Of a stretch of 64,000 nucleotides of DNA, positions 1-64,000 are shown in pieces. Each line of letters starts with the position of its first letter. The first letter of the stretch is position 1. Both the position numbers and the translations under genes were made by a program. The DNA lies in the NCBI GenBank assembly GCA_026419785.1, contig JAODTK010001688.1, positions 209,807 to 273,806 of the forward strand, read 5' to 3'. This stretch comes from Sclerodactyla briareus (lineage: Eukaryota > Echinodermata > Holothuroidea > Dendrochirotida > Sclerodactylidae). The notes beneath the pieces were generated by a model. It searched no databases. It saw nothing but the letters and a program-made list of their open reading frames with translations, and was not told the origin of the DNA.

Positions 1-1700
1 TCCCTTCAAGGACTGAGCTAACGATCGCGGTCAATTGGGCAAAGTGATCATTCCCCCCCCCCCCCTCCCCTGAAACCTGAACGATATTTCTTCCATCCTT
101 CAGCCGATCTTGACGTTTTAAAATTCGTATTCATGTCACTTGATCTTTAAAACTTATTCTATGCAGAAAACACCGAAAATCGGAATAATCCAAGGCATAA
201 TTTTTTTTCTGAAACATGCCTACTCCGGTGTATTAGGGCAAGGAATTAACGCTGGGTCGTAAATATTTTACGACGAAGCGCAGCGGCTTGTCTTGTCTTC
301 AAGGCGTCCAAAAATGTCCTGCCTATGGGAGAGGATTGCTGTAGTCATCTTGTCATCTATTCATCTTGCGTGTCATCTTATTATGGTGGGGGTGTAAGTA
401 GAAACATGCAACCGTCTTGAGATGGTATGGACGTGAGTGGATGTTTTTCCTACCGTTTCAGTTTCCCAAAAATACGGTTGTCTGTCAAAATATAATCTAA
501 ACTACTGGCAACCCGGTAATGGATCGTTAATATATAGCGAATTATAGAATTATTGTTCTGGAAATTACCCATGTTATTTTCCTGCCGAGAGATAAATGTC
601 GCTTGTGTAATCCCCTGGGCGTCTTCCTGATTCTTGATTGAAAACAACCGGTCGCAAATTGTATGTCTCGTTGTAAATAATCGGAGCACTTAACCCCATA
701 TAGGGCCATTCCCATTAAAGTGTAATGGATACTGGCTGTACCACTAGGAGGGAGAGCTATGTAATCGTTTGTCAAACAGTGCGCCTGGTGTAGGATTTCA
801 ACTATTCCTATAGCAACTGTGCTGTAATCAATCTATTTCTACGTGATGTAGTTGAGTTTTAGTTAAAATAACAATGATTGTACATTGAAGGAGGGGGGGG
901 GGGGGGGGGGGGGAGGTATTCGCCGTTTCAGTAGCTAGCGACTAAAGAGGTGGTATGTACTGTTGAATAACGATGACAGTTAGTTTGTTAAACTAATCGA
1001 GTAATCGTCTATACGTATTTCATTCGGTATAATATTTCCTCGGTGGTTTTCCGGCGATGCAAAATGTTTTACATGTAGTACGGGCGTATAAGTATGAGCG
1101 ATGTTAGCGAATGTTATCGATCTGGTATTATAAATATTAGAGTGGTAACAGTGACGCTCTGTTGGCAAACATTCCGAGTTCGAATTCAAGCTGTCACGGG
1201 ACATTTTCTGTGATTGTACCTACGGGTGCGATGGGCGTGGTCTTGGTCTTCACTTCATGGTTCCGCTGTAATGCAGTGGATTTGTGCACGGGTTTCTGGG
1301 GGGGGGGGGGGTTGGGGGGGGGTGACCTGGGGTCGGATTTGAGCAATCACGTTAGGCAAGAATTCCCCGCTCCTCTAGGTTTATGAACCCCGTTGTTTTC
1401 ATTTTCAAACAAGTCGAAGGTCCACTGAGATCAACGAAAATCAAAATAAAAATTCAGCAGACTTCAGATCTTATCTACCTTGCATTTACGTACATAACGA
1501 CGACCCTTTGCAGGCCAATTAGGCCACGACTGACGGCTTAGTTGTATACGCCTCTAAATTGACGTCACACGTTCTGGACGAATTTCGAACGGCCACAAAG
1601 ATTAAAATAACGGTAGGTCGTAGGTGCCTAGATTTGGGCGGATGTTGATACCGCGTAAAGTCATGTCAATATAGATGATATGTTTCTCTTTTCAACCCAG
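1..1700. other. No gene recognised; intron of the LamG gene or intergenic
   Basis: It contains a C run near 51-65, a G24 run near 893-914 and a G-rich patch at 1300-1322. Short frames on both strands show no domain. It is presumably the intron upstream of the LamG exon if the gene continues to the left. Confidence 0.5.
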
Positions 1701-1905
1701 GTTTTCGACGCAACAGAACAGTGGTCTTTTATTCTACCTCGGTCGATACTCTTTCATGTACGACTTCCTCGCCTTGGAGATCGTTAGAGGGGAAGTGGCG
1801 CTGACCTTCAACGTTGGAAGGTTTATCATGAGGGTCAAAGTCGGCATACCAGGGGGCGTCAACGACGGCAGGTGGCACATGGTTGAGATGAAAGACTACG
1901 AAAAG
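1701..1905 (+). CDS. Laminin-G domain exon, Flamingo/CELSR-like (internal exon, partial gene)
   Basis: This exon encodes 68 codons of a laminin-G (LamG) domain. It is bounded by a good acceptor (pyrimidine-rich tract ending cccag at 1700) and a donor (aaag|gtgaga, GT at 1906); entry phase is 2 and exit phase 0. Seen in the sequence: GLLFYLG near the start, YDFLALEIVRGEVALTFNVG in the middle, and PGGVNDGRWHMVEM near the end. Those are the conserved strands of LamG domains. The FLALEIV...VxLTF...VPGGVxDGRWH order and the exon end in DYEK resemble the first LamG of CELSR/Flamingo adhesion GPCRs, where the exon ends in YYNK. In that family LamG domains lie extracellularly between the cadherin repeats and the 7TM region and act in planar cell polarity and neurite guidance. 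No neighbouring exons of the gene were recognised. LamG is secure; the CELSR assignment is a motif-level inference, and neurexin, FAT or CNTNAP relatives remain possible. Confidence 0.85.
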
Positions 1906-3321
1906 GTGAGAATTAATCAAAGGATACCACAGTGACCGCTGAAGCGTGTCCTTCTGCAACATATCAAGGAAGATCTGACCCCCTGCATGTACCCCCAACT
2001 AAACGAAAAGGTGTGAAAACTTAACATAAAAAACAAACAACACAACCCAACACGTTCACGCTGGAAACATTGTGTTTAAAGTTTCTCAAAATGGTTTGTT
2101 TTGAGGATATTACCACGGTGATATTTTTTTCCAAATGACTCCATTTTGTCATTAGTGATAACCTCACACAATTATCGCGTGCATGCTTTTGGATGGAAAC
2201 GGGTTCTGTGTCGCTATAAGGAGTGCTCCCATACGGTATCTTACGAATGAACCTGGCTCCGAACTCAACACTCCGTCGGTTTTGCAGCCGAGACAAATTT
2301 GTATGACAAATGGGTTCATATATTGCGTGTTTGCATTGCACCCTTCAGTAAGGTCTTTGCGTCAGTACCTGAAATAAAAGGTTTAGGTCGGGAACTGCCT
2401 ATGTGTCGGTGCTTTGAGGCACATTCACCTGGGATGGTCGGCTTGCTTACTCTGACATTCTCCACGTTGTTCCACACAGGTTGGGAATTCAAATCATATT
2501 AATGACCCTGGCTTCTACCATCGACAGAATATCCTCAAATATTCCATATTCAGCAAAAAACCATAATCCCCCCGAAACCCTATCAATCCGAACGATTTTA
2601 GCCAGTCTTGCGTGATTGTAACAGACTATCAGCAATGAGAAGTGGTGCAGCTTAAATGAATCATTTAAGATCAAAGGGCAGCTAGGTCAGAGAACATCCA
2701 GTATTTTACACATTGATGCCTAAGCTATGGAATGTAAGGAAGCTAATGTATGCGTTCAGTTTAGCGTAGTTTTGTGTTTTGCTACCTTCCCGTACTGTAA
2801 ACCTCTGCAATACCGTTAAGCACAAAAATTCACAGTAGTTGGCGAACTGGGCGTATGACCGACCTTGTTGTCCATTGTGGCCCACGGGGGACCAAACATC
2901 GTACAACCAACTGCTGTTTTGACAGAGCGAAAGGGAAGTCCGAGGCCGTGTTGGGCCACCCTCATTCTGGGGTGACCATGACGTACAGCTGCTCTCTCAT
3001 AAAACTAATAATAGTGATGACGCCAGACCCTCTGGACGTGGGTAGGAAGGTGGGAAAAGCCCTGGTATCACTAGGGTAAAGCTCAGAGCCGCAGAGCGGG
3101 TCACGGGACTCTCTGCTCATGCCCGTTATCAGCATTGAGAGAACCCCTGATGGGGTGGAGTTTAGCGGTGCACGTGGGACTTTGCTTGAGCTCAAAATAC
3201 GATAAGATTACACATATACTCGTACTAGACGCGCCAGTAATATTTCGGGTATTCAGCATGTTCAGCGTCTCATTTCGAATTCCTACTTCTCGAAAAATAA
3301 GCAAACATTTGAAACATCCAT

Positions 3322-3436
3322 CCTCCATTCCACCCTCCCTCCCTCCACACGATTCCCCTTCTCCCTCCATTCCGCCTCCTTTCCTTCCCTTCCCTTCCTT
3401 TCTTTTCACCTCTCCCTCTTCCCTCCCCTTCTTATT
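3322..3436. repeat. Polypyrimidine tract (CCCTCC/TTCC-rich)
   Basis: About 115 bases are nearly all C and T, giving Ser/Pro-rich shadow frames on this strand and Gly/Glu-rich ones on the other. Confidence 0.9.
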
Positions 3437-4661
3437 GTAGTGTGATCTGTCTTTAATAACGATATTGTTCGATGGACTATATAATTGCAGACATTGCATA
3501 TCAACGAAAATCAGCCCATACGCTTGTGTAAAGATATATACTAAGGGGCTAAAACATTGATGATGCAGTTAGGTGTATATAACAATTACGAACAGTAAAC
3601 GAACTTGTTAGATCTGATATATTTTGGCAGAGTAATTACCGGAGTGGCTGATTTGCGATCACTTCATGTAATTTTGAAAGTGCGTATTCCGACCCCCCCC
3701 CCCCTTCCGATAAATAAAAAGAGTCGAGATCACGGGAAGGTATACTTTGAGGTATATAATGCAAATTTTGAATGTATGTTACAACCTACATGGAAGGTAT
3801 TAGATGTGATCCACTCTTGTGAGAATTTTACCGGGTAGAGGCCAGGGACACTCTGGGGTTTAATTTTAAATAGCATTATTTAACTTAGGAATAAAATGGG
3901 TAGATGTGGTCCATCTTTCGTTCTGATCGCTCGGTTCAGTCGCCCAGTTATGGTTCTCCTGGAATCACGTGGCATCACGACTACAAAAAAATAATATGTT
4001 TCCATAAGCTTTCAATGAAAGGGAGTGAACTAATATTAATGTTTCATTTGCCGTTTTTTGCATTTGTTCATATTGATTTTTGAGATTAACCTTTCCGCCT
4101 AAATCAACCATGTAGCCCAGTAAGACCGGTACTTCAACTGAAGATATTTGTCGTCACGATTGTTGCATTCGCAGATTACGTATGTGTTAAACCTGAAAGT
4201 AAAGTCTAGATTGGATTGGTCAAACCATCACTATGACTGTCTGATGAGGATAGGGCGAACCATGGCACTAAGATGGGAGGGATTCCGAGTGTTTCCATCA
4301 CAGTCCAAACTCCGTGTATGGTCATTATGTTTGCTATGGAGTTGTTATTTCACATGTCCGGTGAGTCATCATGACTACCACGCAAAGTCACATGTGCCAT
4401 AGTTATAACGAAATCACAAGGCAGGAAAACCTAACCACACAAACGAAATATGGCTTGCATATAAAATCAGCCAGAACTAAATCTGTCATGTCCAAACAAG
4501 TAAATGCTCTCTTTGAATGGTCAATGAACTGTAAATACTAATAATTTTAACATATGCATATCAATTAGCCTATTATTGACCTCTGAATGACCTTTATGTT
4601 GTTGCCACTTGATGTTAACTGTGATTATGTACCAACTCTCATGTTAATTAATTTCTGTATA

Positions 4662-4824
4662 ACAGTAAATTACTGGCAACCCTATTTCTCTAAGCTGCTA
4701 GTAACTTAACTGTATATTGCACAGCAGAAAAAATGTTACATCGTCTTTACTGTACTTACATACACACTGCTTCATTTTACATAATTGATGGTTACTGGCA
4801 GCATAGTTGCCAGTAATTTACTGT
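4662..4824. mobile_element. Small MITE with 19-bp inverted ends
   Basis: The ends acagtaaattactggcaac and gttgccagtaatttactgt are exact inverted repeats bounding about 163 bases. An inner ggttactggcagc repeats part of the motif. This end sequence is typical of widespread short inverted-repeat elements in marine animals. Non-coding. Confidence 0.75.
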
Positions 4825-5052
4825 GAATCTACAATGAATTGTTTACATAGACATACGCGGCTCACCCACGCAGCTAGAACCATTACAGTAGTTCCGTAGT
4901 CCAGCGTAATGAGGGGTACTGATCTTTCTTACATCTGAGATCTGAGAAAAAAAAAAAAAAAAAAAAAAAACTCTGACCCGATCTACTTTGCTCATAAGCC
5001 AACCGCTTGCTAATCTCCCCATTACTGAGGTGATTTGTCTGCTTCAGACCCG

Positions 5053-5725
5053 GTTAATGTCTTGGCAAACTCCTTAACACAGTAACATCCAACCCTCTGC
5101 CCCTTAGTCGAATTTCCGCCACATATTGAAAACTTTCAATGACTTGTTTGAAGACCGTATACTCTCTTGTTCCGCGATAACACAATTGGTCTAATTGGCC
5201 AGGCATAATCTAGTTTCCATGATACCTTGTTCTGTACCGGTATTCAAGTTACGGAAACATTAGTTTGTTTTGATTATTACAACATGTGACGTTTCGTGGC
5301 CGTTATGAGTTTTTTCGATGGTCGCATCATTAGCCCACATCTGCTATAAGCGCTGCCGAGTTTAAAGTCTCGCACTTTTTTTGCTCTTATCTTGACAAGC
5401 TTCTTAACACAGTAACATTCAACCCTTCTGCCCCACCTTGGTCGAATATTCCGCCACATATTGAAGACTTTCAGTCAATGACTTATCGATGACCGTATAC
5501 TTCTTTTTTGTGCGATAACACAATTATTCTAATTGGCCAGACATAATCTAGTTTCCATGATACCTTGCTCTGTATCATGTTACGGAAACAATAGTTTTTT
5601 ATTTTTTTAAATTATTAGGCAACCAACATACGTTTCGTGGCCGTTATGAGTTTTATCGATTGCCGCATCATTAGCCCACGTCTGCTATAAGCTCTACCGA
5701 GTTTAAAGTCTCGCACTTCTTCTCA
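5053..5725. repeat. Two tandem copies of a ~335-bp unit
   Basis: Copies at 5053-5384 and 5385-5725 share long blocks in order: cttaacacagtaacat, ttccgccacatattgaa, gcgataacacaatt, ggccagrcataatctagtttc, cgtttcgtggccgttatgag, and gagtttaaagtctcgcactt. Overall similarity is high by eye. A third, more diverged copy lies at about 6152-6490. Confidence 0.85.
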
Positions 5726-5865
5726 AGTCAGTGTGGTGAGTGTTAATGCGTGTAAGGTGATTTTTTTTTTCAGCTAGGGGTCTAATGCATGCTATTCATT
5801 GAAGTAAAAAACTGCAGCATGTCAAATTGTCACCTTTTATACTCGCCTGCAACCCTGGCAACAGC

Positions 5866-5932
5866 TAACCAAGTGGCTAGCACTGTTGGTAGAACATCCA
5901 TCCGTGAGATCGTGGTTCGAATGGTAGTAACT
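5866..5932 (+). repeat. tRNA-like SINE head
   Basis: The sequence gctaaccaagtggctagcac...ttggtagaacatcc resembles an A-box region, and gtggttcgaatgg a B box, about 45 bases apart as in tRNA genes. The acceptor stem does not pair and the 3' side runs on, so this is a tRNA-derived SINE or relic, not a functional tRNA. It sits between the second and third 335-bp units. Confidence 0.45.
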
Positions 5933-6151
5933 CCTCAACACAAGGGATTGGAGAAGTGGCGAGTGAAGGGTAGGCAATTTGCAAGTTGACACCAGCGTGT
6001 GATTACCCCCATTTCTACACTAAAAAATATTGGTGCAAAAACACTTGGGCAATTTGTTTTACCCCGGCTGGGTAAATACTCCAGTCGAAATTAGTTAATA
6101 TTACCCTGGCCTACACGTTTACACTCTAAACACGTTTACACTGTGAATCGA

Positions 6152-6490
6152 ACTTGTTAATGTCCTTGTAAATCACTTCACACCGCAACATCTCACCTCC
6201 TTCCCATCGTAGTCAAGTTGCTGTCACATGTTCGATCTTTTCCATGACTTATCGATGACCCTATACTCTCCTTTTGATTGTCGGTGTTATTGGGTCTTGA
6301 TTGCCCTAATCTTGCTTCCTTCATCAATGATACCTGCTTCTGCGACATATGACGGAAATAATAACTCCTCTTGATTATTACAGCATTTGATACCTCGCGG
6401 ACGTTATTTGTTTTTCTGGAATGGCCGCGTCATCATCACCTGCCTGGTTAAAATCTCATAATTCGTCTTCGAATGTTAATGCATTTACGG
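6152..6490. repeat. Third, diverged copy of the 335-bp tandem unit
   Basis: It follows the same block order as the pair at 5053-5725 (cacaccgcaacatc, tgacttatcgatgacc, atgatacctgcttc, gacgttatttg, gccgcgtcatca) but with many substitutions. It is separated from the pair by about 430 bases that include a tRNA-like sequence. Confidence 0.65.
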
Positions 6491-8867
6491 TGTATATATT
6501 TTGATTTTCATAGCTAAACTAATTCAGGCGGTTCATTACAAAATCTCGCGCTGACGTACTTTCTAGTTATTGTGCTGTTTTCATAGAAACTAGCGCGAAT
6601 TTATCGTGCGGTGTGATATCACCCTGGATCATGATCATTTTCCCATGTATTAATGTTCGACTTTCTGCAAAACATTTTGCTTCCCTTTCACGATAGCAGA
6701 TGTCATCAACTGCTGATTACGATATCAATCTACGATCTAAGACTAATAATTTTCATCTGTAAAGAGTCATTGTCATTTCAATTTTGTATTCCCGTGGGTG
6801 ATGATACCTCGATTATTCGTCCAGGCATGCACGCAGTAACGAGAGATTTGGTCTTGGGGGGGTGGGGGGGGGGTCGGAACTAAAGGGAAGGTGCGCCATT
6901 ATAACTTGTTCTCACCCTAACCTATTGGCAAATGAGTACAATTGATGGGCCCCTAGATATATGCGGCTGGCATATTTGCTAATTAACAGCTGCAAACCTT
7001 ATGAACTGCGTTTTAAATTTTTTTTTAATAGAAATTCTTGTTCAGTAGGTACGCCACTGATGCGTCCACATTGAAGAGTATATTTTTCTCGCCTTATAAG
7101 CTATGTGCAATAGAAGTCACATCCATTTTGAACTCCAGGCGAACTGCCAACCTAACCCACCCACGAAGTCGGACCCTGCTTGAAAACGGGGTTTATGTGC
7201 ACCGTCTCGGAGAATTTCTATGGTCGGCTACATCAATCTCTTATCCATAGCCATATCCATATAACTGCTACATCAGCTAACCAATCAGGAAAAAAGAAAA
7301 TACCTTTCGAGGCAGTTTGCGTCAGCTAAGGAGATTCATGGCACCACCTCCTCTCTCTTTAATTTGATCAGGTAGAGCATGGCCAAGATTTCCCTGGTTG
7401 TCGAGAGGGGGAGACTAAAGAGAAATTTGAGCCCTGATAAAGTTCCATTCAGGCTTTGAAATATTCGAGAAATTGAGCATCAATGATATTGAAAATGAAT
7501 ACCATCGTTCGATACCTATTTTTTTTTCTCCAGAAGAAATTCTGTTGAAATCACATCACTCAAATCCTTTCAATTATTGGAGAGATTGCAAAAATGCCAG
7601 CGGGAACGCAAACAAAGGTTCGTTTCGCCAAGGGGCCTATTCACGAAATTTACGAATTCGACCGAATATTATCATTTCAACTTATTTTTCATTTCAATTG
7701 TAGTTGTTATATTCAGTCAATACATAGATTATGCAAGGGAGGGTTATAGTTAGCGTGGCTGGAATGGAAGGAGGACATGAGATAAAGGTTGTATGGAACT
7801 GATACACGGATACCAATCGATCTACGTATCACATCTTCAGTGGACTAAAACGTTGTGGTGTCCTCTGTTCTCTCACCTTTAGGTGGTTAGGGTTGTACTG
7901 GATGAATGCAAGCACGAACAGCAGGAGACGAGCGACTACCCGTGCGCTGCGCGCGACACAGTCTCTCGCGTCACCACGTTGGGGAAGTGATTTGGGTTTT
8001 GGTTGTAGTCAGATTTTGTCTGTAAGACAAACAGTCGTCTCTGGTGCGGGAAAAATCACATCGCGTGTTAAGACGGCGTTGGCAAGGGAGGAGAGGGGGG
8101 GGGGGGCGAGATTTTGGAATGTAACTATTGAGCAGAAAAAAATCAGGGTGGTAGGGGAAACACTCCCCAGGACGGCGCGATTGTCTGTGGAATCATCTTG
8201 CCCTCAGTGCCCCGAAACAGTTTGGCGACGCTACGCGTGACAATCGCTGGAACGAACCGAATCGGAAAAAAAATATGAAGTCATGTGACATTTGCGCATT
8301 TTTATTGGCTGGCCACCATGATCTCAAAGTACAATAAAACCCTGACGTGGGTTTCCTTCGATTAAAGCGGCTCGATTCCTAATGTTGGTATTCCTCTCGC
8401 ACACCTGATACCAGTGTCTTCTTACTTTCTGTCGGTACAAAAGCACGGCCCCTGCTCTTTTTTTTTTGTTTTTGACCCCCGGACATAAGGCTGTGCTTCT
8501 AATCAAGGCACTCACTAATGACTGGGCAGTCCCAAGGTAATCTATTTCATAACCACAGAAAACTTTTTTCGATTAGACAGTTACCATAGCAGTTCTATCA
8601 CACAATCAGCTAGGGGAGTAGACAGGTTCACTAACTATGAGGGATTCCGATTGTCCAAAATCTCGATGAGGAAGGATTAATGCTTTCTTAGTACGTGGCA
8701 GATCAGGATAATGCGAATTTCAATAATAGATAAGGTCAGTGCCTCTTAAGTGAATATTAGCAGGATTTTTTTTTAATATCAAGTAGGTGTAGGTTGACTA
8801 GGTCATAGGACATCCTCAATCAGTGGAGTACACCCACGGGGGGGGGTCAGAACCCCCCATGACTCCA

Positions 8868-9031
8868 AGGGCGCAGCCACTGTCCGAAAGTTGGGGTCAA
8901 GCGCAATTTGGGGGATCGAAGCAGTGATAGGAAACATTTTTGGTGGAAAAAATCATTTTGTATGAAGCCATTCCAAAAAGTTGGGGGTCATGACCCCGCC
9001 CCCCCCCCCCCCCTAGTGGCCTGCCCCTTGA
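8868..9031. repeat. Dispersed repeat R1, copy 1
   Basis: Shared landmarks are gggcgcagccactgtcc, aaagttggggtcaa, aatttggggg, gcagtgatagg, a mid-repeat attttt..aaaaaatcattt, and gttgggggtcatgacccc. Inverted copies lie at 37819-37990 and 60356-60530, giving three in 64 kb. Non-coding. Confidence 0.75.
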
Positions 9032-10559
9032 ATGACTCAAGTGATCAAATAAATGTAACAAAAACTGTTTTGCAGTTCAGTAGAGGATTGCAACTGTGAT
9101 TTAGCAAATATTACAGCAGCATGTATCTAGGGGCCCATAAATTTACTTATTTGCAATAGGGAGGGGGGTGTGAGGCCCTTGGAGGGCGCATTTCTGTTGG
9201 GTTCGACCCCGCAACCCCCCCCCCCCCCCAGACAAATCTCTCGGTAGCGCTGCCTCAAATAGCTCCAAAATTTATTTGCAACGTCTAGAAAAAGAGAAGA
9301 GTCCGTCTTCTCTTCGGTCAGTATCACGTTTCAGGGGTGGGAGAAGTGCGAACCGGAACAGACGGGCCAGCCGTTAGTATGAAATAGTTTTTTTTTGTGG
9401 AACATGCTAATTTGGTCCTTACGTGGGGGTTTGGTATAGAGTAAGGTTGAATTGTCAGGAAGATGGCCTGTCTGCCGCCTGATTCCCGGAATTCGTGGAT
9501 TCCACGTTGGGCAAGTCTACGCCAGCCAGCCCTGGTCCTCACACGCGAATTTGAATTGAATACCGATGAGCTGCGCAGAATAATTGGGTACCCGTTGTCG
9601 AAACTGTAATGCAGGTTTTAACAACAGCACTTTGCAACAAAATTAGCTGGGACAAAACCCCCCCTCCCGTCCAGGGTTGGAGCTAGAACTTGCGTGCTTT
9701 TCAACAGTTTGCCCTTTTCTCTTTACGCAAGGATTGAATCCTTGCGGGAAGTAGCTGGGACAAACCGCTGCTCCCCGTACAAACTTGTTAGGCCGCGGCG
9801 ATACAACATCGACCAGGGGGGGGGGGTGGGGGGGGGAGGGGGGTGCAAACAATTTTTAGGGGGGGGGGTAGGCCTGAATCCTTGCGGAAAACTAGACTAT
9901 AGGTATTGGGGGGGGGTGGAGGGGGGTAATAGCAATATAAAATCCCACGGGGGGAACACGGTGGCCTATTGACGAATGACACAGTTGGTCAGTTTTTAAG
10001 GTTCCCAGCGGACAACTTGCGATGCACCTAAGCTATGAGATCTGTCAGTCTCCGGTCTACAGATTCAGGAACCTGCTCTCCGCTCTATGGAAACAACAAA
10101 CATGTATTAGTGTTTAGAGGTTTTCCGGCGTGGCAGCGCCATCCACTGAATTGCTCTCCCTGCCACAGTCACTCAGTCAGGACTCTCGTGGTGAAGATGG
10201 TGATTACGCAATCTACGTCGAGGCACTTAGCAGATAGATTTATATGTAGGGGAATAATATATAGTTAAGTTAAGTGTACGTCACATGACGAGTATCGCAG
10301 ATGGCCGAACGTAGTTCTTCAATTTATCGCCTTAAACCAAAGGGGATTTATGTGATTAGAGGTTGGGTATGTTGTGCAGACTCAGATGCGACGATATCGA
10401 GATCACTTCTCTCGTGCCCACGAGATGGTGACCAACATTCAAGGTTTAAAGAGGTGGTTTCTTCCGTATATGAGAAATGAGTGATCAGAGTGACAGGAGA
10501 AAATGACTAAGAAATTGGCTAAACAAGCAATTTTCCGAGGATGTTGGTCGATATCCCTC

Positions 10560-10850
10560 AGGAGGCGTCAACGTCACACACGGAAAAGATTGGTCGGTCG
10601 AAAATATGATTGGTTTTCACAAAAATCTGAGGAGATAAATAATTCGAGTTTATAAGACATTTTGCTTACAGAATTGTATCTGACTGATGATAGACAAAAT
10701 TTAGTCTAACTTGAGGTTTAGTTATTTGCTTAAACCACGACGTGTCAATGTCAATGACGGAATGGATTGTTCGACCAACGTTTGATTGGATTCCACCCAA
10801 GATTTTGAGGCGATAAATTAATAACCGTGCTAGAATTGCTGACAGAACTG
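10560..10850. repeat. Ancient tandem pair (about 175-bp unit)
   Basis: The two halves share gcgtcaacgtcacac/gtgtcaatgtcaatg, gattggtcggtcgaaa/gattgttcgaccaacg, ttgaggcgataaattaat/ctgaggagataaataat and a following gctnacagaa. Strongly diverged. Confidence 0.45.
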
Positions 10851-11030
10851 GAGAATAAGGTTATCGATATGTCACCATACGTACGTGCAAAAGGAACATT
10901 CCTTCTTTGCTAATGCACGGGTATAAATTACAAGCCGATCAAAATGTAATTAAATTTCGATAGTTCCAGTAAAATAGGTTCGCCATGCGAATCTAACGTA
11001 TATCAGAGTACCCACTGATTCTCTCCTCCA

Positions 11031-11097
11031 CTCACTCAGTCACTCACTCAGTCACTCACGCACTCACTCTACACACTCACTCACTCACTCACTCATA
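11031..11097. repeat. (CACT)n microsatellite
   Basis: Repeated cactcactca/cagtcactca words form about 67 bases of tetranucleotide repeat. It immediately precedes a GC-rich block (11120-11430). Confidence 0.9.
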
Positions 11098-13613
11098 ACT
11101 CATGGGAGCATAGTCTGGTAGGCATTAGCCCGCCACCCCCCGGCCGCTCCCACTAGCTGGTCTCATCCGGACAAAGCGCCAGACTGGCCCGGACCATTCT
11201 CCCAACTCCCTGAGGTACCAGCGGTGCTGCGGGCCAACCATGAGCTACTGGGTCGTCCGGCGGTCGCCCCCCCAAAACCACCGGATCTATGCAACACATG
11301 CAGGTCTCAGGGGCAGAATCGTCCGCCAGGAGCTTGCCTTATGCCCGAAGTTGACATCGCGAATCAGGCAGCTGATCTTCACCATAATGGCGGGCTGGAC
11401 CAAGAACATGAGAGGACTGACCTTGTAGAATTAATGACATATGGGAAAATAAGAAAGCAAAATGATATCCAATTTATTAACGATTGTCAGTTCCCAAATT
11501 TGCACCCGAGAAACTGTCCACTAGAGCAGACAGGTAGTTGTGCAACGTTTTGAGAAATTCTACTCGGAAAACCGAAAAATCCTGAAAACCATGGGTCATT
11601 CTAGTCCTCTACAATATAAATGAGATGTTGATAGCCCATTGTAAAACTATTCGAGCGATTGCACATTGCACAATGAACTATTTTTGAAAACTTTCTTAAA
11701 GTTCTACCTACTCTGAAGGAACAACAATGCGGACTCTTCTCCGACTTACGCAGAAAAGTCAAAGTCACGAGTCTGATTGAGTGAACCCGAATAATGAGTC
11801 CGCGTCCTTGGAAGTGAGTTCCGAGTACGATCGAGTCCAGACTTCAAAACGATTCGTACTTGAACATTATGAAAATCAAAATTTCCTGATGTTACTGATT
11901 TTCCCTCAACCAATCTCGAGATGAAAGTCAGGCGTAACTACACTCTTATGTGATTTAGGGCGGGCGTTTGCGGTGCAGTTTTTCTTCCTCAACACCTCAA
12001 GATGTCCCACCCGCCTGGTCCGATAATCATTGAATCGTATCTGATATCTTGAGCGTTTCAGTTTATACCGACGTAGCTGAAAGAAAAAATTGTAGGCTCT
12101 CATGGCATTCCTGAAACCTGTGAAACTATTTCGTCGTATTTCTTCCAATATCTTGCAAGATGCAAAACAGCATAAATTGTGTTTGGAAAAACCCTATGTT
12201 TTCATACATTGGAGATGGGAGGACCTTTTTCTAAATCTTGAAAACCTTCCAGGTCCTTTTCCATGAAATATAGGTGAACAAAACCCAAAATGACGGATTT
12301 TGGCCAAATCCTCCTCCCTAAAAAGAACCCACACTTTGGGTAATTTTTGGCGGCGATTGCAATGGAAAATGTTTACTTGGTGGGCTTCTCCCTTGTTACC
12401 CATTTGAGAAATCGTGTCAGGCCCTAGGAATATTGACAAGTACCCAATAACTCAAATATTTGAAAACGTGAAAATTGAAAAGAAAGGGGAAAAATGCCCC
12501 AATAGAAAAAATTTACCGTTACCCCCGAGGTCACAACTTGCTATATTTTCGCCTAATTCTTTGAGAAAATATCAATGTTGTGAATATTCTGGCATGAGTC
12601 AAATGCTACGATACTCGGCGGGCCACTTAGAACTGGAGGAGCAAACGCACACATCCACACACGTACCGGTACCCCCGCCTACCGCCCCCCGCCGCCCCCC
12701 CCCCCACACACACAACACACATGCACCACCCTACGGACATCTCGAGTTGCAACTCATCACTCACTACTGGACCACCCAGCACCCATGATACTTCACCATA
12801 GGGTACCCCTCCGTGTATAGTTCTTAACCCTACCGACAATTGTTGACTGTAGCAACTGTTCCGATGGCCACCAGCACGTAAATATAGAAGAGGTCAAATG
12901 TCAAACTGAATACATCTCATCCGGCCCTTCGATACAATTAGAATAAAGAAAAGGTAACGTTATTTCATGTGAAAGCAATTAGGCTCATGGAAAATAATTT
13001 CTTTAGAAATTACTATATCTAAACCCAACCTTTCTGAATTTCGTTATCATGCAACAACAGAATGAAGGAGCAAATTGGTCATAGACCGCATGTTCATCTG
13101 ACGGAACTATATGTCAGATTCGAGTGCCTTTCCAACCACATCAATTAAGTGGCGGGGAATTAGAAAGTGGAGCCAGAGGAAGTGGATTACCCAATCCTTT
13201 GGTTAAAATTAATCCGTGTCCCACTTAGGTAAATGTGGTCATAGAGCTTTACTTCGTAATTACTTGGACGTCAACTAAACTGGACTTTGGAATGGAAAGA
13301 TAATTTTTACTTCATTCATTTATGTGGGGTCGAATGCCTGACTGTCAAGCTCAACTGATTAAAGATGGTTACAAAGTAAGTATAATAGACGCAGAAAAGG
13401 GTCTCTCTACCTGATTGGATAACTCGTTTATTCTGTTTATTCATTTATTATTCTTCCCATCTTTCTGTCGGCATTCCCTACCGGAAATTCCCTTTCTGAC
13501 TTTGGACTAACACCAATTTGAAACCACTAACACACATATCCCAAATTTCTTTATTTATATTTAGAAATATTTGAAGAAAGGAGACATATCCCGAAATTAA
13601 CTACAGAATAAAA

Positions 13614-13629
13614 TATATAAATATGTAAA

Positions 13630-13714
<85 letters not shown>

Positions 13715-13724
13715 ATATATAAAA
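13614..13724. repeat. (TA)n microsatellite
   Basis: About 110 bases are almost pure TA dinucleotide, broken by a few AA/TT steps. Confidence 0.95.
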
Positions 13725-13945
13725 GATGTACGACTAATTAATGATGAGGTTGGTATCAATTTCGTGAGTGCATCAACATAACACAAATGTGATAATGACT
13801 GCCCTTCGATTCGCAAACTATGGGGGCCGTATAGGGTTGTCGCCAGAGTTATTTCCTCTCGAGTCGAGTAGTATATCGAATGATATCCCACCACACGGGA
13901 ATTGAAGGTCTAGAGATATCATGGATTGGGGGATGTGTCCGTCGC

Positions 13946-14450
13946 GACGCCGTCTCCGCCGCCGTCTCCGCCGCCGCCGAAAACTCAAGGAGGAGCGCAG
14001 CTAGCGACTTTAAACGCTTCTCCGATTTGATATGAAACTTGTCCGCCCTAGTAATATCTTGGATGAGTTCGAAAGTGGATATTTAGTGAGTATGCTGCCA
14101 TTCTTTGTTAGTATAGGCGAAAATACAAAGTTTTGTCCGATTAATACGAAACTGGTGGAGGAAGACGGGGACGAAGTGGTCCCGGAAAAAAATCAAGGGA
14201 TTCTTGCGATTTTTCAAACTTCGTCGAAACTTGGTGGGGTGGATTGTTGTTAGTCTAACAACATGGATTCATTTCAAGATTAAGGTCAGAGGTCAAATTT
14301 GCATAATTTATGCGATTCTTATGTGGGAACACAAAGTCATCGGAGGTCAAATGGCAGGTGCTTTCTAAATGAGGTCCACAATTTCTGCGGAAGAGATACA
14401 CGTCGGCCGTTTATCCGCCTGTTCATGTCCAGTTGAATCTGTACCAACTG
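13946..14450. repeat. Dispersed repeat R2, copy 1
   Basis: It starts in a gccgccgtctccgccgcc stretch and continues through cttctccgatttgatatgaa, gttagtctaacaac, ggtcaaatttgcataattta and gccgcctgttcatgtcc-like wording. The same order occurs at 58640-59215. Confidence 0.6.
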
Positions 14451-17400
14451 AGTGGCGATGCTACCATGGGGGGGGGGGGGGGGGGGGAGGACTGCCCAGT
14501 AGGCCTCAGGCAGTAAGGAAACTGGCAAAAATAGGCGGGGACCAAGACGGATAGTAAGAACAAGAAAATTACTGAAGTTTTTTTTTGTTGGGATGCCTAA
14601 ACTTTTCCATTAAATGGCAAGAAAATTATACATCATTTCATCTCCATTGAAATACGGACAACATCTAGAGATTCGAGATTCGAGAATTTTGTCGTTACGT
14701 GTGCACACCACCACCATGTCGTCGTTACTCTAACCTCTCTTTGTGAGAATTTAGGCGTCCACGGTGGTGGGTCGTTAGCTCATTTGTGAGAAAACAAAAA
14801 AGAATAAAATTCATGATTCATAACATAAACTTGCACAGATCTGGGTGCACAATCTGTCCGTCGGGGGGAACCATGCCGCCGCACTCGGGGAGAACGATTG
14901 GCCACCCCCCCACCCCTCCCACGAAGTCAATCAATAGCATGTGAAACACTTTCCGAGTGCCCTATCGCCCACTTGACTACGTCGGTATTAGGATAACTTC
15001 TAATTTATTGAAAGGAAAGGAAACTAATAAATAACTATTAATTAGCAAACGTGGTTATGCACCGTGTTTTTACAATGACTACCGAACAATGGAAATTATC
15101 TACTATCTTGGAGGAGGAAGGAAGACGTACTAACTTCAGGGTTGATCTTCAGCTCTTGAAAAGTGGACGATGACACATTTCGCGGCTGCCGGCGAGATAA
15201 TGTTTACTCAAGTGTTATACACGCGCGGTGGCACACAGGACGGGGGCGAGGGCGATATAGCTGTTGGGAGAGGCAGAAACAGGTGCCTCGGAAGGAAGAC
15301 GCGCTGGGCGGAATGGGCTGACAGGACAAACTGAGCTCGCGAGAAGAACGAGAGGTGAGACTCGGTCTAATTAAGGAACAGAACTCAACAATCCAGTTCC
15401 TAACGATAAACGGTCTCCTTCCTCTAAAATTGAGCAACATGTATGGTGTTGGGCTGAGATGCAATGTGAGTGGGTGTGCGATTGTGGTGGGGGTTGGTGT
15501 GAGGTTGGGGCCGACAGAGGATCATATTTGGGAGTATCTTGGTCGCTCTGTAATGCGATTCATCATGTCGTGCAGTGCCGTGCATTGAAGTGTTCAATAA
15601 AATCGTTCAAGTGTTCGTTCCATTCATTGTCTGGGCGTTGCATCCCCCGTACCGTAAGAATCCCCATTCGTCGATTTGATATGTAGCGTACTCAGTGAGG
15701 TAGAGTGATTCACTGAACAAGAAGGTCTTAGGACGATTAGTCTTGCAAATATCGGTTTCCTTTTCCTCTCCCAGGTTCCTAGATGGCAATACGCCGTTTC
15801 ATGCTCGGTAGCCTCCCGGAGGGCGACTCGAGGATCATCAATAATGACTTCGCGGGGTGCATCAAGATGTCTACGTCACAACAGGGAGAAAATAGTGATT
15901 GAAGCGATACACTGAGAACGAAAGACACGGAGCAGGGGTGCCCGTGGTACAAACAGATGGTTAGGAACAAGGAGGATGCGTCACGCACCGACGGAGAGTA
16001 GTTAACCTGGTGTTATAGTTTGAAAGTGAAACTGAACGCTACGGCTTACGAATTGGAAGACCGTGGGTTTAATTCGTTACCTATGGAAGTAGTAGAAGCG
16101 TTCGATTTGAAAAGCCTAGTCTGATATGAAGCAGCGTCGGGCCGTCCAACATATGTAGTAACCGAAACCATAGAATTCCTTCATACGGAGGAACTCTTCA
16201 CAGAACGGATCCAGAGCGACACCCATGGGGGGGGGGGGGGGGGGGCTTGGCTCCTTCCAATTCAATAATGCATTGCGAGAGAGTACACATGAGATATACA
16301 CATGGAGTAATAACGTCATAAAATGTTAGAAACACGAACAGGAAATGAATCAATTGGTGCCCTGCATAGCTTCAATAACCTGCGCCATTTGGTTAAATAT
16401 GGAACATTATGTCTTGCAGAATATGCCAGTCTCACATCGACCTAGACCTACCTACCCTTCCCCTCTTCATCTATTTTCTAGCCTCACGTGTTGTATCTTT
16501 TAACCCAGTGCTATTCGATTCTTTACCTTATTGCAGTTAAGTCTTTTTCATCTGATTTCGACGCAAAACCACCTTGGGAGCCAGATACTGTTAGGTTAGA
16601 CTATGGCCGGTGGCGCAATACGCGAATGTGTCACCTCCCAAGGGATTTGGACGATGTTTAAGCACGGGATATGAATTTCATCCAGATATCGCTGTTTCCA
16701 TATTAATCCCAGCATGACGCGCCCAAATGTGGCCTTTGTTTCTACCATGTATGGTCTCCGTCGGGGCCGGAGGATCTTGTTTCACTAAAATGGTTCCCAC
16801 CATCAAGCTCACGGCAGGGGCTCGAAGGAAGCTGCAGAGGTACAGAGTCTTACGGGTCGGACGGTAACCGCTACGACCCGCGGTGGTTCTAATCTCGTCA
16901 GTCTCTCTAAATGGGATCTAGAGGCAATCCTGATGCATTTTGTCAGTTTAATTCCGTCGGTTTGCCCTCGGGTTCAAATCTTAACGGTGTATTACAATGT
17001 GGCTATGGCGCGTTCCGTCAAACTCTTTCGAAGTATAGTCCGAAGGCGGGACGCTTCTTCGCAAGACTTCGACAGACGCACCTTGGAATCTGTCTTCTTT
17101 TCTTGACAGATGCCCCTCCTTATAGCGTATTTCAGCTGTAATAACAGTCACATGATCATGATTCCGGTATGCTGAATAAACATTTTAGAAGAACGCGTGT
17201 TGAGAACCACAGTCATAGAGGTTGTGATGCGGTTTCTGTATCAAGACATGAACAAGCGAGAGCTAGAGGGCTGACCTTTTGATCGCTTAACCCTTTTGGG
17301 GCCCCTCCTAGAGAATTGTTCTCCAATGGCGTAGGTACTGAGAGAATTTTGCATCCGTGCACAAACAACTATTTAACGTTCAATGAACAGTACAAAGGAG

Positions 17401-20283
17401 TGTCCGTGTTCGAGCTCAATGTTCTGGTCACTTGGGTCATGGGATGGGGGGGGGGGGACCCCAAGACTCTTCCCGTGCGAACGTTACTAATTCTGTCATC
17501 ACAGGAGCATCACCGCGAATATCTGAAGCCAACCAATGTCTGTATATATTAATCGAGCCCCTGCATCTCGTGTCTGTCGCCTATCATCATGCGGTTCATT
17601 TTACTCCAACCGTTCTTTTTAATAACTGAATAATCGATCCTCACATTCATACCTCACCCACCGTATAGCCGGACTTAGGAATCCAACCTGAATTCGTCTC
17701 AAAACCCACATATTCGTTATTGCAAAATCGCAAACGCGGGAAACTTATTTCTGTTCGTGGGGCAACCGACGCCAGTTATTAAAAAAAATTTTTCCAAGAA
17801 GAGTAAGGCATTCTCGTGGGGTGAACCATGCACGTTCTGGTATCTCAACAGGCGGCCACCCAACGCAAAATACGAAACTGCGCATCCCTTATATTACCCT
17901 GACGCAGGCGGGATGGGGGGGGGGGGGGTGAGGTGGGGGACGCGCCTCTGGCCTCTACAACAACACGATGAATGGTGTCACCGAAACCAGGGTTAGATTA
18001 GTATGTCCCATTTTATGGAAAACGTACCACACATCATGTCCCTTTCGCCCGAATAACGATTCCTATCGTGACATAATTTGGGGGGGGGTCTTTGTGCCAT
18101 GTGTCAAATATGGGTAATTGCTTTGGTGCAAAGGTCGGGTGGTGTCTCCCGGAACGACCCTCACGCGGCTGTACAAGAATCCTCTCGAAAAATAACGATA
18201 TGCTTTTAATGTCGTGAAGGAGTTTCACTCCTGAGTCCTGACTAAGCAGATGTGGACACCTGTTGTACATGTACGTTGTACCGACACGGGACGCCAGGCC
18301 AACGTAACCAAGGCAACGTCCAGAAAACAGATCGAAGCTGTTCAACTTTGATTGTTCTCAATCCTTTTACGTTTAAATCATGTAGGAAAACATGTCTGTT
18401 ATAGGTTGTCTTTCTTTGTATTGGGTTTCCTTTCAACCCGTTTCCCTAGGTGACTTACAGTGTGAAGTCTGGGTCGCACTTGGGCGATACGGCGTGCGAT
18501 TCAACTCAGACAAAGTTGAAACATCCGTTCAATGATTGGATGATGTACGAGCGCGCCCGGGACGTTAATCCGTTCGAAAATTTTCAGCTCCATTGCATCA
18601 TTTGAATGTGCCATTTTAGCAATTTGAATTGTTGTGGGAAAGTTACGCAACTCGGGCGCTTTGAGCCACATTTTTTTTTTTTTTTTTTTTTTTTCATTAC
18701 GGCCTCCTCCATAGTTTTGTGAACGATTTGTCAGCCAGCAATTCCCAACTAATAGAAAAACCGCCACTGCTAGTTACGGCTGAGGGGGCGAACGAGTGCC
18801 GTTGCAATGCATTTTCTGTAGACTAATAAACCTCCTAGATCGTCGGAAATAACACTTGCGAACGGTAATTGCAACCACCTGGATGTTCCATCATAACAGT
18901 TCACTGAGAGGAAAATCTGGTCTAGACGAATTTTCCTGAACAATGTATTTCCCCATCAATGTGTTAACGAGGTAGCCACCGCGCGCTAACAGTGCAAACT
19001 TTCCATGGGCTAATTTTGTTCATTGAGTCAGCGCTGCAATACATTGATCATTAGAAATTTTACCTTTCAATTCTACATGTGGAATAGGCTATGTGAGAAG
19101 AAAACAAAAAACGTCACGTGCACGTGAATCCGCCTCGTGTCTTATTGGACTTGCCTGCTAATTTTAACTGTCGAATAGCACGTGATTTGGTTTGAGAACC
19201 AATCACAGTATCTCATCCTTCTGCTGCACGATATTTTCAAATGTCTGGCTTCGCAAAAAGGGGGGGGGGGAGGGGGCCTGTGTAGTGTAAAATGTAAAAA
19301 ATTAACCAGTATACCTTCACAATACCTTCCTTAAATTTACATTCTTATGTGATGTCTTTACCGAAAATAAAAAAAATGAAAAAATCGTACGATGAATCGT
19401 TCCGCTCAAAGGTTTAGACAAAGAGACAACTTTAGAGAATGTGTGAATATCAGAACGTAGGGTAGGGCTATTCCAAATTGGGTAGGTTTCTTCTTCACAT
19501 TCTTTATTTTTTGGGCAGTCTCATTGTGATGTTTAAGCCGTAATGATGGGGTCGGGGGGGAACACCGGAAAATCGGATGGAATAGCGTGACCGGCCCTTC
19601 CCTCTTCCAAGCATTTAACCAATCAAGCGTGTTTGTTCTCGTGTAACTCGAACACAATCAGTTTTGCTGGTGTGCATCTAATTCAATCGCGCATTGAGTG
19701 CGATTGTTTTTGTAAATGTTCATGCTGTAAGCTCAATTCTTCAGAGGTTTTATTTCTTTGGTCGTAGAATGTTGATCGATGAGTCGATTAATTTCCGAAT
19801 TTGTTAGCTTGTTGATTCATTTTAAAATGTTGATTCACAGGAGGTACATACCCTGGCTTATTCTAAACTAGAATACGACGTATCGTCAAATGGTAATATC
19901 AGTGTTCGCTTGAGTCCCCTTGGAGTACGTTAGTACGTTAGCAGAAGATAAAACAGATCCAAAAGTCATTGTTCAGGCGGGTGGGGGAGTGTGGGGTAAC
20001 GACAAGACTCCGATGTCTGGTCCAATATACTAAATTAATTTATAAATTGGGGCGCATAACGCAATCCAAACATTTGCTTCTCAGATTTCCCTCGCAAGAG
20101 CCTGAAAACAAATCACTTCAGAAGAATTTACACTGACGTCATCCAAAAAAGTGAAGCAGTTAAATGACCACTCGCGCAAAATTTTCATTCGATACTGTTC
20201 CGATTAAGCCCTTTTCTCTTGTTTCTGGTAACCGAAACAGGGCGAATGCATGGTTAGTACTTAGACTTACCCCCGCTTTCCGA

Positions 20284-20863
20284 GGCCAATGGTCATGTAA
20301 ATAGTGACTGGACTTTTGGTACCATCTATTTGCTACAGACCGGATTTCAGTCGATTTGAGTGCAGCGATAAGGCGCAATCAGCTATTGCAAAATTTGCCT
20401 TGCGACCATCACGAGCAGAGGGGGGGGGGGGGGGATCCCCTATAATACCAAGTTCGATGTAGAACAGTACTTTCGGAATCTGTACTAAACGAACCATAGA
20501 TGGTAAAAAACTATACAAAATCCGTTATAGGGAATAGCAAGAATAATCTCATTTACAAGTGAATACCTTTATTTTAGTCTGTCTGTTATCATGGCACCAC
20601 AATGCAGCATTTATACTCATACAGGGTATATGGGGAGCCTGTATATCGTTCCCCCGAGGTGACATAGATTCCTCGAATTTCTCAAAGGTAAATTGAACAA
20701 GGCAACATGCTGGAACCTCCAAATTGTGGTGTGAGGTTTTCAAGTATATCCTCCTTGTCCTCCACATGTGTTAGTTTCAAGCAAATCTGTTACATGACCA
20801 TTGGTCATGTAATAAATAGAAAGCACCAAAAGTCCAGTCATGTTCACATGACCATTGGCCTTT
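20284..20863. repeat. Inverted repeat pair, ~55-bp arms
   Basis: Arm 1 (20284-20337) and arm 2 (20811-20863) are inverse copies around accaaaagtccagtca...acatgaccattggcc. About 470 bases separate them. The segment 20680-20820 is also repeated, diverged, at 21700-21830 (gaacatactagaatct, tgcatgactattg), suggesting an old element with a second partial copy. Confidence 0.5.
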
Positions 20864-22350
20864 ACACATTCGGGGCTACATGATTGCGTATGATGGGGCA
20901 CCCTCATTCTGGATACTCCCCACCGGTTCTCCCTACGCCTGTAACCCACCTGGAGTCTAGAAGCAGGGCGAAACATATCGATATTGACATTGATGCTTCC
21001 TGATTCGAAACAGATTATATTTAGATTTCATGATTCCCACGAAGTACATAGGACGGCGAACAGACGGGGTGAATATGACATTAATAGATATGGACAAAAA
21101 TAGGGCACCAACATTTTTGAGATGTTGATCAATGTGCCGATTTTGCATCCACTGGATTTCAAAATGTTCAGATGATCTGATAATACAAACCGTAGGAGAT
21201 CGTTTTTCAGCCACTCATTGTCTTTACATGTGTGGGGTATTGAACAAAAGCTTTATTTTGAATCTGTTAGAAAATACGGTACAATATAATTGACTTCAAA
21301 GAATTATTATTATTATTTTTTAGTAGTAGTATGAAATGTTTCGTAACAAACAGCAAACAGCTGGCATACGTGACATAGTGTAATAATAAGACAATCCTGC
21401 TCTTGCGCAGTGTGCCTCGTGACGTAACGAGAGTAACTGGGGGACTATATTTAATTACAAAGTCGATGAAAAACAAGTATTCACACCAACCGAGGTGACA
21501 AAAGAAACAACGGGATCTGAATAAAATGCTTACAAATTTGTTCATAAGAAATGAAAGAATAATTCCACGAATTCATTTGTGAATCTAACTAAAGTGTTGC
21601 TGTTATCAAAGTGCAAATTCTCAACATCCACTGTGTGAAGTCAATAAGCGACCTTCATCGTTACTCTCGTGACGTCATCAATTAGAGTGAATGAATCAAG
21701 TGAAATAAATAACTCAACAAGGGAACATACTAGAATCTAAGAATTTTGGTTGTAGGGTTCTGACATGTTCTCTTTTTTTTTTAATTTGTGGCAGTTTAAA
21801 GATGATCTGTTGCATGACTATTGTACTCTGAGCGCCGAAAAACGGCACGTTTTTCAGGAATTCGATTGGAAATTCGACAATTAATTTCATGTTTACCCCA
21901 TATCTGCCTAAGGTTGGTATGTAGTCGTTTACGAATACATTATGTTAAGTGTGGTAAGTGTTGCCTAATTTGGGATGCTTCTTTATTTCATAACTTCGCG
22001 TATATCATATAATTTTATCTCTATTTATTTTGTTCTAAAAAATTACAGGCCGGACCTCCCAGTCAACGACGACACATTCGAGTGAAGACCTGGTCAATGA
22101 CTTGCCGAACACCAGTAGTGCTTTAGCGGTAGCAGCCCAGAGGTTCTGAGCCCCCACCCCCACCATGTCTGTTCGTGATTTTGTCCAGTTTCTATCATTC
22201 GTGGTTTAATTGTTTCGGGATTGCGATAGTACTTCACGTGGGTTTCAACTGACGTTTATTGGGACATGTTGAAATCGAGCGCATCCCGGCAGGGTATGTC
22301 TAGAGATGCATACACTACGTACTTTGTTTCCCAATCCGTCAGAACCTTAC

Positions 22351-22398
22351 CTGGATCTACGTCCTTCAGAATCTCAATTATTCGAGAATTAGAGGTCG
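22351..22398 (-). CDS. Candidate small internal exon, unidentified
   Basis: This minus-strand interval of 48 bases has a good pyrimidine-rich acceptor (ccactaccccttttctcc...gccatag) and a strong donor (ccag|gtaagg). It is phase 1 at both ends and reads TSNSRIIEILKDVDP. The open frame extends on both sides, so the boundaries rest on splice signals alone. No family was recognised. It could be another exon of the minus-strand gene upstream at 39-62 kb, or unrelated. Confidence 0.22.
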
Positions 22399-23629
22399 CT
22401 ATGGCAGTTTTTTGGAGAAAAAGGGGTAGTGGAAGACTACGGAACGAAAAACAAAACAAACACGCTGAGTATTGAAACAAGAACTCGGAAGCGTGAAATC
22501 CTATAATTGCACATTTGCACGCATTATATCACCAGTGTAAGTCAGTGCAATTATCTAAAAATAGGACGAAGGTAGTTATTTATTAAGAACCCCATTTAAA
22601 GGTTTGAGAAAGACTGTCACACTGACGCCATGGGCGATACCTTCCTTATATACTGGTCCCCGGCAGTGACGGACACTTGAGAGAATTCGTCAATTTTTCT
22701 AAAATTCCAAATAGCAAAATACAGAGAAAATGCACTCAAATGGGCGAGTAGGGTGTGTACAAGAATATTATAGATGGATGGATCGACTTTTCAAAATGAT
22801 GGATTCGAGAAGGATTAGAAGATTCCCCCGGCCGTCCCGTCGCTGACATCCGATGCTAGAACCTGGCTAGGAAGCGGACACAATGAGCAGTGCGTAACTG
22901 CATGATGTATGCATCCATAGGCAGTTCCAACCACCAGCGCTATCACAAGTTCCGAAACTTGAAGCAACAATATGCTACGATAAAGGTAACTGTCAAAAGC
23001 GAGTCTAAATCAGCCATTTTTGTGTAAGTACTCACTCTTTATCGGCCAATCTCGCTGAATATATAAAACATTTTTCAACCATGATTAGTTCCGCGAAAAT
23101 GTTCTATTCCAACTGATCTTTTCCGCGTTGCCAAGGTAACATTCGATCGGGAAGCAGTGCCCGCTTATACCCAGGTGTTCGGGACTATCCAGGTATACTA
23201 TACGTGATACAACTTTATAAAAATATGCGTGCGTATTGGTATGGAATTTATGCAATTGGAATGGGGACCGAATTCGTAACATTACTCTTAGTCTAGGTCG
23301 GTGCGCCGGGGATATGAATACTTGTTGTTCCTATCGGTAGAGAGCAGTTGTTTATATTTATCAAGTATGGAGCATTAAGACAGAATCGGTCATTATAGTT
23401 TTGTTATTCTCCTTCAACCTATAGATTGAAGAAGCAAGAATATTCTTTGTAATGTAATAGTAATAATTTATTGAACATCGAACAGCTGTGTGTCGACCAG
23501 AACGCTTCACGGAGCAGTGTGATAAAACGTAGTGTCATTTTTTCCTGTTCTTGTATATATCCTCTAAGTTCTGACAGATGAATAGTCGTGACGATCGGGA
23601 AATCCCTCGCAGATCACGGGCAGAAATGG

Positions 23630-23795
23630 GGACAAGTCGCACTTGTGACTTGAGGTTGAAAAATGCTGGTGGCTTGCCCATGAGCGAATGAATGACTTGC
23701 TTTCGTTGAGCTTGTACAGAGACTTGCCTGAAATGAATTGACTTGCACCATATCTTGAGTCATTGTGACTTGACTATTTTGGTGACTTTCCCCCT
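23630..23795. repeat. GACTTG-motif minisatellite
   Basis: The word gacttg (or gacttgc/gacttga) recurs irregularly about nine times in this stretch. It forms a degenerate minisatellite and explains the open frame on the minus strand here. Confidence 0.6.
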
Positions 23796-25959
23796 GCACT
23801 CTGATGCGGGAGGTTCGGGGCGCCGTTCAAGATGGCCGAAGATGTCACGCCCACAATATAAGGGTTGAACTGGTCTCGCTCAGTGTAGATCATGTTCAGT
23901 GTACGTGGAGTTATTATCTCTGTGCAGGAATGCCTTTTTCGAAAACGTGCCTAAAAGAACTACGGTATGTTAACCATACAGCAATCCGTTGCTTTTTACA
24001 CGTGCAATCAAGGAAGGACCTTAGTTTGTTTTTCCAGGGCCCAATTATCTATTGTAGCATGATTCATCCTTGATTTATTTGATTTGTCCATAGAGGACTT
24101 GTGGCTTGTGCCCGAATATATGCGTACGAGGAGGATGACACATGCCCTTGGATGGAGTCAACGTAAAAAAAATCACCTAGTACGTTTATATTCAGAATAT
24201 GTGCGAAACTCGTCTCCCGCTAAGCGCAGTACGAGCCGATTTTGTTTTGTTCATTATTACATGCCTGCGAGTATAGCATAGCCATAGGGATTAGACAACT
24301 GTTTTAGGTTCCGTTCAGTATGACTGCGTTCACAGGAGCTCCATTGCATTACGACGGGATGTGTATACTAGCCTGTTGCTTCCACCCCTGTATACCCCTC
24401 CGGAACTGCATGATTCAATGTTCACATGAAAGCACTCGAGGTCTGTTTGCCTCATGGACTGTTTTCGATCTTCTCTCTGAATCCACTTAACGATCATGAA
24501 TCTATGAAAACAGCATTAATCAATCAACCTTTCAATATGTGACTTCTCTTCAGCCTGTCACTATGTTATAAAAAAATGACTGATCGGTAGACTGTAATAC
24601 AATGAAACTACCATTCACCTGATTGTCTGTACGCATACCTTTCCTGGATAAACGTGCATGAGTGATATGCTTGGTCCATGCCGTGCCGTACGCAATGCAT
24701 GCCACCACCAAAAGCCTATAACTCCCATTCGATCCATGGGAATACATAATTTTTAATCACATTGACCTTTTGAACCTTCTCCCATGCCATTGTTAAAATG
24801 GTGGGGGGCAAATATTGAAAGGTCGCGAGCACGCTGATATGCACCAATCTCAAAAGTTTGGAAAAACCAAATGACGTCAATCATGGACAGTCTCATTGTT
24901 AAGCCTTTGGCTCATCATACGGAATTGATAATCAATATTGGCTTTTTTTTTAGGGTTGTTGAATACGTGCTAAACGTTTTATTATCAGTGTGATCGAATA
25001 TCAGATCAATTCTTTGTAGTGAGGCGTTAATGCTCTGGTCACAAATGGAGTGGAGAGGGGGGGGGGGGGGGTGGGCACGAGTGGGACGCCGAACGAACAA
25101 CGAGAGGGCGCTCCAGCACTCCGATGTCCTGCCTCTCGCCGTGGACTGAGGGGTCACACCAGTCGCACATCCGACCGATTCCCCAAAATGGAATCTTGAA
25201 ACACAGCCGAACCTGAAGCGCTTTTGACCTCGCGAGTGAAATGAGGCGAATGTGACTGCTCAAGTGATAGAGGGGTTAAATAAATGTTATTCATGTCCAA
25301 GCTTTGTATTTTTCCCTTAGATCGTAATTGTAAATAGATTGGGATTACAGCTCTTCCCACCTTTGGTTAATTTTTCGTCGCCTGCATGGTTCAGCACATT
25401 GTGCTTCTATGACAAGGCCAAAGTAACGCAAATCCAATTTATACACTTTCTCACCAAGACATTTGGGTCAAGTTGACTCAGAATTATGGAGTCTGGACAG
25501 CTGGAGGTAACCAAATAATTTTCTGGTTCAAAGGCTGTTCCAAGCTGAGTTAGATTTGGTGAAATGTGGATCAGATTCTGACCATGAAATTGTTCGGATC
25601 TCTTCTGACCGATTCTGGTTCCAGATATGAACAGATGTTTCTTGAGTTTACTTCGGCTGGAAAACTCTTGACCAGTTGACGTGCCATCGGGGGCTCTGAA
25701 AAATGAAAGCCAGAAAAGTCTTCATTCTCTTCAGACCAGTGCGTTGGAATGGATTTGCCAGTGGGGGGGGGGGGGAGGGTATTTCCCTGAGATGTCCTCT
25801 TCGTGGCGTATGTATTAGGCGTTGATCACTTACAGGTCACGGAGCTATTCGTCATCATATTGTTTTCACCGCAATACTCAATGATCTCCATCCATCATCG
25901 TTCCTACATTCTTCATCAGTTCGAGGAAGGATGATCTATAGCAGTAGTCAACGCGCGCA

Positions 25960-26042
25960 CACACAAATTGTGGTGTGTGCAGTTCTGTGTGCGTGCGTGT
26001 CGTGCTTGTGTGTGTGTGTGTGTGGTTGTGTTGTGTGTGAAT
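25960..26042. repeat. (TG)n-rich microsatellite
   Basis: A tg/gt-rich stretch with gtgtgtgtgtgtgtgtg in the middle; degenerate at the edges. Confidence 0.85.
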
Positions 26043-26790
26043 GTTATCTGACTGTTGACACAATCACTCGACCCCATCCGAATGGACCACGCTCATACTT
26101 GGTATGTGGGATCCCCACAACGAGTATATGAATCCTATTGTTTAGGGTCAGGTCGAAGGTCATCGGGGGTCAACAGAGGACAAAATCACGGTACATCCGG
26201 AATGCTTGGTGTGATCGAGTTGAAATTTGGTATGCAGCTTTTCTATGGAGAGCCTAAAAGTCCCAATGTTGTGGGCGTATAAACTTTGGGCGCCCATTTT
26301 CACAGTGAAGAATGTTCCAATTGTGAACATTTCGCTATTTTTCTCAAGTTCGCTTTACAACGAATAACTAGATTCTTACACATGGATGAAATCAAGCTTT
26401 GTTACCTACCCAATGATATGGCCAGTTTGAGAGGGCGTAAGGCTCACCACCAGCCGGGCGATCGGGGATCGAACCGCAGTCGGGACTGATCAAGTTGGAA
26501 TTTGGAAGTATGAGAACCCTATTTCTTTTTCATCTGAAACCTGAGGCCATTTTTAGTGAACAATGCGACATTTTAGAAACTGTTGTCCGATTTTAGTAGC
26601 TGGTAAAGACAAAATTGAAACCTACTCTACTGCATTCAATGTTCTCGATTCTCGCCTAATGAGTACATGAACCTATTGCTTTTGGGCCATGTCTAAGGCC
26701 GAAGTCTGTGAATTTTGTCAGGTCGACAATACTTGACTCGGTCAGGATCAGTAAAAAAATTACTGAAGCTCTTGGTTTTCCTGTTTTCTC

Positions 26791-26860
26791 ATAATAATAA
26801 TAATAATAATATAATAATAATAATAAAATAATAATAATAATATAATAATAATAATAATAA
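26791..26860. repeat. (AAT)n microsatellite
   Basis: It is a trinucleotide tract with a few single-base slips, abutting the retroposon-like repeat at 26861. Confidence 0.95.
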
Positions 26861-27165
26861 GTCAATTCTTATATAGCGTCTTTACCACCGAAGCGCTCAA
26901 AGCGCTTTAACAAAACATTACCCCGATCATAGGAACAAGTCACGCACTCCGACAAACCCGGAGAGTATACCGCGCCAGGCCTACAAGCAGCCCGACCAGT
27001 TGTGTTCTGATACTTCACGGTCCCAATTGTACACCTGGGTGATAGAGAAGCAAGCGGGAACTAGAGGATATGGGATAAAGTCCCTTGCTCAAGGGTACAA
27101 CGTGGACAGGGCTCGCGCCACAACCTCTGGGTTACAAGCTCGACGCCTTAACCCACCCTAATATT
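26861..27165. repeat. SINE/retroposon-like repeat with AAT-rich tail
   Basis: The block begins cttatatagcgtctttacc and runs through gaagcgctcaaagcgcttta to gggttacaagctcgacgcc. The wording atatagcg...caaagcgcttta is familiar from dispersed repeats of many marine animals and fish. An (AAT)n tract abuts it at 26791-26860, as a simple-repeat tail would. A truncated relative lies at about 41521-41605. Confidence 0.6.
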
Positions 27166-27603
27166 TAGGACCCCCACGCTCCATCTCCGTTTGCTTTCAG
27201 TCGGGTATTTCAAGTTATCCTTCTTGGTTGAGCCTATCAGGGGGAAACCCCTTCCCCCTGATCCTGTTTCCCCCTGATCCTCCCGGCTGATATGATGCTT
27301 CTCATGGCCTATTGTTTGGATATGAAGTGGTTAACGCATCTGGTCTACACCTCGAATGAGTTCGGGATCCGCTCTTGGTGAGTCCTACCAAACATGAGCA
27401 TTACACACCCGAAACCCCCAAAAACTCTCCCACAGATGTTTTATACATAGCCATCAACATTTCTATTCTATCGGAAAGCCTCATGAACTAAGCCGGAACC
27501 CAATGTCTGTTGACCTTTGGGAGATTACTTGAGGGTCAAAGGACAACCAAATTATCGCTGTGTGTACAAGTTTTTGTTCCTTGATAGTTTGGCCGTGTAC
27601 GCC

Positions 27604-30200
27604 CCATTATGTAACACTTTACCAAAAGGTAACAATCTTGGTCCAAAATGTAACAGCTTTTTGACCAAAATGTACCAATTTGGAAGGTGGGTCCAAAATG
27701 TAACACCGTTCTGCCCCCAAATGTAACAACTCTCAAAGTTGGTCCCAAAATGTCACTTTTTACCAAATGTACAATCTGCGGAATGTGTTCACCAAACACA
27801 ACAACGGCTATGGGGCGTTACGGGGCCAATCCGCCCTAGAGGAGGCTTGAGGCGTTCGGAATTTCGTGCAAATTGGTGGGAAGGCTTCCCCGGATCGGGG
27901 CCATCCCTTCGCCTCAGTCCAGACCCAAAGGCGCATTCATTACTAATAGCGCAACTCTGGATTAGGGAAAATTTGGCGCCCCTCTCAGAATGACATATTC
28001 GACGCTAACGTTATGCCGAGTATTAAGCTGAAACCCCGAACTCACTAGCAGCATGTTTGCGTTTTCTCTGAGTTATGGGCGAGGGCGCCTATTAGGGCGT
28101 CGTGTGGGCGCATTAGCAGCCCGGATCCAATAAGTGCGCAAACAATCCTAGCGGGGTATTTTTGCGCTGATTCAATGGTTGGTACTTTAAAAAATATGAC
28201 TTGCCTACTTCTATTGCAATGGAAATAGGCGAAATTGGGTCAAATTGCCGAATACAGCCTAATTAGTTCATATTCAGTCTAACTAGGCTTGTCGTGCATG
28301 GTTATATATTGTTGTTTTTTTTTTAACGCAATTGAGGAAACCTACCCCCAGGGGGAATTTTTCCAGCCTGAATACTCCCAGAGGAAAGGGGCTTTCTTTT
28401 TTGCTCTGGCTTCAGATGGGGCACTCGAAGTACTACTGAACCATGTTTTTGTTTTCGGCGTACACGTCATCATCTAAACTGGGGGAAAATAGGCAAACAT
28501 CCCCACTAATTTTTTATGAATTGTTTTAATAGTAAATGGTACGGGGAATCGGATTCCATTCCATTTTCAAGTCAGATCGGTGCTACCGTCAACGAGCTAC
28601 GCCCCCGAAGTACAACTTTAGGCCTCTTTCCTTACTTGGTTCATAAACCAAGACACTATTGGACAACGCGGGTCCCTCAAATTCGTAATCGCATAAAATT
28701 TCACCCCAGACTGATATATTTTGAGCCTAATGATCGTTCAGAAAGCGGAGTTCCCCACCTAACCCCTAGAACTTTAAGCCACCCAAAAATTCATAGTGAT
28801 AATTGACAAAGCCTAGCATGCACGGGCTGTGTACATATGGCGCAAAAGGCGTAAAAACGGACATTTAGGGGGTCCCAACTAAATCATATAGCCAAACTGT
28901 CTTTCCCAGCGCCCGATACCCCTTTTAAAGGGTATCACATTAAAAAGAATCTTTTCTACAATCCGACAAAAATAAGTTTCCCCAAGGTCGAACACAGTGC
29001 GCAATATTAAAGATATGATAGGAAGTGTATAATTTTCCAGGAGGTACCCACCCCCACCCGAGGACTTGTAACGCCCATAACTTGAGATAGAAAGGTTTAC
29101 GGAGGTGTGATTAGACCAATAGGATCGCGTCAATTCTATGTCTGAATACCAGATACGTTTACCCGATTTTTATTTGATGGCATATTTGCAAATATTACAA
29201 GGGGATTTTTTAACTTATCATACGCCACTCCTAAATCAAACTAGAATAACCGAACCCGACGTAGTTGGGGCGCTGAACACAGTGATGCAATTGGTTTTCT
29301 CATATCTCAATTTAGTTTCTGAGATATTGGCCGATGGTAATCTGAAAATTTGAGCATATTTGAGTATATTGCCATAACTCGCTAACCGCACTGTCTAGGA
29401 ACTTGAGTGGGGCTCATTCGCGACTGAGCGTTGGCCGAGTTTGCATCCTAATATGTCCCCTTGGGATTCTGTACCTGGCCCTAGAACAAAATTCAAAAAA
29501 ACAATCCCTTTTCCTAGCAGTATTTATTTGACATATAAACATAGCGAATCGAGGCATGTCAAATCGAAAGGTTGCAAATTTCACCACGGGACGGCATGTC
29601 CGGACGGTAGGTGTCTATTGAACTTCGGCTTTGTCTTGCTTGGTCTGGAAATGACCAACCATTATATAACTATCATAATCTGCTATATACTTATGGTGTA
29701 ATCCGGACTTGAAGTCTTCTTTTCTCTTTTACATATTGTTTCCATGTCCCAATCTGTCTCGTAAACGATATTTCATCCTCTATGGCGATTGGCGTGACGC
29801 CTCCATAGCCATTTCTGAGGGGGCGCCGATCCCCCCACCCCAGGATTGCGCCATTCGTCATACATGCGCCTTTGTGTCTGAGACTACGGCGAAGGTAGCC
29901 CCGACTCCGAGCAGCATTCCCACCAATTTGCACGACATTCCGACGCCCCCAGCCTCTCTAGGGCGATTGGCGTAACCCCCCATGCCAAGTTGGTTGTGTG
30001 TTTTGAAAAAAATCCTCAGATTGTTACATTTTGGAGTCGAAAAGTTGTTACATTTTGGACGCAACTTTGAGAGTTGGTACATTTTGGGCAGAGAAAGTTG
30101 TTACATTTGTACCCAACCTTCGCAATTGTTACATTTTGGTCAAAAAGCTGTTACATTTTGGACCAAGATTGTTACATTTTGGTCAATTGTTATATAATGG
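27604..30200. mobile_element. Long-TIR DNA transposon (about 2.6 kb), non-autonomous
   Basis: The two ends are inverted copies of each other over roughly 390 bases (27604-27985 and 29815-30200). The outer ~200 bases of each arm consist of repeated ~20-base units built on CCAAAATGTAACAA (left) or TTGTTACATTTTGG (right). The inner part shares segments such as cgtgcaaattggtggga on both sides. Such long inverted arms with internal subrepeats are typical of foldback-like elements. The middle (28.0-29.8 kb) has only short frames with no recognisable transposase, so the copy is probably non-autonomous. Arm divergence suggests moderate age. Target-site duplications were not resolved. Confidence 0.75.
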
Positions 30201-33200
30201 TCGTTCAGGCCTGGCTTATAGCTTTGCCAGATTTTTTCTTATAAGGTGAGGAGTACAGTCTCTGATAATGTCCCTATAGAGGAGAGAGCCATGAAATGGC
30301 ATCAAGAAGCATTTTACCTCCCATCCTGCAACACTTCGGTATTACATGAGATACATTCAATCGACCAGACTTCAGTGTTCAATTCGGACTCACAGAGAAG
30401 ACGGTCCCGCCGCCTTCTCTCTGTGTGACTCTTTGTTGACTTCAAAAATGTAATTTTACTGCATATAGTATACTTGTGCAACCTCGTGTGCATATTTCCA
30501 GCGTGAAACGTCCATTTTGTGATTTCCGGAAAAGTTGATTTCAACTGGTTTTTCCATGCGACATAATCCTGTGGTTTTGAAATGTCCCCCTTTTAAACCT
30601 TGCTATTCAAGTAAATTACAATATTTGAAATACTAACGCCTCCGGCATAATCGAGAATTTGAAACGTAACGTGTTTTCAGTTGTTCGAGTTGTAACCTGG
30701 TTCGCGGAACAGGTGTTGGGTGCTGTAAAAGCCCCAGTGTAGTACTCACTGGCCTGCTTCCGGCTTTAGTAAAACCTAGTTGGAATGATCATGGCTTCCG
30801 GCCATATCTGTCGAGACACCATTGAATTCAGGTAATTACAATATCCCTCACCCTCTCCGTTGCTTGATGGTCAGTAAAATCACCATCAAACTCACTTACA
30901 GGTAAGTCTCCTTTAATAATCTTTTTATTATAGGGTGTTGACCAAACGGGGCACACTGTTCCATTACAGGTGTGTTGTTTTTGATCACCACGACCACGAA
31001 GGTAGCTCTTGGGTAATGGGGAATGGTGAGAACATTGTGTCAAATATGTACAAATAGCATTATAATCCCTTGAAATGACACATCATGGGGTAAATGGGTG
31101 TTCGATGCATATTTGAGCTCTGCCAGCATGGTGTGATTTTATAATATGATATCCAGGGATATGTGGTCATCCAGGTTATTTTTACCCACGATGTTATTTT
31201 GGGTCATGTGTCAGAAATGCAATTCAATTGGATATCGTACCAACACCATTTGCGCACTATTTGTGAAGTAAACAGACGTCTCATGCTAATCGGAGGTACC
31301 AAAACGGGGCCGGCAGTCACACTACTAAACGAGGTCTGATTTTCTCATTATATGCCACTAAAGCCAATCCCCCTCATTAAGGCTGAATACCCAATCACAC
31401 TGCTGAAGAATCCGATGCGGTAATGCGGTATTCCTGAACCGCACCCGATGTGGAATCGCTCTCCCAAACTTTTGATATGTCTCCCTGGTTCTATTTACCG
31501 GTACTTACGTTCTCCAATCGCCCATTTTTTTGGGGGGTTTTTAGCGTACCAAGCCCTGAGTCTTTAGAATGCTCTTTCGCATATAAATAGGCAGGGTATT
31601 GCACAATCGTTTGAGGTTGCTGGAAGTCCTATACCTCTTCCGGAAAGCGTTAGATAAATCTTTTTTTTTTCCTTTTTTTTTTTTACATGGCGCTGAGTTT
31701 TTTTCCACAATAGCGTGGGTGCTTCACCAAGTCTTTGTACCTCAATCTCATCAGAGAGCGGTCGGATCTATCGTCCGATTTTTTTTGGCGTTTTCTGATA
31801 GGACGTCGCATACGGTCTTTTTGAATTTGGAGAAAGGCATTCACGTGGTACTAGTTATAACAGTCCGATTACTTTTCTTGCATAGTACGAAGCCATCCTG
31901 CAAAAGAGGGCAGACAACTTGTTACTTTGTCGACAACCGAAGAGTGATACCGAACTGAGGGAACCAAGATTGCTGGCTGTCATGGCAAGACCGGGCACGT
32001 AAGACAATACCATGTGATCATTCAATACAGTTTCGCCAGCGATATCTCGTGCTCTGGGCGGCAGGGAGCTAGGTAGAAAATTGAAGGCAACATCGTCTCG
32101 CAACAATCACACTGATAACCGACATACCGTTTACAATCAACGCAACAAGAACATCGTCTCGCGGAGAATCGGAGGTAATTTTGCATCGGAATACCATCGT
32201 GGCGATTACCGCGCCTGATAACCAAATTGCACTGGGACGATTTTCCGTCATGACGTCATGCAAGGCCCCTCGCCGTCATTAATTGCCCCAGCCGCGAATG
32301 ACTCTCCCCACCTAACATTTGGTGCGCACCGTCCATCATGATACTTCACTGTGGAAGGAGGATCTCTATTTTGTTAATATTTCCTGTTTTTTTCGGGAGG
32401 TTTATTAAAGTTGCCAACATACTCTGTTGTCGACCACCTCCTTCTGAATATTTTATACTTTCTGGCTGCTCTGAGCCCCTTTTTTCGGAACGCATGATTC
32501 ACCGGACAGAGACCTACCAATGAATAAATGAATAAGTAGGATTCTTCCCGCAAAACAGAGTGAACGCAACCTCACCCTGCAATTTTTAGACAACTAAACA
32601 TCAGCCAAATAAATTGAGTATTTTGAAGATATTTCACCCATGTTTGTCCATCACCGCCTTCAATGATGAGTATACCCCATCTAACAATCACACAATGTCT
32701 CAGAAGCGAACAATCGTAAAGGGTAACTTATCTTTTAAAATCACGGATTAGACGAGGCCGGACAATTTGAGGGGCACGAGGCCCTGTCGCGACTCTTGAG
32801 TTTACTGCAAACACTGGTTTAGAATAATTTCCATGGGCGGCGAGGCAGGGGGGAGGGGGGGGGTTGTTTGGTTATTGAGAGTTTTTCACACGTCTATGTA
32901 ACTTCAACTCCACCGAAAGGGCTCAGATCAATCAGATATTACAAAAAGGTATAGGCGCCACTATTTCTACACACTATTTCTAAACGGAACTTATGCACCA
33001 TGAAAGATTGTTTCATCAACCGCGCCCCACACCCCTAAAAATGTGTGTACTAGCACACACTATTTCTGGTGTTGAAGGAATTACAACATCATTGTGTATA
33101 ACCTGCACATTTGTGTATTCCCACACAAAACACGGGGATAGGCGTTCTAATTACCCGGATGTGTCAACTCTACACATCATTTTTAAGTGTGTTCTTTCCA

Positions 33201-36200
33201 GTTGACAGTTGAAATCGGCAACGCGGTGGAAACGTCAATCGGATCGACTATACTAGCAGTATGGCAAAACTGCAGAAAAGGGCAAGTAAAGCCCCCTTTA
33301 ATTGAAAGCAAGTCACACGGCCCTGTGAAGCAAGCCATGCTGCTTTTTTGAACTACCCCTCACTACAATCGCGAAAATAGCCACACTTGTTGATGACGAT
33401 GAGACAAGGACAGGTGGCTTTCAGATACAACTCACATTCTACTCGGATATCCTTCGGGAATACAACAAAGCGAGCAGTTGGAGAGTTGAATGTTTGGAGA
33501 AAACAACAGATGATTAGCCGAAGGTTGACAGTCCTAGGGATGCTGGGGCTGCCTTTGAGGCTTGTGATCGACCTGTGCATCCGCCATCGCACCACCTCTC
33601 ACCAAGTTTTGTGCAGTCAGCTAGTGACAAGTACGAGCACAGAGGTCAGTTTTAGCCCTCCGGCGACTGAAGACCTGGGCCCGCAGCACGATGAGCGGAA
33701 TGCCGTCTGACGAGCTTGTTACTAGGAAACTGCAGCCACAAATGCAGTTGATGCGCGACGAAGCTGAATGATGCTAGAAGTTGGCCAGTAGCAAGCTCGA
33801 CGGCTCGATTAGAGTTGTAGGTAGAGAGCGCTAAGGGTTTATCAAAATACCGACATGATAGACTTCGCCGACAGGACTAGAGCCTGCGGCGTTGCGGGGG
33901 AGGGGGGGGGGGGACAGGCCATTCGTATTCAACGGGGATCGTTGCCCTATAGCGCCTTGACACATGACGAAATCCAGTTCTTCTCACACCACATGATCAA
34001 TTTGATCCTCAATCTATTGACTTACGAGGTAGCAGTCTGCGGGTAGCAGTAGCTACGATTTAAACACGACTCCACTAGGCATTATTTTCGTCAGAAATAC
34101 CTAAATGTCATCCAGAAGACAACAAACGGAAGAAAAACAGGCAGAGTCAGAGTAAAATAACTGATGGACTTATGATTGTAACATAGCAATAGTCTATCAG
34201 TCGGTCGTTCCTGCATTCTATAATTATTGAACTTCGCCGTTCCGCGGAAGTCAACACGAGCAAATAAGACAACAAGCATGTACGGTACAAAGTTTCTTTT
34301 TTTTGTGCTAGTACAATCATGAAATTTCCAGATAGTTTATGCTTGTTGAAGTTAGTGCACAAGACCTCGGATGTTGCCATTTCCTGCGATTGGGGGCATA
34401 TCGATATAATATTGCTGTGGTGTAGCGCCACCATCGGGCTAGATATTCTTCATGACAAATTCTGGCAACGCGCCTGGGTATCTAATCGTTTGACCCTGCC
34501 CTTCACATTTTCGGGGGGTGTTAGCGGGAACTCCATTGATCTGCTATTCACCATTCAGTAAGTAAGTAGAAACATCTCAGCTATGTAGTGGGAACATGCT
34601 ACTCTGAACAAGAAGAATATAACAAAGCAATACGTCTAATTATGGCAGACAGGCGAGTAAGACTTTTCGAATCTGGTACCTATATGGGTTAAGTGTGTAC
34701 ACCAGTAAATTGACCACCAGGCTTCCGCATTACCATGGACGTTCACATTCACGCAGATAGTTTAGATGATAGTGTATGACTTGCTAACATCATTGACTGA
34801 AATGGCACCAGTTTTGGTTTCAACTGATACACAATACAACTCTGCACGTCGTATTGTCTTGCATGCGTCGGCAGGTTATTTGAATATTTTAAGAGGCACA
34901 GCGCAGTATACCAGCCTGAAAGGGCTGTGATTGTCCTCTTCGCACTTTAATGGAACCGGTAAAGATTTCGCAAATGATCTTTCCAATAAAGCCTCAACTT
35001 GTTAATGGTTTACTTCAATAAACCTGTAGGCATGAGTTTCATTAACATCATGATATGATTATTATACCAATAAATACAACTTGAAGGGTTGTGATGTCGT
35101 TATTCGACTAAAGCTTGCCCCCCACAAAAATAGAAAAATCCAACTAATATCCAAATACAATAAATTTCTTGTTAACTAATTGAACTGATAGCGTAACTCA
35201 AATGTTACTTTCACGAACGAAGCCGTTTACTCTTTTAATCTCCACATATAGTTACTGTATCGATAAAGCTCAATCCATCACCGAAATTGAGTCGTTGTTC
35301 TCAGTCTTTATCAGAAAATAGGTTCCGTCGTCAATTATATAGGGTGGTATACTGCAATCGGGGAGACGGAAGGAAAAAAGAAAGAACAAGTCTTTCAAGC
35401 ATCAGTGGCTATCGTTTCTAGCAGAGGATATTGGGATGAATATCAAAACAGTTACAGCTTGCACTGATAACATTCGATGCTACAGTACGGATACTGTACG
35501 CTTGTACTGGAACTAGGTCTGCGAATAAATGTTTGCTGTGAGTAAACAGAACCCATGTAACGTTGTCGTCGGCAGCGTCTACGGTCTTCTTTATCGTCTA
35601 GCAACACAGGTGAATGAATACGGAAGGTGACATTTACATTAACTTAACGACGAAAGTCGTCTGATAGTAACGTTTCGATAGTGTGATTGAAAACACGTGA
35701 CGATTACCCGTATCGATCCGAAATGCATTGAGACTTTTTTTCATTATGGCGTCGCCGTCGCTGGCCAGAGACAATGTTCGGTGATCAGGAAAAAAGTCGC
35801 TCTCAAATCAGAAAACTCCTTTCGTCTTTTTATTACGGACATATTCGGGACGACTAGTAGTCGATCTGTTGCCATCCGAACTTATTTAGAAATAGTACTT
35901 AAAATGTGTTGAAATATTGGGCTGATTTATCCTTGTACAAAAAAAAAAAAAAAAAAAAAAAACCTTTTTTTTTTGTATGTTTATACCGCTCAGTGACGAG
36001 TGGTTCTTGTGGAATACTTTTGTTTCACAATAAATGATCACATCCCGGCTAGTCAAACCGCAATATACCAGTTTATACCAGGTCAGTAGTTTCTCAAACT
36101 GAAACGATTTTTACAGCTTTCATGATGTCTGTGTCTCCTGTTTGCAGATAACAATAATATTCAAAATAACTGGTGCGGATAAAACAGATTTGCCAAAAAA

Positions 36201-37236
36201 AGCTCATTGCCGTTATTCCGGTTGAACCAAATGAAAACCAGTATACCAGTTTTCAACTGGTTTCAACTGGTCTGCACGAGGTTCCCATCCGGAGTTGCCT
36301 GCAGGTTATGCTAGCTACACAGTTGATTGCACGCACGTATCGTGTTTTCAAGAATACTTCGATGTAAATTTTCTCCGCGACATGTTAATTATACATCATC
36401 AAATCACTGTCGTAGTAGATCATATAGAGACAGGAAGGAACCCATCTACCTAGAAGGTAGAAGGTAGGCCTACAATTACGAGGGTATCAACGTATGAATG
36501 ATTTCAGCACGTGAGGGGAAGTGGGGGGGGGTGGGTCAGGGCGTTGTTAACTGATATCGGATCAACCCCACTTAAGCCCAGCTTGGACATCATGTGAGAT
36601 AGTGTGGGGGTAAGGACGCATGTACCAATAGGGTATTACACACTGCATCCTCCTGGCTGAAGGACATCGAATGCCTCGCACCTCTTGTATTGTTTGCACA
36701 CTGTTATGGAGGTGGCATGAGGAGTGAAATGCAGACTGTGATGTCACTGAAACTTCGTGGATCTCATAAATTACAGTGTTCACAAAGTTTTTTCAGGGAC
36801 TTATACTCTGTTGACCTCAGTAGTTGTTATTTTTTTCTTAACACGGGACACCAATGAATTGTACGAATATACCTCGTCACTCATGAGAGCTCAAGCCGGA
36901 GGGACAACCGTTGGACCCACGCTCTCCAAGGTCCACAACAATGCGACAGTCATGGCTTACGAGATGGGCACGATTAACAGGCGGTCAAGCCATCTTCAGA
37001 GTGGTGGGGGGGGGAGGGGGGTGACCAAGAGTGGGGGGTGGGATGAGCGGGGGGGGGATGGGATGGGGGGGATATGACTCCCGCCCAAAGAAATACTGAT
37101 TGAAAAATGACCCCCCCCCCCAGGCTACGGGGGATCTTGAGACGCATACCCCAGGAGTGAAACCTCCACCTCAAAACAGTAGGTGCATACATGTATAGGA
37201 GAAAGCATACTCACGTATTTGGTTCGCTACAAGCAT
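30201..37236. other. Non-coding region, nothing firmly identified
   Basis: Weak frames at 31.6-32.3 and 34.3-34.56 kb have no recognisable family. A poly(A)24/poly(T)10 pair lies at 35939-35972. It is possibly 3' flank or intron of the minus-strand lectin gene. Confidence 0.45.
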
Positions 37237-37818
37237 AGGCGGCGCAGCGGGGGACAGGGGGGGGGGGGTCGCGTCACCCCCCCTAAATTGGAAGTGGGGG
37301 GGACCGTCCCCCTAAAATTTGACCCGAGAAATTTGACAATTTAATACCCAACATCGACAATAAAAAACTATTTCATTACGATGTGCGGACATTATGAAAT
37401 ATAGGGACAATGGATTATAAAAGGCCTAACTAAAATGTGGACACTAGTATCTTTATAAGTTCAATAACAACTGTTGTCGTAGCGAACCCGTTGCCGCCCA
37501 GTGTTCTGCGATATTGACAGCTTGTAGCGAAATCTGTAATTGAATTACCGCGGTAGTACAAGGCACAATACTCGGCCAAAACAAAAGTTGGACATTTGAA
37601 AAGATTTAGTCCTTAGATGAAAAGAATAGAAAAAGTGGCTTGATTTTGGTGCAGCTTTAAGATGAACATTGCAGAAAATAACCCCAAAATGGACATGTCT
37701 TGGAATGACTTTATGTTTAATTTTGCAGTAATGGCTTTAGGTTGTTACGTACGTTTCAAATGAAAAAGACACCCAAAAACCATGATGATTCAGTACCAAC
37801 TGTTTACTGTATAAACAA

Positions 37819-37990
37819 GGGCGCCAACCATTGGGGGGTCCGGGGAGGTCATGACCCCCAACGTTTGGTAAGGCCTCCATACATATGATTTTTTCACACA
37901 CAAAAATGTTCCTCATCAATGCTTCGAACCCCCCCCCCTCCCCAAATTGCTCTTGGCCCCCAAACTTTAGGACAGTGTCTGCGCCCTGCT
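37819..37990. repeat. Dispersed repeat R1, copy 2 (inverse orientation)
   Basis: The reverse complement reads gggcgcagacactgtccta...ggtcatgacctcc...tggttggcgcc and follows copy 1 block by block. It is inserted inside transposon-like copy 1. Confidence 0.75.
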
Positions 37991-38254
37991 GTAAAATTTC
38001 TATAAATTTGCTTACCGATATGTTGCGATAGAACACTAACATATTTTGAAACCTGATTCCCTTGTTTTGTTACACACCACTTCATCACCTAGTGAAAAGG
38101 AGGTGTTTTATGTACTTTTCATACCCCAATTTGTCCCCTTTTGGTGTCTGTTAAACGTACGTAATACTTTTTTACCTTAGTTGGTCACTATTGTAAAAGT
38201 TCGAGGAAACCAAAGTGTTAAAAACATGTTAATCTTTCCTTGTTTTTGGTTCGT

Positions 38255-38335
38255 CCCACCGACTGGAGTCGACCTAAACCCCTTAACTACTGCAAGTCCG
38301 AGAAGCTAACCACTTGACCACGAGTGGGATGGCCC
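38255..38335 (-). repeat. tRNA-like SINE head
   Basis: On the minus strand, cgtggtcaagtggttagctt gives an A-box-like start with a tctcggacttgca anticodon-arm-like stretch, and ggtcgactccagtcggtggg a B-box-like block lacking one base. It is not a functional tRNA. It lies inside transposon-like copy 1 (37237-38752). Confidence 0.45.
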
Positions 38336-39430
38336 AACTGGGGCGAGAAGTGCTACCTGGGTGAGCATCATAATTACCTTTTAGAAGGAAGTCGATTTTC
38401 TTAGATGGGGGGGGGTGCGAAGGTGTGGACACCCTTTCCCCCGGGCTGTCCCTCAGCGGGAGTTTGCTGTCTCCAATCCATCTGATGTGCATTGATCTTC
38501 TTCATACTATTTTATGAAACTACGATTTTGCGACGTGACCCACTTTTTACTGGGTAGATATAGCTCACAACGCTCAGGAAGTTCCGTTTCCGTCCATCTG
38601 GGAGGTTTGTCAAACCCAAAATTTCCGGTACGCTCTGCGCCAACCAATTGGTGGCGCTCCGCTAGATGGTAACCACAACAACAAGTTCATCCAAAGTTTG
38701 GTCTGCGTGCGTCCCCCCCCCACCCTATCTGTAGCTTTTTCCGCCGCCACTGGCTACACAACACTTCTTTCATCTTATTTTGATGTATTTAACCTTATCA
38801 CGGACCACAAGGATATTACGCACCAATAGAATTGTGCACACCCCTCCCTCACTTTGCTAGCTCCGCTTAGAAGACACTACCCAGCTGGACCATTTGATAA
38901 TGATCCAGATTGTTAAGAGAGATTTCATGTAATAGCCAAGGGAACTTAACCGTCCGAACCCGACGTTCATATGGTTTCCCGTTTGATGCCTTCCGAAGCA
39001 ATGTCAGCATATGTATGCGCAAGTTCGGAAAGCCTCCCATTATGCAATGATATATGAGAAGAGTTGTGATCGCACAGCATCTGAATATTCTTCTTTTTAT
39101 ATCAAATATATTTTTTTCTGAGAATAACTAAAGTTTTATATTAAAATAAAATCTGTGAAAGGTACTGCTGTTGTGGTTGGTAGGTGCTGACGTTTACCTT
39201 TGAAGATAACTCCTGTTAAGGTACTACTCGCTCAAATATAAAATACATAAGAATCCTCGTCCAGTTGTTCAACTATGAAGTCACGCATTGATTGATTAAT
39301 AGAGGCTCTCCCTGATTTTCTCTACATAATGGTCGAAAAGTCGAAGGCAATAGCTTCATCACACAATATAGTTTCCCATCCTCGCGAAATCACCACTGCT
39401 GTAACTATTCTGTAGTTTCCTTGAACTTAC

Positions 39431-39492
39431 CGCAATCACAGCAGTCCTTACTGTATTTTAATCCGGGTCACATGCCTTCTTTTCTGCACATT
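39431..39492 (-). pseudogene. Lectin-gene cysteine-cassette exon, damaged copy
   Basis: The minus strand reads ECAEKKACDPD, then (one frame over) KYSKDCCDC-G, ending at a strong donor gcg|gtaagt (GT at 39430-39429). It fits the cassette E-C-x5-C-x-x-x-x-x-x-x-x-x-C-C-x-C, but the 62-base interval is one base short. The expected AG just before the leading codon is CG (39493-39494). It is either a decayed exon or one affected by sequence error. It is the most downstream cassette I found; no terminal exon, stop or poly(A) signal for the gene was recognised below 39.4 kb. Confidence 0.4.
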
Positions 39493-40715
39493 CGGCAAGA
39501 GAATCAGACATTAATTACAGAAATAAAGATCGGTTATTGATGTTGCCTCGTTTTAGTTATCTATTCTACATGACGTGAGATCATATACTGACAGTTTGTT
39601 TTCTTCTTTTTGATGTAGCGTTCACTCCGCAAGTTACCAAGTTTACTGCAGTAGGCTTCCTGGATTGAAGTGAACAGTGAAGCCATTCCTTGGAAAGTAA
39701 ATTCAGTAAAGCGTTAGGAAAAAATCAGCCTCCCCTTCAAGGGGGAAAGTTGGGTTCACGTCAGGCGTCAACTGTTGTAGACGCCAGCCAGTAAATTGCA
39801 CACTTTTTCGATTACGACACCTAATGGTTTCTGAAACAGAAAACACGTTTGTATTTGTCCGTTGTACGTTAGGGCCTATTATGTTTTGCGCCTCAGTATG
39901 CCTTTCAAGGACTCAACTACAATAGTCCGCAAAGCTATTGAATGCGAAATACTTATAACCACCGACATTTTGGGACCCATGCAAGCAGGCAACCCCATGA
40001 GTCAAGCATAGCGATGGAGAGATTTGGGGGGGGGGGGTGGGAGGGGGGGGTTGAAAGTACAGATCCCCAGGTAGTGCGTCCTTCATAAAATGGCTTCAAC
40101 CTCCATATTGGCAAATTCCGGACAATTTATGGCGCCCCTATGGACCCATGCTTCTGGCAGTATCTGCAACACAGCTACAAACTCTGAACACAAAAACCAG
40201 ATCACTTGGTTCATGAGGGGGGTTGAACCCCCCGTGCGTGCGCCCTGGAGTAAAGTCGCTTTTAACTATAACCTAATTTAACCTATAATGGCGAGGCGAA
40301 TGCCGCCCGATATTCTTCACACATGATACTTGCTGCAAGTTGTATTTGAAAACCGAGAAAACGACTTCGAAGTAGTATTCACGTGGAGATAAATGGAACC
40401 CTTCTTCCATATTATTGTGAGCGAAGTTTTTGTTCAGATCATTGTCCATATAACAGTTCGTTGTACAGGATTCTATAAAGTACTGTTGTCTTGCATTACG
40501 TTGAATTTAACGGCGAGCTTCGCAGTAGTTACGAGGGGCTTTGAGCAATAACAGAAGTGCCCCATTCTCACCTTCGTACCGGTATCGGTTGAAATTCAGT
40601 CTGGGGATTGGATTCCTAAAAGATTGAATGAACCACCAGATTCCTTGGATAAATGGTCACTGTACCTTGCGCCTGGCTCTGGCATTAGGAAAGAAAAATG
40701 AACATAGGGACTCAC

Positions 40716-40775
40716 GGCATTTACAAGTCTTTTTGTTGAGTATGAATCCTGGCTTGCACTCGACCGGCTGACATT
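40716..40775 (-). CDS. Lectin-gene cysteine-cassette exon (intact)
   Basis: This intact 60-base exon, phase 1 in and out, has acceptor gtttccggatactag|aa and donor tgcc|gtgagt. It encodes ECQPVECKPGFILNKKTCKC, the spacing C-x4-C-x10-C-x-C. The C-x-PGF-x6-C-x-C part is very like the CEPGFSYSEEVCRC type of module near the VEGF-C terminus. It is one of a series of minus-strand exons spaced about 0.9-1.3 kb apart (42.85, 42.0, 40.7, 39.4 kb), each coding a single cassette. That pattern is expected from repeated exon duplication in a secreted multi-cassette protein. Confidence 0.62.
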
Positions 40776-41520
40776 CTAGTATCCGGAAACAGGACAAAGA
40801 GCAAAAACATATACAATTCTTCATTAAGCCAAACCAACTTAATCGTGCATATGTATTTCTCGTGCATACTTGACTGTGCATGTGTCGGATGCATTAGAAA
40901 CGTACGAAACTAATTGTCCGAATTCTCTTGAGTAGTTAGCCTCTATTAAACCTGAGTTACTGGCTCTGTTCCGTGTGAGCCCTAGGTTGGTAGACGACTC
41001 AGACTCAGTCACTGATTTTGATATTGGGGAGGGGGAGTGGGGGGGGGGGTGTCACGAGATATGAGCAAAGGAACAAAACTCCGCGTATTCGCTTCCACGG
41101 TGCTTTGAGTCGTGCTATATTCTATTGAGACATGGATTGAGACATGGCTGATGCGGAGACTGGATTCTTCCATCACTACCTCACTCCACCGCACCCTAGG
41201 CTACCGTTAGTAGGACCATATATCCAACGTCATGTTTTCCAGGAGCTGGGATAGTCAAGATTTGTTGCCCGATTTGATGCCGTAACTGAGTATTTCAGGA
41301 CTTGGTCCTCGGGACGATCCCGCCAAACACATGATCAGTCGTTACGGGAACAAGTGGGTCGGGCCGATCGCTGGGACGACCACGTAGCTAACGGTTGGCA
41401 CCTGGTCTTGTGTTAAGACGTCGAGATATGCCCGAGTTTCCTGCTACTTTCATCCGGCATAAGTCTGCACTGCGCCACCATTGGTCGTGAGCAATATATA
41501 AACGTCTTAGCACAAGACTA

Positions 41521-41605
41521 CAGAGTACCTTGCTCATGGGTACACAACGTGTTACTCAAACCCACAATACTGAGTTACGAGCCCGACGTCGTCTGATTAA
41601 TTTTT
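41521..41605. repeat. Truncated copy of the 26.9-kb retroposon-like repeat
   Basis: It shares ccttgctcatgggtacacaacg...gagttacgagcccgacg with the 3' half of the repeat at 26861-27165 (ccttgctcaagggtacaacg...ggttacaagctcgacg). The 5' half is missing. Confidence 0.5.
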
Positions 41606-41710
41606 TTCAAGAATTGTGGCCGTTTCTCTAGTCATCTGGGTTATTCTCCTTTTGGGATGGTGGGTGTTTCGGGGTCTTTCATGAGAAGTTCGTCCTCCCT
41701 GACCCTTTTC

Positions 41711-41769
41711 ACTAAACTAAAAAAAAACTACACTAAACTAAACTAAACTAAACTAAACTAAACTAAACT
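41711..41769. repeat. (CTAAA)n microsatellite
   Basis: Pentanucleotide actaa repeats, with one A-run interruption near 41720. Confidence 0.95.
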
Positions 41770-41985
41770 CTAATTACGTTACCTCATGCTCCCGCGCTCC
41801 AGGAATCGATTGGCTAACACAACCCAATTACACTTGTGAAACAGGTAGCTTGCTAAACATCGATCTGCTTAATTGCGAGGTTTAGCCAACTAATTAGAGT
41901 ATTCACAGACAATTCAAAGGTACAAAATTTAAAGATGTCTTTGTATGTGGATAGTCGATCGTTATTCTTCGAATGAATGACTCAC

Positions 41986-42038
41986 CACAATTAACGTCTC
42001 CGGTCTCTCCCTGAATTGCACAAGTCATTCCGGACATT
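41986..42038 (-). CDS. Lectin-gene cysteine-cassette exon, one base short
   Basis: This 53-base interval lies between acceptor acatttaacacag|aa and donor attgtg|gtgagt. It starts ECPE and, one frame over, continues TCAIQGETGDVNC-G. Adding a single base after PE would give E-C-x4-C-x10-C-G with phase 1 at both ends, as in its neighbours. As it stands the frame shifts inside the exon. The terminal C-x-C is reduced to one cysteine. Splice sites look good, so a small sequencing or assembly indel is at least as likely as true decay. Confidence 0.45.
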
Positions 42039-42846
42039 CTGTGTTAAATGTAAAAGCATTTTCATAGTATAGTTCGTAATGTTGATTTCAATAAAAAACT
42101 ACCTTTACAATTCCCTTGATGGCGCAGCGACCATGAGCTGAAACTACTGCTGGCCGTCACCATGGAAAAGGCTGGGAGAACTAGTGAACACTAGGTTACA
42201 GGTTGTTCCGGACATATAATATAAAATACAGCTCTATTTTAGGCTACCCCTAAACCTTAGAATTTCAAAACAGAGTGAAGTCATTAATGTCAACAGATAA
42301 CTGGGTACTAACTTCCCCTCCAAACGATTGGAAATCATGTCATAATCAAGCAGAGAGTAAGCAGTAAGTTTGGGGGGGGGGGGGGGGGGGGAGAATGAGC
42401 TACTCCTAAGAATTATTCTATTGCTTTTCTTTTCCAAGCAGCTTCCTCAAATTGAATAATGGTTAGACCATGATTCTCATATATAATAGTGAGAACATAT
42501 GCCATTGCCATGATATTCATTAGGTGACTCTACGTAGATGACCCTAAAATAGAATGAAACACCGACAACACACAGGCACACATATCTACGCACGCACATC
42601 ACAATACATCAACTGCGTCATATTGTGGCATACATCACATGATCCTACGGCAGAAACCAACATTATGTGCCACACTTTAAAAGAAAATGAATGAACGAAC
42701 GAGGCATCAACAGAAAACAGTACAGATCCATTTTTTTGGCACACTTGGAAATGAAAATCCAATTAGCACTGACTCGAAAATTCCGTATCGATTAGAGACC
42801 AGTGAATAGCCAATACGTTTCTATAATGATGCAATAAAAGGCTTAC

Positions 42847-42909
42847 CGCACTCACAAGTCTCCTGGTTTACAACCATTAGTTTATTGTCACATTTTTTCG
42901 CTGAACATT
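42847..42909 (-). CDS. Lectin-gene cysteine-cassette exon (intact)
   Basis: This intact 63-base exon, phase 1 in and out, has a clean acceptor ttttttacag|aa and donor gcg|gtaagc. It encodes one cassette: ECSAKKCDNK then LMVVNQETCEC, i.e. E-C-x4-C-x11-C-x-C-G. The spacing resembles the BR3P/CXCXC modules in the C-terminus of VEGF-C/D, invertebrate PVFs and Balbiani-ring silk proteins (e.g. C-x10-C-x-C). The function of such modules is structural, a small disulphide-rich unit. It lies about 14 kb downstream of the 57.3 kb exon on the same strand and shares phase with the lectin exons, so I infer it belongs to the same gene. Confidence 0.62.
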
Positions 42910-43011
42910 CTGTAAAAAATGTCGAAGGTAACTTTACTGTATCTATTACATATACGGTTTCCATGATAGAATCGTTTCTCTGAACTCCAAGTTCCAAAAC
43001 TCGACGATCTT

Positions 43012-43160
43012 ATGTCGACAAACACATGTCAGCCCCCTATTGACACACCACAACACAACTCACACGCACCTCACTCCCACGCACTCACCTGCAGCGCCAC
43101 ACGCGCACACATCCCATGCACGCGCGCGCGTGCATCGACACAGACATTCTATAGCGCACG
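43012..43160. repeat. CA/CG-rich low-complexity stretch
   Basis: Mixed cacaca, cactcac and cgcgcg words. It overlaps the doubtful CXC exon at 43089-43148. Confidence 0.75.
43089..43148 (-). CDS. Possible CXC-rich exon in a CA/CG-repeat stretch
   Basis: This 60-base open interval, phase 1 at both ends, has the acceptor ctatag|aa and an excellent donor gcag|gtgagt. It would encode ECLCRCTRARAWDVCACGAA. Length, phase and the leading E-C agree with the neighbouring cysteine cassettes, and CxCxC matches the BR3P-type motif. Against it, the interval sits inside a low-complexity CA/CG stretch (about 43012-43160) and the acceptor has almost no pyrimidine tract. I treat it as an optional exon of the lectin gene. 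Confidence 0.25.
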
Positions 43161-43216
43161 CACAGCGTGTCTATTTCATGCATCTGTAACTTTCAAGACC
43201 ACTCTTACGCGGATTT

Positions 43217-43500
43217 TAAGGCTCAATTACACGATGCGATTTTTTTGGCCCGCGTTTTAGCGCGTGACCCAAATCTAATCTTCGCGTGAAAATGTGTTTC
43301 TGGACGATTTTTGTACACGCGAATCTTGTCGGGCAAAGTTCAACAAATCGGTCGTACGCAAAAGTCGGTGGCGTGTTAAAGGCCACAAAAAATCGTGAAC
43401 GATTTTCAGCAGAATCTTGGCGCGACAAAGTTAACAAGTTTGTCGTTTTTACCCGTACGATTTATTGTCGGCTAGATTTCTGTCCAAAGCTTATCATGAG
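43217..43500. repeat. Dispersed repeat R3, copy 1
   Basis: It begins aaggctcaattacacgatgcg and is rich in cgatttttt, gtcgggcaaagttcaaca and cgacaaagtt words. An inverse-ended relative at 52040-52352 finishes cgtttcgtgtaaatgagcctt. It resembles non-coding elements that end with a ctcaattacacg motif. Confidence 0.5.
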
Positions 43501-43849
43501 CTAGCGTACTAAGTGAAAAATGTTGGAGTCGAGCACATAGCTAGCATAAAAGAAATAATGAATGATTGAATCTCGCAAGTAGATTTCTGTCATTTCTCCT
43601 AATTTCGGTATTGAATTTAGAATTACCTCTTAGTGACGGCGAAGCAACAGTAATCAAGCCTATAAAATTTCCATGTTTAAATGCCTTGGGCAGGCGCATC
43701 GAGGGATTTGTAGGGGGGGGGGGATGAGGTCGGAACAATGTTAACAATTTAGTGGTCACTTGGTCATGGGGTGTTCTGACCCCCCCCCCCCCCCCGTGGG
43801 GACGCCAACGGGCCTTGGAGAGCAATTAAATGCACTATTTCTCCTGATG

Positions 43850-43922
43850 AGACTGGATGGATGGACAGAGGAATGGAGGATAGAAGGACGGATAGATGGA
43901 GGGAGGTGGGATGGATGGGGCG
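43850..43922. repeat. GGAT-type degenerate microsatellite
   Basis: Repeated gatgga/ggatag words. On the minus strand they produce the Pro/Ser/His-rich half of a 160-residue spurious frame. Confidence 0.8.
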
Positions 43923-46022
43923 GGTGTTGGATCCGGTCATCGGTTTTCACCGAGTGACCTTTAGACAGAGCAGGCCCGATTAAAGTGTGAGAGGGATTCA
44001 GATTTGGGAATGCTATATTAGCTGGCAAACAAGGGTACAGCCAATTTCCCCAATGCACCTCGTGCATATAGCACATAAAATACACTGAAGCATCGTGAAG
44101 GGCGACTGGGTATTGTTCGACTAAATTTGGCCGAAGAGAGACAAAGGCCATAATGTTGGTCTGGGAGTTAGGGACGAGGTAAGGAAAGAACACCACGGAA
44201 GACCGCTTGGCAGTGGGATTTCTAATGAACGAAAACATTTAGTCAGTTCCGAGGGCGCAGCCAGTGGGGGCAGGGTTGGACTTTTGACCGGTCAAAACCT
44301 GTTTTGACCACGAAGCCAGTTTAAACCAGGTTCCAACGGGCAACACTGGGTTTAAACGGTCAAAAACCTTATTTGACAAAGTTAGTGTGGTACGCCTCCA
44401 GTAAAAGGCTAAATGTATAGGCTAAAGTAGGCTCGTGACGCCAATTACACTAATGGCATAGGTTAGCGTGCATTACTAAGATTACAACTTTTGGGAGACA
44501 GAAGGTTGAAAATTTGTCCATTACAGTTAATTTTCTACACATCATAGGGTAAATTTGCTTGTTAATTTTATAGGGGGTGGGGGACGTGGAGGGTACTTGA
44601 AATTGCACACAATAGGCCTATCTGTTAGCAATATTAATTTGATTGCGCTCCTCTTGTTTCTTTACAATCATTATGCATTAAAAAATGTCAGATTGAGATC
44701 ATCTGAAGACCACATGGATTTGTCCAAATTTGGTATTATTTTTAAGTCACAATTTTGTACTGCGCTTGTATGCAGCAAGTAAATATTTCAGCTGTTTGGG
44801 TTATTTTGGCCCTTGTAGCTTAGGTATGGCATGAAGGTCTAGAATCTAAAGCTATGAATATCCTTAATCCCGTGTATTTTGGTTATAGATCTTATTCATA
44901 AAAAGAAGTGAAAGAGTTCTTGAAGATATGAATGCTGAAAAAATAACATGCATTAAACTGGAGCCGGCACAGTTAATTTGCTAAAAGTTAGGCATAATGG
45001 ATCGATTTTTAACCGTATTTTAGTACTCAGTCGACATTATTTTACATGCAAATTACATGTTCGCTCACGCCCGCGGCAGCCTGCAATGGCGCTACCAACT
45101 GTTTCCTCAACAGGTCTCCATTTAGCCCCTAGATGGAGAGGAGCGGGGAGGATGGAGCCTTTGCCCAAACTGCACAGATAAGCTTGTTAGCTTGTAGGGG
45201 ATCACACTCACATTCTGTCTGGCACCCTACCGACTGGGCGGATCCATCCTCCGGATATATTAGAACTTGAATTACTGAATGACACAAATGTGCTGGAGTG
45301 TCTGTAAAACTAATCCACAAACCCACCCAAAGTATACTTTGAATGACAGCTGCAGGATGATTTATACAGAGGCTATTTCAATAGCCGAATAAAAGACGAA
45401 GGTGTCAGTCAAACCGGAAGTTCATAGGGACCTTCGTACGGGGAAAGTTATATCATTTGAAGTTTGTGTTTGTGAAGCATGTGATGTGCCAAGACGAAAT
45501 GCATCCCCATAAGCAATAATACATAATGATACTTGCACAACACTGCAAACATTCCTCGTTTTCTATTGAAATTCAAACATTATTTTCACTTCGGAAAACT
45601 TTAGTCTATGGAGAAGATTGCTGTAGTCGGTGGTAGGGCGATGGTTACTTCGGTGAGAGAAAGACCACATCAATTCTGCTAATGTTGACTATCCAACAAA
45701 ATGAAACAATCCAATACATAACATAATTCCTGTGTGTCCATGTGTGACGTCATGCGTTATTGCGCAATGGGATACTGCGCAAGGGATTCCCCAATTCTCT
45801 GCTTAAGGGCCCACCCCTACATAACACAAGCAACGTTTCGAAAACATTTCAACAAATGTTTGAAATGTTTTTGTTGAGGTAAACATAGAGGTTAGGAGAA
45901 TGTTTGAACGTTTTACAAAAACGTTTTAAAAATTTTTGAAACTTAAAAAAAAACAAATCAAAATTGCTCCTTAAACTTTAGCGACGAAAGAGTTACTCCA
46001 AAACAGGTTCAGGTTGAGCTAG

Positions 46023-48188
46023 CAGGGCGGCGCCACAGGGGGGGGGCAAGGGGGGCGGTGGCCCCCCTATGGGGTTTGGGCGAAAAAAAAAAACGTTCCA
46101 ACGATGTTTTAAGCACTTATTTTCGTAGGGTGTGGGGTAGGTTGTCTATAATGGTACTACTATCAAGTTGGTCGGATTCGAACAAATCTCAGTAGATGGG
46201 GGGGGGGGGGCGCACGTTCCCCCAATCAAATCCTAGTGGAAAATAAACAAATGTGTGGTGGTAGTACTTAACTTTGTGTAATTGAAAACCCAATTTTTTC
46301 GCGCTCTTTGGATATCCGATGATATCCAAGCATGGGTCTAAGTACCACAAATCAAGTTCGCGGATTCGAACCAACATCTGCGCAGATGGGGGACCCGTTC
46401 CCCAATCAAATCCTAGTTATTAGGTCAATGAAAAACCCCAAAAATCTTCGCGCGTCCCGCGCGCGGGCGTGTTTTCTCGTCAAGTTTCATTTGATCCGAC
46501 ATAGGTCACAGCATCAATTTAATGTACCAAACATGAAGTCGCGGGATCGAACAGATCTTCGAGAGGAGGGGGGGGGGGGCATGTTCTCCCAAATCCCCAA
46601 ATGAAAATTATTGTGGTGATAGGTGTTAACCACTTACGTAAATCAAAAACACACATTTTTCGCGCAGGGTGTGGTTCTACATCAATGTTAATTGACCCGG
46701 TTATATGCCACGCATGAATTACTGCTACCGAAAATCAGTTTGTCGGATTCAAACAAATCTTTCAAAGATGGGGGGGCACGTTCCCCCAATCAAATCCTTG
46801 TGGAAAAAATCAAAAATGCTGTGGTGATAGTTTTTAACACTTAGGTAAATGAAAAACTCAAAAAATTTTGCGCGCTTAGCGCGCGGTGTTGCGTTTACTA
46901 CATCAATTTTCATTTGATCCGATATGCCTCGCATGAATCTATTTGTACCGAGAATCAAGTTTGTCGGATTCGAACAAACCTTCAAAGTGGGGGGGGGGGC
47001 ACGTTCCCCCAATCGAATTCCTGTGAAAAAATGTTGGATTGATGATAGTTTTCAACACTATGTAAGAACAAAAAACTAAAAATTTCCGCGCGCTTCGCGC
47101 GCACCTGTGTTTTCTTCGTCAATTTTCATTTGACCGATTATATGCCCCGCATCAATTTAATGTACCAAACATGAAGTTCGCGGATTCAAACAAATCTTCG
47201 TAGATGGCGGTGGGGGGGGGGGGGGGGGGGGGGTGGGGTGCATGTTCACCCAATCCCCACATGCAACATGATAGTGGTGATAGTTTTTAACACTTAGGTC
47301 AATCAAAAAACGCAATTTTCGCGCAGTGGTTGTGTTTTCTACATCAATTTTCATTTGATCCGATATGCCTCGCATGAATCTATTTGTACCGAGAATCAAG
47401 TTTGTCGGATTCGAACAAAATCTTCAAAGATGGGGGGGGGGGCACGTTCCCCCCAATCAAATCTTGTCTGAAAAAAAATGAAAAATGTTGTGGTGATAGT
47501 TTTTAACACTTAGGTAAATGAAAAACTCAAAAAATTTTGCGCGCTTAGCGCGCGTCGTTGTGTTGTCTACATCAATTTTCATTTGATCCGATATGCCTCG
47601 CATGAATCTATTTGTACCGAGAATCAAGTTTGTCGGATTCGAACAACCTTCAAAGATATGACACGCATATATCTACTTGTACCGTTTGGGCTTGTCGACT
47701 CAGAGGAGGCGTTTCGCAGTATTCGGCTAGGGGACGCATTCCGGCCATCCAAGTCTACATATTTACTCCATCGGTTATTTAGTCCAACAATCGGCAGTAA
47801 AAAGTTCAGTAAAATCTTACGCCTTGCCGCATAGGCGCACTGTAATTGAAGGCACGTTCACGAGCGGTTGTTTTGTGTGTGGGTATGCTATCAGTTTATT
47901 GACTGCTACGCGTCGTTACTGGTCGTCGAGAAATCCCTATCCATCATAAAGTGAGGAAAATGTTAATGAAAAATTACCATTATACAAAATGACCAGGAAA
48001 AAAAGCCAACTGATGATATTTTCCAGTGTCATGTTGATTGAAACGGCCAGAGAGGCGATATCTGTCATCTGGGAGCTCAGACGGCCCAAAATTTTCTGGT
48101 ACGCTCCGCGCCAACAGGGGTGCGCTAGCTTAGATAGTTAATCATCAAGTTTCGCCCCCCCTATGTAAAACCCGGGCGCCGCCCCTGT
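46023..48188. mobile_element. GGCGGCG-ended transposon-like element, copy 2, containing a satellite array
   Basis: The left end is cagggcggcgccacaggggg and the right end is gggcgccgcccctg, with the family's right-subterminal motif (acgctccgcgccaac...gcgctagcttagatag) at about 48100. Its interior is mostly the tandem array at 46.13-47.66 kb. It has the same orientation as copies 1 and 3. No protein-coding region was recognised. Confidence 0.55.
46130..47660. repeat. Tandem array, about eight units of 170-230 bp
   Basis: Each unit carries the ordered landmarks gtcggattcgaacaaatctt, a G run, cacgttcccccaatcaaatc, gtggtgatagtttttaacactt, an in-unit palindrome gcgcgcttagcgcgc, and catcaattttcatttgatcc. 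The first landmark recurs near 46170, 46362, 46535, 46743, 46963, 47180, 47405 and 47632. The later units are more alike than the early ones, pointing to recent expansion at the right side. Confidence 0.85.
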
Positions 48189-49141
48189 GAGCTAGTGATG
48201 TCGGAGTTTGTAGATATCGCCGGCGCCCTTGGTCCGCTGTTACTCATAAATATCAAATAAAACAAAAATGTTACTAAAAATTTTTCTAAAACGTTTTGTA
48301 AAACTTTTCTAACACGTTGTTGCCAAACATCATATTACGCAACACAAAAAACGTTTTAAGAAAAAAAAACATGGCGAACAATTGAACTGTTTTGAAAACG
48401 CTTTAAAACGTTTTGTGTTTGTGGGGACACTTGTGGCCAATAACTCCACATGGAAAAATCATATGAAATGGGGTTTGGACCTTTAGAGAGTTTTCATTCT
48501 CTACAACTATCACCCCTGTTGGATTCGAGACTGCAGCTTGGCCTCGTACGCACTGACAACTGGTTGGATGGCTTCTTCATATGAATTCTTGAAAGGGTGA
48601 CAAAAGCTCATTTATGAACAAAAACAGTTTTGACCAGTTTTGAAAGTCTGAGGTGGTCACAAAACATTACGGTTTTTAAACCAGGTTTTACACGGTTTAA
48701 CGGGGGTTTAAAACACCCTGCGTTAAACGGCCAAAACCCTGAGTGGGGGTGGGTAAGCGGATTTTGTCCCCCCCCCCCGACCGATGCTTCTTGCCACATC
48801 CTCATCACCCGAATCGTGGCGTGCCCCGTGACCACCACTACCGCCTGGTTACGCGTTTGGTTAGGATTCATTTCGATGTGGGTGCAGATGTACCGTTGCG
48901 ACAAAAAACAATGTTTGCATGGCGTTGGACCAAATCATGGAAGGATAACTTTTCGGAGCATACTCGCACCACAGAAACCTCGTAATCAATGTTGTATACA
49001 GTAACAACTTCACATTGCACACCGGTTGTCATGGTAGTAGCCCTCCACAGGGAAACATGTCACACCAACACATTTGTACAATATGTAACCTAGTGCTATA
49101 AATAAAACAGTGCATTAATCATGACTGCATGAATGTCAGCT

Positions 49142-49318
49142 ATGCGCGCGCTGCGCTTCGCACATATGCAGCGCATTATGTCAGTCGAGTCGAGCCGTGC
49201 GCGCTCGGCGCGGTATGGACGCGCGCGCACACGTCTTGAATTGAAGCATGCAGTGTATGTAGTTAGGCCTAGGTGTTTTCTTCAAACTCCAGGCGCGGGC
49301 GTGTAGACGGACCCGGCT
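49142..49318 (+). promoter_or_regulatory. CpG-rich stretch, possible promoter region
   Basis: Dense CGCG/GCGC words (around 49145-49160, 49196-49230 and 49292-49300) stand out from the AT-rich surroundings and end about 20 bases before the candidate first exon at 49335. No TATA box was seen. The palindromic GCGCGC words could instead belong to a repeat, because similar words occur in the 46-47.6 kb array. Confidence 0.3.
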
Positions 49319-49334
49319 CATATTTCTTTCGAAA

Positions 49335-49405
49335 ATGGAAACAGGTGATTACTTACATTATGTTCAGGTCGTGTCTAATCATTCAATCAATATCATGTTG
49401 AATGG
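49335..49405 (+). CDS. Candidate first coding exon of an unidentified gene
   Basis: An ATG in good context (gaaaATGG) opens METGDYLHYVQ...VVSNHSINIMLN and runs 71 bases, in frame without a stop, to a strong donor (aatgg|gtgagtg), leaving phase 2. It lies just downstream of a GC/CpG-rich stretch (49142-49318), as expected for a promoter-proximal exon. A phase-compatible continuation exists at 49832-49878 (acceptor aatag, donor gaag|gtacat) reading NDDCRGCVVKFVEAE. I do not recognise the protein. It would lie on the opposite strand inside the large intron of the lectin gene. Ab initio support only. Confidence 0.4.
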
Positions 49406-49831
49406 GTGAGTGCGGTGTGGTAAAGGAAGGATACTGAATCAGTGTAGACCTAGTGTGAAGTGGTAAGCCTACTTTACTTTGTAGCCTAGTAATATAGGCC
49501 TAACTGAGTTGTTTACTTTGTACAATAATCAAATTTTCACATGGTTGCTACCATACCACTGACCGAACAGGTAAGTGATTGTACGTAGGGCGGCGACCGG
49601 CTAGTTGTAAGTTGTATACCGCGTATTCATGGAATAGTCATGTACGTAGGAGCAGTCTACAGGGGAAACGGCAGGGTTTTGGTAGGCTATTAAAAATAAT
49701 AACGACAGCTTTTGTTCCGTAGCCTGGCCTCGGCTAGATCATACATGTGCAGCTAAATTGAACCTGTAGACCGAGGGTAGTCGAGGCGGGTTGTCAGCAA
49801 TCTTGAAACAGCAAAAAGCATCTGAGAATAG

Positions 49832-49878
49832 AAATGATGACTGCCGTGGGTGTGTTGTAAAATTTGTCGAGGCTGAAG
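49832..49878 (+). CDS. Candidate second exon of the gene starting at 49335
   Basis: This 47-base interval lies between ag (49830-49831) and gt (49879). Entered in phase 2 it reads NDDCRGCVVKFVEAE and leaves in phase 1. A longer version using the upstream acceptor gttgtcag at about 49796 is also open (ILKQQKASENR before the same residues) but would need phase 1 on entry, which does not match the first exon. The pyrimidine tract is weak. No family was recognised. Confidence 0.25.
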
Positions 49879-50868
49879 GTACATGTTCATGTATCACTAT
49901 ATTTTTCATTTACTAGTCTCAGGATTGTCCATGATGCATTGGGTTTTCATTAATTTTTTAAGGTGGGCCTAGCTTGGCCGAGGCCAGGCCCTGGCCTATA
50001 TGTTTTCTAGAATTCCGTTTTGTATTCCGCAGGTGTGTTCCCCATGTTAAGTATAAGACATGTTCTGAATGACAGGAAACTTCGGCGATTTAGTATCCGC
50101 CAATATTTAACTTGCTTAAAATGAGAATTGCCGCTTCATTAGGCATAGGCCTATAGGTCATAGGCCCCGAGGCATAATGATATGATGCATGGACCCTCAA
50201 AAGGTCAGATGATGATGACCATAATGGAATCTTATGATGAAAAATAATGATGATATTCCGAAGATTATTAATTATTGAATAATTGGGTCCATGATGAGGC
50301 CTAGCCTAGCTAGACCCCTCGCCTGAGCCAATCAAAAGGCCTGGTCCCAGTCTATTAATATTGTTAGTATCAATTCATTGACTTTGGATGACCAATAATT
50401 GTTCGGTAAAAAAAGCCTGGGCGAACTACAAGAAGGAATATGAATGTGTACCGAATGATTCGGGAAAGGAGGGGGGATTTGTTTTGTCCAATTTTAGTAG
50501 CCTAGGTATAAAAAAAAAAACCAGTGGCCTCAAAACTATCCCACAAAGTTTTTATGCCTTTGAAAGCTGTTGTTTTGTGTAGAAGTAAGTTTCCCATTTG
50601 AAGCATTCTTAGTGAGACTGAAAGTTTACAAAATTAAAAGGAATTTGACATTATCCAAAAAAAGAAAGCGGGAGAGCTAGACGCCTCTTAGGGCCTGAAC
50701 ATGTCTTATTTTCTTACGTTCCTGACAGTTGAATCAGGCCTAAATAGGCTAGGAAACAGTGGAAATTAGACCGCCTACCGCGACCTTCATTGTAGGAATG
50801 GGATTAAGATATTATTGGCGAGAAAAAGTACGTAGAGGCCAATGTGATAATCAGGTTTGAAATGAGGT

Positions 50869-51167
50869 TGTGGCGGATTTCAATTAGAACTCGAGGCTAC
50901 GGAATCAACCGAGGCCAGGGCTTGGGGTTGGGCTATTCCTAACTCAGGCTAGTTCTAGTCTTGATATTTTGATGAAAATAATTTCTCATTGTCCAGCCTA
51001 TTGACATCGTCAGGCCCATATTTGTCGGAAGATCAAGTGGTCATTTTGATCAAGTGATACTGGTAGCGATAAGGCCTCTTGGCCTCTACACAAGAATATA
51101 TGTCTGCAGTATAACCCTATATACGGTTGATTCCGTAGCCTCGAGTTCTAATTGAAATCCGCCACAA
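50869..51167. mobile_element. Hairpin-type inverted-repeat element, perfect 44-bp arms
   Basis: The arms at 50869-50911 and 51124-51167 are exact reverse complements (ttgtggcggatttcaattag... against ...ctaattgaaatccgccacaa), with weaker matching outward to tttgaaa. They enclose about 210 bases with no open frame. Identity of the arms suggests a recent insertion or selection on the hairpin. Confidence 0.7.
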
Positions 51168-51199
51168 TTTTCAAACACAAGAAATGGCAATGGAAGTTG

Positions 51200-51775
51200 G
51201 AAGAAAGTAAATAGGTAGGAAGTTTGTGAGGAACGAGAAGACATACAGAAGATGTATAAACCAACAACGATTTCAACACTCTATCAACAATTTTCAAGAG
51301 CAGACGAGTAAATACGAGCATCAAACTCCGGATTTTCTACGCCCTTATACAGAGTATTTTTCTGTTTAATTGCGAACTGTGGGGTACAACGAAGAATCTT
51401 GATCACAAAATTGACACTTTCTGAAGAAGACTACTCCGCAATGTTCTCAACATCAGATGGACCAATAACAATTGGATACCTACGATGAACTCTACGTTGT
51501 GACCAATCAGGTCCCTTGGTCTCCCGTAGTAGCACATAGAAGGTTGAGATATTTATTGTCACGTCGCGAGGACTCCAAGAGGAAGCTCCAGCGAAGATTG
51601 CTCTGAGGAGAAGCATTGAGACATACTGCTAAGCCAGGTGGGAGAACTGTGACTACTCTGCTCGAAAAATCAAATCGCAATTCAGGGACATCAAACATAA
51701 CAGTTTTGAGGAAGCAATAAATCTTGCGCAAGAATCGTGATGCGTGGCGGAGATTGATCACTGAGCATGTCGGAT
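51200..51775 (+). mobile_element. LINE reverse-transcriptase 3' end, degraded
   Basis: Translated pieces on the plus strand follow the C-terminal region of non-LTR retrotransposon ORF2: IFKSRRVNTSIKLRIFYAL, then SIFLFNCELWGTTKNLD, RRLLRNVLNIRW, a P-W-S-x-V-x-A-H-R-R-L-R-Y segment, and finally a DAWRRLITEH-like tail. This FLYNSELW...RRLLRxxLNIRW order is characteristic of CR1/RTE-grade LINEs; the clade cannot be fixed from this fragment. A stop lies between IDTF and RRLL, and later segments are in different frames, so the copy is dead. The catalytic RT core (FADD box) is absent, consistent with 5' truncation. Confidence 0.75.
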
Positions 51776-52039
51776 AGACGAGATCACCGACTACTACCAC
51801 TAGTAAACACCAGGCTACGCGCGTACATATACGAAGCGCTAGCCTAACAAGAATCTATCGCTCCCTTGCCATTTTCGGCGCTTCGTTTTTGGCGATTTGC
51901 AACATAAATAGCGAAGTTCATCACTTCGCTTCTACATTATTCGAAACAAAACATAGGAATTATCATAACCCCGCTCGTTTCATCTCAAATGATTTCTGTT
52001 ACATTATTTACAGTCAACTTTCTCATCTTACCGCACTGA

Positions 52040-52352
52040 AAATGCTCGCTATCTGTGGTTGCTATGGCCAGGAATTCGCTCCCGGTCCTACAAAAGTCGG
52101 CAACAAAGTTCAACATGTTGAACTGTCGGGCAAGCAAAATATTGTCGCATGCGACAAGAAATTCAACATAATTGCGTTTACACGTACGACAAGATCGCGC
52201 ACGATTTTAAGGAAATCGGAGTGCGATTTGTCGCGGCCGACTTTTTTCGCCGGACAGGGAAAAGAACATTCCCCCACCACTGCGACAAAAGTCGGCCGAA
52301 AAGTCGGAGCGCGACAAAGTCGGGTTTTGAAAAATCGTTTCGTGTAAATGAG
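52040..52352. repeat. Dispersed repeat R3, copy 2
   Basis: It contains gtcggcaacaaagttcaaca, tcgggcaagcaaaata and cgcgacaaagtcggg, and ends aatcgtttcgtgtaaatgag, the inverse of the start of copy 1. The 152-residue open frame across it (51889-52347) reflects this repeat, not a gene. Confidence 0.5.
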
Positions 52353-53000
52353 CCTTTATAGTTTCATTTACATTTCAAATACATCAAATTATGAAGTCTC
52401 ACCGTCAGTCGCAATACACAATTACGCACCAGATACACGGGCGACACGCGCAAATACGCTATCGAACACAGCGGCCACACCATGTCGACTGTGAAACTCA
52501 GCGATAACCTCGCTAAGGATGAATTCTCCAGGAGACCGAGAATCCATTAAAAGCTACTCTTCGTGAAGTTCTTACCTTGGCCAGGTCCTACCACCTATGC
52601 CACACACACACAATCCACACAATTACGTGCGTACCTAAGGCTTGCATGCATGGATGCGGATGTAGCGGGTCGTATCATTCAGTGATTGTGAGAATAATAA
52701 TTTTGCGAGGGGAGTTGGGAAATTTAGGGGAGATAAACTGCCATAGAAACGTGCAGAGTCATAAAAATCTAGCAAACTATGACTAAGTAGTTAAACGTTG
52801 ATTAGGAAAATATTCCATTATAATCGATTTGCCGTGTTGGTTCTATTTCATTAAGATGGTATATTGTAGTATTAATTCAAGACGTCGATGACCATCTTGC
52901 GATCCAGCAACCATCAAGCGTTATAGCTTACAACGACTCCAATCAACCTGCAGATCAAAATTCATGGGAATATAACCCCGACATCGAAGGTTACACCATC

Positions 53001-56000
53001 AGGGCGGCGATATGGGGGGGACGGGGGAACGGCGTCCCCCCCAATATTTTTGTTGAGGGGGACCGCAATGCATTTTGTCCCCCCCCCCCCAATATTTGAG
53101 CCCGACTGCTATTTCGCTGACACTGTATACGACATATCCAGCAGACCGTGCTTAACGAATGCAAATGACCTCCCTAAATGGTCAAGTTGAGTGAACTCTG
53201 ATGCTCCATTTTCGAAATTTGTGCGCCTACGCGCGCGAGGGTATTTTCAGGGGTCCGTAGTGTTAGACATATGATGTGCCTAGTGTGTAGACATATGATG
53301 GTCATAACAACAAAAATGCCTTGAAATTAACTGTTCTAACTATCAATGAAGAAGGGGTCTCCTTCAATCCCTATCGTTTGCATAAGACTGGCTTTACCAG
53401 CTAGGTTTGTTGCTCCTTATTTGATGGACGTTGTCGATTCTCTGCTAGGGGATCAGTTAGTCAAATAAACAAAAAACAAAACACCCTAGAAATCGCTATC
53501 TCGAGGTGAAGGGGGTGGTGAGGCGACGGCGGTAGGTCTACCACTGGCGGGATCTGTGATTTGTTCTTCTTTTTTTTTATTCATGGTGGCGACCACTTGA
53601 AAGTCCGATGCACGGTGCAAATACTATCACTATGAGGGCACACGGTGCGGCATCGAAATGCGGCCAGGGAACGCGATAAATTGCGTTCAGTTCCAACAAG
53701 GCGATCCCCCCAATGTCTCGCCTGGTTATGCGCGATCAGTATTGGTTTCTTTAATCAGTCACTTTGCAAACAATTACAAGGTTAAATGAGTCACAATAGC
53801 CAACGGAATTCCATTTGAACATTTTATCATTCAAAATATACTCAAATATCTCGAAAGGGTAATGAAAATCGAACGAACTTTGAATTTGGAATGAGCATGC
53901 AAATAGGAAAACTGAATGACCCTCCCGTCATGTAACTAATAATGTTTAAATAATATTCTAATATACAAATTTGATATAGCGATATGATTATAGAAATAAG
54001 AAAAAAAAATAGAAATAAGTGGTGATGGAATGGAAAAAATGAACTATAGCAACAGCATTTATCATCAAAGAGTATCGCCCTTTATATATATTCTACTACT
54101 TCCCAGTAACTCCCGGGGAGTTCACACCACCCTCTCACAAGCTACTTGCAGGCAATCCCCTGTATAGAGTGGAATAAGCCATCTAATTAGGCTCACTCTG
54201 CAGGTGTAACTGACACACTCAGGCTGTTGGCTGTTGAACATGTACAGTAGGCCATAGGTGTTGCTGGGGGAAAAAACTATGGCTATATATCGGTGATATA
54301 CCGTGGGGGGGGGGGGTCCACGGTTAACTCAGCGGATCAAGTGTGCCAACCAGGTCCTCTAATTTTGTCAACACGTATGCCGATGAAGTTGATATAAGAC
54401 AATAAAGAAACTTATGTTTCAGATAGGAATACTAGTTAAAGATGAAGAAATACCATACCTGAGGGGTTAAAATGAATAATTAGTAAAAATTCAAATAGAT
54501 AGTTTTGCTATATTGATAGTGACTGCGCGACTATACATCTAATGGGTAGCGAGAGGGTAATAATAATAATCAAAAAATGTATGGAGTTTGTAGGGGCTGA
54601 GTTTACTAATTTCACTACTTCTCACAATTAAGATTCGGATAATGAATGGCCTTGATAAACATAACAGTTTTATGGAATTTGCCCATCAAAATGCGTACCT
54701 TGTCTCGCCACATCAGACATTAATACAGTCTTTGGAGGGGGGCAGGGAATGTTATCATGGGGAAGTATTGGTCCCATAAGGGACCTTGAATGACTTAATG
54801 ACATTACAGTTACATGAAAATGTTACTCTTGATAATAGCTGCATGTCCCTAAAATTCAGGCCATTCACAACGGTTCACTAGAACTGTTGCAGGAAATGTT
54901 ACTATTGGGCAGTCTGTGGTCCATGAGTGCCTTAAATGACCTTGATGACATGCGGTTTTTATGAAAAATGCTTGCGCGAGTGATCACCAAGCCCTAAAAG
55001 AATTAGGTAATCAGATACACCCACCCCTATGCTATCGCCCAAAAGGTATTCAAATCAACCTTTGACCCCACGTAACTTGAAGACCAGGTGTGCGGATCGA
55101 AGCGGGAGTTAGTTTCGGCTATGAAGCACACAGAGCTATATCACAACCCCAAATTTGACAGTTTTTATTTCTTTGGCCTGTAAACTCTAAAATAAGCACA
55201 TTTTCTTAAACTTGACCTCTGACCTTTGGACTGTCTTCAGATGTTGTTGATCCACTGACCCAAAATTACCATGACAATCCCTACGAGCACCATGACTGCA
55301 CTCATCCCAGTTGTTATGGCATTAACAAAACTTCGAAAATTGCGTAATTTATGAAATATTAACATTAAATGATCTTGAGTGACCTTTGCACTGTTGTAAA
55401 TTATCAGGAGCAAAGGCGTCCATCTCCACCAAGTTTCATGAGGCTTCAACCAACTTTAAAATCTGCATTACATATGCAAATAGACTAGGTAAATGCAATC
55501 AGTAAACATAAGCCATGGGTGGACCCCTCGTCCCAACTGTACACATGATTGGGACTATAGATAACCATCTCCACCGAGTTTCGTCAAAATCCAACGAGAT
55601 GCAGAAAAGATCGCAGACATTCTGCAAGTTAGACTACTTAAATAGCATATATAATGCCCAGGACTAATCAGTTCGTGTAACGGTCATAGTGTCTTGTTAT
55701 ATACCCCGCACGGCATCCAATGCATCTACCGAAAGAGATATCTTGTACACAAGCTTCCGGGTCAACTTTATAAAATATGCGAAAATTTATGCAAATGGAT
55801 GGTCATTTGGGACGAAAAGTGGATTCACATCTGCAACTCTCACAACCGCGCACCTCCCCAAAAGGTCCCAGCATTATGGCTGCCACGGTCAGAGATATCT
55901 AACGCCCATAAGACGCCGACAGAGGACAGACAGACAGACCACACACACCACAACAAAGTGACCACTATGTCTCTCCCTTAACAAAGTTCAGGCGAGACAA

Positions 56001-57010
56001 AAATGCATGAATGTTCAAAAGTTAAGAAATTAGTTCGAGTACCATATTGCCTGGATTTTCCCCGCTGGGATTGCCCAAAGATGTAAACCTTGTGTTTATT
56101 TAAGGGATGAGGTTGAGGCAACATGGGTAAGTCTAGAACCACCTCTGCGGTCCTGGATTTTTGGCATATTTATCATGTTTATATTTGCAAATCCAGCAAT
56201 CAACGTATGGGTGCGACCACTTGTTGAAAGCCTGTGGTGTGTGCCGGGGCAACTTACTACGGGGCAGGCACAGGGGCGGGTAGAAACCCCTTAAAAATAC
56301 CGTCGAAGAAATTTCAGCCAGGAAGACGCCAAAATTTCGTGCAAAGGTATATTTGAAATTCAGGTGAAGATATATATATCCAAATATTGCCTGACTTTTC
56401 GATGAATGTCCAAAAGTTCAACGTAAAAATTTTTCGAGCGCAGCTTCAAAAAAAAAAAAAAGCGCGCAGTTGCGTTTTACTTCTGTGTTTTTTACTGAGT
56501 TTGGGCCCCTGTCTGGCCCCATAGGAGTTCCCTTCCCTCCATGCGCCTGGTGGTCCGCAAAGAAGATAAAAAAATTGGGAATCTTGTGTACAAACTCTGA
56601 GTGATAAGTCAGAGAGGGGCCAGTGTAATGTCGTTGGTCAAATTGGATCCTGTAAATTCTCGCCGGCGATCGCAGTACGTGGTTTTTGCCATTGCCCATT
56701 TCCAATGCTCCTTTCCTGAACTGGACGCATCACTTTGCATCGTATTTTTAGAATGTCACAGCACCCACGCGACCTGAAATTTATCGCCTATTTTTTTGGA
56801 GAACCTTTTCTGAAATGAAAAATTTGTTATCAATTTAAAGCGGCTGCTCACTGTCCCATAAGTCATGGGAAGTGCCGTTTCCTGCAATCTAGGGGACTGT
56901 CAACAAAAAATTTTCCTTGGACGCTACGCGCCAACCTGTGGTGGCGCTCTTCTTAGATGTATTCATTTTGTCCGTCCCCCCCCCAACCGCCAACACAAAT
57001 CGCCGCCCTT
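53001..57010. mobile_element. GGCGGCG-ended transposon-like element, copy 3 (about 4 kb)
   Basis: The termini agggcggcgatatggggg and atcgccgccct are inverted matches, each followed inward by a run of G/C and gtcccccc. The right-subterminal motif acgctacgcgccaacc...ggtggcgct...tagatg occurs at about 56920-56960. The interior (54.6-56.0 kb) is built of degenerate ~130-170 base repeats with wording such as atctccaccaagtttc and ends in a gacagacagaccacacac tail, a repeat style common in marine invertebrates. It could be a composite of several insertions. No transposase was seen. Confidence 0.55.
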
Positions 57011-57284
57011 ATACCATTGTACATATGTGGAAACAACTAGAGGGGTAATACGCGTATTTTCCAGGGATAAAACAACAATCGTCTCAAACATTAGACTAAT
57101 ATTGCTGCTAACGGAACTTGTTCTTATCTCTGCAAACCAATTGCAGATGATTTAGATCCTTTTCACGGTTATTATTCCTCCGTGAATCTGCTGTGCGTGG
57201 TGGTCATACGCTTCCATGGAGTCCCAACCCTACTTCTTGTAGTGATGGGACGCAGTCTTTTTTATGCTATAATAAATTGACTAC

Positions 57285-57349
57285 GCACTCACAAGTATCC
57301 GGGTGTGTTTACCTCCTTCAATTCGTGATCACATTCTTGCCGCCGGCAT
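57285..57349 (-). pseudogene. Lectin-gene cysteine-cassette exon, damaged copy (C-x4-C...TCEC)
   Basis: On the minus strand, ...cgatatttcag (AG at 57351-57350) is followed by a 65-base stretch that reads C-RRQE-C-DHELKEVN in one frame and ends in TCEC in another, then tgc|gtagtc. It matches the intact cassette at 42847-42909 (C-SAKK-C-DNKLMVVN-x-x-TCEC) residue by residue. It appears to lack one base at the acceptor side and one at the donor, and to carry one extra base near the CCCGG run, so the phase-1 reading frame hits a stop. Either it is a decayed exon or these are uncorrected assembly indels. It is the candidate exon 5 of the SUEL-lectin gene, the first after the lectin domain found so far. 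Confidence 0.45.
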
Positions 57350-57599
57350 CTGAAATATCGAAAGTAACGTTACTGCAATTTGTATAATTATTCAGTTCGA
57401 TCACTGACACCTCGGCTGAATCGTTGAACTTACTTGAGGCCAACGGGCCTGTTTCAAACCGCTAATGTCAATATCAACCTATCATGTAAAACGCCCGATG
57501 GTGTAAACAATGCTGATAATGTAAAAACTTCCTGGACACTATGGGCGGTTTTTAAAAAAGCCGCGGGGAGCAGCTCTACAAGTTCATAGCTCTTCTCAG

Positions 57600-57960
57600 C
57601 TGCCGTCCGTTCGTTCGTTCGTCAGTTAGTTAGTTCGTCTGGTCTGTTCGTCACGTTCATTCATACCTCCTAAACCATACATGCGATCAGGTTAAACTTG
57701 GTAGGGGGATGGAGCTCGCTACTGCTAGGCTGAGCTGCATTATGTTCGCATCGGTTTGATTAGATTTAATTAAATCCAATTAATTAATTACCCCAATATA
57801 AGTTTTCATTCGTACTTCTTAACCGTACATGTGATCGGTGAAATTTGGTGGGTGGAGAAGCAGCCAACTGGCTATGCTGAGTTACATTTTTTTTTTTGTT
57901 CTGAGTGTGATTAGATTTTAATTGAACTCCAATTAATTACCCCCAATTTCTATCCCACTG
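57600..57960. repeat. Short (GTTC)n tract and two diverged ~165-bp tandem units
   Basis: After gttcgttcgttcg, the pattern ttcattcatacctcctaaaccatacatgcgatc...gattagatttaattaaatccaattaatt is repeated as ttcattcgtacttcttaaccgtacatgtgatc...gattagattttaattgaactccaattaatt. Non-coding. Confidence 0.65.
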
Positions 57961-58639
57961 TCAGCCCTTTCCATTTCTCTGTGAGAAAGGTTTGTTACAT
58001 ACTCCTTGGAGCTGCAGGGCTGAGGTGTCTGGGATACAAGCCAATTGGGGCAATGGGGAGGGGGGGGGGGGGGTAAAGGCAGTTCTGTGGAATGATTTCC
58101 TCACCTTGGTTTTGCTAGACTCCGCCATTGTGGATCCAAGTTGTTTCCACTTTTCACTGGCTACAAGGCCTATGAGTTGTGCTGGATACACAAGTTCGTT
58201 GGGTAACATATATAATATATACAGGCCTAGGAATTGGTTAGTTGGGTTCTTGGTGCTGGACACTGATAGCAAAGATTAGGCTAATGTGGTAGACATGTTT
58301 CCAAGTCATTCCATGTTATACAGATGTCAGTAACGGTCATTAATGTGAACAAACCATAACTGTTGATTGGTGAAGAACACTGCAGTGTTTTGTCACAGAA
58401 TTTTTGCCGTCCGCAGTCTCTCAAGAGTTTCGACTTGCGCTTGTTACTTTATCGGTTTGAACAGGGCCCCTGAACCTTTATATGGTCGCACACAATCGGC
58501 CTTACTAGTATAACCTCTAATGGCCCAAATTTCTCACCCGTTCTCATAATGGTCCCAGACTTCTAGGTTAACTATTGAATTTCATTCACCTTTTGAGAAA
58601 GGAATTCCCATTATATTGTTATTTTTCTGTTTCTGTCAA

Positions 58640-59215
58640 CTGGGGTGTAGGTCGCTGTCTCGCTGCCGCCACGGCACCGCCGAAACTTTGAGGCGTTTTA
58701 GCGCAATAACTCTCAACGCTTATCCGATTGATCTGACGTGGTACGCAATGTTCGCCTTAGTAAAACTCGGATCGTTTTGAAGTGGACATCGCTGCGTGTC
58801 TGCTGCCCTCATTTGCATTGTTTCACACGAGCATACAGAGTTTTCTGCCGATGCACACGAAACGTGGGGATGGGGACAAATGTGGTCCCGAAAAACATGA
58901 CATGATTTCAAGTCACTAGACGTCAATTTATGTTTTTTCGCGTTTTTTCTCTAACTTTGTTGTTTGCACGAAACTCGGCGCATTGGACCTGTCGTTAGTC
59001 TAACAACAAACAATAATGTCATCCAAGGTCGAAGAGGTTCAAATTTGCATAATTTAATGTGCTTTCTCCAAAACGAGAACCACAAAGGCATTTCTGCGTG
59101 GATATTCACATCGGCAGTTTACCTACCCGCCTGTACATGTCTGGTTCTGCTAGATAATTTGGACTACTCCATTATCAACAGAGGGATATTTAATATCATC
59201 GATAAAGAAGAGTAG
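58640..59215. repeat. Dispersed repeat R2, copy 2
   Basis: It matches copy 1 in landmark order: gccgccacggcaccgccgaaa, gcttatccgattgatctgac, gttagtctaacaac, ttcaaatttgcataattta, tacccgcctgtacatgtc. Non-coding; the open frames in it are short. Confidence 0.6.
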
Positions 59216-60108
59216 CAAAGCTGTGGCGATGCCTAGGACACGCAGCATTTTTCAATATTTGAATTATTATTATATTATCTTTCATTATTATTAAATCATT
59301 ATTTCATATTGGGTCATGCCACACTTGGTATACCCGACCCGGTCATACTTAGTATGGTACCCTGTTGCTCTCCCGGGCGCTCCGAACAAGGAACTAGAGC
59401 GTGACAAACGAGGGGATAGGCAAGTTTCCCTCTGCACATGTATTACCTACCCCGGCCCCCACATTGTAGGTACCGCCAAAGGTCGTTGACTTATTTCCGT
59501 GTGCCTGGTGAAGAATTCGCAGCTGACATAGGTGTGTCATATCATGTTTCACCCTTGCAAATGGGTTTCCAGCCTCTGGAGGTACTGGCTATGTGTTATT
59601 CGATGAATGACCATTGTCGTTTTTTTCAGAGATGTGAATGTGGGTGGATTTTCACAATCGGGGTTGAGCTTTACGGGCGTCAGTTTGCGAATGCCATTAA
59701 GAATGGTTCGTTCATACGTGTCGAAAATGTGTTCGTTGCTGTTTTGGAAGCGAAATTTTGGGGCTGTTGTCCATCATAGCAGGCATGTTAGGGGATAGGC
59801 CTCTGGTGTAGGTCAAAACACGGTTATCAAGTCAGGGGATTACAAGCTGTGCAACTATTCATACTATCTCCCCAGCGTAAGGGATAAATCTTCCGCGTTT
59901 GTCTGCGGCGGCTAAATGCGGCGATTTCACTTCACATCACCATGTTCTGTTACATTTCCGAGAGATTGGGGGGGGGGGGGGGGGAAGGGGGGGCCCTAAC
60001 TCCCTATCATTACGCACTTGACTCAGATGCTCCACATATGACTCGAGCCTTATGTCTTTATTATCACCAAGTCTGTTCACACGATCGAACATACTCAATT
60101 GCACTTAC

Positions 60109-60198
60109 CACAATCTATATTCCACGTCCAGATATTTGAAAACCCCCGACATGGGTCATCGAAAACGCTTTCGTTGCCGACATTGCAAGAATGTTGGT
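60109..60198 (-). CDS. Secreted SUEL-type lectin, exon 4 (C-terminal half of lectin domain)
   Basis: This exon has 30 codons, phase 1 in and out, with acceptor ctgtaag|ac and a strong donor tgtg|gtaagtgc (GT at 60108-60107). It reads HSCNVGNESVFDDPCRGFSN followed by IWTWNIDC. This is the signature end of the Gal_lectin/SUEL family: C-x-V-x-x-N-x-V-F-x-DPC-x-G, then exactly twelve residues between the DPC cysteine and the final cysteine, as in rhamnose-binding lectins. With exons 1-3 it completes a leader plus one lectin domain of about 115 residues. The protein should be secreted or pericellular and bind galactosyl or rhamnosyl glycans. The usual aromatic/KYL segment is replaced by NIWTW. This is the strongest single piece of evidence for the gene. 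Confidence 0.85.
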
Positions 60199-60355
60199 CT
60201 TACAGAGCTCTCTACAATTCCTTAGACCCCTCAGCTTTACATCCTTTTCTTCTCTGCCGGGAAAGAGCGAAACGTTGCAAGTAAACTACATTGCGGAGAG
60301 ATTCCATATCCTGCTCCCCATACACCGTCATCTAAACATGTTTTCCCACCGACCA

Positions 60356-60530
60356 AGGGCGCGGCAGCCACTTGGAGGGTCCGGGGGTCATACCCCCCCC
60401 AACTTTGGAGAGGCCTCCATACACAATGATTTTCCACACACAAATGTTTCCATCACTGCTTCGGAACCCCCCCAAATGCTCTTGATTGACCCGCCCCCCT
60501 CCCTACACTTCAGACAGTCGGCGGCCCTTG
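60356..60530. repeat. Dispersed repeat R1, copy 3 (in lectin intron)
   Basis: It matches copy 2 in the same orientation (ggtccgggggtcat, aggcctccatacac, tgattttccacacac, actgcttcggaacc). It lies in the intron between lectin exons 3 and 4. Confidence 0.75.
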
Positions 60531-60696
60531 CCACGGACACAATTTACCAAATGAAAACTTAAATCAGTTTTATTACTTGGAAGATTTCAAAATGGGCGTA
60601 ATCACTGCAGACCCCTCTTCCCTCTTGGTATTGTTGCTCTCCGTGCAAAACCAAGAGGGGTAAACATGCGAATTCGGCATAACGGCAGCTACGTAC

Positions 60697-60753
60697 CTAT
60701 TATGATTACATTGTTGTTACGTTCATAAGATTCAATCCTTTCAACTGTGTTTT
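60697..60753 (-). CDS. Secreted SUEL-type lectin, exon 3 (short linker of the lectin domain)
   Basis: This is a 57-base exon, phase 1 at both ends, with acceptor ctcattag|aa and donor atag|gtacgt. It encodes roughly ENTVERIESYERNNNVIII. It would supply the middle strand of the SUEL domain between the exon-2 and exon-4 halves. In typical SUEL domains this part includes a P-N-x-x-x-V-x-x-x-C segment; here an N-T-V is present but the cysteine is not. On its own the exon is weak. The support is positional: the correct strand, the matching phase on both sides, and a location between two convincing halves of one domain. Confidence 0.5.
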
Positions 60754-61132
60754 CTAATGAGGTGTCGCTATTATTCTCATCGTTCCTTCAAGTACCAACG
60801 GTTCCCTAAGTGTGCTTCAGGCATGGGACGTCATATAGGGAACGCCATTTTTCTCCTCATATATTGCTGCGATAATGATCTGGTGGATGTGTAAGGAGGA
60901 TATTTTTTCTCTTCACGATTTGCCAGAGATCTAGGCCATATTTCTAATAAGCGCGGGGTACTATATCGCAAAACATTCGTGTCTCCTGTATAATACTTTC
61001 GCTAATTCTTCATTTTGCAAAGGTAACAATATTTATGTTCGACTTTTCATTTGAATTTACGCCTTTTGTCAGATTGCAGACTGTAGTGACTTAGAACTCA
61101 CAGAGGGTCGACTTTGTTTATGGTTGGCTCAC

Positions 61133-61228
61133 CGTATCTTGACACCCTGGCATACAGTGAATCATCTCTGTCCATAGCAGCTTCGTGGATTTTAATGACT
61201 TTCCCAGCATCACATTTCATCCTCATTG
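61133..61228 (-). CDS. Secreted SUEL-type lectin, exon 2 (N-terminal half of lectin domain)
   Basis: This exon has 32 codons, with phase 1 at both ends. The acceptor is ...aacaccag|ca (AG at 61230-61229; weak pyrimidine tract) and the donor is tacg|gtgagc. The translation contains MRMKCDAGKVIKIHEAAMDR, which follows the Gal_lectin/SUEL consensus L-x-C-x-x-G-x-V-I-x-I-x-x-A-x-x-x-R-x-D. The domain's usual YGR triad is MDR here. SUEL domains bind L-rhamnose or D-galactose and occur in egg lectins, fish rhamnose-binding lectins, latrophilins and EVA1. The next residues, DDSLYARVSRY, lack the cysteine that usually follows the R-x-D motif, so the domain is divergent. The donor lies 379 bp from the acceptor of exon 3. 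Confidence 0.72.
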
Positions 61229-61804
61229 CTGGTGTTCACACACGTTCTATCTGATTTGAAAGAGGAAAAATGTTCAGTTCTGTGGACACTAGTGTTTTTT
61301 AGAGAGACCCAAAATCCCATTATTTATGCTGAAGAAGGTCCCGGCAGGAGGCTCAAGAATCTGTGCTCCTGGTACGACTACTATGAAAACTATCGTTGTC
61401 TCTATTTCCTGTTAAATATGAGTTGTATATAGGATAGCAATGCGATAATCTATTTCATAGTCCACGTTTATTTTCTTTTCAACAATCCGTTTTAATGCAC
61501 TTGACCTGATCCGGATGAGGGCCACTACGGCAATCTGTGAATTTCTCGCACATCGGATAAAATGTGTTTCCTGGTAGTACCCGTAAGGGCGGTCGGTAAA
61601 TATATAGGTCGGCATAGCAGGGCAGGTCAGTATCAAATCTGGCAGATGGTTGAGGGAAACCATCGTTAGGCTAGGATTCCATAGATGCCGTATGCTGGTC
61701 CGGTAACGCATGTGAAGAATAGCCAATCTACGTGAACTGAGCAGGGGCCAGTGTATGTTGGACTGAGATCGTTGATCCATGCTCGCGGGGTCCGAATTGA
61801 CTAC

Positions 61805-61907
61805 CTCTCGTTTTAATACATCGAGAGCCGCAACGAAATTGATAGATGTGTATGCGTTCGGCGACAAGAACCACCACTATAGCGATCCACGAGAGTACAA
61901 ACATCAT
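61805..61907 (-). CDS. Secreted SUEL-type lectin, exon 1 (signal peptide)
   Basis: This is the proposed first coding exon of the minus-strand lectin gene. Two adjacent ATGs (the upstream one at 61907-61905) open a frame MMFVLSWIAIVVVLVA, a classic hydrophobic signal peptide, followed by ERIHIYQFRCGSRCIKTR. A donor (cgagag|gtagtc, GT at 61804-61803) ends the exon in phase 1, which matches the entry phase of the next exon at 61228. The paired cysteines after the leader fit the start of a SUEL/Gal_lectin domain, where a first Cys is followed about ten residues later by L-x-C. The start was chosen because it gives the leader in frame with exon 2. The 5' UTR and promoter were not identified. A 151-aa open frame overlaps on the same strand in another frame, and I regard it as chance. 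Confidence 0.6.
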
Positions 61908-62082
61908 GGAAATATCTAAATCATCTGAAATTTGGTTTTGCAGAGATAGAGACAAGTTCCGTATCGGCAAAATATCACCACTATAATGAAAATAACGAGC
62001 ACTGAAAAATTAAAATTTGGTTACAAGACAAAGAGTACTGATGCGGCATTTGCAGCGCATGGATGCCGCATCAAGGCGAACT

Positions 62083-62367
62083 CCCACAGACACAAAACAA
62101 TTTCATACATTTTGAAAAGGCGTCCAAAAAAATGTTCTCATAACGATAAATGTTGTGCCTATTAACATTTTTCATTTTCATCGTTTCATTTCAAGGTCGA
62201 AACATGTTTGCAAACGTTTTATTAATGTTATATATGTTATAAATCGGAATACAATGTGCAAAAAAGGTTCTTATAACCATAATTTATATACCATTTATTA
62301 ATTTTTAAAATAAAACATTAGACAAACATTTTCATAACGTTTTAAAACAACGTTTGTGTTTGCTGGG
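62083..62367. mobile_element. MITE-like element, AACGTTTT family
   Basis: This AT-rich element of about 285 bases starts cccacagacacaaaac and ends aaacaacgtttgtgtttgctggg, which are inverted relatives. The inside is rich in aaacgttt and aacattt words on both strands. It resembles the ends of the element at 45814-48426. No coding capacity; the target duplication was not resolved. It lies just upstream (5') of lectin exon 1. Confidence 0.55.
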
Positions 62368-64000
62368 TTGATACATGACCTATCTCCCTCATATAAAGCA
62401 AGTTCAACGTCTTCATCCATGATTTGCAAGATAACATAGCCCTTACCGCAAACATCAGTACAGTTTATTCATTTTAAAATATTAACCGCCTTCGCCAATT
62501 ACTTTCACATTCATACCGCACACCACACCCGCATCCATGGAACCCTAGCCTAACACCAAAAACCATAATACGAATGCGGTCTCCATAGAATAACCCATAA
62601 AATGATAATCCACGCTCATCTCGACAGGCCAAGTAATTTATATCTGCTTTAAGGCTAAGTGGGAGAATATCATCCAGATACAGCACACGGGTTACTTGCC
62701 AAAACAACAAGGGTGTAATCTCGCGGGAAAGGAACGCACAACATTTAGACCGTATCTCAACGATGTGATGTAGCCCTTGCGGACCTAATGAAACTTTTCA
62801 GATTCTACTTCTGCCTGACCTGGAAATAGACATGAGGTCCAATTAGTTGGTGGCAAATAAAAAAGGTGAAGGAGTATCTCCATGTCGAACAGGTTTCTGA
62901 TTAACAGCGCGGCCGTGATTACAGGGATGGTGTCCATGCGAACCGGCTGTTTTCCTTTTAATAACTTCTGTCGTGTAAATTTTCGTACTGTTGTAATTCT
63001 TCTGATAATCATTACCGATCCGATTGGGTTCGTTGGTTGGGCAAATGTTTTTTTTCAGTTGACTACTAAATAATACTAATAATACCTGGTGCCTATGTTT
63101 TGCTTCTTTTCCGACGTGATCCAAGCGCTTCACTATATTACCCCATACCGAACTAACCGCGCTTTTGCTTGTTAGGCTAAACCAAAACAGTAAATGTCAG
63201 TGTGTAATTTCCTCTTTTTACGACACAACTTATTCGTTAGAATTACATCACTCTGGAACGTGGTAAGCTATCACTCCAGCTTTAAATTTCATCTTAAAGA
63301 GGATATTCCACTCTTCCTCATATGTCCAATTGAAGCGATATTTCTTCAGGAACCGACGGCGTTTTTCGACTGGAATTTTTTTTTTATTTCGAATGAATTC
63401 TCAATGGGGAATCGTAAATTTCACAAATTTCAGGCAGTGTGTGGGTGTACACGAATTGCGATCACTGGAAAACTCCGTAGTCTATTGGATCCATTTAAAC
63501 TGTTTTCATAAGAGGCCCTGGTGTGGTCTAGCTGCCTATGTAAAACTTATTCTATTGGACATGGAACAGACGGCGTTTTTAGGTTCAATCAGAAAATCGA
63601 ATAAAATCCGCCTCATAAATTTCCACGGTCGTCCCATGGCATGGGGTTGCTAACTAGTATTTGGTAATATTTTATTCGTGCGCTAATCGCAGCAAATATT
63701 GATATTATCAGAGTTATTAGCTAATGTCATCATATTAATGTTTAATGTTAACCTAACATTTCATATTGTGTGCATGTCCTATTTTATGTCAGCCGAATTA
63801 TACCACAGACGAAGTTTAACTTGAAATATAGAGAGGCCATATAATGTTGGCAAAGTCACATTGACCTGCGCGAGGCCAACGAGCCTAGTTTTCAAATAAC
63901 ACGAATCTTGTCAAATATGGCCATTAATGCCGATACTGTGATTATTCGGAGTGCTTATATCTGTAATATAGATTATGTATTATATTTCATATCCGGACGG
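62368..64000. other. Upstream flank of the lectin gene; no gene recognised
   Basis: AT-rich DNA with overlapping frames of about 100 residues on both strands at 62.5-63.65 kb, none with a known domain. Promoter elements for the lectin gene would be expected in or near 61.9-62.5 kb, but none stands out. Confidence 0.45.

What the first reader, a model, noticed from the sequence alone, without database searches (positions are those of the whole stretch)
39431..61907. Secreted SUEL lectin gene fused to a series of single-exon CXC cassettes
Seen: a signal-peptide exon, three exons that together complete a Gal_lectin/SUEL domain (CDAGKVIKI...ESVFDDPCRG...C), then several downstream ~60-base exons, each coding one E-C-x4/5-C-x10/11-C-x-C module. 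The intact junctions are all phase 1, so they splice in frame in any number. Known: SUEL domains bind rhamnose/galactose; C-x10-C-x-C modules (BR3P/CXCXC) occur in VEGF-C/D, PVFs and silk-type proteins. Inference: one gene of about 22 kb with a lectin head and a disulphide-rich repeat tail whose length could vary by alternative splicing. I do not know of a named family with this architecture.
Basis: partly seen in the sequence, partly recalled or inferred. Interest (0 to 1): 0.8.

Follow-up and report, generated by a model that had tools for sequence, protein, structure and literature searches.

The report
Lectin exons followed by cysteine-module exons
An animal locus, read from a very error-rich assembly, carries an array of sugar-binding lectin exons followed on the same strand by tiny cysteine-rich exons; the exons look real, but whether they form one protein, and how that protein begins, is not shown.

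Summary
The exons are real; the gene model is only partly right. The window's minus strand holds a two-exon SUEL lectin domain (61250-61102, 60253-60109) and five phase-1 cysteine-module exons (from 57349, 42909, 42038, 40775, 39492), two of them intact as assembled. The window ends where its contig ends, and 63144-38200 overlaps the end of contig C2188, giving a second version of the locus. The two versions differ by about 5.5% substitutions and 14.9% indels, and exons are no better than the rest. Chaperonin exons of this genome carry stops too. The broken frames are therefore no evidence of decay. C2188 adds eight further SUEL copies (one weak) upstream on the same strand, so this lectin is not the gene's head. 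The proposed signal-peptide exon is not open in the second version. Of 134 fetched SUEL proteins none lists Pfam CXCXC, and one has a loosely similar stretch. Best reading: a multi-SUEL extracellular protein with a disulphide-module tail. A separate downstream module gene is the main rival; no transcript was available.

The parts
61102..61250 (-). SUEL exon B: first half of the lectin domain (raw frames VCE.. and MRMKCDAGKVIKIHEAA..). Best acceptor at 61250 (an alternative at 61246), donor CT|gtgagt at 61102. Frame slip between VCE and MRMKC.
   Evidence: splice scores; homologous exon start in L027; second version reads YGR where the window reads MDR
60109..60253 (-). SUEL exon C: second half of the domain (GCKAEGSKEL*RAL*DQHSCNVGNESVFDDPCRG..). 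Two in-frame stops in the window; donor G|gtaagt, phase 1.
   Evidence: second version open from KKRCKSEG to VFDD
57284..57349 (-). Cysteine module 1 (damaged frame, damaged donor in the window)
   Evidence: C2188 counterpart from 164242
42847..42909 (-). Cysteine module 2, intact: ECSAKKCDNKLMVVNQETCECG, acceptor cag, donor gtaagc, phase 1-1
41986..42038 (-). Cysteine module 3 (frame slip in the window; second version reads PETCNCG)
40716..40775 (-). Cysteine module 4, intact: ECQPVECKPGFILNKKTCKCR, acceptor tag, donor gtgagt, phase 1-1
39431..39492 (-). Cysteine module 5 (stop, frame slip and no AG acceptor in the window; AG present in the second version)
61805..61907 (-). Proposed signal-peptide exon (MMFVLSWIAIVVVLVAERIHIYQFRCGSRC..): hydrophobic ATG start with phase-1 donor gtagtc. 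Not open in the second version; not accepted.
   Evidence: (0.15 such starts expected per strand in 20 shuffles)
38200..63144 (.). Stretch collinear with the end of contig C2188 (158501-185737, opposite orientation); both contigs end at the borders of this overlap
   Evidence: (window contig ends at 273806)

Best explanation
The window shows the 3' part of a locus for an extracellular mosaic protein of an animal: an array of SUEL (rhamnose/galactose-binding) domains, each coded by two exons, followed by a tail of single-exon, two-disulphide-sized cysteine modules. All outer exon borders are phase 1, so domains can be added or skipped without breaking the frame. Proposed mechanism: the SUEL domains bind sugars multivalently while the cysteine modules form a rigid, disulphide-rich tail that anchors or cross-links the protein in matrix, mucus or egg coat. 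Shown: the exons, their strand, order, phases and the second version. Inferred: that the lectin and module exons are spliced into one product, secretion, sugar binding and the role of the tail. The apparent stops and slips are most likely assembly errors.
For: SUEL homology (E=1.1e-6 to 5h4s; a sister exon on C2188 scores 54.1 bits against the 31.4 cut-off). Modules exceed chance and recur in the second version, combined scores 47.4 to 61.0 against 32.0 at best on the opposite strand. Lectin-to-first-module distance is 2.76 kb in both versions. Residues for rhamnose binding in latrophilin-1 (Glu right after Cys1, Tyr63, Gly117, Lys120; PMC2430599, passages) can be read in raw frames: VCE, CRG and VFKYLDVEYR in the window, YGR in C2188. 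Noise signature: indels 14.9% and substitutions 5.5% over 217 tiles, exons 12.1% and 4.6%; stops in 3 of 4 chaperonin pieces.
Against: No transcript links lectin and modules; 14.4 kb without a recognised exon separates module 1 from module 2. The window's SUEL misses the Pfam cut-off. Two candidate modules upstream of this lectin on C2188 (146434, 156340) scored 23.3 and 20.8 bits, but a profile built without them does not recover 146434 and finds 156340 only at E=0.89 (0.18 to 2.4 in the other leave-out runs that list it), so interleaving is not established. In the 10-kb flank stretches read around other SUEL loci no module was found. 86-126 kb and 1-56 kb of C2188 were not read.
Confidence: 0.5

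Rival explanations
1. Two neighbouring genes on one strand: a multi-SUEL lectin gene (or tandem lectin genes) ending near 60.1 kb, and a separate gene built of cysteine modules.
For: Module arrays also occur without a recognised SUEL on the 12.6-kb contig C810 (best leave-out E=0.0014). No module near the other SUEL loci read. The 14.4-kb gap between modules 1 and 2.
Against: Module 1 lies only 2.76 kb after the lectin in both versions and phases match; no start or PDGF/VEGF domain was recognised between, though the PF00341 search never ran.
Confidence: 0.28
2. A tandem array of several short genes, each with one or a few SUEL domains and some with cysteine modules; the window holds the last one, perhaps starting at the signal-peptide ORF 61907.
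For: Hydrophobic start with a phase-1 donor 0.65 kb upstream of exon B; 0.15 such starts expected per strand. SUEL copies on C2188 include near-duplicates (133351 and 140908).
Against: The ORF is not open in the second version, where identity is 0.806 in aligned columns; that version is noisy too, so this does not exclude it.
Confidence: 0.15
3. A decayed pseudogene: stops, slips and lost splice sites are real.
For: Stops in exon C, slips in exon B and in 3 of 5 modules.
Against: The lesions differ between the two versions; indels are as common outside exons; essential chaperonin exons show the same.
Confidence: 0.05
4. The module exons are chance matches.
For: Short motifs.
Against: 0 in 60 shuffles and 0 at >=24 bits in 12 shuffles; conservation in the second version.
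Confidence: 0.02

Closest known systems
Multi-SUEL / rhamnose-binding lectins (Hydra, Pocillopora, fish CSL/SML-type; P0015, P0016, P0019, P0001)
   Same: Tandem SUEL domains with the CE..., YGR..., DPC.G.KYL pattern
   Different: No PF03128 in the Pfam column of the 134 listed proteins; the module regex matched 1 of 134 (P0061, a latrophilin-type receptor). Of 1542 matches only 120 were listed.
SUEL combined with other domains: WSC (Ptychodera P0034, Glandiceps P0035), TSP1 (Hydractinia P0050), TIL (Carabus P0017), latrophilin GPCRs (domain names for the Pfam accessions recalled)
   Same: SUEL as one module of a mosaic extracellular protein
   Different: The partner is not a CXC-type module
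VEGF-C 'silk homology' tail and Balbiani ring protein 3 (CX10CXCXC; PMC5816233, passages)
   Same: Tandem C-x10/11-C-x-C cysteine modules in a secreted protein; that paper ascribes heparin affinity and matrix retention to the VEGF-C tail
   Different: Here each module adds an EC-x4-C start and lacks the third Cys of CXCXC (next residue G or R, then the exon border); no PDGF/VEGF domain was seen, and that search did not complete

Membership tests
SUEL / rhamnose-binding lectin domain (PF02140) | Score over the Pfam gathering cut-off (31.4 bits) | tested here: inconclusive
   Window domain with X at stops: 15.9 bits. Half-domain piece from C2188: 27.4; sister exon: 54.1. Seven of nine own-genome matches exceed the cut-off; the window copy is not among the nine.
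SUEL / rhamnose-binding lectin domain (PF02140) | Sequence homology to a solved SUEL lectin | tested here: met
   phmmer to 5h4s_A, E=1.1e-6, 32.5 bits
SUEL / rhamnose-binding lectin domain (PF02140) | Sugar-site residues Glu after Cys1, Tyr, Gly, Lys (as in latrophilin-1) | tested here: inconclusive
   Each is readable in a raw frame of one version or the other, never all in one open frame (residues from PMC2430599)
SUEL / rhamnose-binding lectin domain (PF02140) | Rhamnose/galactose binding | not testable with these tools
   needs protein
CXCXC repeat (PF03128) | Score over cut-off (15 bits) | tested here: met
   17.3 bits for the two intact modules joined; 20.7 for a joined string in which module 2 was repeated
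CXCXC repeat (PF03128) | Full CX10CXCXC signature with the third Cys | tested here: not met
   Best stretch covers profile positions 3-11 of 13; both intact modules end C-x-C-G or C-x-C-R
PDGF/VEGF (PVF) growth factor with CXC tail | PDGF/VEGF domain (PF00341) | not tested
   Genome-search requests 73, 81 and 117 did not complete

The most novel reading that the evidence does not exclude
A giant secreted mosaic protein in which at least nine SUEL lectin domains are followed by a variable tail of single-exon cysteine modules, a lectin-plus-silk-homology architecture without a named family, whose tail length could be set by phase-1 exon skipping.
Probability: 0.35. Interest if true: 0.55.

Novelty: new variant of a known kind. 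Interest (0 to 1): 0.38.

Why it matters
SUEL lectins are used in defence, egg coats and cell recognition. A SUEL array with a disulphide-module tail like the matrix-binding tail of VEGF-C would be a new way to build a multivalent, anchored lectin, and would bear on the origin of the CX10CXCXC signature, which PMC5816233 (passages) calls phylogenetically unknown. A practical point: in this assembly, stops and slips must not be read as pseudogenes.

Tried and rejected
Pseudogene reading: dropped after the chaperonin control and the two-version comparison. Interleaving of SUEL and modules: favoured, then withdrawn as unproven because the two upstream module candidates were in the profile's own training set and were not firmly recovered when left out; the odds of the single-gene reading were lowered for this. 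Exon-versus-intron conservation as a coding signal: no difference. Candidates 49075 and 58902 on the minus strand: no acceptor or donor in place. Plasmid and Rfam searches of the window: no match. Own-genome protein search with the two modules: 3 matches, two of them the window's own and one at E=9.26. Strict module pattern in the own genome: 2 places, the window and C810, with 0 control matches. PDB search with the modules: only thioredoxins at E>=0.5. First protein search: 4 candidates, none at E<=1. Papers with both rhamnose-binding lectin or SUEL (or PF02140) and CXCXC (or PF03128): 0 and 86 of this open-licence library; most subscription papers are not in it. The organism was not identified.
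Full report
Setting. The window is G000:C1668:209807-273806 of a 319.5-Mb assembly in 3171 contigs. Its last base is the last base of the contig.

Observation. On the minus strand a SUEL domain is coded by two exons. Exon B (61250-61102; an alternative acceptor lies at 61246) holds the first half and exon C (60253-60109) the second. With X at the two in-frame stops of exon C the domain matches PDB 5h4s_A at E=1.1e-6, but Pfam gives only 15.9 bits against 31.4, and the own-genome PF02140 search lists nine matches without this one. Downstream lie five short cysteine exons: 57349-57284, 42909-42847, 42038-41986, 40775-40716 and 39492-39431. Two are intact, with phase 1 on both sides. A strict pattern finds those two and nothing in 60 shuffled windows; a tolerant scan finds four on the minus strand at >=26 bits, none on the plus strand, and none at >=24 bits in 12 shuffles. 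A fifth hit of that scan, 22.4 bits at 43148, is low-complexity and was set aside.

A second version of the locus. Contig C2188 (read at 158501-185737) is collinear with window 63144-38200 in the opposite orientation, and both contigs end at the borders of the overlap. I read this as one locus assembled twice; two haplotypes, or a duplication that happens to end at both contig ends, are not excluded, because the copy-count search did not complete. After realignment the versions differ by 5.5% substitutions and 14.9% indels on average over 217 tiles of 100 bases; the seven exons pooled show 4.6% and 12.1%, within the spread of random tile sets (22% of sets have as few substitutions, 16% as few indels). 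This indel-heavy difference, equal inside and outside exons, is what uncorrected long-read contigs give (inference). An earlier alignment with low gap cost gave about 85% identity in aligned columns and overstated substitutions.

Control for noise. The chaperonin family PF00118, essential in any animal, gives only four matched pieces in this genome, three of them with stops inside. In L028 the conserved VGDGTTTVTMLAG exon changes frame twice by my reading. Frame breaks in this assembly are therefore not evidence of pseudogenes. The control is small, and the low number of matches also shows that the assembly or the exon-wise search misses much.

What the second version adds. All five module exons recur there, with combined scores of 47.4, 48.3, 57.0, 54.9 and 61.0 against a best of 32.0 on the opposite strand. 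In the same list two other places passed 34 and look false (62580 at 34.5; 43148 at 39.2), and exon C itself scored 44.7. Lesions are not shared: exon C reads openly from KKRCKSEG to VFDD in C2188, where the window has two stops, while C2188 breaks shortly after. Module 3 reads PETCNCG and module 5 has its AG acceptor in C2188. Conversely C2188 breaks modules 2 and 4, which are intact in the window. The proposed signal-peptide exon (61907-61805) is not open in C2188, although such hydrophobic starts with a phase-1 donor are rare by chance (0.15 per strand in 20 shuffles).

Leave-out test. Because my module profile was built from these loci, I repeated it with each locus left out. Module 1's C2188 copy is then found at E=0.00035 and its window copy at E=0.66. 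Modules 2 and 3 are found in part (window 0.0027 and 0.39; C2188 0.83 and 0.00061). Modules 4 and 5 are hardly found (window E=7 and 1.1; C2188 5.4 for module 4, not listed for module 5). The modules are thus diverse at DNA level, and their kinship rests on the shared cysteine and splice pattern, not on base similarity. Two candidates upstream of the lectin on C2188 (146434 and 156340) fail this test: the first is not recovered at E<=5 and the second only at E=0.89 when only those two are left out. I therefore do not claim that lectin and modules are interleaved.

Upstream. On C2188, in the stretches read (56000-85999 and 126000-185737), SUEL exons on the same strand give eight further copies: B60871/C62958; C68129 (B weak, at 66810); C75717; B77612/C80790 (weak); B128212/C129783; B133322/C134845; B136886/C138221; B140885/C143685. 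The window's lectin is therefore at least the ninth SUEL in a row. Whether they form one gene or several cannot be told. Flank stretches of other SUEL loci (L009-L016, L025-L027) showed no module; the three strong hits of that scan were all in the module contig C810. A 12.6-kb contig, C810, carries further module-like exons without a recognised SUEL.

How it may work. In mouse latrophilin-1 the SUEL/RBL domain binds rhamnose through Glu42 (next to the first Cys), Tyr63, Gly117 and Lys120 (PMC2430599, passages). Raw frames of the window hold VCE, CRG and VFKYLDVEYR, and a raw frame of C2188 holds YGR, so the site looks kept; this is inference from pieces. Each module (E-C-x4-C-x10/11-C-x-C) has four cysteines. 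The related CX10CXCXC tail of VEGF-C gives heparin affinity and matrix retention (PMC5816233, passages). A SUEL array plus such a tail would make a multivalent sugar-binder held in matrix or mucus. Secretion, splicing of lectin to modules, and variable tail length are all inference.

Known relatives. A composite query found 1542 SUEL proteins, 120 of them listed; none of those, nor the 14, lists PF03128. The module regex matched 1 of 134, in P0061. The size limit (about 450-1431 residues) and the list cap mean that larger or unlisted proteins were not seen. Three paper searches pairing SUEL, rhamnose-binding lectin or PF02140 with CXCXC or PF03128 returned nothing. The paper on rotifer lectins (PMC8878817, passages) mentions SUEL in large multidomain membrane proteins of bdelloids.

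Verdict. I rate it a new variant of a known kind (mosaic SUEL protein) if the splicing is confirmed.

Noticed in passing
window 1675-1932 (+): Open frame with a Laminin G domain (PF00054, 48.4 bits, cut-off 24), probably an exon of another extracellular-protein gene.
   Followed up: partly
window 38200-63144 and G000:C2188:158501-185737: Unmerged overlap of two contig ends; the two versions differ mainly by indels, so frame-based gene calls in this genome need care.
   Followed up: yes
L020/L021 (G000:C810): A 12.6-kb contig with a second array of module-like exons on its plus strand, none with a recognised SUEL.
   Followed up: partly
L028-L031: Only four chaperonin pieces found in the whole genome, three with stops; in L028 the frame shifts twice by my reading.
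   Followed up: partly
window 52001-53000: The two contig versions agree far better here (93-97% in aligned columns) than elsewhere in the overlap; cause unknown, perhaps a stretch that was polished or a recent repeat.
   Followed up: no
window 46150-47660: Repeated stretches matching one part of C2188 several times: a local tandem repeat.
   Followed up: no
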